Below are positions 1-45,173 of a DNA stretch of 45,173 nucleotides, in pieces; the first letter of the stretch is position 1; each line of letters starts with the position of its first letter. The stretch spans positions 1 through 45,173 of IMG/VR virus record IMGVR_UViG_3300032288_005693. The stretch is one strand, 5' to 3'. The position numbers were made by a program, and so were the translations under genes. Below the pieces are notes generated by a model. It saw only the letters and a program-made list of their open reading frames with translations. It had not been told where the DNA came from and made no database searches. Origin of the DNA: a virus.

Positions 1-2
1 AT

Positions 3-674
3 GAAGCTAGTTTAAAAGCTAAACTTGAAGAATATCGACTTATCCTAGAACAAGAAAATGATTTCTTGTTTAATAGTCTTACTGAAGAAGAAAAACTTAA
101 AAAAGCTAAACTTGAAGAAGCTTTAAAAAAGCATGAGATCACTACTAATTTTGATTCAGGTGTTGCTACTTCAGATTTAAGTTTAAACATGGGTGGTGTT
201 GATATAGCATCTACTAGTGCTGTTAGTGCTACAGGTATGCAAGGTTTTAATTCCCAAGCACTAAACGCTCAAGCACTAGCTAATGCCAAAGCGCAAACAG
301 AAGAAGATAAAAGAAATGAACAAGCTACTATTGACACTACTGCTAAAGGTGTTCAAAAAGGTCTTGAACAGCATCAATTAAGCACTATGCCTACTATGCC
401 TACTACACCTGCTCAAGATTTTATTTGGCGTGAAAAAGGTGGTATTCAAACATTCTCACCACAGGATAATGTTATTGGGTTTAAAGATAATGGTATTATG
501 GGTCAAGCTGTTAATAACACCATTGCAGGTAATACTACTAATACCAATACTAATAACACTCGATCTATGATTAATATTAATATCAATGGTGGAAATAAAG
601 ATGAAATCTTTAAGACCATTCAAGATGCTCTTAAAAGAGCAGGTGTTGTTACTGAAAGAACTTCTTATGCTTAG
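3..674 (+). CDS. Tail tape-measure protein, C-terminal end (5' partial)
   Basis: The reading frame is open from the left edge, so this is the end of a longer protein whose start lies outside the window. The first visible residues are charged and helical (EASLKAKLEEY), followed by a Gln/Ala/Thr/Asn-rich low-complexity stretch. The last 35 residues carry an INININGG segment and then a short amphipathic helix ending near DALKRAG. That ending is common in phage tape-measure proteins, which set tail length. The gene lies directly before two baseplate-like genes, the hub and the spike, which is the usual place for a tape measure. A TTG at 66 could be read as a start but has no SD and the frame continues upstream. 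The role is inferred from the C-terminal pattern and synteny. Confidence 0.6.
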   Translation, partial: EASLKAKLEEYRLILEQENDFLFNSLTEEEKLKKAKLEEALKKHEITTNFDSGVATSDLSLNMGGVDIASTSAVSATGMQGFNSQALNAQALANAKAQTEEDKRNEQATIDTTAKGVQKGLEQHQLSTMPTMPTTPAQDFIWREKGGIQTFSPQDNVIGFKDNGIMGQAVNNTIAGNTTNTNTNNTRSMINININGGNKDEIFKTIQDALKRAGVVTERTSYA

Positions 675-688
675 AAAGGATTTTTTAA

Positions 689-1282
689 ATGCCTAGTCTT
701 TTAGATCTTACTAATGGTTCAGGTGTTAAACCTGTTATTTTTGATATTGTTGCTCCTGATGGCTATTCTTCCTTGTTAAATGATGGACAGTCTGACCTTA
801 GACTTGTCCTTCAAGTTAATCCCAAAAATCTTAAATTCTCTTACACTAAGAAAATCACTAGAACTCAAACCTTTGGGGGATTTATTGAAACCCATTGGGG
901 CGATGAACCTATTACCACTAATATTGAAACTTCCACAGGGGGGTTTATTCGTGTAGGTGCAGGTTTATCAGCTATTACAGGCGCTGTCCCTTCTGTAGGT
1001 GGATCGGATAAAAATGATGGTACTCGTATGGATACTTTAGCTTATGACAAATACTTAGACTTATTAGCACTCTTTCATAATAATGGTGCTTTATATGATG
1101 CCTATGGGAATATCGTTGTACATGGTCGTATTAAAATGTCTTTTAATGGTGGGACTTGGTTCGGATGGTTTCAATCTTTTACAGTTACAGATAGTAATGA
1201 AACACCTTACCAATTTGCTCTTTCTGCAGGATTTCAAATAGAAAGAGAAGTCCATGAAATAAGAACTCAAATGGGGATTTAA
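689..1282 (+). CDS. Baseplate/tail-tube-associated protein, short paralogue
   Basis: A 197-residue protein starting ATG after SD AGAAAGGA. Residues about 40-75 contain VNPKNLKFSYTKK followed by an aromatic/Gly segment and HWGDEP. The next gene has the matching series VNPQSLGLSFNKV and AWGEDL, so the two share a domain. Proteins of this kind sit between the tape measure and the hub in contractile-tail operons and are usually tube-end or baseplate connectors. The specific family is not recognised. Position in the operon (14 bases after the tape measure, 5 bases before the next start) supports a structural tail role. Confidence 0.6.
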   Translation: MPSLLDLTNGSGVKPVIFDIVAPDGYSSLLNDGQSDLRLVLQVNPKNLKFSYTKKITRTQTFGGFIETHWGDEPITTNIETSTGGFIRVGAGLSAITGAVPSVGGSDKNDGTRMDTLAYDKYLDLLALFHNNGALYDAYGNIVVHGRIKMSFNGGTWFGWFQSFTVTDSNETPYQFALSAGFQIEREVHEIRTQMGI

Positions 1283-1287
1283 AATAA

Positions 1288-2355
1288 ATGAAACCTACTC
1301 TTGATATTAGTCAATTTGCTCAACTCGCCACAGGTGAACTTTTTCAAATGTATAGCAATGAAGTTTCTAATGGGGGTTATCCTGTTGATACTTCTGATTC
1401 TGTTGCTCGTTCTTATTCACCTTTTGTCTTATATATAGAACCACCTAATGTTATTAACCCAAGAGTTGTTAGAACTCAAAGTCAAATCACTTCTACTAAA
1501 ATCCCACCTTTTGCATCCCCATTAAGAAATCGTGCTTATCTTGCTACTAATGTTAATAGTCTTAATGGTGCTTCTATTTCTTCTAATGCTAAAAACCCCA
1601 TCTATTCTTTTAATAGTCAAGTTACTGAAAATAACACTTCCCAAGCAGGACTTTCTGATAGGGATGTGGGTTTAGATATTATTGATCAATATAAACAGCT
1701 AAAAGATTTGCCACCTATGGTCTTTTTAGTTAATCCCCAATCTTTAGGTTTATCCTTTAATAAGGTTCAACAATATACTGAAAGAACACGATTTGGATAT
1801 GTCTTTCAAGCATGGGGGGAAGACTTACCTGATCTTGATATTCAATGTAAGTCAGGTGCTTATATTGCTTATGGGGATTCTAGTAAAACTGCTACAGGTT
1901 TACAATTTGCTTCTATGAGAGATAGTGCAGGATTTAGACAAGTCTTAGCTATTCTTGCCATGTATCGTAATGGTGCTACCATTAGAGATCGTGTAGGTAG
2001 ATCTGAAGTTATTCATGAAGTTGGTCGTTTTGTTATTCAATATGATGGCACTATATATAAAGGTTCTCTTGAATCTTTTGAATATGGTTATGATGAAGCT
2101 CAAATGCATGGTGGCATGGATTTTTCTTTTAAAATGAAAGTTCATGAAATGACTTATTTTGAACCTATTAAAGCACAAAATAAAGCTATCCCCAAAGCAC
2201 CATATAATGAAACTAATAATGAACTTAAGCCTTCTAATTTAGAAGATAATCAATCTACTAAACCTGTTGATGCGAGTATTTTCTTACCCACAGAACAAAG
2301 CTTAGAAACTCAAGTTAATAGCTTATTTAATTCATCTTTCCAACAGGGACAATAA
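1288..2355 (+). CDS. Baseplate/tail-tube-associated protein, long paralogue
   Basis: A 355-residue protein. Residues about 145-290 match the preceding protein in order: VNPQSLGLSFNKV, a Tyr/Arg/Thr segment, AWGEDLPDLD, a Gly-rich strand, a segment with MYRNGA and VIHEVG, and a C-terminal strand-rich part. The N-terminal 140 residues and the last 60 are Ser/Asn/Thr-rich and look like linkers. It follows the first paralogue by 5 bases and ends 1 base before the hub start, so translation is probably coupled. A structural role at the tube end or baseplate is inferred from synteny; no catalytic motif is seen. Confidence 0.6.
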   Translation: MKPTLDISQFAQLATGELFQMYSNEVSNGGYPVDTSDSVARSYSPFVLYIEPPNVINPRVVRTQSQITSTKIPPFASPLRNRAYLATNVNSLNGASISSNAKNPIYSFNSQVTENNTSQAGLSDRDVGLDIIDQYKQLKDLPPMVFLVNPQSLGLSFNKVQQYTERTRFGYVFQAWGEDLPDLDIQCKSGAYIAYGDSSKTATGLQFASMRDSAGFRQVLAILAMYRNGATIRDRVGRSEVIHEVGRFVIQYDGTIYKGSLESFEYGYDEAQMHGGMDFSFKMKVHEMTYFEPIKAQNKAIPKAPYNETNNELKPSNLEDNQSTKPVDASIFLPTEQSLETQVNSLFNSSFQQGQ

Positions 2356-2356
2356 T

Positions 2357-5300
2357 ATGACTACCACTACTAAAGGCACTAGCTTTATTAATACTTCTAG
2401 AATTGAAAATAGACCTTATGCTGGTTCTTGGAAACCTAATTTTAGAAAAGTACATACTTGGTCGCCTGATGCTCTTGTTTATATTAATGGGGATACTGCA
2501 TTAATAGGTTGCCAAGAATGTAAAAATAAAATCGATTTCCAACCTTTCATTACTTCAGCTAATGTTGAAACAGGTACTACTTCTAGTTCTACTAGTGCTT
2601 CTATTAACTTCTCTATCCCTAAGCATCATGGCGATAGCATCTTTAAAGATGGCACTTTTATTCTATGTGTAGGTCTTGAAGTTAATATCTATTATCGTGG
2701 TTACTTCAATGTTGAAAAGTTATTAGAATCTGAAACTATTGATTATGGCGATGAAGTTTATGATATACAAGATCTTAAAATGAAACCTTACTATCCTGTT
2801 TTTCATGGGGTAGTTACTAATGTATCTTATACTTATAGTGGGGGATTTTATACAGGTTCTTTGTCTTGTAATGGCTTATTACATTTTTGGCAATATCAAT
2901 ATATCATTACCCAAGCAGGGGCGCTTGAATCTGTCCCTAATGCTCAAATGCAACCTACAGGACATATCTTTACAGGGTGGACACCACATCAAATTATCCA
3001 ATACCTTTTTAAAGATAAGGGTGGCGCTCAAAAAAATGATCTAGGTTTTGGTATTTCCCAAGCTTCTAATGTTAGTTCTCAAGGTGGTGATGAATTATGG
3101 CAACAAGCACTTCAATATTGGGAAACAAGATTTTCTCAAGGTCTTTACAATTTAAGAATGTATGGTGCTTCAGGTAATCTTTTAACACAAGGCGCTTCAG
3201 AATATATTTCTAACCTTATTGTTCAAAGTGGTGCTTTAAGTCCAAGATCTAATAATGGTCTACCTTCTATGAACTCTCAACAAAAAGTAGATAATAGCAT
3301 TGATCCCAAAGTTCTTAGACAATATGACTTAATAGAAATCCCTTTAACAGGTACAGATCCTGAACAAATACAACCTTTTACTTTAGATGTGGGTGCTGTA
3401 GGTCAACTTGATTCTTTTCAATCTACTTATGAAACTAAATTAGGTTTAGCTGATACTGTTGTTGAAAAAACAAATTGGGAATTTTTTCAAGATGTTGATG
3501 GGGATCTTGTCTTTAAACCACCCATGTTCAATCTTAATGTTAAAGGCAGTAGAGTCTATACTATTAAACCTGAAGATATTGTTGATATTGGTTTTTCCCA
3601 AAAAGAACCTAATGCCACTTATGTTGTCTGTAAAGGTAATATGTTTGGCAATATGACAGGTGTTGTTGATAATGCTCAAATATCCCCACAAGCACAATAT
3701 GTTGATTATCGTTTAGTAGCTAAATTTGGATGGCGTGAAAACCAATTTGATGCCACCCATATTAAAGACCCTAAATCAGCTTTCTATATGGCTAGTGCTA
3801 GACTTGATCTTCTTAATAAAGATGTTGAAGGCTGTACTTTAACTATTCCTTTAAGACCTGAATTAAAAGCAGGTTATCCAATCTATATAGAACATATCGA
3901 TTGTTTTTATTATGTTGAAGCAGTTAGTCATTCTTTTTCTTTTGGTGGGGACTGTACTTCTTCTTTAACACTTGTTTGTAGAAGAAAGAAATTTATATTG
4001 CCAGGAAGTTCTAATACTTCTTATGCACAAGATTCAGCAAGAGCGATTGATTTAGCTAATATTTCTCAACCTAATAAATATCTTAATACTTTGGACTCTG
4101 AAGGTAATGTTCGTGTTTGTGGTTTTCCTAATGTAGTAATGGCTTTAGATCAAACTAAAATCAATCCTACTTCATTACCTAGCGGTCAAGATAATATTGA
4201 AATCTCTACACCTGAACATATTAATATGCTTATCCTTGAAGCGCATAATGCAGGTATTTTACAAATTACACCCCAAGCAAGTAGTGATCTAAGCAAAGGC
4301 AATCCTTTATTTACTGGACCTTTCTTTGTTAGAAATCCTGCTTCTACAGATGGTGAAGGTGAAATCATTGGGATTCTTAATGTTAATAATTTATCCCCAC
4401 AAGGATTAGATACACCTGCTATTCAATCTAAAGATGCTTCTATTAAAGCGAGTGATAAGAATCTTAATGAAATTAGTTTAGATCAACTTAAAGTACAAGG
4501 TCAAGGTAATACAGAAAGCATTAATGCTTTGGATAGTAATAACCCTGCAGGTTTAGGACAACAACAAACTAATGTTGATAATCAAGTAAGTTTAAGACAA
4601 CTTGTAGATTTAGTTAAAGCTTATAGATCATCTAATACTACTGCTTTTGGTCAAGGTAGTAAAAATAATATCCTTGCTAACCTTGCCACTAGAAAATCCA
4701 CTTTTGGTTCAGCAGTCGCAGGTCATTATAGATATTATAGCTGTTCACATCCTGACCCCACTATGCAGGGCGCTACAGAAATCTCTGTTAAACAAGGTAA
4801 AGTAGATTTTAAACAACCACCATTAATAGAAGCCGACCCTTCTCTTAAAAATGTTAATGTAGTGCTACCTAATCCCACTACTCAAAACGATGGCAATTTA
4901 ATAGATTTTGTTGATGATCCTAATTTTGTTAAAACAGGTATTCGTATCTTTAAGAATGTAGGCGAACAACAACAAATTGTACCTACTAGTGAAATTAAAG
5001 GACTTGCTTTCCAAAAGATTGATTTGGAATATGAAACTACTGTTGTTACTAATCAAGTACAGGGTTCACCTGTTACTAAAATGTCAGGTATGTCCTATAA
5101 TCAAATTGCTAGATTTATGCAAGATCAACTCTTCTCTAAAGGTAGACCCATCTTAAGACAAAATAGAATTGGCGCTAATGATCCACAGATTAATACAAAG
5201 ATTACTCAAGCTTTATTTGATGCGGATAAAATAGATGAAGTAGGCGAAGATATTCTTAAAGCTTATGCTGATGGTTCTTTATGTAATGGCGATGGCAAAT

Positions 5301-6799
5301 CTATTATAGGGGATTATGTGGAAGTTAATGGTGAAGGTTTACAAAGAATTTTATCTGTTGCGATTAGAGAATGGTCTAAAAATATTTATGATGCACCTGT
5401 TGCTAATGAGAATGGCATTACTAAAGAACAGGCAAAAGTAGATCCAAGAAATGTTGCATGGCAACAAACACCAAGTAAATCTGCTATTGATCTTTATACA
5501 GGACAAAATTATTTATTTGATTGTCAGGTAGCATGGTGTGGTTTATTTGCTCTTTATTGTATTAAAGAAAGTGGTGCTGTTAAACCTAGTGCTTATGGTA
5601 GTTTTATGGGTGGTTGTTCAGGTCTTTATTCTAAATGGGGTTCTACACCACGATTTATCGATTACTATAAAAATAAAGGTGTTGAAATCAAGGTAGGTGA
5701 TATTGTTGTCTTTAATGGTATAGATAGCAATACAGGTATGCCTACTAAAAACTCAAGTGATTATGGTAAACATATTGCTTTATGTGCAGAAGTACATAAA
5801 GACTTTATCATCTGTGTAGATGGCAATTCTATTGGTGAACACCCTGATGGTAAAAAAGGTTCAGGCGTTGTTAAGACTAAAAGAAAGAAAGATATTATTT
5901 GGTATCTTTATCGATTCTTACCTGAAGATTTTGTTCCTGTTTCTCAAAACGCTACCACTAATCCTAATGATAGTGTCTATAAACTTAAACTTAATAATAT
6001 TGTTAATAACCTTATGGCTAAACTCACCACTAAGCATCCTGTTCTTAATGATATAAAAAAAGCCAAAGAGAATCAACAAGCTATCCAAACCATTTTTGAT
6101 TCTCAAGGTGAAGCTATCTTTAATCTTCAAAAAGACTTAAAAATCTTATTAGATCGTGTAGGTGGTTTTACTCTTAATCCAAGTAATAGTCTTTCTAGTG
6201 GTTCAGGTGGTTATAATAATGACCCCACTGTTATGCCTGTATTCCCTGTATCTGATGAATATGGCTATGAAGTCTTTGGTAGTTATCCTTATGGTAGGGG
6301 ATTGTCTATAAGAAAAGGTGGTGCTTTTGAACAGCTACTAAAGAAAGACAAGAATAATACTTTTGATTATCAAGACACCCAAGAGAACATTGCAGGTAGT
6401 GATCTAGCTAATATTACCTATAAAGAAGATAACAATACGATCAATAATGTTGTTAGTTCAGATGCCAATCTTAATAAAGAAATCGCACCTAATATTATTG
6501 ATGGTGGTTTGGCAAATCAAGCAATCAATCAAACTACAACAGATCAAGGCGTTATTATTGAATCTGTCCCCAAACGATTAAAAGATATAACACCTAATTA
6601 TGATAAAAAAGGTGCAGTCTGTGATTGTAGGGCGTATGATAGAGATCTACAACTTTTAGGGATTAGTTTAGATGGTGTGTATAATTATGTCAATGTAGGA
6701 CAAGAACAGCTAGTTAAAAAAATGGCTAATGATAATTTCTCTAAAGCTGAAGTTTGGAAAGAAAACCAAAGCAAGTTAATAGGTGGTGAAAAGAAATGA
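2357..6799 (+). CDS. Baseplate hub protein with internal CHAP-type cysteine peptidase/amidase domain
   Basis: A 1480-residue protein. The N-terminal ~550 residues look like a tail hub (gp27/late-control-D type): strand-rich, with YRGYF, a VTNVSYTY segment and repeated GY/VEAVSHSF-type strands. Residues ~1040-1200 form a CHAP/NlpC-P60-like domain. Cys1061 lies in VAWCGLF, then GDIVVF, His1139 in GKHIALC, and Asn1157 in VDGNS, giving the Cys-His-Asn order expected for peptidoglycan hydrolysis during DNA entry. The last 270 residues hold a short coiled coil, a Tyr/Gly-rich patch and a conserved-looking CDCRAYDRDL segment. It overlaps the spike gene by 4 bases (ATGA). The hub assignment is by architecture and synteny; the CHAP residues are visible directly. 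Confidence 0.75.
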   Translation: MTTTTKGTSFINTSRIENRPYAGSWKPNFRKVHTWSPDALVYINGDTALIGCQECKNKIDFQPFITSANVETGTTSSSTSASINFSIPKHHGDSIFKDGTFILCVGLEVNIYYRGYFNVEKLLESETIDYGDEVYDIQDLKMKPYYPVFHGVVTNVSYTYSGGFYTGSLSCNGLLHFWQYQYIITQAGALESVPNAQMQPTGHIFTGWTPHQIIQYLFKDKGGAQKNDLGFGISQASNVSSQGGDELWQQALQYWETRFSQGLYNLRMYGASGNLLTQGASEYISNLIVQSGALSPRSNNGLPSMNSQQKVDNSIDPKVLRQYDLIEIPLTGTDPEQIQPFTLDVGAVGQLDSFQSTYETKLGLADTVVEKTNWEFFQDVDGDLVFKPPMFNLNVKGSRVYTIKPEDIVDIGFSQKEPNATYVVCKGNMFGNMTGVVDNAQISPQAQYVDYRLVAKFGWRENQFDATHIKDPKSAFYMASARLDLLNKDVEGCTLTIPLRPELKAGYPIYIEHIDCFYYVEAVSHSFSFGGDCTSSLTLVCRRKKFILPGSSNTSYAQDSARAIDLANISQPNKYLNTLDSEGNVRVCGFPNVVMALDQTKINPTSLPSGQDNIEISTPEHINMLILEAHNAGILQITPQASSDLSKGNPLFTGPFFVRNPASTDGEGEIIGILNVNNLSPQGLDTPAIQSKDASIKASDKNLNEISLDQLKVQGQGNTESINALDSNNPAGLGQQQTNVDNQVSLRQLVDLVKAYRSSNTTAFGQGSKNNILANLATRKSTFGSAVAGHYRYYSCSHPDPTMQGATEISVKQGKVDFKQPPLIEADPSLKNVNVVLPNPTTQNDGNLIDFVDDPNFVKTGIRIFKNVGEQQQIVPTSEIKGLAFQKIDLEYETTVVTNQVQGSPVTKMSGMSYNQIARFMQDQLFSKGRPILRQNRIGANDPQINTKITQALFDADKIDEVGEDILKAYADGSLCNGDGKSIIGDYVEVNGEGLQRILSVAIREWSKNIYDAPVANENGITKEQAKVDPRNVAWQQTPSKSAIDLYTGQNYLFDCQVAWCGLFALYCIKESGAVKPSAYGSFMGGCSGLYSKWGSTPRFIDYYKNKGVEIKVGDIVVFNGIDSNTGMPTKNSSDYGKHIALCAEVHKDFIICVDGNSIGEHPDGKKGSGVVKTKRKKDIIWYLYRFLPEDFVPVSQNATTNPNDSVYKLKLNNIVNNLMAKLTTKHPVLNDIKKAKENQQAIQTIFDSQGEAIFNLQKDLKILLDRVGGFTLNPSNSLSSGSGGYNNDPTVMPVFPVSDEYGYEVFGSYPYGRGLSIRKGGAFEQLLKKDKNNTFDYQDTQENIAGSDLANITYKEDNNTINNVVSSDANLNKEIAPNIIDGGLANQAINQTTTDQGVIIESVPKRLKDITPNYDKKGAVCDCRAYDRDLQLLGISLDGVYNYVNVGQEQLVKKMANDNFSKAEVWKENQSKLIGGEKK

Positions 6800-9021
6800 C
6801 AAGTATTACTTCTATGACTAATAATTTGAGAAATGATTTAGCACCCAAATCATCTTCTCATGGGTGGTCTAAACTTTCTCTTTCTTTAGCTAGTATTATT
6901 AAAGTATATGCTGAAGAATTAAGATGCGATATTAAGGTTGTTCAAGGTGAAAAAGATGAACCCACTTATTCAGGCGTTGAAATTATCTTACCTGCTTTTG
7001 GCGCTAGACACTTTCTAGGTGCTATTCCTGAAGTTAATGATCTTTGTATTGTAGGTTGGATGATTACAGATACTGATGGTAAAAGAAAACCTGCCATTAT
7101 AGGATGGTTTCCTAAGACTCCTTTTTTAGGTCATGATTGGTTACCTACTCAAGCTACTACTACTGAAGAAGGTATGCTTAATACTCCAAAAGATCGACTT
7201 GAACTTAAAGGCATTTCCCATCGTATTAGAAATAAACTAAGACACTTTCAAGCAGGTAATATTGGCGCTTCTTCTGCACAAGGTTCGGATCTTGTTTTAG
7301 ATGAAGGTGTTTTATTATCTAATAGAAGAGCAAATGAGATTAGATTAAGGGATCAAGATCAAGCATTAGTTATTAGAAGTCAACAACAATTCCATACTAT
7401 GAGTGGTGCTAGAATTTATGGTGGTATTGTTCAAAGGGATGCTAGAACTTTACCTAAAGAACTTATTTCTGATGGTAGTGATTGGACAGACCCTTATCAA
7501 TTAGATATAGATGGCAAACCTAAAAGAAACTTTAAAACAGATAGCATCCCACAAGATAATTATAAACCCCATAATCTTTTTAGAAAAAATAGTCTTATCG
7601 ACAAATCCAATTTTGAAAAAGATGGGGGGTTTATTACTCTTGATCCATATAGTTATGTATATACTGCTAATCTTGTTAATGAGTTTTTTGAAAATGAAAG
7701 TGAAACTAGGGGTCTTGTCTATGGTGGTAAAGCTATACTAAGATTAAATACTCAAGGTTTACCTTCTTTTACTCAAAACATGGCTACTGAATATCGTATT
7801 GAACTTAATCATTTAACAGATGGCACTTTACCTGTAAGTGAACAGACTGATGGTTTTGATTCAGATAGACTTCCTAATGTAAAAGAAAGTAAAGATAAAC
7901 TACCTTTTGTAGAATTTGTTTTAGGTTCTGTTGTGGGTAATGAAGCTTTTACCATTACAGGTAGAGAATTATATGGCAAACCTTTATCACCTAAAATTGA
8001 ATTTGGCGCAGGGTCTTCTCTTATTGATGCTTCTCTTTTAGATTTACAAGACCATTCAGCTACTTTAATTAAAGTGCAACCTGTGGTAGGTGAAGATCCT
8101 GCATCTTTTATTTCTTTTACTAAAGGTGGGGCTTTAAGAACATATATAGGTAATAAGACAAATGAATATGGCATTAAAGCTAAAGTTGAAAGTGGTGTGG
8201 GATTATCTGCACAAAAGATAGATATTCAAACTACAGGTAATATTAGTATGAATACAGGTGGCAGTGCTAGTATTACTTCTAATAACAATATTGATCTAAA
8301 AACTTCTAAAGTTATTAATGTTAATGCTGTTAATACTATTAATCTCAATTCAAGTGAAAGAATCAATTTATCCGCACCTGTTGTTTCTTTAGCTGATGCA
8401 GGACAAGTTGTTCTTAAATCTCAAAGTGCTTTAAATTTTGGCAGTAGTGAAACTATTAATCTTTCTGCTAAAGGTAAAAATGAAACAATCATGGGGTCTT
8501 CTAATACCACCATTAGCGGGCCAAAAGATTTTAATATGTTATCTGGCCCACCAAGATCTACTAAAATTTTAGCATCACCTGCAACAGGTCAAATGGCAGG
8601 GATTGTAGATGAAAAAGTTGTAGCTTATGGCGATGAACTTAATACCTATTTAACAACAAGCAATATCACTGATCTAATTACTTCAGGGACAAAAAATATT
8701 GTTATTGGCGCAGGTGCTTTAAATCAAACAGTCGGTGCTAATGCTATTAATCTTACACCTGCTAGTGCTACCATGACTGCAACAGCAGGTGTTGCTAGTG
8801 TTTCATCCTTAGCAGGTATAGCAAGTTTAATAGGCGTTGCAGGTGCTGTTGTTAATAGTGAAGCATTATCTACTATTAGGGGTGGTGTCTCATTAGTGTT
8901 AGCAAGTAAAGGCGCTAGTGTAGGATTTATTATGTGTGGATCAGATCGTGATCCTGTAACAGGGTTACCTTATCAAGCTTTGGGGTTAATCCCAAGAGGT
9001 CATATTTTAAGTGTAGGTTAA
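6796..9021 (+). CDS. Baseplate spike protein (OB fold plus beta-helix)
   Basis: A 741-residue protein. Residues ~55-115 contain VEIILPAFGARHFLGAIP, then NDLCIVGW and AIIGWFP, the pattern of the gp5/VgrG N-terminal OB fold. Residues ~465-580 are short repeated strands with Asn/Ser turns (NINLNSSERINLSAP, ETINLSAKG), as in the triple-stranded beta-helix of T4 gp5 or VgrG. An Ala/Gly/Ser-rich hydrophobic stretch follows at ~675-705, and the protein ends after a GHILSVG segment. No lysozyme domain is visible; the cell-wall activity appears to sit in the hub instead. The start overlaps the hub stop (ATGA). It would form the membrane-piercing tip of the tail. Confidence 0.75.
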   Translation: MTSITSMTNNLRNDLAPKSSSHGWSKLSLSLASIIKVYAEELRCDIKVVQGEKDEPTYSGVEIILPAFGARHFLGAIPEVNDLCIVGWMITDTDGKRKPAIIGWFPKTPFLGHDWLPTQATTTEEGMLNTPKDRLELKGISHRIRNKLRHFQAGNIGASSAQGSDLVLDEGVLLSNRRANEIRLRDQDQALVIRSQQQFHTMSGARIYGGIVQRDARTLPKELISDGSDWTDPYQLDIDGKPKRNFKTDSIPQDNYKPHNLFRKNSLIDKSNFEKDGGFITLDPYSYVYTANLVNEFFENESETRGLVYGGKAILRLNTQGLPSFTQNMATEYRIELNHLTDGTLPVSEQTDGFDSDRLPNVKESKDKLPFVEFVLGSVVGNEAFTITGRELYGKPLSPKIEFGAGSSLIDASLLDLQDHSATLIKVQPVVGEDPASFISFTKGGALRTYIGNKTNEYGIKAKVESGVGLSAQKIDIQTTGNISMNTGGSASITSNNNIDLKTSKVINVNAVNTINLNSSERINLSAPVVSLADAGQVVLKSQSALNFGSSETINLSAKGKNETIMGSSNTTISGPKDFNMLSGPPRSTKILASPATGQMAGIVDEKVVAYGDELNTYLTTSNITDLITSGTKNIVIGAGALNQTVGANAINLTPASATMTATAGVASVSSLAGIASLIGVAGAVVNSEALSTIRGGVSLVLASKGASVGFIMCGSDRDPVTGLPYQALGLIPRGHILSVG

Positions 9022-9076
9022 TAATCATTTAATATGTTTATTAATAAAAAAAGAGTATCTTAAAAGGATTGAAAAA

Positions 9077-10114
9077 ATGAATAAGTATGCAATACAAAAG
9101 ATCTACAATGTAGCTTCAGATGTACCTAACTCCAAGAAGTTAAGGAATGCTTGTCTTAAAGCATTAAAGACATCATCTAAAATGCAAAAGTTTGGTAGTG
9201 ATGAGAATCATGAAGAAGCTTTAAATAATTTATCCCCTGCAGAACAAAAAGAAGTTAAAGTGGGTGTTCTTGCACATATTGCAAATAAAGTTAAAACAAT
9301 AGTTGAAACTGATATGGGTCAAGATGTTTTAAAGACAATTAAAGATTTAATAACCACAAGTGGTGTTGCAGGGAAGATCAATAAAATTGAAGAAAAAATG
9401 ATAACCCCAAGCAATAACTTTGAAAAGCTTATTAGTGATAAAGTTAAATCTTATGCTAAAGCATCAGATGCTTTAGCATTTATTGCTCGTTTAACAAAAG
9501 CTGAAAAACCTGAAGATATTGTTAATGCTTTGGATATATCTATGGATGAATTTAAAGAGAATATTTCTGTTGTCTTAGGGGATAAACTTACAGGATATTT
9601 AACTAAGCCTTATCAAGCATGGTATCAAGCTATGGCTGAAATTAAAGAAGTTTATAAACTATATACGGTAGAACTTGCAATGACCTTGTTAGAAATTGCA
9701 GTCATAGGTGGTATAGGTATGTATATAGCAGGACACCATGATATAGTTCATATTTTTCATGCTCTTTGGGATGGCGTTAAAGAAGTAATAACACTAGTTG
9801 TGGTTAGTGTTATATTAATGGATGTAAAAGACTCTGCTCAATTTATTAGAAAACAAGATGTGCTTATTAAAGCAATCCCAATCGTTATTGTTAATGATCT
9901 CATTCGTGCTTTAAAATGGACTTGGAGTAAAGTAGTCGTTTTCTTTAGCAATATTGTTTCTAAAGTCAGTGACTTTTTTAGTGATTGGTTAGGTGGTGAT
10001 GATGATGATTTAACAAGTAGTCGTACTGCTAGTACTCTTGTATTCTTGGAAACTTTAAGACTAGCTGAACAAAACCCCAAATTCCAAAACAAACTATTAT
10101 TAGCTTTATCTTAA
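9077..10114 (+). CDS. Membrane-spanning paralogue A (LRxAC leader, RTAS tail), function unknown
   Basis: A 345-residue protein with SD AAAAGGA and a 55-base gap after the spike gene. The N-terminus has KKLRNACLKAL (residues ~20-30). Hydrophobic segments lie at about 198-220, 234-252 and 263-275. The C-terminal 30 residues contain SSRTAST (R316-T-A-S319) and then an amphipathic helix. The protein at 31469-32449 on the other strand has the same design: LRRACLIAM near the start, a central membrane segment, a K/R-rich loop followed by a short acidic stretch, then QKTASRR and a terminal helix. They are diverged paralogues about 21 kb apart. No enzymatic motif is seen. Possible roles include an internal virion membrane-active protein or a tail-associated pore; neither is proven. 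Confidence 0.75.
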   Translation: MNKYAIQKIYNVASDVPNSKKLRNACLKALKTSSKMQKFGSDENHEEALNNLSPAEQKEVKVGVLAHIANKVKTIVETDMGQDVLKTIKDLITTSGVAGKINKIEEKMITPSNNFEKLISDKVKSYAKASDALAFIARLTKAEKPEDIVNALDISMDEFKENISVVLGDKLTGYLTKPYQAWYQAMAEIKEVYKLYTVELAMTLLEIAVIGGIGMYIAGHHDIVHIFHALWDGVKEVITLVVVSVILMDVKDSAQFIRKQDVLIKAIPIVIVNDLIRALKWTWSKVVVFFSNIVSKVSDFFSDWLGGDDDDLTSSRTASTLVFLETLRLAEQNPKFQNKLLLALS

Positions 10115-10683
10115 GGTTTAAGTTTAGATTGAACTTTCTTTTTTCTTTGTTGATTTAATTTAGCTTCTCTCTTCATCAAATCATAAGCATGAAACTTTTG
10201 TTTGGCATCTAGCTTCATATTCCCCTCTATTGTTGCAAACCCACTATCTTTATCTATTCTTCTTGAAGTTAAACCTATTGCATTTGGCATTAGTGTTTTA
10301 ATAAGCTTTGGATCAATCATATTAATAGAAATATCCCATACCATAGCTAAGACCATTGGTGCGCATACCTTTAAAGGTTTACCATCATATTCACATGGCA
10401 TCTTTTCCCTATATAAAGAAACACCACTTTGAGTCTTTAATTCCATATCAAAGAAATAAACATCTCTTGCATCATTATTTACAAATTCAAAGTTAAAATG
10501 TAAATGTAGATTCTTATCCCCAAATACAGGTTTAATTTCTGTAATGGTTCGCCACCCATGAATAATAATTTGTAAATCTTTTGATTCCACTAGCCTACTA
10601 ATAAATTCTTGTTCTACTTCTGTTAGTGGAATATATAAAGAATTTTTATTGCCACCACCAAAGATATTAGTATCATTACTCAT
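10111..10683 (-). CDS. Hypothetical protein, 190 aa
   Basis: Starts ATG in the ATGA overlap with the upstream minus gene, after SD AAGGAT. It is strand-rich in the middle (HLHFNFEFVNN, VYFFDMELKT) and ends in a very basic, probably helical tail (KKKVQSKLKP). The alternating pattern suggests a globular domain with a nucleic-acid- or protein-binding basic tail. Not recognised. Its last four bases overlap the stop of the convergent membrane-protein gene. Confidence 0.65.
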   Translation of the reverse strand: MSNDTNIFGGGNKNSLYIPLTEVEQEFISRLVESKDLQIIIHGWRTITEIKPVFGDKNLHLHFNFEFVNNDARDVYFFDMELKTQSGVSLYREKMPCEYDGKPLKVCAPMVLAMVWDISINMIDPKLIKTLMPNAIGLTSRRIDKDSGFATIEGNMKLDAKQKFHAYDLMKREAKLNQQRKKKVQSKLKP

Positions 10684-10907
10684 TTGTTTAATCCTTCAGG
10701 TTTTTCATCAAAATCACAAGTTTCAGGTTCTACATCGCATTGATTACTACAATCACATTTTGTAGTCGCATCACATCTAAATGGTGAATCTAAATGCTTT
10801 TGTTTTTCATCTTTAGATAATGCACACCAATCTGCTTTGGATCTTACTTCTTTATGTTGCACTTGATCAATATTCAGTATCAGTAAAAATAACATTAAGT
10901 TTTTCAT
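10680..10907 (-). CDS. Small cysteine-rich exported protein
   Basis: A 75-residue protein. The chosen start (MKNLMLFLLILN) follows SD AAAGGA and gives a short signal peptide; an upstream in-frame ATG at 10943 would put the SD inside the gene. After the hydrophobic leader the protein is Lys/Asp/Glu-rich with seven cysteines, most in a cluster (RCDATTKCDCSNQCDVEPETC). It could be a lipoprotein-like or disulfide-bonded periplasmic protein. It is translationally coupled to the next minus gene. No family recognised. Confidence 0.6.
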   Translation of the reverse strand: MKNLMLFLLILNIDQVQHKEVRSKADWCALSKDEKQKHLDSPFRCDATTKCDCSNQCDVEPETCDFDEKPEGLNK

Positions 10908-10948
10908 ATAAATATATCCTTTCTTTGTATATACATTATACACTACAA

Positions 10949-10970
10949 TATAAATAATATCTTATTTATA
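10949..10970. promoter_or_regulatory. Perfect inverted repeat with TATAAATA on both strands
   Basis: A 9-base arm at 10949-10957 (TATAAATAA) is repeated inverted at 10962-10970 with 4 bases between. It lies between the divergent minus gene starting at 10907 and the plus-strand tRNA at 10978. Each arm contains TATAAATA, the T4 late-promoter box, facing opposite ways. AT-rich intergenic DNA makes such matches cheap, so a divergent promoter is only a suggestion. Confidence 0.3.
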
Positions 10971-10977
10971 TTTTTTA

Positions 10978-11051
10978 GGACTTGTAGCTCAGTTGGTTAG
11001 AGCAGGGATCTCATAAATCTCAGGTCATGTGTTCAATCCACATCGGGTCCA
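10978..11051 (+). tRNA. tRNA with CAT anticodon (elongator Met, or Ile2 if lysidine-modified)
   Basis: A full cloverleaf can be folded. The 7-bp acceptor GGACTTG pairs with CGGGTCC (two G-U pairs). The D arm is GCTC/GAGC with AGTTGGTTA in the loop. The anticodon stem is GGGAT/ATCTC with loop CTCATAA, giving anticodon CAT. The variable loop is AGGTC, the T arm is ATGTG/CACAT with loop TTCAATC, and the discriminator base is A. Length is 74. The 3' CCA is not encoded. The sequence alone does not separate elongator tRNA-Met from an ATA-reading tRNA-Ile2; an ATA-decoding role would be useful in such an AT-rich genome. Confidence 0.95.
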
Positions 11052-11075
11052 TTTTCTTAAAAAAGGATGGTTATT

Positions 11076-11264
11076 ATGGCAATGATGAAAACAGGAACTC
11101 CTGCATCTCAAGTTAATACTGAAACTTTAAGGGGTTATCAAGATGGTTTACAAGGATCTTCAAATCCACCTGCAGATCCTGTACAATTACAATTCTACAA
11201 TCAAGGTCTAGAACTTGGTCAAAAAGTTAAAAATGGTCAAGCACAAGCACCTATTTGGGCTTGA
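11076..11264 (+). CDS. Small hypothetical protein, 62 aa
   Basis: The chosen start ATG at 11076 follows SD AAAAGGA at 11061-11067 with normal spacing; the earlier in-frame ATG at 11067 overlaps the SD itself. The protein begins MAMMKTGTPAS and is rich in Gln, Gly, Asn and Pro, with a YQDGLQG/YNQGLELG near-repeat. No membrane segment. It lies 24 bases after the tRNA. Not recognised. Confidence 0.6.
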   Translation: MAMMKTGTPASQVNTETLRGYQDGLQGSSNPPADPVQLQFYNQGLELGQKVKNGQAQAPIWA

Positions 11265-11334
11265 TTTAATAATCAATTTATATTAATATCATTATTGTAG
11301 TCGTCACCTGCAAATTGGCGTTCCTTATCTGTTG

Positions 11335-11364
11335 GCACAGAGCAGATCTACAAAAAATCTGTGC
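11335..11364 (+). terminator. Possible terminator hairpin
   Basis: GCACAGA at 11335-11341 pairs perfectly with TCTGTGC at 11358-11364 and is followed by ATTTTTATTTC. An alternative inner pairing CAGAT/ATCTG competes. It lies after the 62-aa gene and before an exported protein. The 16-base loop and broken T-run make termination uncertain. The rest of 11265-11426 shows no gene. Confidence 0.35.
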
Positions 11365-11426
11365 ATTTTTATTTCATTCTTTGTATATCTTTTTTATTTC
11401 TACTTTCAAAGAATGGCAATATCTAT

Positions 11427-11819
11427 ATGAAATACTTTGTCTTTTTCTTAATACTACCTATTTATTCTTATGCGCAAGAAGATCATCTTCAATTATTACT
11501 ACCTGAACATCAACTTGTTAAGACTGAAGAAACCATTAAAGAATCTGCTAAAGTTGATCTAAGCACTTTAGCTATTTTACCTTTCTTAAATGATAATGTT
11601 AAGAAGTTAGAAAGTCTTCTTAAAGAAAAAGATAATCTATTAAGAGAAAAAGATGCTGAAATCTTAAAGCTTATTCGTGCCAATAATCAACTTTCTTTGG
11701 AAAAGAAAGAATGTGAAGTGGATTATAAGCATTGTAAAAATAGCACCTATCTTCAATTAGGCATTACTGCTTTATCTACAGTTTCTTCTGTTTATGCAGG
11801 TGTTAAATGCACTCAATAA
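11427..11819 (+). CDS. Exported coiled-coil protein
   Basis: A 130-residue protein starting MKYFVFFLILPIYSYAQED, a signal peptide with a likely cleavage after SYA. An upstream in-frame ATG at 11361 would add a second hydrophobic stretch and lies in the hairpin region, so it is less likely. A coiled coil follows (LESLLKEKDNLLREKDAEI, residues ~60-95), then CEVDYKHCKN and a C-terminal hydrophobic stretch (YLQLGITALSTVSSVYAG). The exported coiled coil could fit a spanin-like or envelope role, but there is no lipobox and no lysis genes were found nearby. The SD is weak. Confidence 0.55.
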   Translation: MKYFVFFLILPIYSYAQEDHLQLLLPEHQLVKTEETIKESAKVDLSTLAILPFLNDNVKKLESLLKEKDNLLREKDAEILKLIRANNQLSLEKKECEVDYKHCKNSTYLQLGITALSTVSSVYAGVKCTQ

Positions 11820-11870
11820 TTTATTAATATATCTTCTATAAATAGATTTTTCTAAAAAAGGATTTCTAAA

Positions 11871-12404
11871 ATGAGATTTACTAGATTACAAAATGCTAAT
11901 ACTAGATTAGCATCTCTTAAAGCAAGATCTTCTCGTCTTGCATCTATCCACCGTCAAGCTGATGAATCACATGATATTGCCATGCAACTTGAAAAAAAAT
12001 TTCCTGCTGTTATTCTTCATGAGCAAATCCCATACAGTGCTGACCCCGATACACAAGAATTTAATATTTACATTACCGATATTGATTTGTTTGATTTGGT
12101 TAAACACCCTGCTTTTGCAGAATATGAATCTCTTTCTAAATTCTTTGTAGGTTGGTCAAGTGAATCTGATTGCATTATCCAACATAAAAAAAATAAAACT
12201 ACCTTTAATGATAATGTTTGGACTATGGGTATCAAATATTACCATTGGACAAGATACGCAGAACAAAAGTTGGCTAAAATTCATCAAGAACTTGATGAAT
12301 TTCAATATGATTTAATCAAGTCTTTTTGTGAAGATATAGGTAAGTATCTTATGGGTATGATGCCTGTATTAATCAAATTACATCATGAAACTTTTAATTA
12401 TTAA
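11871..12404 (+). CDS. Hypothetical protein with twin RLAS leader
   Basis: A 177-residue protein with SD AAAAAAGGA. The N-terminus holds two copies of RLAS (residues 12-15 and 22-25) in a basic helix, NTRLASLKARSSRLAS. The remainder is a mixed domain with many aromatic residues (YYHWTRYAEQ). The RLAS leader is shared with the genes at 17556 and 18048, which have unrelated bodies. TATAAATA lies at 11837-11844, 26 bases before the start codon. No enzymatic motif recognised; probably a virion or ejected protein, by inference from the shared leader. Confidence 0.6.
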   Translation: MRFTRLQNANTRLASLKARSSRLASIHRQADESHDIAMQLEKKFPAVILHEQIPYSADPDTQEFNIYITDIDLFDLVKHPAFAEYESLSKFFVGWSSESDCIIQHKKNKTTFNDNVWTMGIKYYHWTRYAEQKLAKIHQELDEFQYDLIKSFCEDIGKYLMGMMPVLIKLHHETFNY

Positions 12405-12421
12405 AAAGATGAATCTAAGGT

Positions 12422-13408
12422 TTAATTAAATATATGCGCTTGACTCTCATTATATGCCATATTACTAATTTCTACCCATTTAGCCTTAAATTGTAATTCT
12501 CTTATATTCCTAGCACCACTATAACTTAATCCACTTCTTATATTGATCGCTATCTCATCTAATATATCTAATACAGTCCCTTTATATCCTACTTGATGGC
12601 TTACTCCTTCTACTGATCTTACATTCCCACGCCATTGAGATTGTGCTTCTTTACTCGCCATTCCTACATATTTCTTATATTTATTCCCATGTTCATCTGT
12701 ATGCACTTTACCTGGCGCTTCATCTGTCCCTGCTAAATATGAACCTAGCATTACAAAACTTGCACCACCTGCTAAACACTTTACCATATCACCTGTGGTC
12801 TTGATCCCACCATCTGCTATTATTGGCATCTCATAGGTTGAACTCGCACAATCAAAGACACTTGCTAAGGTAGGAATACCATGTCCTGTTTGGATTCTTG
12901 TTGTACATATTGAACCACCACCTATACCTACTCTTACTGCATTAGCACCTGCATCTATTAAAAATTCATAACCATCTTTAGTAGCTACATTCCCTGCTAT
13001 TACATATAACTTACCATAACCATATCTTCTTCTAATCTCTTTTAAAGCTTCACCCACAACCTTTGTATGACCATGCGCAACATCTAAACAAAAATCAGTA
13101 ATCCCCATCTCTACAAATTTATCAAGAGCATTGATCTCATTACAGCCAATCGCTACACAAGCATTTTTAGCATTAGTTGAAAGTTTAATTCTTTCTTCTA
13201 TGCTATTATATCTATGAATGATACCATAACCACCTTTTTGTTTAATAGCTAATGCCATATCTGATTCTGTTACTGTTGTCATAGGTGATGAGATAACAGG
13301 TAAAGATAAAGTATAATCACCAAGTTTAGAAGATAGATCAATTTCATCTCTTGATTCAATATCTGAAAATTGGGGTGTTAATAAGTAATCATTAAAAGTC
13401 TTTAACAT
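12422..13408 (-). CDS. guaC: GMP reductase-like enzyme (IMPDH/GMPR family, no CBS domain)
   Basis: A 328-residue TIM-barrel protein, the length of GMP reductase. The phosphate-binding and catalytic loop [11 protein letters not shown] puts the catalytic cysteine at C168; [17 protein letters not shown] and [16 protein letters not shown] follow, then GMAS and a short flap with SVEG before YKG. The flap length and its Glu match GMP reductase better than IMP dehydrogenase, which has a longer flap with an Arg-Tyr pair. GMP reductase converts GMP to IMP with NADPH; IMPDH runs IMP to XMP, so direction matters and is not settled here. Start chosen at MLKTF because SD AAAGGAT precedes it; the upstream ATG at 13447 has none. 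The plus-strand adenylosuccinate synthetase gene begins 505 bases away. Confidence 0.85.
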
Positions 13409-13427
13409 TTTTATCCTTTGGAAAAAA
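13404..13427 (-). promoter_or_regulatory. Short hairpin over the guaC-like SD
   Basis: On the minus strand a U-rich arm, one mismatch and UCC face GGA, a mismatch and an A-rich arm around an AAA loop, so GGA of the SD is paired and AAA is exposed. The leader of the gene starting at 28401 has the same layout. The stem is short and A/U-rich. Confidence 0.3.
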
Positions 13428-13473
13428 CAAGCATCAAAACTATACATAAAAAAAGTTTATCCAACTTGCAATA

Positions 13474-13509
13474 TTTTTAAATCCACTAGTGTTTATATCA
13501 ATGTAAGGC
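13474..13509 (+). promoter_or_regulatory. Probable promoter, copy A
   Basis: This stretch before the 108-aa gene contains TTGCAATA, TAAATC and TGTTTATAT in the same order and spacing as a stretch at 21647-21681 before another small plus gene. TGTTTATAT resembles an extended -10 box. The TTGCAA to -10 spacing (about 21) is long for a sigma-70 -35 box, so the exact class is uncertain, but the two-copy conservation upstream of two isolated plus genes supports a promoter. Confidence 0.5.
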
Positions 13510-13533
13510 AACCTAAACAAAAGGAAAATAAAA

Positions 13534-13860
13534 ATGGAAAACTTACTTGTTAGCTTTTTAAAACTCGCTTTAAACTTCAAACACACTGCTAGTGTTAATG
13601 GCAATGTTGTTGAAGTAAATACTCAAACCTGTTCTTTTACTGTTGAATGTAATAATGGTGGTTTTCTTGTAAAACATTTAGATCTTGCAGGTAATACACT
13701 AGGTAGCTTAGACTGTAAAAAAGAAAGATTTGTAGCTTCTTATATGAATCTCAATACTATCCCCACAGCCAAAAAGAGAAGCCTACAATATGAAGAAACC
13801 CCTTATGGTACACATGGCATTAATTTAGCAGTGTTAGATAGTTTTATCTTAGATTTGTAA
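13534..13860 (+). CDS. Hypothetical protein between the two purine genes
   Basis: A 108-residue protein with SD AAAAGGA. Mostly alternating polar/hydrophobic strands (SFTVECNNGGFLVKHLDL) suggesting a small beta-rich domain, with a Lys/Arg patch TAKKRSL near residue 80. No signal peptide. It carries FKHTASVNG at residues 16-24, a weak match to the RxAS motif. It has its own conserved promoter element upstream and a possible terminator hairpin downstream, so it may be expressed separately from the synthetase gene. Not recognised. Confidence 0.65.
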   Translation: MENLLVSFLKLALNFKHTASVNGNVVEVNTQTCSFTVECNNGGFLVKHLDLAGNTLGSLDCKKERFVASYMNLNTIPTAKKRSLQYEETPYGTHGINLAVLDSFILDL

Positions 13861-13870
13861 TATTCTTAAA

Positions 13871-13912
13871 GCATCCTTGTATAGTTTTAAGGTTCTTACA
13901 AAGGATGTTTTT
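13871..13912 (+). promoter_or_regulatory. Hairpin that is both terminator-like and SD-sequestering, before purA-like gene
   Basis: CATCCTTGTA (13872-13881) pairs with TACAAAGGATG (13897-13907), 10 pairs with one bulged A, followed by five T and then the ATG at 13913. The 3' arm contains the SD AAAGGA. Read from upstream it resembles an intrinsic terminator; in the message it hides the ribosome-binding site of the adenylosuccinate synthetase gene. Confidence 0.6.
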
Positions 13913-14977
13913 ATGTCTGTTAAAGTTATTCTTGGTCTTCAAAATGGTGATGAAGGTAAAGGTCGTGTTGTTGATGATCTTTGCACTACTACTCATAATC
14001 CAATTATCGTTCGTTTTCAAGGTGGTGCTAATGCAGGACATACCATCTATGATGAAAATGGTATTAAGTCTGTGGTGCATCTATTACCTAGTGGTGTTTT
14101 AAATCCCAATGCTGTTAATGTTATAACAAGAGCAACTATTGTTGATCCTGTTCAACTTGTTAAAGAAATCAAAGAGTTTAATGTTCAACCCAAAACATTA
14201 ATCGTATCTAATTATTGTCCTGTTGTTATGTCTTGGCATATAGATGAAGATAAATTGAAATATCAACATAGACTTGGGACTACTGCTAAAGGCATTGGAC
14301 CAGCATTAAAAGATTTTATTGCAAGAGATAATTTCAATTTAAGCAGTTGGATAGAAAAATTTTCCTATTTAGAAGAAGCTAAATTCTTAAAAGACTATGT
14401 AGGTGATGCAGAAGGTTTTCTTAGAGATATGGTTTCCTATGGTAGAAATGTTATCCTTGAAGGTTGTCAAGGATATAGTCTTGATATTTGGGGTGAAGAA
14501 TATCCAAATGTTACTTCATCTTGCACTACCATTGGTGCTGTTTTCTATTCCACTAGACTCAACCATAAACAAATTGATGAAGTGATTGGGATCGCCAAAA
14601 TTTATGAAACCAAAGTAGGTACAGGTTCTTTTGAAGAACTTGAACTAGCATTATCAGAAAAATATCGTGAAGTAGGTAAAGAATATGGTGCTACTACAGG
14701 AAGACCAAGAAAGATTGGGTGGTTAGATTTAGATTTATTAAAAGAAGCGATTCAAGTTAATGGTGTTGATACTCTTATTATTACCAAAACTGATATACCA
14801 CCCCAAGTAGGAACTCTTAGAATTAAGACTTTAGAAGATTATTGGGATATTGATACTTCTTGGAATGGTAATGATCTATCACCATTATTAAAACTTTTAG
14901 ATCGTATTAAGTCATATACAGGCGTTAATAAGATAGGATATACTTTTGGGGAAAATAGGGGGTGTATTAAAATTTAA
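13913..14977 (+). CDS. purA: Compact adenylosuccinate synthetase-like enzyme
   Basis: A 354-residue member of the PurA family, which joins IMP and aspartate using GTP; cellular enzymes have about 430 residues. The N-terminal loop NGDEGKG keeps the catalytic Asp13 and Lys16; GGANAGHT keeps the catalytic His43; LGTTAKGIGPA and IARD match the IMP-binding Thr and Arg; EGCQG and PNVTSS give the Gln and Thr contacts; GATTGRPRKIGWLD and TKTD are the Arg-rich and guanine-recognition motifs. Phage PurZ enzymes, which make the diaminopurine precursor from dGMP, replace the catalytic Asp and, in the phiVC8 enzyme, lack the TKxD motif, so this protein reads as PurA rather than PurZ. Missing length lies between IARD and EGCQG and near the C-terminus. 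The start MSVKV follows AAAGGA; the upstream ATG at 13877 lies in the hairpin. Confidence 0.85.
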   Translation: MSVKVILGLQNGDEGKGRVVDDLCTTTHNPIIVRFQGGANAGHTIYDENGIKSVVHLLPSGVLNPNAVNVITRATIVDPVQLVKEIKEFNVQPKTLIVSNYCPVVMSWHIDEDKLKYQHRLGTTAKGIGPALKDFIARDNFNLSSWIEKFSYLEEAKFLKDYVGDAEGFLRDMVSYGRNVILEGCQGYSLDIWGEEYPNVTSSCTTIGAVFYSTRLNHKQIDEVIGIAKIYETKVGTGSFEELELALSEKYREVGKEYGATTGRPRKIGWLDLDLLKEAIQVNGVDTLIITKTDIPPQVGTLRIKTLEDYWDIDTSWNGNDLSPLLKLLDRIKSYTGVNKIGYTFGENRGCIKI

Positions 14978-14990
14978 AAATAATATAAGT

Positions 14991-15025
14991 ATAGCATAAA
15001 CCACTAGATCAAAGGATTATGCTAT
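14991..15025 (+). promoter_or_regulatory. Hairpin trapping the start codon of the 231-aa gene
   Basis: ATAGCATAA (14991-14999) and TTATGCTAT (15017-15025) form a perfect 9-bp stem. The 17-base loop ends in the SD AAAGGA, and the first two bases of the ATG at 15024 are in the stem. Confidence 0.6.
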
Positions 15026-15719
15026 GATCAAAAAATTGAATACACCTAAAAATTTTTACCTTGTCTATATAACACCACCTAATGAAAATATACCATCTTC
15101 AAAAGCAGATTTTAGTTTTCTTCTAAATGAGAATGAATCAGTGCAAGTTATAGCTGATTTGAATTTAAATGCTAGGTATACTGCTTATTCTTTTTACCGA
15201 ACTAATGACTTAACTAGAGAACAAATTTTAAATCTTCAACCACTAAGCCAAAGAGAAATCCTTTTCTTTGTAGCTTGTGCTTTTCTTAATGAAAGGATTG
15301 ATATGGCTAAAGAACTCCTTCTTAGCAGTGCAAACGCAGATTTTATTAAAAGCTTTTCCAAAGTTCTTAAAAAAAAAGATGCTTTGATTGCCCATGCTCA
15401 TATTATTGCACATCTTAATAATAAGACACCCACTACTACTTTTATCCGACCATTTGAACAAACAATATCCTGTTCTAAAAATGATTTGTTTAAACTTTTA
15501 AAGGATCATTTTGCTTATATAGATATTACTCGTACTGATGATATTGAACCTGAATGGTCTAGGAATTTAGATGCTTTTAAAAAAGCTGATCAAATTCGTG
15601 TACGCATTGATCATAAATTTATAGATAGTTTTGAAAAGCTTTCAGGATTAGACCACCTTAAATGGATAGAAGGTGAAAGCACTGATTATTATACTTTTGA
15701 AATTACTCTTGATCCTTAA
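15024..15719 (+). CDS. Hypothetical protein, 231 aa
   Basis: Starts ATG after SD AAAGGA. The N-terminal third is strand-rich, the middle is helical (REILFFVACAFLNERIDMAKELLL, given here as a pattern of Leu/Phe/Ala with a helix-like spacing) and the C-terminus again alternates (IRVRIDHKF, YYTFEITL). No catalytic or membrane motif is visible. It lies 46 bases after the adenylosuccinate synthetase gene with its own start-codon hairpin. The end overlaps the convergent minus gene by 17 bases. Not recognised. Confidence 0.65.
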   Translation: MIKKLNTPKNFYLVYITPPNENIPSSKADFSFLLNENESVQVIADLNLNARYTAYSFYRTNDLTREQILNLQPLSQREILFFVACAFLNERIDMAKELLLSSANADFIKSFSKVLKKKDALIAHAHIIAHLNNKTPTTTFIRPFEQTISCSKNDLFKLLKDHFAYIDITRTDDIEPEWSRNLDAFKKADQIRVRIDHKFIDSFEKLSGLDHLKWIEGESTDYYTFEITLDP

Positions 15720-15966
15720 CCACAATTTTACCATCATCTAAAATTTGGAAAGCTTGGTCTTCTCTAATATCAAACTTAAACTTAATTTGATTCAGTAAAG
15801 TTTGCGCTTCTTCTTCATTCTTATTTAAAGAATGAACTACTTGGGACTTCTTTAATTCTAAACTCCCTAGTTGATTTACTAGCTGTACTGCTGTTTGTTT
15901 TAATTCACTAAACTTAGCAATTTGTTGTTCAGAGAGTGTTCCGATTTGTTTCATTGTGTTTTGCAT
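15703..15966 (-). CDS. Small coiled-coil protein overlapping an exported protein gene
   Basis: An 87-residue protein with SD AAAAGG just before ATG 15966. The region from about 10 to 65 is a continuous helix with heptad-like Leu/Ile/Val spacing, ending in a short charged strand (DGKIVVKDQE). It overlaps the upstream gene by 38 bases in another frame and its own 3' end overlaps the convergent plus gene by 17 bases. Not recognised. Confidence 0.5.
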   Translation of the reverse strand: MQNTMKQIGTLSEQQIAKFSELKQTAVQLVNQLGSLELKKSQVVHSLNKNEEEAQTLLNQIKFKFDIREDQAFQILDDGKIVVKDQE

Positions 15967-16210
15967 TTTGAATTGCCTTTTTCAATTTAAGTTTTTCTAA
16001 GATGTCTTTAGACTTATTATTTATACAATCTGTTTTATTTTTTAAACGATCTATTTGATAGACTTCTTGTTTTTTTATTACAGGTGCAGGTTTTATTTCT
16101 TTTGCATAGGAAGTATTTACTTCTATGTTCTTTTTATCAAAGAATCCATCTGTTCCTGATATTAAAAAAAAGACAGATGTAAAAATAATAGCTAAAGGAT
16201 ATACTTTCAT
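15929..16210 (-). CDS. Small exported or membrane-anchored protein
   Basis: A 93-residue protein starting MKVYPLAIIFTSVFFLISG, a signal or anchor segment. The rest is very Lys/Asn-rich with a proline break (KPAPVIKK) and a helical segment (ILEKLKLKKAIQNAKH). Its 3' end overlaps the coiled-coil gene. With the TM/coiled-coil gene upstream this makes a run of three small envelope-type proteins, which loosely resembles lysis cassettes. No lipobox or endolysin is visible, so a spanin call would be guesswork. Confidence 0.5.
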   Translation of the reverse strand: MKVYPLAIIFTSVFFLISGTDGFFDKKNIEVNTSYAKEIKPAPVIKKQEVYQIDRLKNKTDCINNKSKDILEKLKLKKAIQNAKHNETNRNTL

Positions 16211-16220
16211 TTTAAAAGAC

Positions 16221-16541
16221 TCACTTTTCTAATAAGATTTTTTGTATCTCATTTAAGTTTTTTTCTATGCTGTTAATATCTTTCTCTATGTCTTTTAATG
16301 CTTGTTCTGTTTTTGAATCTTGAACTTTGTTATTAACAACATCTTTTTTGATCTCATAGACTTCATAGTCCATTTGATTGATTTTATTCTGTATCATTAT
16401 AACTTGATTTTCTAATATGGCATTTTTCACACTCATATCATTTAACCAATATAGTAGTGGCAAAACACTTGCAGATAAACCTTTTAAAAACCAGCTTATC
16501 CACTTTCTTATTTGCTCATTTTGTTTTTCTGTTAAGTTCAT
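16221..16541 (-). CDS. Single-pass membrane coiled-coil protein
   Basis: A 106-residue protein. A charged N-terminus (TEKQNEQIRKW) is followed by a hydrophobic segment at about 15-34 (WFLKGLSASVLPLLYWL) and then a long coiled coil (IQNKINQMDYEVYEIKKDV and onwards) to the end. The start lies 2 bases after the stop of the upstream structural gene and has no clear SD, so it may be coupled. Topology is similar to inner-membrane spanin or phage anchor proteins, but the assignment is not supported beyond that. Confidence 0.5.
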   Translation of the reverse strand: MNLTEKQNEQIRKWISWFLKGLSASVLPLLYWLNDMSVKNAILENQVIMIQNKINQMDYEVYEIKKDVVNNKVQDSKTEQALKDIEKDINSIEKNLNEIQKILLEK

Positions 16542-16543
16542 TT

Positions 16544-17434
16544 CTATAAAAAGTTTCTAGGACTTAAAACACCACGACCAACATGGGGACCAAATGCTGA
16601 TCTAATACCCACACCATATTTTGGTTGTTGAAGTCCTCTTATAATCTTTGTTGTTCTTGCTTTCATTTCCGTAGCAGTTTGCCATTGGCTTTCTGCCGCA
16701 GATCTTAATCCTTCATATTTAGATGATTTATCTATATTCAAAGAGATCCCACCTATTGAATAATCAAATTCATCTACAATCCAATTTGCCTGTAATGCCA
16801 TCGCCGCAAATTGAATCGCACCTTGAAAGATTGCTGTTCGCCATGCAGGTTTTTGATTACATAAAACATCTATTGTTCTATATTCACCATCTGTTTCAGG
16901 TGGCATCATATTCCACCAATCTAATGCTCTTTCTATATACTCTAATAACTCTGCATCTTCCCATACCTGTCCAAAGACCCTATTATATTGACCCACATTA
17001 GCTTCTGCTTCAGGTGGTCTAAAATGATAAAACTTGTCAGGGTTTTGATCCCTTAATAACAATCTTAACTTATCTATCATGGTTCTTTGATTAGTTGTAT
17101 ATGAAGCGCCTATTATTATATTCTCTGTTACCACACCAAATTCTTGCACCACTTCTTGTTCAGAACTATTTACAAGTTCTTTTATTTTCCACTTTATCCT
17201 ATATGTCCCATAAGATGCAGTAGCAGGTATTCTCAATGAAGCATAATATTCACCTACTGCAGGGTTTTCAGGTATTCTAGCACCATCACCTATTAACACA
17301 TCTACTTGTTGATCTACAAAATAAATAGCATAGGTTATTGAAGAAGCATTAGCTACATTCCCACTCGCATTAGTTAGGAATATATCTAAATCACCCCTTC
17401 CTAATGTTTGTCCTCTTTTAAATGCAACACTCAT
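16544..17434 (-). CDS. Virion structural protein with N-terminal Ig-like domain (neck/head-completion-like)
   Basis: A 296-residue protein. Residues 1-105 (FKRGQTLGRGDLDIFL, SSITYAIYFVD, then a Gly-Glu-Tyr-Tyr strand and VQEFGVV) match, strand for strand, the stand-alone 103-aa protein at 27576-27887. Residues ~115-296 contain DKLRLLLRDQNPDKFYHFRP, VWEDAELLEYIERALDWWN and MPPET, a pattern I associate with large-phage neck or adaptor-type structural proteins. The last 30 residues are Arg/Gly-rich. SD GAAAGG. The virion role is inferred from this pattern, not shown. Confidence 0.6.
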   Translation of the reverse strand: MSVAFKRGQTLGRGDLDIFLTNASGNVANASSITYAIYFVDQQVDVLIGDGARIPENPAVGEYYASLRIPATASYGTYRIKWKIKELVNSSEQEVVQEFGVVTENIIIGASYTTNQRTMIDKLRLLLRDQNPDKFYHFRPPEAEANVGQYNRVFGQVWEDAELLEYIERALDWWNMMPPETDGEYRTIDVLCNQKPAWRTAIFQGAIQFAAMALQANWIVDEFDYSIGGISLNIDKSSKYEGLRSAAESQWQTATEMKARTTKIIRGLQQPKYGVGIRSAFGPHVGRGVLSPRNFL

Positions 17435-17472
17435 TTTTAACGCCTTTCTTCATTTTATAAACAAAAGAAATT

Positions 17473-17488
17473 TATAAAAAAGTTATTA
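17473..17488 (+). repeat. 16-base element shared with 19104-19119
   Basis: TATAAAAAAGTTATTA occurs here and again at 19104-19119, each time in the gap between a leftward and a rightward gene. Here it is followed by TTTAACTT, giving a short AAGTTA/TAACTT inverted repeat; at 19104 it is one arm of a long perfect palindrome. Confidence 0.5.
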
Positions 17489-17555
17489 AATTTAACTTCA
17501 ATAATCATTTTATTTTTAAAGTTTTATATTAGTTTTTAATATTGGAGATACAAAT

Positions 17556-17987
17556 ATGTATACACAAAGATTAAGAAGAAGTCGTTTGGCTTCTTTAAGA
17601 AGAATTTCCGACCAACATCTTGAAGATATAAAAAAGATGATCCTTCAAAAGAAAGAATATCTAGAAGATGTTAAAAAAATAGATGAAGATTTCCAAGTAA
17701 AAATGATGAAAGCGATGTATCTCATTTCAGACATTTATGCTGAAATGATAACCAAAACTGTTGCAGTAGGTGAAAAAGCATCCAAAAATTCTTTGAATAC
17801 AGATAATTCTCTCTTCTTTCAAGAGAATTATAAAAAAATGTCGGATACCATTAACAGTATCAAGGGTAGTGATTCTGCATATTCTACTATTGATATGCAG
17901 AATCTCATTATGAGAACTATAACTGAAGCGATTAGTAAAAACAAGAAGTTCAAGGAATTTGTACAAGAAGAATTTAAAAAGTTTTAA
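17556..17987 (+). CDS. Coiled-coil protein with RLAS leader
   Basis: A 143-residue, almost fully helical protein with SD GGAG. The N-terminus is strongly basic and carries SRLASLRR (R10-S13). The body is Lys/Glu-rich with heptad spacing (EDIKKMILQKKEYLEDVKK) and a second helical block near the C-terminus. The leader resembles those at 11871 and 18048. Not recognised; possibly packaged with DNA. Confidence 0.6.
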   Translation: MYTQRLRRSRLASLRRISDQHLEDIKKMILQKKEYLEDVKKIDEDFQVKMMKAMYLISDIYAEMITKTVAVGEKASKNSLNTDNSLFFQENYKKMSDTINSIKGSDSAYSTIDMQNLIMRTITEAISKNKKFKEFVQEEFKKF

Positions 17988-18015
17988 ACCTTCAATAAAT
18001 TATTTATTCATTCCT

Positions 18016-18040
18016 ATTCTTTTGATAAAAACAAAAGGAT
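18016..18040 (+). promoter_or_regulatory. Hairpin covering the SD of the 234-aa gene
   Basis: ATTCTTTTG (18016-18024) pairs with CAAAAGGAT (18032-18040), nine pairs with one G-T wobble around a 7-base loop. The whole SD AAAAGGAT is in the stem; the start is the ATG at 18048. Confidence 0.55.
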
Positions 18041-18047
18041 CTTGAAA

Positions 18048-18752
18048 ATGATTAAAAGTTCTTTATATAAAAGACTAGCAAGTCTTAAGAAAAATTCTAG
18101 TGGTGTCTTACTTCCTGAAAGTGCAACAATTATTGCAGTCTTTTCTCAAGGTAAAAATTTATCTGTTTGGACTAATACAACAGGTTTAGTTAATGCTCAA
18201 ACCTTTAATGATCTCTTTGAAGAAGCAAAAGAGAAAACTAATGTTGTTAGTAAAGCAGGATATAAGCTAAGATTTAAACCACAATTTGGCGAATATTTAT
18301 GGTCTGTGGATGCTAATTTTAGAATCCCTACACCTTTCTTATATAACTATTTCCATAAAAAATTTGGGAATCATATTTTCTACTTTGGGGATTATGCAGA
18401 AAGCATGAGTTTTTTTGATGAAGGGTATGATCTTGTTAAAGATAAAATGAATCCTGATGAAACAAGAAAATTCTCATATTTTGGATTTTCTATGCCTGAT
18501 GATGGTGATTTAAGTAAGGTCAATATTAAACTTGCTTGGGCTGGTGAACGAGCGCCCCAACCACCTTTATTGAAAGTAAAGGTGGTGCGATTCTTTGGTC
18601 AAAATATTATTAATGCTAATATTTACCCTTTAGAAGAAACTGCTGATTTCTCATTCTTAGAACCTGAAGTAGATAACTATACTTCTAAAGAAGAGATGAT
18701 TATTGATTGGGTTAAAATCAACACACAATACAAGTTTATTCAAAAATTTTAA
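18048..18752 (+). CDS. Hypothetical protein with RLAS leader, 234 aa
   Basis: Starts ATG after AAAAGGAT; a TTG two codons upstream is less likely. The leader YKRLASLKKNSSG (R9-S12) matches other small proteins here. The body is a mixed alpha/beta domain rich in Phe and Tyr (YFHKKFGNHIFYFGDYAES, YFGFSMPDDGD). No known motif. It is convergent with the next gene, sharing four bases at the stops. Confidence 0.6.
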   Translation: MIKSSLYKRLASLKKNSSGVLLPESATIIAVFSQGKNLSVWTNTTGLVNAQTFNDLFEEAKEKTNVVSKAGYKLRFKPQFGEYLWSVDANFRIPTPFLYNYFHKKFGNHIFYFGDYAESMSFFDEGYDLVKDKMNPDETRKFSYFGFSMPDDGDLSKVNIKLAWAGERAPQPPLLKVKVVRFFGQNIINANIYPLEETADFSFLEPEVDNYTSKEEMIIDWVKINTQYKFIQKF

Positions 18753-19063
18753 TTAAACCAAGTTCTTACCAATTCTTTATCAAATCCTGCCTTATATAAC
18801 ACATGGCGAATTTGTTTTTTAATCTCTGCAGGTGGTTCACCTTCATAAGGATTTGAAAAACCATTTTGTGCGATTGATAATATTGGTTCTCTTCTTCCTC
18901 GCTCAAAGATTGCTTCATTGATTAATTGTAGACGATATTCTCTTTTAGTATCATCATCATCACCTGCTAATGCCATCGCCAAATCACTCATACTAAAAGT
19001 CTTCTTGGTATAGTGCATTGAAGTCTTTTTTAGCTTATCTAGTCTTGCTCTTAAATTTCTCAT
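18749..19063 (-). CDS. Small basic hypothetical protein
   Basis: A 104-residue protein with SD GAAAGG. The N-terminus is basic and amphipathic (RNLRARLDKLKKTS), followed by an acidic patch (AGDDDD) and a helical segment (KKQIRHVLYKAGFDKELVR). The basic leader is like, but not identical to, the RLAS leaders. Not recognised. Confidence 0.55.
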   Translation of the reverse strand: MRNLRARLDKLKKTSMHYTKKTFSMSDLAMALAGDDDDTKREYRLQLINEAIFERGRREPILSIAQNGFSNPYEGEPPAEIKKQIRHVLYKAGFDKELVRTWFN

Positions 19064-19104
19064 TGAGATTACCTTTCTTATTAAACTTTTATATAGAATA
19101 GAAT

Positions 19105-19142
19105 ATAAAAAAGTTATTACAGATCTGTAATAACTTTTTTAT
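19105..19142. terminator. 38-bp perfect palindrome, bidirectional terminator or operator
   Basis: Both halves (19 bases each, centred on AGATCT) are exact reverse complements, with a run of six A on the left and six T on the right, so either strand gives a GC-poor stem followed by a U-run. It sits between divergent gene starts at 19063 and 19186, where a terminator would only stop transcripts coming from outside the pair. A dimeric regulator operator is the alternative. Confidence 0.65.
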
Positions 19143-19185
19143 AAGATTCCTATTTAATATTATAAACTTAAATGGGGTAGTTTTT

Positions 19186-19929
19186 ATGACTGTTCATTAT
19201 CAAAATAATAAAGTCCCTGTTAAAGTAGCAAGTAATGCCACAGCATATACTTTAACTGCATCAGATAGTATTTATGTAGGTTATAGCGGTCAGACTATTA
19301 ACCTACCTGCACCATCTTCTGTTTTAGGATACCGATATGTGATTAAAGCACCTAGTAATATTTCATCTACTATCACTATTAATGCTTCTACTAATAGCAG
19401 TATGATTGATGGTCTAAATTCTTATCTTATGTATGATAAGAATGATACTTTAGAAGTAGTAGCTACAAGTAGTGGTTGGGTGAAAGTCAGTAATGGTACT
19501 TCATATATATGTTCAGGTAGATTAGCATCCGATCAAACAATTACAAGTAGTGAAGATAACATTATTCACTTTCAAAATAATCAAACATTATCACTAGATC
19601 CTTTGAGCTGGTGGAATAATAGTACTTATAAATATCAGCCTACATTACCAGGGTATTACAATATTTGCTATAGTGTATGGTTTTCAGCAGGTGCTTCTTC
19701 TTTAAACCAAATGAATATACAAATAAGAAAAGGACTAGATTCTGTTGCTATAACTCAATCACCTATTCCAACATCTACAGGTGGGTCTTTATTTGCATCA
19801 AGCATCACCTATTTAAATGGTTCTACTGACTATATTCAATTTACAGCATATAGTTCTAATCCTACTTCTCATGTAGTACAAGGTAGTGGGGCTAGTAATG
19901 GTACATATTTCACTGCGATTAAAGTTTAA
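19186..19929 (+). CDS. Tail-fibre/adhesin-like protein with C1q-like C-terminus
   Basis: A 247-residue protein starting ATG after GGGG. It is Ser/Thr/Asn/Gly-rich and nearly all strand. Residues ~1-105 repeat short strands ending in SGWVKVSNG; residues ~110-247 (LPGYYNICYSVWFSAGASS, QIRKGLDS, ending TYFTAIKV) have the layout of a C1q/TNF-like trimeric jelly roll as found at phage fibre tips. This would bind the host surface or decorate the particle. The fold is inferred from strand pattern and ending. Confidence 0.6.
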   Translation: MTVHYQNNKVPVKVASNATAYTLTASDSIYVGYSGQTINLPAPSSVLGYRYVIKAPSNISSTITINASTNSSMIDGLNSYLMYDKNDTLEVVATSSGWVKVSNGTSYICSGRLASDQTITSSEDNIIHFQNNQTLSLDPLSWWNNSTYKYQPTLPGYYNICYSVWFSAGASSLNQMNIQIRKGLDSVAITQSPIPTSTGGSLFASSITYLNGSTDYIQFTAYSSNPTSHVVQGSGASNGTYFTAIKV

Positions 19930-19942
19930 TATTGTTTAAATA

Positions 19943-19972
19943 GATAACTCTTTATAAACACAAGGAGTTATC
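19943..19972 (+). promoter_or_regulatory. Hairpin trapping the SD of the glycine-rich fibre gene
   Basis: GATAACTC (19943-19950) and GAGTTATC (19965-19972) form a perfect 8-bp stem with a 14-base loop. The SD AAGGAG starts in the loop and runs into the 3' arm; ATG is at 19977. Confidence 0.6.
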
Positions 19973-19976
19973 AAAA

Positions 19977-21173
19977 ATGGCAAATTCATTATCTTTAAGA
20001 ATTACTAATATCGGATCTTCATCTTCACTATATATAAGTGATATACATGATGGTAAAGATCAAAATGGTCGTGTCAATAATCGTAAACCCTATCAATATG
20101 TACCCGCTAATGGTTCAGTAGTAGTGTTATTTACAGAACAAGTGAAGTATAGTTATGAGAATGGTGCAATAAGATCATTTATAGATCAAGGTTTAATTGA
20201 GACCTTTTTTGTTATGGGGGAAGTAAATCTCTTGAGTACAGATGAAGATGGCAGTTATAAACTCAATGTATCTTATGAAGGTAATACTTTTTATTTGAGA
20301 GATAACACTAATAGTGATGTTGGTACAAATATTAATGTAAAAGCAGGTAATTCTGTAGATGAAACAGGTGGAGACATTCAACTACAAGGTGGGAACTCGG
20401 ACAATAATAATGGGGGTTATATAGGATTGACAGGTGGTGAAGGAACAAATGGTGGTACTGTGACCATATATGGTGGTCGAGGTAGTACAGGAACTGCAGG
20501 TAATATTACTTTAGCAGCAGGGGATAAACCTACAGGTAATGGTGGTAGTGTAAATATATATGGTGGTCCTGCTTGGGTAGCAGGTGCAGAAGCTGGTGGT
20601 GTGAATATATATGGAGGTAATTCTATTACCACAGGTGAAGCTAGTATTAGTGGTTCAATTTTAATAGAAGCAGGTGGTATTGGTAATCCTGGTGTAGGTG
20701 GTTGGGTAAATACAGGTGGGGATGTCACAATTAAATCAGGTTTAGGGAATGGTGGTGGTCATAGTTCTGGTGATGTTATATTAGAACCTGTAGCTGGAGC
20801 AGGTGGTGCAAGTGATGGTAAAGTAGTCATTAAGGGAGCAAATGTTACATTAAATGAGTATGAAATAGATGGAGTTCTTTCTGTATATGGTGGAGATGGC
20901 ACTATTATATCAAATCCTTATGGTAGAATAGAAACATCTCTTTTACCAGGTGATACTCTTACAGGCTTTTCTATACCTGGTGCATTTATAACATTAACAC
21001 AAGTAATTATTGTTACTTTAGAGTATCCAAATGTTGCAGGTTTAGTTTTAAATATACCTGCACATATTACCTCAAGAGTATTAGGTGTTCATGCGAATGT
21101 AGAATTAGAATTAGTTAATGGTAGTGGTGCAGAAGTTACTGTTTATTTAAATTGGATGGTATTGGGTGCTTGA
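19977..21173 (+). CDS. Glycine-rich repetitive fibre protein
   Basis: A 398-residue protein. Residues ~1-105 are a strand-rich head (SLRITNIGSSSSLYISDIHD). Residues ~120-285 are short repeats of the form GG-x-V-x-I-x-GG (GGTVTIYGGRG, GGSVNIYGGPA, GGVNIYGGNS), as in stacked beta-solenoid fibres. The C-terminal ~110 residues are non-repetitive strands ending VYLNWMVLGA and may be the tip. It follows the other fibre-like gene by 47 bases with its own SD hairpin. The repeat region is the likeliest place for length variation between related phages. Confidence 0.65.
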   Translation: MANSLSLRITNIGSSSSLYISDIHDGKDQNGRVNNRKPYQYVPANGSVVVLFTEQVKYSYENGAIRSFIDQGLIETFFVMGEVNLLSTDEDGSYKLNVSYEGNTFYLRDNTNSDVGTNINVKAGNSVDETGGDIQLQGGNSDNNNGGYIGLTGGEGTNGGTVTIYGGRGSTGTAGNITLAAGDKPTGNGGSVNIYGGPAWVAGAEAGGVNIYGGNSITTGEASISGSILIEAGGIGNPGVGGWVNTGGDVTIKSGLGNGGGHSSGDVILEPVAGAGGASDGKVVIKGANVTLNEYEIDGVLSVYGGDGTIISNPYGRIETSLLPGDTLTGFSIPGAFITLTQVIIVTLEYPNVAGLVLNIPAHITSRVLGVHANVELELVNGSGAEVTVYLNWMVLGA

Positions 21174-21189
21174 TATTAAGGATAAGTTA

Positions 21190-21435
21190 TTAAACTTTAA
21201 CTGCACATCCAAGAATTTTTTGAATATTAGAAACTAAGCTGTTCAAATCCGCATTATCATATAGATCATATCGTGTTGATCCCATTAACACAAAATAAGG
21301 TGATGGGTTATCAAGAAATAGTACTACCATATCATCAATATGATTTGTAACAGTGATTTTATTTGGCGATACGACTTCAACAATAAAGTCATTTAATAGT
21401 TCTGATAGAATAGAGAAGAAATATTGTGTATTCAT
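21190..21435 (-). CDS. Small hypothetical protein, 81 aa
   Basis: SD AAAAGGA before ATG 21435. A short alpha/beta protein (FFSILSELLNDFIVEVVSPN then a strand block MVVLFLDNPSPYFVLMG). It has the same size and rough layout (helix, strands, aromatic turn, C-terminal helix) as the proteins at 21858 and 22158, though identity is low. Not recognised. Confidence 0.55.
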   Translation of the reverse strand: MNTQYFFSILSELLNDFIVEVVSPNKITVTNHIDDMVVLFLDNPSPYFVLMGSTRYDLYDNADLNSLVSNIQKILGCAVKV

Positions 21436-21449
21436 TTGAATTTTCCTTT

Positions 21450-21551
21450 TTAAGACTTCTTTGGTGGAAGAAATAATTTACCTAAGGTTGCACTTATTTT
21501 GGCATCTTTTTCAGATTGTGTTTGTTTAGTCTTGCTCTTTTGATTTTGCAT
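21450..21551 (-). CDS. Very small basic protein, 33 aa
   Basis: An ORF with ATG at 21551 and SD AAAGGA about nine bases upstream, reading MQNQKSKTKQTQSEKDAKIS and ending LPPKKS. The good SD and its fit between two other small minus genes support a real gene. Highly Lys/Gln-rich, no hydrophobic stretch. The 21552-21707 stretch beyond it holds only a promoter-like element. Confidence 0.45.
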   Translation of the reverse strand: MQNQKSKTKQTQSEKDAKISATLGKLFLPPKKS

Positions 21552-21646
21552 AATGCTTAATCCTTTGTTTAGTTGTATTAGTTACACCTTAAACACTTCA
21601 TAAATATCTTTATTGCAAGTTCATTAAAAAACTTTTTTTCATCAAG

Positions 21647-21681
21647 TTGCAATAAATCTAAATCATCTTGTGTTTATATAG
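21647..21681 (+). promoter_or_regulatory. Probable promoter, copy B
   Basis: TTGCAATAA, TAAATC and TGTTTATAT occur in the same order and spacing as upstream of the gene at 13534. It lies just before the 47-aa acidic protein gene. Confidence 0.5.
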
Positions 21682-21707
21682 TGAATCCAACAGAAAGGAA
21701 AAAACAA

Positions 21708-21851
21708 ATGGATGACTTCTTAACCTACACTTCTTGTGAAGAATTTTACTCTTATGAAGATGAAACCCCTAGCATCATTGAAAATGAAGAAAGACCCTTA
21801 GATAACTTCTTAACAGAACCCACTTGTGAAGAGTTTTATACCGAAGAATAA
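21708..21851 (+). CDS. Tiny acidic protein with an internal duplication
   Basis: A 47-residue protein with SD AAAGGA and a conserved promoter element upstream. It reads as two similar halves: DDFLTYTSCEEFYSYED and, after a spacer, DNFLTEPTCEEFYTEE. Net charge is strongly negative and each half has one Cys. It is an isolated plus gene inside a minus block. Small acidic phage proteins are often DNA mimics or host-enzyme inhibitors, but no function can be assigned here. Confidence 0.5.
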   Translation: MDDFLTYTSCEEFYSYEDETPSIIENEERPLDNFLTEPTCEEFYTEE

Positions 21852-21857
21852 TAAACC

Positions 21858-22157
21858 TTATTGATTGCTCTCTATAATAAAATTCCTAAGTCCTATTAAA
21901 TCATCATAATAAAATTTACCATATTTCACTTCAGGCAAATCAGCCATACTTATATCAAACCATATATGTCTTTCTACATTAAAGAAATCCCCACCTTCTA
22001 CAAAGAGAAAAGATGGTTCAAATTCAAATGGTAAATCTCTTTTAATCTTTAAGTCTTTATATGATGCAGATACATAATCTTCACTATCTATTTTAAATTC
22101 ACATAAAAGATCACTGCAATTCTCTAATAAAAAAGCTAATAACTTTGTCATTGTCAT
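21858..22157 (-). CDS. Small hypothetical protein, 99 aa
   Basis: Acidic alpha/beta protein (LLAFLLENCSDLLCEFKIDSE, residues ~5-25, pattern of helix then strand; later SFLFVEGGDFF and a C-terminal helix). Starts directly at the stop of the gene at 22158; the SD AAGGAT is inside the upstream coding end. Its layout is like the 22158 and 21190 products, suggesting a small diverged family. Not recognised. Confidence 0.55.
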   Translation of the reverse strand: MTMTKLLAFLLENCSDLLCEFKIDSEDYVSASYKDLKIKRDLPFEFEPSFLFVEGGDFFNVERHIWFDISMADLPEVKYGKFYYDDLIGLRNFIIESNQ

Positions 22158-22439
22158 TTATCCTTCTAAAATGAAATCTTTAATCTCATTAATTTGTGTA
22201 ATGCTAAATGTTGCACTACTTAAAATTTTAGGTTTTAATTCAAGATCCCCAATCTCATCCCAATATTGTTTTTCTACTAAGACAAGATCCTGTTCTTTAA
22301 TAGAAAATAAAATATTCATATCATCTTCTAAAAAATGAGATTCCAAAGTACCCATACATAAATTATGCGTGTCTAAACTTATTATATTAACTAGCATTTC
22401 ACTGAAATTGTCTTTTACATAACTTCTTATATCAAACAT
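22158..22439 (-). CDS. Small hypothetical protein, 93 aa
   Basis: Acidic alpha/beta protein with VKDNFSEMLVNIISL at the N-terminus, a strand block (NILFSIKEQDLVLVEKQYWD) and a final helix (ITQINEIKDFILEG). Similar plan to its downstream neighbour. The start is weakly supported (AGAG before ATG). The upstream gap carries a CCTTATATAGA element, with the same distance to its gene as at 41028. Not recognised. Confidence 0.55.
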   Translation of the reverse strand: MFDIRSYVKDNFSEMLVNIISLDTHNLCMGTLESHFLEDDMNILFSIKEQDLVLVEKQYWDEIGDLELKPKILSSATFSITQINEIKDFILEG

Positions 22440-22464
22440 ATTTTTTCTCTAAAATAGTCTTAAC

Positions 22465-22494
22465 TCTATATAAGGCATTATACAAAATGAATCT
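22465..22494 (-). promoter_or_regulatory. Promoter-like element, TATAAT box plus shared CCTTATATAGA
   Basis: On the minus strand TTTTGTATAATG is followed by CCTTATATAGA (22465-22475 on the plus numbering). The same 11 bases lie at 41028-41038 before the minus gene starting at 41002; in both cases exactly 25 bases separate it from the start codon. Confidence 0.45.
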
Positions 22495-22512
22495 TATTTT
22501 TGAGTAGGATAT

Positions 22513-23085
22513 TTAGATTGCTCTAACAAGTCTTAGTTGTGTTGTGATGCTTTCAATTTCATCTTCAATGGGTTTTCTTTTTGGATCTTTTTTACCTTTA
22601 GGAATATTATCTAATTCTTCAAGTAATTGACCTAGACGAACTTTAAGGGGTTCGATCTTTTCAGGATTTGCTTTTAAATCTTTCCAAACAGCTTCCTCTT
22701 CATCTGTCATAACAACATAAGTGTGTTCAGGATTAGCATCTTTATCATAGAAAGAATCCTTGAGTTGGTCAATGATCTCTTCTCTTAATCGATCATATTT
22801 ACTAGCAGTATCTTGGATTTGATTACCAAGTTTTACCATTTCAGTAAATTTATCTTTAATTTCAGGCATGGCTTGAAACAAGCTAGTATAAGGGTCTCGA
22901 TCTAAATCATAGTTATAAATACTATCATTGTAATAATGAACTACTCCCCACCCACTTGTTTCGGAATAAGCCTTATACCAAGAAAAATTTCTTGTATAAA
23001 AATTACATCTTTTCCCACCTGAAATCTTTTCAAGGACAGGATAAGCTAATTCCTCTTTTTTTGTAATGAAGCGTCTTTTAGCCAT
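22513..23085 (-). CDS. Tandem-family paralogue 4 (diverged)
   Basis: A 190-residue protein. The start at MAKRRFITKK is chosen because its three upstream relatives begin with similar MGRPRGISQ, MRVISK and MARAISK starts; the longer ATG at 23124 would run 38 bases into the upstream gene. It shares the plan: short basic N-terminus, LEKISGGKRCN in place of LSGHKCN, aromatic block, long helix and C-terminal coiled coil (ESITTQLRLVRA). The most diverged of the four. Function unknown. Confidence 0.6.
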   Translation of the reverse strand: MAKRRFITKKEELAYPVLEKISGGKRCNFYTRNFSWYKAYSETSGWGVVHYYNDSIYNYDLDRDPYTSLFQAMPEIKDKFTEMVKLGNQIQDTASKYDRLREEIIDQLKDSFYDKDANPEHTYVVMTDEEEAVWKDLKANPEKIEPLKVRLGQLLEELDNIPKGKKDPKRKPIEDEIESITTQLRLVRAI

Positions 23086-23086
23086 T

Positions 23087-23614
23087 TTAATTAAGTGCTT
23101 TCTGTTGATTTTGAAGTTCAACAATTTGTCTAGTTAAATCAGATCTCTGTGCAAGAGTTTCTTTAGTTTTAAGTAGTGCTTTTTTTTGTTGTTTTAGATC
23201 TTTGATTTGTGTTTCAAGTTCTTGAAACTTTTGTTCGTAATTTGGATCTTGACGAATTTCAAAAGGTTTATGGATGTCTTTTCTATCAATACCATGCTTG
23301 GTAAAAAAATCAACCCCTTGTTGACGAAGTTCATTTAATCTATTAACAGATGAATAGAAATTATTTTGAATTTCGGTAGCTTCTTTTTGAATGGCTTCAT
23401 ATTCAGCACGAAGTTCAGGACTGATTTGTTCATCATTGTTAATGACAACAAATGAGCCGAGAAAAGCACTGCGATTAAAACTCCAAAATCTACGACTAGC
23501 GTTCCAATAATCCCAATTCATAACACAGCCATCATTACATTTATGACCACTGAGATTACGATATAATCTTTCAAGGGTTGCTTTTTCTTGGCTAATTCCT
23601 CTTGGTCTTCCCAT
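23087..23614 (-). CDS. Tandem-family paralogue 3
   Basis: A 175-residue protein with SD AGGAG. Begins MGRPRGISQEKATLERLYR, then LSGHKCNDGCV, an aromatic Arg/Phe/Trp block (RRFWSFNRSAFLGS), a helix with NRLNELRQQGVDFF, the phrase GIDRKDIHKPF and a coiled-coil tail (LTRQIVELQNQQKA). Cys/His in GHKCND could hint at metal binding but the pattern is too short to claim it. One of four adjacent related genes. Not recognised. Confidence 0.65.
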   Translation of the reverse strand: MGRPRGISQEKATLERLYRNLSGHKCNDGCVMNWDYWNASRRFWSFNRSAFLGSFVVINNDEQISPELRAEYEAIQKEATEIQNNFYSSVNRLNELRQQGVDFFTKHGIDRKDIHKPFEIRQDPNYEQKFQELETQIKDLKQQKKALLKTKETLAQRSDLTRQIVELQNQQKALN

Positions 23615-23627
23615 GATTTATTTACTC

Positions 23628-24137
23628 CTATTTCACTTGTCTTAGTTGTTCTTCTAAGTCAGTGATTTGTTGTGTTAAGGTTTCTCTTTGTGCAAGATTT
23701 GCTTTGTTCTTTGGGGTTTCTCTAAGTTGTTGTTTTAGAGTTGTGATTTGAGTTTCAAGTTCTTGATACTTTTCAAAGTCATTAATGACAATAAAATCTT
23801 TGTGAATGTCTTTTCTATCAATACCTTGTCTTTGAAAAAACTCAACGCCTTCTGATCTAACTTTGTTCATTTCTTTAACAGTGCCTTCAAGCATAGCTGT
23901 TAATTCTTGAAATCTCCCATATAGAGCCTTATATTCAGCTTCTACTTCAGGACTTAAACCATGATCTTTGTCTAGCCAATAATATGCACCTAGCCATACA
24001 CTACGACCATAGCCAATAAATCTTTCATACATATTGTTGATGATATACTCTTCAACATAGCCATCATTAGATGGGTGTCCTGTGATTTGACGATATTTGT
24101 CTTCAAGAGTAGCCCTTGCTTTAGAAATAACTCTCAT
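23628..24137 (-). CDS. Tandem-family paralogue 2
   Basis: A 169-residue protein with SD AGGAG. Begins MRVISKARATLEDKYRQ, then ITGHPSNDGYV (the Cys of the relatives is lost), RFIGYGRSVWLGAYY, a helix with MNKVRSEGVEFF, GIDRKDIHKDF, and a coiled-coil tail (TQQITDLEEQLRQVK). The IHK-F block and the terminal QLRQ are the best conserved points across the set. Not recognised. Confidence 0.65.
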   Translation of the reverse strand: MRVISKARATLEDKYRQITGHPSNDGYVEEYIINNMYERFIGYGRSVWLGAYYWLDKDHGLSPEVEAEYKALYGRFQELTAMLEGTVKEMNKVRSEGVEFFQRQGIDRKDIHKDFIVINDFEKYQELETQITTLKQQLRETPKNKANLAQRETLTQQITDLEEQLRQVK

Positions 24138-24148
24138 TTTAGTAACTC

Positions 24149-24661
24149 CTATTTAATCTGCCTTAGTTGTTGTTTTAAAGTTTCTATTTGAAGTTTTAAG
24201 GATTTTCTTAATGGTAGTGTTGTTTTGTCTTTAGGTAAGGGTTTAAGTTGTTCTTTTAAAGCTGTGAGTTTTGTTTCTATTGTTTTATAGTTTTCATAAT
24301 CCTCAACAACAAAAAAATTTTTGTGAATGTGTTCAGGTTCAACCCCTTTACTACAAAGGTATTCTGAAATTTTTTCTCTGAGTTTGTTCAATCGTTCTAC
24401 AGATGTATCAATCGTTTTTTCGAGTTCAATAGCTTCATTCGCCATTTGTTCGTATTCTTGACGAATATCATCACTAAGTGTTTCATTAGATTCAATGGGT
24501 CTAACTACACCTAATCCTGCCCATTGACCATAACCCCAAAATCTGCAATAGAGATTACCTATATGATAGGTATGAACACGACCTTTATTACATTTATGAC
24601 CTGAAAGCCTACGATATAATCGTTCAAGGACAGCAAGGTCTTTAGAGATTGCTCTTGCCAT
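24149..24661 (-). CDS. Tandem-family paralogue 1
   Basis: A 170-residue protein with SD AAGGAT. Begins MARAISKDLAVLERLYRR, then LSGHKCNKGRV, RFWGYGQWAGLGVV, a helix with LNKLREKISEYL, GVEPEHIHKNFF and a C-terminal coiled coil (LKLQIETLKQQLRQIK). First of the four tandem copies in transcription order. Not recognised. Confidence 0.65.
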   Translation of the reverse strand: MARAISKDLAVLERLYRRLSGHKCNKGRVHTYHIGNLYCRFWGYGQWAGLGVVRPIESNETLSDDIRQEYEQMANEAIELEKTIDTSVERLNKLREKISEYLCSKGVEPEHIHKNFFVVEDYENYKTIETKLTALKEQLKPLPKDKTTLPLRKSLKLQIETLKQQLRQIK

Positions 24662-24669
24662 GATGTAAA

Positions 24670-25122
24670 TTATCCTTGTTTTTGAAGGGTTTTAACAGCA
24701 TTAGTAATGGTTCTTGGTTCAGCGTTTCTATTTCCTAGAATAGCATCTAGATATTTAACACTTGCTTTTAAACAATCTTCTTCTGTAGCTAGATGGCTGA
24801 GATATGAATGATAGCAAATATTGATACCATTAGGTTTAACAACACCAATAGGTTTAATAAGACTTGATTTCTCAAAGGCATAGTTTTTAGAACCTAATTG
24901 ATATAAGTTCATCACTAGACCAGCGCCCCATTCTTCTTTTATAAGAAGAAAAGACATTTTATCTCTGCCAAAGTAAATGTCGATTTTGGTATCAGTATCA
25001 TCAAGCTTTGTGAAAATAACTTGATCATCAAGCTTTGTGAAAATAACTTGATCTTGGGGTTGTGATGTATATAATTGGACAATAATTATCGCCAATAATA
25101 AAACTAAGGGAATAATGATCAT
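24670..25122 (-). CDS. Membrane-anchored protein with duplicated 9-aa unit
   Basis: A 150-residue protein starting MIIIPLVLLLAIIIVQLYTS, an N-terminal anchor. Next comes a perfect duplication, DQVIFTKLD twice, then a mixed domain (KIDIYFGRDKMSFLLIKEEW) and a helical C-terminus (TITNAVKTLQKQG). Probably anchored in the host membrane with the body outside. SD AAAAGGA is covered by a short palindrome. Not recognised. Confidence 0.6.
   Translation of the reverse strand: MIIIPLVLLLAIIIVQLYTSQPQDQVIFTKLDDQVIFTKLDDTDTKIDIYFGRDKMSFLLIKEEWGAGLVMNLYQLGSKNYAFEKSSLIKPIGVVKPNGINICYHSYLSHLATEEDCLKASVKYLDAILGNRNAEPRTITNAVKTLQKQG
24997..25050. repeat. Exact tandem repeat, 2 x 27 bases
   Basis: Unit 24997-25023 is repeated without change at 25024-25050, with five more matching bases beyond. 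The unit is nine codons long and duplicates DQVIFTKLD in frame. Perfect identity including third bases points to a recent duplication. Confidence 0.9.
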
Positions 25123-25130
25123 AGGTGTTT

Positions 25131-25144
25131 TCCTTTTTAAAGGA
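25131..25144 (-). promoter_or_regulatory. Short palindrome over the SD of the membrane protein gene
   Basis: TCCTTT and AAAGGA lie inverted with two bases between, so on the message the SD AAAGGA can pair with the bases just upstream. A realistic stem is five pairs with a four-base loop; weaker than the other cases. Confidence 0.35.
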
Positions 25145-25255
25145 GTTTCAAAATTGGAATTTCTTTTTTAAGAGAAATAAGAAAGATACTATCTTTATAT
25201 TAGATTTAAAATTATCAACACTTTTTTAATAGAAATTTAACAGCCCAAAATTAAA

Positions 25256-25762
25256 TTATTTCTTTTCCAAAAAGAGAATACTAGTATTTAAGAATTTAGG
25301 TAACTCTCTATGAAGTTTCTCTTTCACACCTTTTGCACCATATAGACTAGCAAGAGACATATCATCTGATTTACTATGTCTTGCTACACCATCTTTGAAG
25401 TATAGTGCAATACCTACTGAAATATTGAAATTCCCACGATCTTCTGAATCATCTTCAAAAGATGCTGTAAACTTCCAAGTATTAACAGGTTCTCTTGAAA
25501 ATTCTGTTTGTGCAGGTAAAGAGAAAAGAACTAAAAAATTATGTGATTCTTTACCTGAACGATTTTTTATATCTTCATCGAATTTAACAATATCACCACC
25601 AATAGCTTTAACTGCATCTTTTAAACCTTGTTTAAAATTTGTTAATGCAGGTTTTAATAGTGATTCTAGAAAAGCGACTCTCTTTTCTAGTTGAGCAATT
25701 TTGATTTCTGTTGCACTACGGTGCATGGTTGCATTACGGTATAAGTTTGCACTACGATACAT
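25256..25762 (-). CDS. Paralogue with tandem YRxA[TN] leader, copy 2
   Basis: A 168-residue protein with SD AAAAGGA. The leader is three near-copies of a six-residue unit (MYRSAN, LYRNAT, MHRSAT), followed by EIKIAQLEKRVAFLESLL, a coiled-coil helix, then a strand-rich body (WKFTASFEDDSEDRGNFNIS) and a final helix. The gene at 25827 has the same helix (ERKIAELEKRVAWL), FKDGVKKAV versus FKQGLKDAV, and the same body plan, but only one leader unit. Not recognised. Confidence 0.65.
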   Translation of the reverse strand: MYRSANLYRNATMHRSATEIKIAQLEKRVAFLESLLKPALTNFKQGLKDAVKAIGGDIVKFDEDIKNRSGKESHNFLVLFSLPAQTEFSREPVNTWKFTASFEDDSEDRGNFNISVGIALYFKDGVARHSKSDDMSLASLYGAKGVKEKLHRELPKFLNTSILFLEKK

Positions 25763-25826
25763 AATAAATCCTTTTTGTTTAAAACAAGTTATTAATGTTT
25801 TAAGTATTAATAAACTATTAAGTAAA

Positions 25827-26345
25827 TTAGAGTCTTTCCAAAATCGCTGTATTCTTATTAATAGATTGCACTAATTCTTTCATTACTTGCGCAATCCCAT
25901 TCTCACCTTTACTAGCATCTACTTTTACTTCCCATCCTTTACTTAATCGTGGATAACCATCAACAGACAAAGAAAAACTTAAATCGTAATATCCCCTACT
26001 TTTTGCTAGATCTAAGAAAGTAGCACTTAATTTATAACTCATAACTTCTTTTCTAGCAAGACTTGATTCTGCTAGTAAGTCAAAATCAATAACAATCTTA
26101 TATTCATTAAATTCTTCTAACATGATGATAGGTTTTGAAGAATTTTCTTTGACATCATTAATAATCGCACCTACAGAATGTACTGCTTTTTTCACACCGT
26201 CTTTAAAAGTCTTTAAAGACTTATTAAAAAAATCACTTCTTTCCATTTTATCAGCTAGTGTTTTATCTAAACCTAAAAGATCTACAAGCCATGCTACTCT
26301 TTTTTCTAGTTCAGCAATTTTACGCTCTGTTGCTTTACGATACAT
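25827..26345 (-). CDS. Paralogue with YRKAT leader, copy 1
   Basis: A 172-residue protein with SD AGGAG. Begins MYRKATERKIAELEKRVAWL, a single leader unit then a coiled-coil helix; body residues ~45-172 contain FKDGVKKAVHSVGAI and an alternating strand block (MSYKLSATFLDLAKSRGYY). Paired with the next minus gene. It follows the nuclease gene by 8 bases and is probably cotranscribed with it. Not recognised. Confidence 0.65.
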   Translation of the reverse strand: MYRKATERKIAELEKRVAWLVDLLGLDKTLADKMERSDFFNKSLKTFKDGVKKAVHSVGAIINDVKENSSKPIIMLEEFNEYKIVIDFDLLAESSLARKEVMSYKLSATFLDLAKSRGYYDLSFSLSVDGYPRLSKGWEVKVDASKGENGIAQVMKELVQSINKNTAILERL

Positions 26346-26353
26346 AAAAACTC

Positions 26354-26785
26354 CTACTTAACACCATTAATGGCATCATCTGCAGTAAATTGATCTTTAG
26401 TTCCACCATCATAAGCTTTGGCAAAACCTTGTTCAATCATCATTTCACTTAAAGTCTTAGGTGCAGGTTGCCATTGATCATCTAATGTCCAAATATCAGC
26501 CAATGCACGACCATACTTATCAGGTTTATGACTCTTTAATAATACTTTCTTATCCAAAGCTTGAGATCTAATAAAATCTCTACTTGCGATTGCAAGTTTC
26601 TTTACTTCAGGATCTTCTGATTTCATTTCAGCAGTATCTATCCCCATAAGACGAACTTTGGTCTTTACTGTTAAACTAAAACCAAGATCTATGGTAACTG
26701 TTAAAGTATCACCATCATAAACTTCTAAAACATCTGCATAGTAGGTATAAGGTGATGGTGGTAGGGTAGCTTTCTTTTTTGCCAT
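26354..26785 (-). CDS. Staphylococcal-type nuclease (thermonuclease family)
   Basis: A 143-residue protein with SD AAAGGA. YDGDT (D24, D26), VRLMGIDTAE (R45, D50, E53) and KYGR (R93) reproduce the calcium ligands and catalytic Arg/Glu/Arg of staphylococcal nuclease, with the same spacing between the first Arg, Asp and Glu. The C-terminal MIEQGFAKAYDGG is also typical. It would cut DNA or RNA with Ca2+. There is no signal peptide; it starts MAKKKAT. A role in host DNA breakdown, nucleotide recycling or virion DNA processing is possible, not shown. Confidence 0.85.
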   Translation of the reverse strand: MAKKKATLPPSPYTYYADVLEVYDGDTLTVTIDLGFSLTVKTKVRLMGIDTAEMKSEDPEVKKLAIASRDFIRSQALDKKVLLKSHKPDKYGRALADIWTLDDQWQPAPKTLSEMMIEQGFAKAYDGGTKDQFTADDAINGVK

Positions 26786-26838
26786 GATAGGAATCCTTTA
26801 TTGAAAAATCTTAATAATATTTTTATAATAAATAGATT

Positions 26839-26869
26839 ATGAGATACACTACCATAAAGGATATATCAT
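26839..26869 (+). promoter_or_regulatory. Weak start-codon hairpin before the 235-aa gene
   Basis: ATGAGATA faces TATATCAT with one mismatch; the 15-base loop ends in the SD AAAGGA, as in the hairpin at 14991. One mismatch and A/T pairing make it marginal. Confidence 0.3.
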
Positions 26870-27575
26870 GCTACACAAGAAAATAGCTAAACTCTATATG
26901 CAAAGACAAGCTTCTACAGCAGTCTTTATTTTCCCAAGTATTGCTTCTTCTCTTAAAAGCTTTTCTTTTAAAGATGAAGTTTCCGATCTTATTATTGAAA
27001 CATTAACAAATTTACTTATTGATGTTATCTATGTAGATACTTCTTCTGTTTTTGATTTTGATATTAAGGTTCTTTCTAAAAAGAATATTATGGATGAAAT
27101 TGTTACAGGTGAAATGCCTGAAAGTGGCGATGCTTATGGCTGGAGTCCTGCTGAAGATACTACTACTACAGGTATTGTAGGTCAATCTGTTAAAGCTAAT
27201 ATCCAATTCAATGCTATTGATATTGCTAATATTCTTGCAAATGCACTTAATACACAAGCACAGAATATGCTTATTAATAAGATCAATCCAAAACACCTTT
27301 TAGAAGATTTTCAATCTAAAGAATTAATCAATGTTCTTAATCTTATGATCAAAGTCAATTTCAATAAAGTTAAATTTAGTGAAGATGAAATTGAAAACTT
27401 TATCCATGCTTATGAGGAACTTGATCTAGACTATTTAGCTGTAAATGGTTTAGAAGGTGGTTATACTCGTATGGAAACTGCTGTTCTTAAAGCACAAGAT
27501 ATTACTTGGAATAATGGTAATATGATTGCAACATTATTCTTTGAAGAAACCCATTATGTTAAAGGTTCTTTTTAA
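26868..27575 (+). CDS. Hypothetical protein with RQAS leader, 235 aa
   Basis: An isolated plus gene within a minus block, SD AAAGGA. The leader MLHKKIAKLYMQRQAS (R13-S16) matches the shared motif. The body is mixed: helix block (LTNLLIDVIYVD), an acidic Gly/Ser/Thr loop (MPESGDAYGWSPAEDTTTTG), Asn-rich helices, and a C-terminal strand block (NMIATLFFEETHYVKGSF). The end abuts the next minus gene without a gap. Not recognised; perhaps a virion protein. Confidence 0.6.
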   Translation: MLHKKIAKLYMQRQASTAVFIFPSIASSLKSFSFKDEVSDLIIETLTNLLIDVIYVDTSSVFDFDIKVLSKKNIMDEIVTGEMPESGDAYGWSPAEDTTTTGIVGQSVKANIQFNAIDIANILANALNTQAQNMLINKINPKHLLEDFQSKELINVLNLMIKVNFNKVKFSEDEIENFIHAYEELDLDYLAVNGLEGGYTRMETAVLKAQDITWNNGNMIATLFFEETHYVKGSF

Positions 27576-27887
27576 TTAACCCACTATAGCAAACTCTTGT
27601 CTTGCTACTTCTATTGGTGATGTTGAATCTCTTTGTATCGCCCACTCAACATAATAATCCCCTTTTAAAAATGATGTATTAAATCTTTCCCCTACAAAAT
27701 AATAACCTGTACTTTCTTTTATTGGTGTTCTTTCTGCCATCCCCACTCTATTCTTACCTTTATCTGATATAGAATAAAAAGCATAAGTTATTGAATATGG
27801 ATCAAAGAACCTATCTCGATCATCTCTTATATATATTCTTAAATCCCATTTAGTAGGTGTATCACCTTGTTTAAATATTACTGCCAT
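27576..27887 (-). CDS. Stand-alone Ig-like structural protein
   Basis: A 103-residue protein that matches the N-terminal domain of the protein at 16544-17434: FKQGDT, DLRIYI, SITYAFYSI, a Gly-Tyr-Tyr strand, WAIQ and QEFAIVG occur in the same order. The fold is probably Ig/fibronectin-like, as used in phage decoration or tail accessory proteins. The SD is in an 8-bp hairpin. Related in layout to the 28433 product. Confidence 0.6.
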   Translation of the reverse strand: MAVIFKQGDTPTKWDLRIYIRDDRDRFFDPYSITYAFYSISDKGKNRVGMAERTPIKESTGYYFVGERFNTSFLKGDYYVEWAIQRDSTSPIEVARQEFAIVG

Positions 27888-27896
27888 CTTATTTAT

Positions 27897-27921
27897 CCTT
27901 ATTGCTAGGTTTTCAATAAGG
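27897..27921 (-). promoter_or_regulatory. Hairpin trapping the SD of the Ig-like protein gene
   Basis: CCTTATTG (27897-27904) and CAATAAGG (27914-27921) are perfect inverted arms with a 9-base loop. On the minus strand the SD AAGGA is in the 3' arm, about nine bases before the start codon. Confidence 0.6.
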
Positions 27922-27926
27922 GTGTT

Positions 27927-28076
27927 TTATAAATTCTTTAAAAACTCTTCTTTGGTTTCTTTAGTGTAACCCAAAGCAAATGCTATGTCCCAAAGTAATA
28001 ATAATTCATCTTCTGTTAAACCTTGTTTAACAATGATCTTGTTTTGCATAAGTTCTTTAATTGCTTTTAAAAACAT
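27927..28076 (-). CDS. Small hypothetical protein, 49 aa
   Basis: Start placed at MFLKAIKELMQ, four bases after the stop of the upstream gene; a longer frame to 28136 would overlap that gene by 56 bases with no SD. The protein is helical (TEDELLLLWDIAFALGYTKE) and ends EFLKNL. Small helical proteins of this size are often DNA- or protein-binding, but nothing specific is seen. The start is uncertain. Confidence 0.4.
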   Translation of the reverse strand: MFLKAIKELMQNKIIVKQGLTEDELLLLWDIAFALGYTKETKEEFLKNL

Positions 28077-28080
28077 TTTA

Positions 28081-28401
28081 TCAATCGGCAAATACAGAAA
28101 CATAATTATCAAGAAACTTAGATAGCACTTTCTCAAATTTCTTCACACCTTTATTGGTGATATTTTCAGGTTTAAAAGATACACCATCATGAGTATATAT
28201 AAATCCATTTTTAGTATTCAAATGTTTTACTTTGAATCTTACTTGACCTTTGCTATTAAAGTAATACTTAATAGTAAGAAAATCATAGTATTTTAACACA
28301 CCTAAATTTTTTAAGTCTTGAATACCTTCTTCAGTACAATTAAGTTTGTTTTTTAAACAATCAAAAATAGGTTTCATTTTTGGATTAAGTTCAATAGTCA
28401 T
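28081..28401 (-). CDS. Small hypothetical protein, 106 aa
   Basis: SD AAAGGA before ATG 28401, partly paired in a short hairpin. Lys-rich alpha/beta protein (GVLKYYDFLTIKYYFNSKG, VRFKVKHLNTKNGF) with a C-terminal helix (GVKKFEKVLSKFLDNY). Together with its neighbours at 28764 and 28997 it forms a group of small proteins with a strand-rich core and a helical end, and they may serve similar regulatory roles. Not recognised. Confidence 0.5.
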   Translation of the reverse strand: MTIELNPKMKPIFDCLKNKLNCTEEGIQDLKNLGVLKYYDFLTIKYYFNSKGQVRFKVKHLNTKNGFIYTHDGVSFKPENITNKGVKKFEKVLSKFLDNYVSVFAD

Positions 28402-28403
28402 TT

Positions 28404-28422
28404 TTTATTCCTTTGGAAAAAA
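28404..28422 (-). promoter_or_regulatory. Short hairpin at the SD of the 106-aa gene
   Basis: TTCC and GGAA are inverted around TTT, extended by T/A pairs after one mismatch. The same layout occurs at the guaC-like gene start near 13411-13427. GGA of the SD is in the stem. Confidence 0.3.
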
Positions 28423-28432
28423 GTTTTACTAC

Positions 28433-28762
28433 TTATACAAAACTTATTCTCATTCCACGAACAGCATCTACTTTTATTGTATCTTCTTTTACAATTCTTT
28501 CATCATCCAAATTTAAACCATTTACTTTTACATATAAAGTTTGTCCTGCTGTATCACTTGGGATAGTAATAAAGGCTGTCCAACTTGAAGGTTCATCTTC
28601 ATCTAATAATTCCATTGCTACATTCTCTAATAACTTCTCTATTTGATTCTCATCAGTGAATCTATATAAAGTATATGTTACATCTGATACAACAATAGGG
28701 ATGCCTTCAGGTGAAGTAAAAAACACATTATGTGCATAAACATCATTTGGGTAAATTGCCAT
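28433..28762 (-). CDS. Ig-like accessory structural protein
   Basis: A 109-residue strand-rich protein (VFFTSPEGIPIVVSDVTYTL, residues ~14-33; FITIPSDTAGQTLYVKVNG). The strand order resembles the 27576 product: an early DVTYTLYRF strand corresponds to SITYAFYSI. Probably a small Ig-like domain for the particle surface or tail. SD AAAAGGAT. No catalytic motif. Confidence 0.5.
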   Translation of the reverse strand: MAIYPNDVYAHNVFFTSPEGIPIVVSDVTYTLYRFTDENQIEKLLENVAMELLDEDEPSSWTAFITIPSDTAGQTLYVKVNGLNLDDERIVKEDTIKVDAVRGMRISFV

Positions 28763-28763
28763 T

Positions 28764-29000
28764 TTAATAATCCTTTTTAGACATATATGTTAATGACTTC
28801 ATCGATCTTATTTCATCTACAAAATCTAAAGCAGGAATAAAACCTTCTCTATTAAAATATTCTTTCTTCAAATCTTTAATAGTACCATCATCTTCAAAAA
28901 GAAATGTGACTCGACCTTCTTCTTTTTCTGTATTTTGCAAAACCATTCCTTTGGTTTTTAAATAGGATGCTAAATACAAATCAGAAGTCTTATAGATCAT
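28764..29000 (-). CDS. DUF5659-like small protein
   Basis: A 78-residue protein matching my memory of the DUF5659 pattern seen in phages and bacteria: DLYLASYLKTKGM, then EEGRVTFLFEDDGTI, a short YFNREG segment, and LDFVDEIRSMKSLTY. Function of the family is not known. It overlaps the upstream small gene by 4 bases (ATGA) and is one base apart from the next gene. Confidence 0.65.
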   Translation of the reverse strand: MIYKTSDLYLASYLKTKGMVLQNTEKEEGRVTFLFEDDGTIKDLKKEYFNREGFIPALDFVDEIRSMKSLTYMSKKDY

Positions 29001-29206
29001 TTTAACAAACTCTTTACTTGATCTAATATTTGCCTAGTCTTTTTGCTTTCAGTGTTATAGATGATTTTATCATCTTTCCACTCAGCTACCTGTTCGCCCC
29101 ATGTGGCATTTAATTTGAACCCATCTGTTGTAAAACATCTTGATTCAAATTTACTCTTTTTAAAGAAAGCTTGGATCACTTTCTTATCTTCTAAATTTAA
29201 TTTCAT
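28997..29206 (-). CDS. Small hypothetical protein, 69 aa
   Basis: Basic protein with a helix (LEDKKVIQAFFKKSKF), a strand pair (SRCFTTDGFKLNATWGEQVAEW, given as a pattern rather than a motif) and a C-terminal helix (KTRQILDQVKSLL). SD AAAGGA lies in the loop of a perfect 6-bp hairpin. Coupled to the DUF5659-like gene. Not recognised. Confidence 0.55.
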   Translation of the reverse strand: MKLNLEDKKVIQAFFKKSKFESRCFTTDGFKLNATWGEQVAEWKDDKIIYNTESKKTRQILDQVKSLLK

Positions 29207-29207
29207 C

Positions 29208-29226
29208 AGTTATTTCCTTTATAACT
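29208..29226 (-). promoter_or_regulatory. Hairpin presenting the SD in its loop
   Basis: AGTTAT (29208-29213) and ATAACT (29221-29226) are perfect arms around a 7-base loop that is, on the minus strand, AAAGGAA. The start codon follows the stem directly. Confidence 0.5.
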
Positions 29227-29238
29227 TTAAAATCTCAA

Positions 29239-29946
29239 TTAAGCATTAGGATCATACAATGTACCATCATCATTATAAATGACAACAGCTTGTGCTGAAA
29301 CACCTTTATAAGTAAAGGCATCTGTAAGCATAACAGATAAAGCGCCTTCTGCACTTGATACTGCCAAATCGCTAGTTACTAGTCGTTGATGTGTATCACC
29401 TACAAAATATTGTGCTTGTTGATTTACTGCTAAGGGTGTGAAAACACCAGTACCTGCACCTGTTTGTTGAATTTGATGACCTGCAGGTAAAGTAAATACT
29501 GCACCTGAAAGAATAGCAAGAATATTAGCAACACTAATTGTACTTTCAGCTAGAGCAACACCTGCTTGAACTGCTTGACCTAAATCTTCAATATCAGTAT
29601 CTTCTAATGCCAAACCATCTTGCATACGCTCAATAATAGCTGTTGCAATCGATGTAGCTTCTGCTTGTGTCAAAGAATTAAAATCAGCACCACCATTAGT
29701 AGATGCACCATTCATGGTAGCTAGTAAATAAGCTGTTAAACCTGTTGATGCTTTCTTCAAAGTACGATTTTCAACATCTACAACAACAGTAACAGAACCA
29801 TTAGAAACATTACTTAAATAAAATGGTCCTTGTGGTAGTGGATCAATAACAGGATTGTATTGAGAAGGATTAGGCCAGAGATCACGAATGATCATTGTAC
29901 CATTTGGAATATCTGTTCTTTTAAGAGTAATATAAACATTAGCCAT
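29239..29946 (-). CDS. Virion structural protein, paralogue 1 (head/decoration type)
   Basis: A 235-residue protein. LKRTDIPNGTMIIRDLWPN and SQYNP, then QGPFYL, SLTQAEATSIATAIIERM, a helix, VANILAILSG, LPAGHQ and a C-terminal VVIYNDDGTLY. The neighbour at 29959 has LPRRTDLQDGAIQIKDLFFN, QGPLYV, LTKAQANDVVDAIQQEL, VLRILSG and IIVYKNDGTLA in the same order. I recognise this pattern from abundant virion proteins of large phages, but not with a named fold. Unusual for this window: Ala/Gly-richer than its neighbours. SD AGGAG. Confidence 0.6.
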   Translation of the reverse strand: MANVYITLKRTDIPNGTMIIRDLWPNPSQYNPVIDPLPQGPFYLSNVSNGSVTVVVDVENRTLKKASTGLTAYLLATMNGASTNGGADFNSLTQAEATSIATAIIERMQDGLALEDTDIEDLGQAVQAGVALAESTISVANILAILSGAVFTLPAGHQIQQTGAGTGVFTPLAVNQQAQYFVGDTHQRLVTSDLAVSSAEGALSVMLTDAFTYKGVSAQAVVIYNDDGTLYDPNA

Positions 29947-29958
29947 TTGAATCTCCTA

Positions 29959-30639
29959 TTAAGCTAAAGTGCCATCGTTTTTATAAACGATGATTAAAGG
30001 AATATCGTCATTTGCTGAATCTTTTTGTTTTGCTCCAGCATAGGTAATAACATTGGTAGAATATTGATACAATTCACCACTTGCAAGTGAAGTTTCCCAA
30101 GTGGTATCCCCTGTGATCAATCTTCTATCATTAGGTGTTGAAAAACTACCAACGCCTACAGGAACTACATAATCACCTGCTTCATCTTGGAATGTAACAC
30201 CTGCATTAAATTCAAACTTATCGCCTGATAAAATACGAAGAACATCTTCTACTTCACCATTAAAATTATAATCTGCATCTACACCTTCTACAATAGTTTG
30301 TAAATCATCTAGTGCATTACCATCTACAAGTTCTTGTTGAATTGCATCTACAACATCATTAGCTTGTGCTTTTGTTAATGCTACACCATCATTATCAACA
30401 TAAACTAATACATAAGCCAATAGACCATGTGTTGCTCTTAAAAATGATCTTGCATCACCATTTTCAACAATCATAGGTGCGGAATGACCTGTTTTGTTTA
30501 AATCTGATGCTCTTACATATAACGGGCCTTGAGCATAAGGTTCTGTTGTCACTTTATACTGTGATTTATTAAAAAATAAATCTTTGATTTGAATCGCACC
30601 ATCTTGCAAGTCAGTTCTTCTTGGTAGCACATAAGGCAT
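29959..30639 (-). CDS. Virion structural protein, paralogue 2
   Basis: A 226-residue homologue of the next minus gene, with the conserved order LPRRTD, IKDLFFNKSQY, QGPLYV, LTKAQAND, VLRILSG and VYKNDGTLA. SD AAAAGGAG. The two lie 12 bases apart and are likely coexpressed. They may form hetero-oligomers or be used in different places of the particle. Confidence 0.6.
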   Translation of the reverse strand: MPYVLPRRTDLQDGAIQIKDLFFNKSQYKVTTEPYAQGPLYVRASDLNKTGHSAPMIVENGDARSFLRATHGLLAYVLVYVDNDGVALTKAQANDVVDAIQQELVDGNALDDLQTIVEGVDADYNFNGEVEDVLRILSGDKFEFNAGVTFQDEAGDYVVPVGVGSFSTPNDRRLITGDTTWETSLASGELYQYSTNVITYAGAKQKDSANDDIPLIIVYKNDGTLA

Positions 30640-30697
30640 TTGAAAATCTCCTTTTGTTAATTCTTTTTCTTATTAAAGAATTATTATTAAATGTTTA

Positions 30698-31414
30698 TTA
30701 AGAATGATTTACTAAGACCATTCTAACAGTGAAACGAATTTCAGCACCAGCACCTGCAATAAACAATTCAGGCGCACCACCACCAGTTAAACCAATGTCA
30801 CCATAAGGTCTTATTATCGTAGGATTCATTCCAGGATGAAAAGCAACATAACCTGAATCAGTATCATCTAAATTGAGTACACTAATTGTATGTGAAAAGA
30901 AGGGTAAATGTATATTCATTACACCATTTGCCATAACATCAGGTTCACTTGCTAATGCAGGTGCTGTTCCTGTAAATGTAAATACAGGATGTGCTGTTGT
31001 AAAGAAATCAAATGGTGGTATACAAATGATCGAGCCATAATCTGACCATTCTTGATTATGTCTATATCTTCCCCTAACCCTTACATATAAAACATCAGTA
31101 TCAGGTGGGATTCTTGTATCTGCAGGATCTAATGGTAAAGTATCTGCATAATCATTAGGATCAAAAACCCATCTTGTTAAATCTCTATTTGGTTCATCTG
31201 CTAAACTTCTTGTTGTTTTAATAGTTACCGATTTAAAATAAGAACCTACTTTAACTGTAAACAGTGTTTTAGGTGCATTATACGCATGGGTTACATTACT
31301 AGCACCTGCTACTTCTATTATATCCATTGCTCTTAATAAATCATTTCTCAATGACATATCCACTAAGCCTTTTGATCTAGTATTTAGGCTTGGTGCTAAT
31401 CTTCCTCTTGACAT
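30698..31414 (-). CDS. Virion structural protein, 238 aa
   Basis: Begins MSRGRLAPSLNTRSKGLVDM and is strand-rich (YNAPKTLFTVKVGSYFKSVT; TDVLYVRVRGRYRHNQEW; MNIHLPFFSHTISVLN). Ends with AGAGAEIRFTVRMVLVNHS, an edge-strand ending typical of small shell or tail accessory proteins. Placed with other virion-like genes. The SD GAAAGG lies in the internal loop of a long leader hairpin. No specific family recognised. Confidence 0.5.
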   Translation of the reverse strand: MSRGRLAPSLNTRSKGLVDMSLRNDLLRAMDIIEVAGASNVTHAYNAPKTLFTVKVGSYFKSVTIKTTRSLADEPNRDLTRWVFDPNDYADTLPLDPADTRIPPDTDVLYVRVRGRYRHNQEWSDYGSIICIPPFDFFTTAHPVFTFTGTAPALASEPDVMANGVMNIHLPFFSHTISVLNLDDTDSGYVAFHPGMNPTIIRPYGDIGLTGGGAPELFIAGAGAEIRFTVRMVLVNHS

Positions 31415-31416
31415 AA

Positions 31417-31460
31417 TAATAACCTTTCATCTTATCTCTATAAATAAGATGATGTTATTA
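31417..31460 (-). promoter_or_regulatory. Long two-part hairpin around the SD of the 238-aa structural gene
   Basis: TAATAAC (31417-31423) pairs with GTTATTA (31454-31460) and CATCTTAT (31428-31435) with ATAAGATG (31444-31451), 15 pairs in all, with an internal loop (4 against 2 bases) that holds the minus-strand SD AAAGG. Confidence 0.6.
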
Positions 31461-31468
31461 AAAGAGTA

Positions 31469-32449
31469 TTAAACCTTAAATGCTTTTTTTGCCATATAAT
31501 AAAAACGATCATCCACCATTGCCAATTTCTTGGCTTCTCTTAGAACTCTACGAGATGCGGTCTTTTGGGTTTCATCTTTAAACCAATTTGATAATGCTGA
31601 TCCTGCACTTGTAAAGACATCGACCATTTTTTTCCATCCCCATTTTAAAGCATTATTAATATCTGCAATAATAGCCAAAGGTAAATGGATAAATGTTGTT
31701 GCGAGTTTCTTAAAAATCGTATAGGTATTATGCCATCCAAATAAAATACCTAAAGCAAATAACACAGCAAAAGAGTGATACACTGCATGAACAACAGCAC
31801 CCAATGTATGTTTTGTAATACCTGCATAAAGACCTTCAACAACTTTAATACCCCACTTAAAAATAGTTTTTTGAGTGTCTAGCATTTCTTCTGTTGCGGC
31901 TACTAATAAACTTGCATCTGTAATATCTGGTCCACCACCCTTGAAAGATTTTACAAAATTTTCCCAATTTGTCCCTTGTGCTTCACAAAGTTCTTGTGGG
32001 GTTGTAGCTGAGAAAATATCAGCCATTAATTTAATAACTTGTGATGGTGATTTCATACTTTCTAATTTTTCATGTGTCTTTTCTAAGACATAACCCATTA
32101 CAAGAGAAGGTACGGTAACTACAGTTGTGAAAAGAACTTCTTGCACTTCTCCAATTCCCATGTGTGCTTTTTTTAAAAAGCTTTTTACAGTAGATAACCC
32201 TGCAGTATTTAGTTTTTCCTCTTCTTCTGCAATAGTTTCACCTATCATTTCACCTATCACAGCAAGTTTTGCCATCTCTTGGGTTTTTTCATCCGCATCT
32301 TCTAAATCTTCTACGAGTTCTTTTACATCACCATCAGATGCTAATCTAATTTTTCCCATAGCGATAAGACACGCTCTTCTTAATTGATGTCCTTTTGGTG
32401 TTTCAAAAGACAATTTGTACAAAGTTTGAATGGTTTGAGAACGATTCAT
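31469..32449 (-). CDS. Membrane-spanning paralogue B (LRxAC leader, KTAS tail), function unknown
   Basis: A 326-residue protein; the start MNRSQTIQ follows SD AAAAGGAT, and a longer start at 32482 would include the SD. N-terminal LYKLSFETPKGHQLRRACLI, then GKIRLAS (R35-S38), an acidic helical region, membrane segments at about 110-125 and 213-247, and a basic C-terminal helix after QKTASRRVLREAKKLAM. Same architecture as the 9077 product on the opposite strand. Unknown function. Confidence 0.7.
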   Translation of the reverse strand: MNRSQTIQTLYKLSFETPKGHQLRRACLIAMGKIRLASDGDVKELVEDLEDADEKTQEMAKLAVIGEMIGETIAEEEEKLNTAGLSTVKSFLKKAHMGIGEVQEVLFTTVVTVPSLVMGYVLEKTHEKLESMKSPSQVIKLMADIFSATTPQELCEAQGTNWENFVKSFKGGGPDITDASLLVAATEEMLDTQKTIFKWGIKVVEGLYAGITKHTLGAVVHAVYHSFAVLFALGILFGWHNTYTIFKKLATTFIHLPLAIIADINNALKWGWKKMVDVFTSAGSALSNWFKDETQKTASRRVLREAKKLAMVDDRFYYMAKKAFKV

Positions 32450-32511
32450 TTTTTTATCCTTTTGTGTAAGCAAAATATTCAATACATAAAAAGATATTAA
32501 TAAAATATAAA

Positions 32512-32799
32512 TTACTTAATAAGAGTCCCACCCATAATTTTAGCAATTTGTTCAGGAGTCAAATACTCATTTTCTTCAGCCATTTTAGAAAAATTATTTA
32601 CTACTCCCCATGATGCTTCACCACTATCAAGATATTCATCTTGATTCTGATCTAATAAAGAAAATACTTCATCATTGCCTTCCCATTCATCACGACCGAT
32701 TAATTGATCTTGATTATAGTCATACGCATCAAACACATTATGAGATAACATCTCATTAGCCTTCTTTAATCTTCTTCTTAAGCTTGATAACTTTTTCAT
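32512..32799 (-). CDS. Two-EF-hand protein
   Basis: A 95-residue protein. After a basic helix (KKLSSLRRRLKKANEML) two canonical 12-residue loops follow: DYNQDQLIGRDE (27-38) and DQNQDEYLDSGE (50-61), 23 residues apart, each with acidic or Asn ligands at 1, 3 and 5 and Glu at 12. The usual Gly at loop position 6 is replaced by Gln or Glu. It would bind Ca2+. The end (LTPEQIAKIMGGTLI) is a short helix. EF-hands are rare in phages. The short basic leader resembles the leaders of other small proteins here. SD AAAAGGAT sits in a 5-bp hairpin. Confidence 0.75.
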   Translation of the reverse strand: MKKLSSLRRRLKKANEMLSHNVFDAYDYNQDQLIGRDEWEGNDEVFSLLDQNQDEYLDSGEASWGVVNNFSKMAEENEYLTPEQIAKIMGGTLIK

Positions 32800-32802
32800 T
32801 TT

Positions 32803-32819
32803 TTTATCCTTTTGATAAG
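32803..32819 (-). promoter_or_regulatory. Short hairpin at the SD of the EF-hand gene
   Basis: TTATC (32804-32808) and GATAA (32814-32818) flank a five-base loop containing most of the SD on the minus strand, plus a G-T pair. Five pairs only, so chance is possible. Confidence 0.3.
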
Positions 32820-32853
32820 TGTTACTAATATAGTATATAATATTAATATTATA

Positions 32854-33246
32854 TTAACTTTTCTTCAAGGTATCTTCTTTTTTAACAAGATCATTATAAC
32901 TCTCTGTGTTCTTGCCTTTATCTTTGGCTAACTTTTGAGCATCAGACCATGAATCTACTCTTTCACCATCTACATTTGGCACTAGCTTTACACTTGGCGC
33001 TTCTCTTTTCATCTCATTTTCTCTTACTGCTAATTTCTGATTCTTCATCTCCATCTGTTTACTTATACGATTATTCTTATCTATCCACCCATCACCTTTA
33101 AACATCACCTGTGGCATCGCTGGGACTTTAATACAATCAGGCGCTGTACAACTTGGACAATTTTCAGGTGTTGAAGATTCAGACATCTTTTTAGTAACAT
33201 TAAATTCCAATTCACATTCTTTACATTGATAAGTATATGTAGGCAT
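32854..33246 (-). CDS. FmdB-type zinc-ribbon protein
   Basis: A 130-residue protein. MPTYTYQCKECELEF (C8, C11) and ENCPSC (C30, C33) give the CxxC...CxxC zinc ribbon typical of FmdB-family regulatory proteins, here with one extra Cys at 38. The C-terminal 90 residues are charged and helical without hydrophobic segments. Small zinc ribbons of this type occur often in phages, but their targets are not known. SD AGGAG. Confidence 0.75.
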   Translation of the reverse strand: MPTYTYQCKECELEFNVTKKMSESSTPENCPSCTAPDCIKVPAMPQVMFKGDGWIDKNNRISKQMEMKNQKLAVRENEMKREAPSVKLVPNVDGERVDSWSDAQKLAKDKGKNTESYNDLVKKEDTLKKS

Positions 33247-33283
33247 TTTTTCTCCTGTTTTTGTTTATTATACAAGAGTTTTC

Positions 33284-34156
33284 TTATCGCCATTTACCTT
33301 TTAAAAAAGGATTCGTTTCTTTTGGTATCTTATATGGTTCTATCTCAAAATTACCTTCGCCATCTTCTTTACATATCCTAAACAAATTCAATTTTAATCT
33401 TGGTTTTACTACACTGCATTTATACCCTAAGATTCTTACCTTATATGGCAAGGTGTAAAAATTAAAACTCTTCTCTTGGGGGTCTATTACATATTGACAA
33501 CTTGTCTTTAACCTATTAGGAACATTCCGCACCATGTTATGTGGATCATCAAAACTTTTTGGTCTATATTTATACATATTCTCTATTATATCTTCTTTAC
33601 TCTTTGTTTCTCTTAATACTTTTAATGCTCTTAATCTTCTTAAGATTGTAGATTTTCTACCTTCACCTTCTTGCGACCCTGCTTCAGGTATATCGATACC
33701 ATGATTAGTTCTTACATGAATATCTTCATTTGGATCAATTTCTTTACATACAGGTTCTGCATTTTCATAATGTTCTACTGAATATGATTTATCTGCACTT
33801 GATATAATTGTATGTCCATATAACCCATTCTTATACTCACATATCATATCCACTGCATCTTCTACTGTTTTTTGTTCTAAGGCTTTTAATATAATTTCCC
33901 CATCACATTTAGCTGAATCTTTCATTCTACTTTCATCTACTGATGGCATCAAAGAAGCATTTATGATTCCTATCCCATACTGATTCATACCTTCTATCCA
34001 CCCTGTTAAATCATCTTTAAAATATAAGACTTCTACACCATGTTTTAATTCATGGTAAAAAGTTATATCTGTTCTGTAATTTCTATCCCTATTCTTAAGT
34101 AGAACACGATCTTTATCCCATTTACCTAATGCTACAATACAACCTTGCTTATTCAT
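33284..34156 (-). CDS. Ntn-hydrolase of the acyl-transferase (C45-like) type
   Basis: A 290-residue protein. GC at residues 5-6 (MNKQGCIVALGK) would give, after Gly-Cys cleavage as in penicillin acyltransferase, an N-terminal nucleophile Cys6. Next comes LLKNRDRNY (Asn/Arg/Asp of the N-terminal strand), GWIEGMNQYGIGIINASL, a helix, and RTNHG, then EGRKSTILRRLRAL. That is the order of the AAT/C45 family, which hydrolyses linear amide bonds or transfers acyl groups. The substrate is unknown. No signal peptide, so action in the cell or in the particle. The start overlaps the upstream gene by 8 bases. Confidence 0.65.
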   Translation of the reverse strand: MNKQGCIVALGKWDKDRVLLKNRDRNYRTDITFYHELKHGVEVLYFKDDLTGWIEGMNQYGIGIINASLMPSVDESRMKDSAKCDGEIILKALEQKTVEDAVDMICEYKNGLYGHTIISSADKSYSVEHYENAEPVCKEIDPNEDIHVRTNHGIDIPEAGSQEGEGRKSTILRRLRALKVLRETKSKEDIIENMYKYRPKSFDDPHNMVRNVPNRLKTSCQYVIDPQEKSFNFYTLPYKVRILGYKCSVVKPRLKLNLFRICKEDGEGNFEIEPYKIPKETNPFLKGKWR

Positions 34157-35147
34157 TTTTTAAACTCCTTAAGACTGCCAATATATGTTTGCATACTTTA
34201 TTATTTTGAGATTGATCTTTTTGAGTAGGTTTACTTGCTGTCCCTTTGGGTGATCCTAGTAAATAACCATCTTGTTTTGCATGGTATTCCGCACCTTGAT
34301 ATTGCCAAAAACCACAATTACAATTCACAAAGATATTGTTATTAGTATCTAGTAATATATTCACTTGATACTCACCTACTTGATAAGGACTTACTTTATC
34401 TCTACCTAAAAATTTACCACTAATAACTTTTTCACTTGGTGTAATGCTTGGGTTTAATCCTGTTAATACTTCTTTTATGGTTGTAGCTTTTCTCATCGCA
34501 AAAGTATTATTTACCATGCTTTCTGTAAATACATGATTATCCTTAGCAGTCTTTACCAATTCTTTCTTAAAAGCTAATTTATTAGTCTTAGATGGACTTA
34601 ATAAACAATTCATACAAGCTGTTCTTAAATTATCAGTATCTTGAAAAAGATAGCTTAATTTATATGCTCTCATTATAAGAGATGCTTCTTTTTTAGCTAA
34701 TGACTTTTTAATCTCTTCTTCATTGTCTTTCTTCCATTTTTTCCATTTACTATGTTCAGGACTACTTGATTTGCTAGGATCATGACCCCAATTCTTTAAT
34801 GAGATTTCCCATTTACTCATACCTGTTGAACCTACAGGTTGACCAGGTTTCCCACCTAACATACGACCATTAAAACCATTCTCTTGACTCGCATTATCAA
34901 AATCCTGTGCAGTCCAATCTTCAAATGGTTTGTCTTTTCTTCTCTTGATACGATGAAAAGAATCATACCCTGATTGTATTTTCCCATTATCTTTAGCTTC
35001 TTCTCTATTTAAAGATGCTTCAAGATGATCAGGATTTTCACCCCATTCTTTTAATTCTTTTTCAGTCATATTAATAAGTTTATGCCACTTATCATAGATC
35101 TCTTTTTTTTCTTCATCAGATCGTTCTTTAGATATATGCTTAAACAT
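34149..35147 (-). CDS. SWIM zinc-finger-like protein with internal KEAS leader
   Basis: A 332-residue protein. The N-terminal ~148 residues are charged, with GRMLGGKPGQPVGSTGMSKW in the centre. At about 150-190 stand KKEASLIMRAYKLSYLF and LRTACMNCLL, the leader-type motif seen at the start of the 31469 and 9077 products. The C-terminus holds NCNCGFWQYQGAEYHA (Cys-x-Cys) and, about 40 residues later, KVCKHI (Cys-x-His), the SWIM zinc-binding pattern. SWIM proteins bind DNA or proteins. The internal leader suggests fusion or a removed pro-region. The SD is in a perfect 9-bp hairpin. Confidence 0.65.
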   Translation of the reverse strand: MFKHISKERSDEEKKEIYDKWHKLINMTEKELKEWGENPDHLEASLNREEAKDNGKIQSGYDSFHRIKRRKDKPFEDWTAQDFDNASQENGFNGRMLGGKPGQPVGSTGMSKWEISLKNWGHDPSKSSSPEHSKWKKWKKDNEEEIKKSLAKKEASLIMRAYKLSYLFQDTDNLRTACMNCLLSPSKTNKLAFKKELVKTAKDNHVFTESMVNNTFAMRKATTIKEVLTGLNPSITPSEKVISGKFLGRDKVSPYQVGEYQVNILLDTNNNIFVNCNCGFWQYQGAEYHAKQDGYLLGSPKGTASKPTQKDQSQNNKVCKHILAVLRSLKNE

Positions 35148-35149
35148 GA

Positions 35150-35179
35150 TCTTATCCTTTTTTTACATATAGGATAAGA
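35150..35179 (-). promoter_or_regulatory. Hairpin trapping the SD of the SWIM gene
   Basis: TCTTATCCT (35150-35158) and AGGATAAGA (35171-35179) are perfect 9-base arms with a 12-base loop. On the minus strand the SD AAAGGAT runs from the loop into the 3' arm, two bases before ATG. Confidence 0.65.
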
Positions 35180-35204
35180 ATAAATATATTATGATGCCTT
35201 AAGA

Positions 35205-37889
35205 CTACAAGACATTCTCATTTACAATCTTAATAAACTTCTTTATAATTTCTTGTTGTGGTTTTCTACTAATACCTGCGGTAACTGCAACACACATTTC
35301 AGCAAAAAATTCCATAACATCCTGCGCACCATATTCACTAGGACAAACGATAGTAGTAATAAGATCTTCTTCATCATAAGTTTTAATATCGCCTTTAGAA
35401 TTTCTAAAGAGATACTTTTTACCATCTACCTTAAATAATTTATAGTCATCTTTAGCACTTAATTTAACAGACCAATCAACAAGATAATCCTTTAAAGGAT
35501 CACCTATTTGTGGCAATCCTGCTTTAACACAATCTTCTTGTTTAGTAGATTTATATAAAGCAATAAGAGCAGGGTTTTCCATAAACCCTTTTAATTCTTC
35601 ATTATGAAATTTATGACCAAACTCATGGATTAAATCTGCAACAATCTGATTGACTGTTAATTTGGTAGTTTGAATGCTATCCATGTGGTAACAAATATAA
35701 CCTTTTTGAGATTCATAAAAAGCAGAAACATTTAACTCACCTTTACTGATCAATCTTTGTCTTAAAGTCCTAACTGCACCTACAAAAACTCTACCACGAA
35801 GAATCTTTTTAAAGTCTTTCAATGGTGATTGTTTTATAAGTTTAACTGCTTTAGTAAAAGCTTTTTGAATATCTTCTAATTGTTCTATTGTTAGCTTATC
35901 TGTAAAAATGACCTTAAAGTTTCCTAATTTAATAATAGTATCTGTAACCTTACTTGTAAGATCATCAGTAATATATTCCATATTGCCACTACTTATAGGA
36001 TAATTTGCACCCATCCACATACCTGTATTAGGATTATAAAATCTAAACTTCCAATTTTTTTCAATTAACTCGCTTTGTTGTAAATCTTTTTTAAGTTTGT
36101 CTTTATTTAGTAATTGCTCTTGTGTAAATGCTGATGGATCTCGATCCATTTTAGATACTAAAAGTCTTAGTCTTTCTACTTCAAATAAAATTGTTTCTAC
36201 TGAAAATTCTACAGGTAATGTACCTGTACCATCACATTCAGAAGATTTATTTTTTTGTCTCCACCATTGTTCTGTTGCTACTGTAAAACCATGTGAAAAT
36301 AAAAGACCATTCTTCTTTAAAGCAAATTGACCCTTACAATAACCACAAGTCCCTGAATCAGGTCTAAACTGCAACACAAATTTAATTTTATCTTCTATAG
36401 ATAAATGCGCAGGTGGTATTAATTTTTCAAGTTCCACAGTAGGCGTATTAAACCATCTTGGCATTTTTAGACTACTTGGCGTGGTAGGATCTTTAGTTTC
36501 TATATCTACCTTAATGGTACTATTTTGTTCATGGAATATATAATTTGTTGTTGTTAATTTGATCCTGATCTCCAAATCAAATAAATATAATTCCCAATCA
36601 CTAATCGGACCAGCATGAATTTTTAGATCTACAGATATTAAACGACTCCATGTTTTAGCTGAAATCGCTCTTTCTATTACACCTTTAAATTGTGCTTCAT
36701 TCATGTTACTTGGTGTTTCAAGATTTATAATGAAAAACTTGATTTCTTTTTTATCACCACTTAATTCATAATCAAAACTTGGTATTGGGGATCTTTCAAC
36801 TTTATTCCCAAATAAGTCAGTACTAAACTCTACTCTACTTATATAAGGTCTTAATGTTTTAAAAAGTAAGTTTTGAATACCTGCAGTACTTACTACCAAA
36901 GAATTTTCTACATTCACCACAGGCTGTTTAACACTTGGCTGTTTAGTGCTAGGTTGTTTAGTGCTAGGTTGTTTAACACTTGGCTGTTCAATACTTGGCT
37001 GTTCATTGCTTAAACCTGATACATCTATTTTTACTTGTGATTTATATTCAGAAAGCTGTGCCATAAACGATTGAAATTTAATTAAAGAAGTTTCTTCCCA
37101 ATCTAATTGATCTTTAATATCTTTGACCTTGAGATCCTTAAATCTTGAATAATAGTTATTATTCTTTGCTTCATTTAAAAACTTATTAAAATAAGTTTTC
37201 CAATGCACATCTTTTACATTATCTGACCAATGATTCTCAACTAGGTTATCTACCTGTGGTTCATAAACACCTGTATCTTGTGTTTTATAAAACATAACAC
37301 CTTTTTTTAAAAGATCTATCACAACTTTTCTTGCATTAACTTCATTAAATGCTCCTTTAATGTAAGCATTTAATTTTGACATTGGCAATGGCAATTCTTC
37401 TATGCTATTAGCAAAATCACTTAGAAAATACCTATTACTTTTTGGATCTATGAGTGAATTAACAGCTAGATCCAACCCAAGCTTTGCATTTTCCTGATAA
37501 CGATTATCCGCTTCTTTCCAAATCTCAAGTTCACTAGGTATTCTATTAGGAATGCTTTTAAATTTTTGCTTTACTGCCTCTTCAAGAACAACCATACTTT
37601 GCGCTTTTTGTTCTTCTGTGATTTTATCTAAAGAAATAAACCTAAAATTCATTTCTCCTTTTTTGTCAAAATACCTATATCTATAACAGGGGGTATATTT
37701 AACTTCCTTAAGAAGTGGTGGATTATAAAACTTCTTATTTAAATCTAAACTTTGTAGATTGTCATAAGATCTGTTTTGTTCTAGTGCCAATGCTTGTAAT
37801 GCAAAAATATCAGCCATCAAAATACGATAGCCTTTATTATCAAATACAACATCTGTTAGTTTCATATTATCATTAAAAATTGCAGTCAT
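35205..37889 (-). CDS. Large HExxH metallopeptidase-like protein
   Basis: An 894-residue protein. Residues ~295-325 are a Gln/Pro/Ser/Lys-rich linker with repeats (EQPSIEQPSVKQPSTKQPS). Residues ~515-560 carry a CGYCKGQF pair and a later Cys in SECDGTG, a zinc-ribbon-like block. The catalytic motif is DLIHEFGHKFH (H755, E756, H759, H762), with candidate third-ligand glutamates in MEFFAEM (E860, E864), as in gluzincins. It could be a virion or morphogenetic protease. No signal peptide. The SD GACAAAGG is not in a hairpin. It is divergent from the plus gene at 37981. Protease class is tentative. Confidence 0.6.
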   Translation of the reverse strand: MTAIFNDNMKLTDVVFDNKGYRILMADIFALQALALEQNRSYDNLQSLDLNKKFYNPPLLKEVKYTPCYRYRYFDKKGEMNFRFISLDKITEEQKAQSMVVLEEAVKQKFKSIPNRIPSELEIWKEADNRYQENAKLGLDLAVNSLIDPKSNRYFLSDFANSIEELPLPMSKLNAYIKGAFNEVNARKVVIDLLKKGVMFYKTQDTGVYEPQVDNLVENHWSDNVKDVHWKTYFNKFLNEAKNNNYYSRFKDLKVKDIKDQLDWEETSLIKFQSFMAQLSEYKSQVKIDVSGLSNEQPSIEQPSVKQPSTKQPSTKQPSVKQPVVNVENSLVVSTAGIQNLLFKTLRPYISRVEFSTDLFGNKVERSPIPSFDYELSGDKKEIKFFIINLETPSNMNEAQFKGVIERAISAKTWSRLISVDLKIHAGPISDWELYLFDLEIRIKLTTTNYIFHEQNSTIKVDIETKDPTTPSSLKMPRWFNTPTVELEKLIPPAHLSIEDKIKFVLQFRPDSGTCGYCKGQFALKKNGLLFSHGFTVATEQWWRQKNKSSECDGTGTLPVEFSVETILFEVERLRLLVSKMDRDPSAFTQEQLLNKDKLKKDLQQSELIEKNWKFRFYNPNTGMWMGANYPISSGNMEYITDDLTSKVTDTIIKLGNFKVIFTDKLTIEQLEDIQKAFTKAVKLIKQSPLKDFKKILRGRVFVGAVRTLRQRLISKGELNVSAFYESQKGYICYHMDSIQTTKLTVNQIVADLIHEFGHKFHNEELKGFMENPALIALYKSTKQEDCVKAGLPQIGDPLKDYLVDWSVKLSAKDDYKLFKVDGKKYLFRNSKGDIKTYDEEDLITTIVCPSEYGAQDVMEFFAEMCVAVTAGISRKPQQEIIKKFIKIVNENVL
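36922..37005. repeat. Imperfect 15-base tandem repeats encoding the QPS linker
   Basis: Units close to GGCTGTTTAACACTT and GGTTGTTTAGTGCTA alternate in tandem (on the plus strand) and encode the EQPSx/KQPSx repeats of the metallopeptidase-like protein. Likely a slippage-prone linker. Confidence 0.75.
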
Positions 37890-37980
37890 TTTTTTACCTT
37901 TGTCTGTGCTAACACTATTAAGTGGTCTTTAATAAAATAACTATTTTGTATTATAAAAAACCTCTAATAAGGAGTCCTTT

Positions 37981-38445
37981 ATGATCATCCTGCACAAAAA
38001 TAAAGAAACCCTTCTTGATCTACTCAATAAAAAATATGAAATTGACGATCAAAATCTCTCTTATGATAAAGAGAGAGATCTTTGGCGCTTTGATTTTTCT
38101 AACTACAATAGAAAAATTATCCTAAAAGTCTTGAACCATGTTTTCCCTGTTACAGAAGGATTCAAATTTTCTTATAATGGCATTGCTTATTATAAAGGCG
38201 TTATTTATAAGAACTCTTTACTAGAATTAAACTCGATCTATCAGGATTTCATTTTACATTTAAAAGACGATCCTCATTTCTTTGCTATTAAAAGTAAATC
38301 AGAAGAAAGATCACGATTTGCAGAATTAGATAAAACTCTTTCTTCCTATTGTGTTTTGAATATCTATTACTTAAAAGAAGAGATGCCTAAACATCTCTTA
38401 AAATTATTAGATACCTACTCAGTTGAAAATGTAGATTTTTGTTAA
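37981..38445 (+). CDS. Hypothetical protein before the ABC-GNAT pair, 154 aa
   Basis: SD AAGGAG, ATG 37981. Alpha/beta protein (KNKETLLDLLNKKYEIDDQN; FKFSYNGIAYYKGVIYKNSL) with a helical C-terminal end containing one Cys. It lies 35 bases before the first ABC-GNAT gene and is the first gene of that plus block, so it may be functionally linked. Not recognised. Confidence 0.6.
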   Translation: MIILHKNKETLLDLLNKKYEIDDQNLSYDKERDLWRFDFSNYNRKIILKVLNHVFPVTEGFKFSYNGIAYYKGVIYKNSLLELNSIYQDFILHLKDDPHFFAIKSKSEERSRFAELDKTLSSYCVLNIYYLKEEMPKHLLKLLDTYSVENVDFC

Positions 38446-38480
38446 GATACTATAATATCTTTTAGAAAGGTTATTTATAT

Positions 38481-39623
38481 ATGCAACTCTTTAACTATAA
38501 AAAAATAGGTGGTTATACTAAAACCATTAAAGTAGAACTCGATTCTATTTTAGAAAATTTAGCACAAGCTAGTGACTATACTTTCACAGGTGAATCTTCT
38601 TTTTTTGTACCTGAATTTGATGTTCCTCAAGATTTTTCTCTTGGGGTTATTTATGGTTCTTCAGGTACAGGTAAATCTACACTTCTTCAAGAATTTGGAT
38701 CTTTAGATTCTTTTGAATGGGATTCTAATAAAGCTATTGCTTCTCAAGTAAATCCTGATCTTCTTATGAGATTGGGGTTATCTTCTATCCCTTCTTTATG
38801 CAGACCCTACCATGTCTTATCTACAGGGGAAAAACATAGAGCAGATATAGCAGTATCTTTAAAAGATGGTTGTGTTATCGATGAATTTACAAGTGTATGT
38901 AATAGAGATTTGGCAAAGTCTATCTGTATTGGATTAAGAAATACGATTGATAAATTAGGATATAAGAACATAGTTCTAGCATCATGCCATGAAGATGTTA
39001 TTAATTGGTTAGAACCTGATTGGGTTATTAACACTATCACAGGGTCGCTTGTTGAAGGGAGGTCGATTCGGCAAAATTCAGAGTATAGAATTATTCCCTG
39101 CTCAACTCAAGCGTGGTCAATCTTCAAAAACCATCACTATTTAAGTCAAGATATTTTAGCAGGTGCTTACTGTTGGATTCTATTAGATTCTCAAAATCAT
39201 ATTTGTGGATTTGCTTCAGCCATCCCCTCGCCCGGTCGTGATCTTAAAAATGCTTGGCGTGAACATAGGACTGTTATCTTACCTGATTATCAAGGCATAG
39301 GTCTTGGATCTAAATTATCCAATACTGTAGCACAAATGTTTATTGATAAGGGTTGCAGATATTTTTCTAAAACAGCACACCCTAAATTTGGGGAATATAG
39401 AAATAAATCCCCATTATGGAAACCTACTAGCATGAATAATGTAAGCAGGAAAAGATCTTATGAAGGGATGGCTACAAGTACTAAGAAAAAAGGCGCTTAT
39501 AATAGTTTTGATTATATGTCCCATGCAGAAAGAGTTTGTTATTCTCATGAATATATAGGTTTGGCATTACAAGCTAAAAAAAATATAATAGTTAACACCC
39601 CACAGCAAGAATCTTTATTTTAG
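38481..39623 (+). CDS. ABC ATPase fused to GNAT acyltransferase, copy 1
   Basis: A 380-residue protein. Residues ~1-195 are an ABC-type ATPase: Walker A GSSGTGKST (K65), signature LSTGEKHRAD (~112), Walker B GCVIDEF (D134, E135) and switch CHED (~171). Residues ~205-335 are a GNAT-type acyltransferase, with HHYLS, GAYCWI, GFASAI and the acyl-CoA loop PDYQGIGLGSKL. The order ABC then GNAT is the layout of COG2401, an uncharacterised class. Phage Mom, which modifies adenine in DNA, is also a GNAT protein, so base modification is a possible role but unproven. A twin gene follows 8 bases downstream. Confidence 0.8.
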   Translation: MQLFNYKKIGGYTKTIKVELDSILENLAQASDYTFTGESSFFVPEFDVPQDFSLGVIYGSSGTGKSTLLQEFGSLDSFEWDSNKAIASQVNPDLLMRLGLSSIPSLCRPYHVLSTGEKHRADIAVSLKDGCVIDEFTSVCNRDLAKSICIGLRNTIDKLGYKNIVLASCHEDVINWLEPDWVINTITGSLVEGRSIRQNSEYRIIPCSTQAWSIFKNHHYLSQDILAGAYCWILLDSQNHICGFASAIPSPGRDLKNAWREHRTVILPDYQGIGLGSKLSNTVAQMFIDKGCRYFSKTAHPKFGEYRNKSPLWKPTSMNNVSRKRSYEGMATSTKKKGAYNSFDYMSHAERVCYSHEYIGLALQAKKNIIVNTPQQESLF

Positions 39624-39631
39624 GATTAGAT

Positions 39632-40747
39632 ATGTTTAAAAAAATAGGTGGCTATACCAAAACCATTAAAGTTGAACTTGATGATACTTTATTAAAATTT
39701 ACCAATTCAAATGAGTCTTCTTTCTTTGTACCTGAATTTGAAGTACCCCAAGATTTTTCTCTTGGGGTTATTTATGGTTCTTCAGGTTCAGGCAAAACAT
39801 CTTTATTAAAAGAATTTGGTTCTCTTGATTCTTTTGAATGGGGTCGCACTAAAGCACTAGCATCCCAAGTAAATCCTAATCTTCTAATGCGATTAGGTTT
39901 ATCTTCTATCCCTTCTTTATGTAGACCATATCATATCTTATCCACAGGGGAAAAACATAGAGCAGATATAGCAGTATCTTTAAAAGATGGTTGTGTTATT
40001 GATGAATTTACAAGTGTCTGTAATAGAGATCTAGCTAAATCAATAAGCATAGGATTAAGAAATACGATTGATAAATTAGAATACAAGAGTGTTGTATTAG
40101 CATCATGCCATGAAGATGTTATTGATTGGTTAGAACCTGATTGGGTTATTAATACAAATACAAATACTATTACTATAGGTAGAACAAAAAGATCTCTTTC
40201 TACATATCAAGTAATACCATGCTCAACTCAAGCATGGGATATTTTCAAATCGCATCACTATTTAAGTGCAGATATTAATGCAGGTGCTTATTGTTGGCTT
40301 ATGGTTAATGATAAAAATAATATCTGTGGATTTGCTTCAGCTATTGCAAATCCTGGTCAAGGATTAGGTAATGCTTGGCGTGGTCATAGATTAGTTATCT
40401 TACCTGATTATCAAGGTATAGGTTTAGGGTCTAAATTATCTGATACTATAGGACAAATGTTTTTAGATAAGGGATCTAGGTATTTTTCTAAAACAGCGCA
40501 TCCTAAATTAGGTGAACATAGAAATAAATCGCCATTATGGAAACCTACTAGTACAAATTTAGTAAATAGAGAAAAGCACTATATTAGTTTTGCTAATGAA
40601 TCGGATAAATATAAATGTAGTGCTAAACATTATCTTAGTCATTCTAAGAGATTATGTTATTCCCATGAATATATAGGTAGCAATCCTATAAGTAGGACTA
40701 TTGCAAAAAAAGAAAGTATTGAAGATATACAGGGATCTTTATTTTAA
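39632..40747 (+). CDS. ABC ATPase fused to GNAT acyltransferase, copy 2
   Basis: A 371-residue twin of the preceding protein, with the same start (KKIGGYTKTIKVELD). It keeps Walker A GSSGSGKTS (K55), LSTGEKHRAD, the Walker B acidic pair in GCVIDEF, CHED, HHYLS, GFASAI and PDYQGIGLGSKL, and ends with SPLWKPTS plus a divergent tail. The differences cluster in the linker, around the GNAT substrate face (ANPGQGLGNAWRGHR versus SPGRDLKNAWREHR) and near the C-terminus. Both copies look intact, so they may act together or on different targets. Ends adjacent to the convergent minus gene. Confidence 0.8.
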   Translation: MFKKIGGYTKTIKVELDDTLLKFTNSNESSFFVPEFEVPQDFSLGVIYGSSGSGKTSLLKEFGSLDSFEWGRTKALASQVNPNLLMRLGLSSIPSLCRPYHILSTGEKHRADIAVSLKDGCVIDEFTSVCNRDLAKSISIGLRNTIDKLEYKSVVLASCHEDVIDWLEPDWVINTNTNTITIGRTKRSLSTYQVIPCSTQAWDIFKSHHYLSADINAGAYCWLMVNDKNNICGFASAIANPGQGLGNAWRGHRLVILPDYQGIGLGSKLSDTIGQMFLDKGSRYFSKTAHPKLGEHRNKSPLWKPTSTNLVNREKHYISFANESDKYKCSAKHYLSHSKRLCYSHEYIGSNPISRTIAKKESIEDIQGSLF

Positions 40748-41002
40748 TTACTTCATGTTCTTCATAAAAAGAGTCTTAGCTTCATTTAATTGTTTTTCAG
40801 CTTCTTTTATTGCTTTTAAAGCTTGTGCTATACTGCTACCTTGTGTTTTGAATAAATTGTTATATTCAAATAGTGCTTCTGAAGTAGGCATATCAAGACT
40901 GTCTTGGAAATCTATTTTGATCTCATCTATTTCATCTAGCATTTCATCAATACCTTGAATAGCATTTTTAATTTTTATATCTTTGGCGAGTCGTCTAAAC
41001 AT
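40748..41002 (-). CDS. Small coiled-coil protein, 84 aa
   Basis: Begins MFRRLAKDIKIKN, a basic leader related to the RLAS type (RRLAK), then acidic/helical repeats (IDEMLDEIDEIKIDF; LKAIKEAEKQLNEAKTLF). SD AAGGAT in a perfect 9-bp hairpin. The end abuts the convergent ABC-GNAT gene without a gap. Not recognised. Confidence 0.6.
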   Translation of the reverse strand: MFRRLAKDIKIKNAIQGIDEMLDEIDEIKIDFQDSLDMPTSEALFEYNNLFKTQGSSIAQALKAIKEAEKQLNEAKTLFMKNMK

Positions 41003-41011
41003 AATTATAAA

Positions 41012-41039
41012 TCCTTATATGATTGGTTCTATATAAGGA
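41012..41039 (-). promoter_or_regulatory. Hairpin trapping the SD of the 84-aa gene, with promoter-like element
   Basis: TCCTTATAT (41012-41020) and ATATAAGGA (41031-41039) are perfect 9-base arms around a 10-base loop. On the minus strand the SD AAGGA is in the 3' arm and the 5' arm contains CCTTATATAGA, also found upstream of the gene starting at 22439. Confidence 0.6.
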
Positions 41040-41052
41040 ATGATATATAAAT

Positions 41053-41084
41053 AAAAAAAGGCAACCTAATTAAAGATTGCCTTT
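41053..41084 (-). terminator. Rho-independent terminator of the helicase unit
   Basis: AAAGGCAA (41057-41064) pairs with TTGCCTTT (41077-41084). Read on the minus strand the GC-rich stem is followed by a run of seven T. It lies 123 bases past the helicase stop, and is the clearest terminator in the window. Confidence 0.85.
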
Positions 41085-41206
41085 CTCGCTTAACAGTATA
41101 TTTTTTTATGGTACTTGCATATACTAGGCAAGAGGAAAAGCTAGGGTCAGAAACTAGCAACCACAAAAATCACTTTACAAAAATAAAAACCATTATGCAA
41201 TAATTT
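41085..41206 (-). ncRNA. Possible structured RNA between helicase and terminator
   Basis: The 122-base gap contains two further hairpins: CTTGC/GCAAG near 41116-41134 and GCTAG/CTAGC near 41140-41158, in a row with the terminator. No ORF or SD is seen. It could be a 3' UTR stabiliser or a small RNA released from the helicase message. No known family is recognised. Confidence 0.25.
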
Positions 41207-44200
41207 TTACTTTTTAATCATAAAATGAAAAAGATCTTGAATATCAACTTTCAAGGAAGCTTGTTTTTCTGTTTTAATTTTTTCAGTAATACAAGCTTCA
41301 TCAATAAACCTAGACTGTGGAACTTTTTTCATCTTCCAATCTTTTACTGTACTATCCCATACTTCAATATGAGTATTAGATACAACACGCACTTGATCTT
41401 GACCACGAGTTAAAGCAACATAAGCAAGTCTTCTTTCACTTGATAATTCTGCTTCATACTCTTCATCAGTCATATCATCACCTCTCATTCTTGGGAAATT
41501 ATCCGCAAAAATAGTGGTTAGATATTTACACTCTAAACCTTTCCATTGGTGCATGGTATCTATCAACATACCTTTATTTTCTTTTCTACCTTCATCCACA
41601 GTCTTAATAAATTTTTTAATCTCTACTAGAACATCAGCTAAAGTTACTACTGCAGGATTATCTTTGAAATCTAATAAAGATAACATGATGTCATAATCTT
41701 TTGACTTATCTTCTTCATCTTCATCTGCATCATCTTCTAGTACAGGAAAGAAAACTTCTGCAAAAGTATGTTTCTTTAAATCTTTAAGTTTTAATAACTG
41801 TGTAAAACAAGTAGTCGCATTACCTTGAATTTGTCTTGCAGATAATAAAACATCCAAATACTTCTCAACACTACTCTTCACAAAAGAAGTCTTTGTTTGT
41901 GGGAATAGATCAAGTGGCATATTTTTTAATAAGTTAACATTTTTATGCGCTTGAATATAATCCTTTAAAGGATCAGTAAAGTTCTTTTCACCTAAATAGA
42001 ATACTGTACCGCCTTTATATAACTCTAAAATCAAACTATTTAATTTAGAAACTTCACTATCAGGAAGACTAATAAATTCTAGCCATCTAAAAATAGCTTT
42101 AAAGTTTTCTTTTGTTAAAGGATTGATTTGTGATCTAAATGGGATCTTTTCTTTTAAGGCTTCTAATAAGAATGGGAATGCTTGTTTTTTAGTTCTTGTA
42201 GCTACACCATAATCTTCTATTTTACCACCTAATTCAAGATGTGTTTTAATCTCAGCCATCAAATGAATAGCAGTTGTATTAAATGATGGATCTGTTGTTT
42301 TTTCTGTATAGATATTCCCCATCCCTTTTGATGGCACTGATACACAAGTCATAGGGATCTGTTCATTATATGCAATCAATTTATTAGCTGAATCCACAAT
42401 ATTATTCCCACTTCTAAAGTTTGTAGGAATAATAGCAGTCTTAAATTCACCTTGTAGTAAATCAGACTTCTCAATAAAGGTTTGTGGTGTAGCACCCCTA
42501 AATTCATAAATCGCTTGTTTATCATCACCAATTAAAACAAAGGACTTTGCTTTCATTGGTCTACCATCTGTAAAAGGTAATAAATTACCTGGATTAATAG
42601 TTCCTGCAATTAATCCAAAGAAGATATGTTGTGATTTATTTAAGTCTTGTGCTTCATCTACCATGATATGTTTATATTGCATTTGTAATGCACTTAAAAC
42701 ACTTGGCTTCTCTATCATTGCACCAATCGCTTTAATCAACATATCATCACCACTAATAGTATTAGTAAAAGTGAGATCATTTTCTTTTAGCCATAAGTAA
42801 GCACCATATACTGCAACTAAAGCATTATTCAAGAAATTAGGTGGTAAAACTTCTTTAAGCTGTTTTACTGACATTACATTGTTATAGCATTTAGAAACTT
42901 GCTTTTGGAAGAACTTGGACTCGCCATGTGCCTTTTTTAAAAACTCTTCAAAATCATCTTTTAACTTATCTGCCTTATCAAATAAACCTGCATTTTCTAA
43001 TAGGCTTACTTGTGCTTCTATATCTTGTTGATTTAATCCCAAATTAAACCACATATTTGCAGGTTCATTAAAATAAGATGAATCTTTTGGATACTTACCT
43101 TTTTGTCTTTTTTCAGATTCACGCTGTAAATCTCTATAAGGTTGATCTTCTTCTTCTGAACCTATTTTTTGTAATCTCTCTAAATGAACAAGTTTATATT
43201 CACCTAGTAACTTACTAAAAACTTGTTTACCTCTTGGTGATGCGATCATATTATTTAAATGATCTTTTTGTTCTTTAGATAGATCATAAGGCAATAACTT
43301 GTTTTGAATAATTTGATTCAAAACAGCTATGTCTTTTTTCAATTCTTCTTTCCCTGCAGGTGGGGTAGTATCTAGGTTAATAAAATAATTTGCATAGTCC
43401 ATAAAGGTAGTAACCATCTTAATATAGTTATCAATATCGTTTTGGGTATATTGATTAAAGATTGGCTTATTAGACATCTTGCCTACAGACGCTCCACTCT
43501 TAGGGGACATTTGTACTTGCTTAATTGCAAGACTCACTAATTTACCATCTAAATTGAAATCAACATTCCCTACAGGACTATATTGTTGCAAAATACTAAA
43601 TGCGATTGAGTGTGATGTACCAAAACCCTTACCTTCAATCGCACCTTCACCTGCAAATTCAGGTTTTTCAATTCTTTCTTTTAATTCTGTTGCTGAATTG
43701 GCTGTAAAGGATGTTGCCATGATACTTGATGCAGGTACACCCTTCTCTTGAATCAACCATGCTACACGACCTGCTAATACACGAGTCTTACCTGACCCTG
43801 CACCTGCCGCAATAATTGATTTACCTTCTACCATCATTGCATTTTCTTGTTCAGGTGTTAGCTTTAATCTAGCACCTACTTTTGTTTGATGGGTTTCACT
43901 ACTATGAATAATATTTGTCAAATTTGACAAAATATTCTTAGCATCATTACCTTCTTTGTCCTGCACTTCATTAATAAGTGTTGTTAATAACTCTTGTCTT
44001 TTTTCTTGCTTCTCTATAAATTCTCTTGAATTTGGAGTTAAGCTTCTAATTTGGGTATCAAGATTTCTAATATCTTTAGCTAGATTTACATAGCTTTGAT
44101 TGATTGCCAAAATAGCATCCACTTTTTGAGTCTTACTTGCACCTGTAATATTTGCTTTAATTAAAGACTCAATCCAATCCTGTGGGGACTTAGCACCTGT

Positions 44201-44680
44201 CTTTAAAAACAAAAATGATGGTATATTTAAGAGAAGCTTTAAACTCTCATTCAAATTATTCTCTAAAATACCTTGATTAATATCTTTGAGATTTATTATT
44301 AATACAGGTTCATTTTCTGCAAATTCCATTAAAGAAACTTGATTTAAATGCAAAAACTTAAAGCAACCTTCTATTAAAGGAATCCTATTATCTAGTGATG
44401 CCACATCAAAGGTTTTTTTAGCTGTACGATATTTGGTATAAAAAGGATTCAAACGAGGTGCATTTGCCACGATCTCATCAAATAGCATATCACCCACTTC
44501 TTGAATCTTATTAATATTTAAACGATATAGCTCTAAACCTTCTTTTAAAATATCTTCAGGCAACTGAAGATCTACACACTTCTTCAAAATCAAAAGAAAT
44601 CTTGTTAGATCAAGCAAAGTCTTTTTATCTAAGACTTCTTCTTGTTCTTCTGCCATTGCGATTTTTCTACTCTTCGCCAT
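41207..44680 (-). CDS. UvrD/PcrA-like superfamily 1 helicase with extra N-terminal region
   Basis: A 1157-residue protein. Motifs in order: LTPEQENAM (Q motif), AGAGSGKTR (K298), TANSATELKERI, VDEAQD (D675, E676), LIGDDKQAIYEFRGA, TNFRSGNN, MHQWKGLE, and AYVALTRGQDQ. These are the SF1A 3'-5' DNA helicase motifs. The first ~280 residues are not helicase; a helix-rich domain with coiled-coil segments (IRNLDTQIRSLTPNSREF) precedes the ATPase. There is a long insert before motif II, an acidic loop near 980-990 (DDADEDEEDKSK), and a C-terminal tail with KQASL. It would serve phage DNA replication or repair. Good SD (GGAG) before ATG 44680. Confidence 0.85.
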   Translation of the reverse strand: MAKSRKIAMAEEQEEVLDKKTLLDLTRFLLILKKCVDLQLPEDILKEGLELYRLNINKIQEVGDMLFDEIVANAPRLNPFYTKYRTAKKTFDVASLDNRIPLIEGCFKFLHLNQVSLMEFAENEPVLIINLKDINQGILENNLNESLKLLLNIPSFLFLKTGAKSPQDWIESLIKANITGASKTQKVDAILAINQSYVNLAKDIRNLDTQIRSLTPNSREFIEKQEKRQELLTTLINEVQDKEGNDAKNILSNLTNIIHSSETHQTKVGARLKLTPEQENAMMVEGKSIIAAGAGSGKTRVLAGRVAWLIQEKGVPASSIMATSFTANSATELKERIEKPEFAGEGAIEGKGFGTSHSIAFSILQQYSPVGNVDFNLDGKLVSLAIKQVQMSPKSGASVGKMSNKPIFNQYTQNDIDNYIKMVTTFMDYANYFINLDTTPPAGKEELKKDIAVLNQIIQNKLLPYDLSKEQKDHLNNMIASPRGKQVFSKLLGEYKLVHLERLQKIGSEEEDQPYRDLQRESEKRQKGKYPKDSSYFNEPANMWFNLGLNQQDIEAQVSLLENAGLFDKADKLKDDFEEFLKKAHGESKFFQKQVSKCYNNVMSVKQLKEVLPPNFLNNALVAVYGAYLWLKENDLTFTNTISGDDMLIKAIGAMIEKPSVLSALQMQYKHIMVDEAQDLNKSQHIFFGLIAGTINPGNLLPFTDGRPMKAKSFVLIGDDKQAIYEFRGATPQTFIEKSDLLQGEFKTAIIPTNFRSGNNIVDSANKLIAYNEQIPMTCVSVPSKGMGNIYTEKTTDPSFNTTAIHLMAEIKTHLELGGKIEDYGVATRTKKQAFPFLLEALKEKIPFRSQINPLTKENFKAIFRWLEFISLPDSEVSKLNSLILELYKGGTVFYLGEKNFTDPLKDYIQAHKNVNLLKNMPLDLFPQTKTSFVKSSVEKYLDVLLSARQIQGNATTCFTQLLKLKDLKKHTFAEVFFPVLEDDADEDEEDKSKDYDIMLSLLDFKDNPAVVTLADVLVEIKKFIKTVDEGRKENKGMLIDTMHQWKGLECKYLTTIFADNFPRMRGDDMTDEEYEAELSSERRLAYVALTRGQDQVRVVSNTHIEVWDSTVKDWKMKKVPQSRFIDEACITEKIKTEKQASLKVDIQDLFHFMIKK

Positions 44681-44691
44681 TTATCTTCTCC

Positions 44692-45173
44692 TTATTGAAT
44701 GTTATATTGTCTTAATAAGCCAATAAGTTTTTGTTTTTCTTCATCAGACAACTTAATGCCTTTTTTAGCTTTATTGATCATGATCATTGTAAAGGTGGAA
44801 TCAACAGGACTTGCTACTTCCACTAATGCTTCCAATTTTGCCATTGCTCTTTGTTGCTCAGGTGTAAAATGTACTTGTGTTGCAGGTTGCTCTACATGAA
44901 CAGGTCTTTGTTGCATTACAGGTCTTTGTTCATATTGAACAGGTCTTTCTTCTACAACTGATCTTGATTTTACATTCTTAACAAATTTAAGAATCGCTTC
45001 TTCCTGCTTCTCACTTAATCTCACACCCCTTAATACTTTTTCATGTACTTGAGATAAGAAATCTATTGTTTCCCAATTTGGAACTAGTTCTATCTTATCT
45101 AACCATTCTTCTTTATAAGAAGATACAGGTGTTCTTGATTCTTCTACAACAGGTGTTGGCATGGATTTTACAT
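44692..45173 (-). CDS. Hypothetical protein with two related helical segments (possibly 5' partial)
   Basis: At least 156 residues from ATG 45162, but the frame stays open to the window edge so the start may lie outside. Two segments resemble each other: HEKVLRGVRLSEKQEEAILKF and NKAKKGIKLSDEEKQKLIGLL, separated by a Gln/Pro/Arg/Val-rich linker (RPVQYEQRPVMQQRPVHVEQ). Such short helical repeats often bind DNA or a partner. Twelve bases before the helicase start, so likely cotranscribed. No family recognised. Confidence 0.5.
   Translation of the reverse strand, partial: VKSMPTPVVEESRTPVSSYKEEWLDKIELVPNWETIDFLSQVHEKVLRGVRLSEKQEEAILKFVKNVKSRSVVEERPVQYEQRPVMQQRPVHVEQPATQVHFTPEQQRAMAKLEALVEVASPVDSTFTMIMINKAKKGIKLSDEEKQKLIGLLRQYNIQ

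Follow-up and report, generated by a model that had tools for sequence, protein, structure and literature searches.

The stretch analysed here, referred to below as the window, spans a complete IMG/VR virus record (45,173 bases, GC content 30-35%), in which many gene leaders on both strands carry hairpins over the Shine-Dalgarno (SD) sequence or the start codon (Table 1). Close relatives compared with the window were G001 (316 kb; protein identity over matched genes 34-99%, mostly 60-90%) and G002 (196 kb; 30-91%), with G008 (72 kb), G007 (85 kb) and G012 (54 kb) as further relatives. A megablast search with positions 13000-30000 returned no DNA-level match among 50,697 phage records, and by protein similarity the nearest annotated record is the 485-kb uncultured phage LR745208. 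T4 proteins clearly matched in G001 comprise a few enzymes (ribonucleotide reductase, thymidine kinase, dCMP deaminase, a helicase and endonucleases). T4 gp55, gp33 and gp45 found no match by BLASTP or phmmer, a result compatible with a very divergent homologue; the phage RNA polymerase profile PF00562 also gave no match, PF00940, which matched neither here nor in its own control genomes, is uninformative, and no polymerase subunit emerged when 29 large G001 proteins were compared with PHROG. We take the lineage to be one of huge tailed phages outside the T4 group.

All nine hairpins that a preliminary description of this DNA had ranked as clear were recovered, and eight of them bury the SD or the start codon. 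The ninth, at 29208-29226 and identical in G001 and G002, is not a lock, because its SD lies in the loop and opening it costs nothing. Five hairpins listed as weaker fell within chance (p 0.37-1.0 against shuffles) and were discarded as real locks. Among the stronger candidates, the 18016-18040 segment taken as a whole reaches a z-score of just -1.0, and the loop of the 13872-13907 hairpin contains TATAGT.

Table 1. Leader hairpins and promoter-like motifs in the window. The p values compare SD stems with shuffled leaders; z-scores compare the local fold with dinucleotide shuffles; opening costs are in kcal/mol.
Feature	Position (strand)	Gene	Stem	p	z	Opening cost	Remarks
SD-burying hairpin	13872..13907 (+)	13913-14977, PurZ/adenylosuccinate-synthetase-like	11 bp	0.010	-2.95		
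Start-codon-burying hairpin	14991..15025 (+)	15024-15719			-4.0		SD in loop region
Promoter-like motif L (TTAATA-N5-TTTATA type)	17991..18008 (+)	upstream of 18048					motif model, arm offset +8; putative function
SD-burying hairpin	18016..18040 (+)	18048-18752	9 bp	0.025		6.7	with motif L
Promoter-like motif L	19925..19942 (+)	immediately 5' of the 19943-19972 arm					motif model, arm offset +1; putative function
SD-burying hairpin	19943..19972 (+)	19977-21173	11 bp		-6.4	9.9	
SD-burying hairpin	27897..27921 (-)	27576-27887	8 bp	0.075	-1.9		
Small hairpin, SD in loop	29208..29226 (-)				-4.4	0.0	not a lock
Two-part SD hairpin	31417..31460 (-)	30698-31414			-3.4		
SD-burying stem	32455..32496 (-)	31469-32449	9 bp	0.045		7.3	missed by the preliminary description
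SD-burying hairpin	35150..35179 (-)	34149-35147	9 bp	0.035	-2.7		
SD-burying hairpin	41012..41039 (-)	40748-41002	9 bp	0.045	-2.1		

Orthologous leaders revealed hairpins that were retained, replaced or absent. The 19943-19972 hairpin is retained in G007 and absent from the G002 orthologue, which lies in a divergent context, and the 35150-35179 hairpin is retained in G001 with a longer loop, while the L009 and L012 relatives possess other strong hairpins close to the aligned start. Different stems were found for the G001 orthologue of 15024-15719 (11 bp, burying the SD), for the orthologues of 30698-31414 (perfect SD stems of 9 bp in G001 and 11 bp in G002) and for the G007 orthologue of 27576-27887 (8 bp); both orthologues of 31469-32449 carry stems of 8-10 bp. 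The 13872-13907 stem is absent from the G001, G002 and L006 orthologue leaders, and the 41012-41039 stem from both orthologues of its gene, each in a divergent context. The earlier proposal that structure rather than sequence is kept therefore holds in part, in that other hairpins stand at the same place in orthologues of 30698-31414 and 15024-15719, but several orthologues have lost the stem. Compensatory changes, suggested as a check, were few: 121 shared pair positions contained 6 two-sided changes. The invariance of the SD accounts for this and also leaves the count little power; often another hairpin stands at the same place instead. From gene to gene, the arm sequences differ except for the anti-SD core.

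To compare these leaders with chance expectation, genes were called with a codon-usage model built for this analysis, and SD assignments were likewise our own. For every start with an SD, the SD stem was defined as the longest stem that contains no more than one G-U pair and covers at least 3 nt of the SD with its 3' arm; in the controls, the SD and downstream sequence were held fixed and the upstream part was shuffled with dinucleotides preserved. Leaders were treated as intergenic if 25 nt or more of intergenic space preceded the gene, and as operon-internal if the distance was shorter. Across the window, G001 and G002, which are related, so that their counts are not independent, stems of at least 9 bp bury the SD in 41 of 332 intergenic leaders against 6.6 expected. 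The excess is visible in the window (7/32 against 0.97, with a maximum of 3 in 60 shuffles), in G001 (24/198 against 3.9) and in G002 (10/102 against 1.7), and is steeper for G001 stems of at least 11 bp (11 against 0.6). Operon-internal leaders of the three genomes contain no such stem (0/100, of which 0/14 in the window). Applied to T4 as a positive control, the same test returned 11/75 against 1.1 expected. Hairpins over the SD or start codon, first described for the window, are thus a real feature that extends to G001 and G002, and long SD stems are far more frequent than in dinucleotide-shuffled leaders, the comparison proposed earlier. LR745208, with 54-56% GC, has SD stems of at least 9 bp in 0 of 47 leaders, and the feature is therefore unseen in the nearest annotated record.

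Upstream of genes in the window, G001 and G002 we identified two motif classes, to which we give the putative labels early-type and late-type. The early-type motif reads GTTGCAAAG...AAGTGTTATAT, usually with a 21-base step; the late-type motif L, TTAATA-N5-TTTATA, ends some 44 nt upstream of the start codon. These classes differ in their share of stems of at least 9 bp, with 0/53 behind the early-type motif (0.13 expected), 27/97 behind motif L (3.3 expected) and 14/182 in other leaders (3.2 expected). In motif-L leaders most 5' arms lie at about +1 to +15 after the motif, and hairpin loops are enriched in TATA[A/T] (48/78, where dinucleotide shuffles give 26.9). In a few leaders the early-type -10 sequence itself pairs with the SD arm (G001 113107, and an 18-bp stem at G008 32049); if this -10 assignment is right, the gene's own transcript cannot contain the 5' arm. 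A computed truncation series gave a mean opening cost of 6.9 kcal/mol on longer RNA, 3.0 kcal/mol on RNA starting at +7 after motif L and 1.3 kcal/mol from +10, while RNA beginning 4 nt before the end of the motif keeps 6.0 kcal/mol. A candidate third promoter element, T[C/G]TTTA about 6 nt after motif L, was rejected, since it consists largely of the anti-SD core in the 5' arm and is rarer in divergent leaders.

A lock against read-through would be needed only if transcription can come from upstream, and leaders were therefore divided by the orientation of the upstream neighbour. Stems of at least 9 bp occur in 35 of 199 leaders behind a same-strand neighbour (4.1 expected), from which read-through RNA could enter, and in 5 of 131 behind a divergent one (2.4 expected). 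Among motif-L leaders, in which the strength and distance of the motif are equal in both contexts, the corresponding figures are 23/53 and 4/44 (p=2e-4); for opening costs of at least 6 kcal/mol they are 21/53 and 1/44 (p=5e-6), and for the anti-SD core 25/53 and 9/44 (p=0.01). A stem of at least 9 bp is thus present in only some 4 of every 10 motif-L leaders behind same-strand genes. Orthologues follow the same pattern: in pairs of mixed context the stem was present only in the same-strand member in 7 cases, only in the divergent member in 1 and in both in 0, and in pairs with both members behind same-strand genes it was present in both in 9 cases and in one in 5. With a stem-only criterion across six genomes the mixed pairs divide 8, 2 and 0, and the same-strand pairs into 14 with the stem in both and 22 with it in one. 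The single exception among the mixed pairs of the first count is gene 15024, whose start-codon hairpin in the window is invisible to the SD measure. Cases were too few to show a tendency of locked genes to lie behind early-type promoters. In the more distant relatives G007 and G012 stems are also present in compact divergent pairs, with a single inverted repeat spanning both starts, as between T4 genes 26 and 51. The original rationale, that locks suit a genome with interleaved strands, consequently needs qualification: in the window, G001 and G002 they accompany same-strand neighbours, although G007 and G012 have divergent stems as well.

Other accounts of the hairpins were weighed against these observations. 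Pairing of A+T-rich leaders with a purine-rich SD by chance does yield stems of 6-8 bp in shuffled leaders, and the five weaker hairpins are of this sort. Shuffles that preserve both dinucleotides and the SD nevertheless fall far below the observed counts, and composition cannot account for the dependence on context. Furthermore, no excess is seen in one 50-kb stretch each from RaK2, phiKZ, phage G and KVP40 (stems in 2/68 leaders, both terminator-like), and within these small samples the property is therefore not a general outcome of A+T richness or jumbo size. We give chance almost no credence, and consider it already refuted for the whole set, although single 8-bp cases may be due to it. 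The inverted repeats could instead be DNA operators for a phage transcription regulator, with the RNA hairpin as a by-product: they adjoin or sit inside promoter-like motifs, and in relatives a single repeat is common to both members of a compact divergent pair. This seems very improbable, however, given that the 3' arm is tied to the SD and that arm sequences differ between genes outside the anti-SD core, so that no common operator is apparent.

The two remaining alternatives concern the transcript in which a hairpin would act. Were it to serve the upstream transcript, in termination, 3'-end stabilisation or processing, and overlap the SD only because gaps are short, the same-strand preference would be explained too, and intrinsic terminators and intercistronic 3'-end hairpins are likewise found between same-strand genes. 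In same-strand gaps, however, the excess is strong just for stems with the SD (27 against 3.3) and weak for those without it (15 against 6.8), and instead of the G+C-rich stem and T run of an intrinsic terminator, the stems here are A+T-rich and are followed by a spacer and the start codon. Terminator-like sites are themselves not in excess (9 against 7.2 in shuffles, over 20 kb), which is consistent with the earlier remark that this genome has few terminators, and we consider an upstream role distinctly unlikely. A hairpin acting in the gene's own mRNA, either to stabilise the 5' end or as a switch that a phage factor, temperature or a helicase would open, would follow if TTAATA rather than TTTATA were the -10 box of motif L, since transcription would then start before the arm and the RNA would retain the whole hairpin. 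A feature of the gene's own mRNA should ignore the direction of the neighbour, yet stem frequency differs several-fold between the two contexts with motif L at the same distance, and stable burial of the SD would block the gene itself too. SD-sequestering riboswitches and RNA thermometers also rely on a leader hairpin; here, in contrast, Rfam covariance models match no leader (only a tRNA in the window), arms are not conserved between genes and presence tracks neighbour orientation. An own-mRNA function is unlikely, if less so than the preceding alternatives.

Rather, the hairpins are likely to be promoter-coupled translation locks against read-through RNA. A polymerase arriving from a same-strand upstream gene would produce a transcript with both arms, on which the SD or start codon would be buried and the gene left untranslated; the gene's own late-type promoter would lie just upstream of, or inside, the hairpin, and transcripts from it would miss the 5' arm wholly or in part, leaving the SD free. 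The stems and their excess, their specificity for the SD, their absence from operons and the early-type class, their link to same-strand neighbours and their absence from most divergent-context orthologues all accord with such a lock, in which the promoters, the transcription start positions and the silencing of read-through RNA are predicted components. A lock of the T4 type, as suggested in the preliminary description, is the best reading and survived tests able to fail it, except that the motif is not that of T4, TATAAATA.

In T4, translation of gene e is about 100-fold lower on the long transcript. The SD is hidden on long transcripts of T4 e, soc, 49, 25, 26, 39, I-TevI-III and segB and of Aeh1 mobE, and for several of these genes a late promoter is so positioned that the late RNA lacks the 5' strand (PMC3014915, PMC2988022); the mechanism is proven for several T4 genes (PMC3014915). 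The hairpins described here share with those of T4 the burial of the SD or start codon in a leader helix, a promoter-like motif at the 5' arm, an association with late-type genes behind same-strand genes and detection by the same statistical test. They differ in that the motif is TTAATA-N5-TTTATA, that no T4 late-transcription gene was detected, neither the TATAAATA promoter nor a match to gp55, the sigma factor of that system, gp33 or gp45 being found, and that they are used genome-wide according to gene orientation, with start sites and silencing that are predicted. As BLAST found no T4 transcription genes, we regard this putative genome-wide variant of the T4-type lock as new: the kind of lock is known from T4, and the promoter motif, the lineage and the use across the genome by orientation are different. 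We judge the chances about even that in a huge-phage lineage outside the T4 group SD hairpins embedded in promoters have come, probably independently, to stand in for terminators across the genome, individual genes gaining or losing a lock when the orientation of the neighbouring gene changes.

The T4 lock was described gene by gene, whereas here it emerges as a statistical property of whole genomes that tracks gene order. Within the three closest genomes, stems of at least 9 bp accompany about 4 in 10 genes with a late-type motif when the upstream neighbour is on the same strand, and about 1 in 10 when it is divergent. The test requires sequence only and is applicable to any phage genome, and the analysis of hairpins also suggests candidate promoter motifs, early-type and late-type, for an uncultured phage. 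A lock of this kind offers a simple account of how a phage whose densely packed genome alternates between strands and has few recognisable terminators could silence late genes early in infection. That the hairpins lie mostly where RNA from an upstream gene could enter suggests a built-in lock against premature translation.

SD-burying stems, of 8-12 bp, were also identified in early-gene leaders of phage T4, which served as the positive control. The 5' arm of these stems lies within or close to the spacer separating the GTTTAC box from the -10 box, and would therefore be upstream of the start. The leaders of the T4 early genes listed in the table are absent from two T4 reviews (PMC3014915, PMC2988022). 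In compact divergent gene pairs, a single inverted repeat with arms of 10-25 bp is common to both genes and covers both SDs, an arrangement that T4 genes 26/51 share with pairs in the further relatives G007 and G012.

A small hairpin of the window (29208-29226, minus strand) is letter-for-letter identical in the close relatives G001 and G002, and in G002 remains unchanged despite differing flanking bases. Whereas locks, the leader hairpins proposed to silence read-through RNA, bury the SD or start codon, this hairpin displays the SD in its loop, the opposite effect. Many G001 intergenic regions carry early-type promoters of one strong family, GTTGCAAAG...AAGTGTTATAT, after which the leader usually contains TATGTCRATAATGAC.

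Features with their locations
Feature	Sequence	Position or genes	Strand	Remark
SD-burying leader stem, early genes	T4 (L046-L049)	modB, regB, denV, alc, 30.8, nrdC.8, motB.2, mrh.2, alt.-3
Divergent pair, common inverted repeat	G007	79228/80361
Divergent pair, common inverted repeat	G007	6812/7170
Divergent pair, common inverted repeat	G012	46744/46998
Divergent pair, common inverted repeat	T4	26/51
Early-type promoter	G001	29525	-
Early-type promoter	G001	105872	+
Similar tandem protein	window	38481-39623	+	translation read by eye
Similar tandem protein	window	39632-40747	+	translation read by eye
IMP dehydrogenase/GMP-reductase-like gene	window	12422-13408	-	adjoins next
Adenylosuccinate synthetase gene	window	13913-14977	+	adjoins previous

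Judged from their translations, the two tandem proteins resemble an ATPase that ends in an acetyltransferase-like C-terminal part. The products of four neighbouring genes of the window (22513-24661, minus strand) also resemble one another, probably reflecting tandem expansion. Among phage families, the best one for the adenylosuccinate synthetase product carries the annotation 2-aminoadenylosuccinate synthetase. Judging from this gene and its IMP dehydrogenase/GMP-reductase-like neighbour, the phage genome may contain a modified purine.
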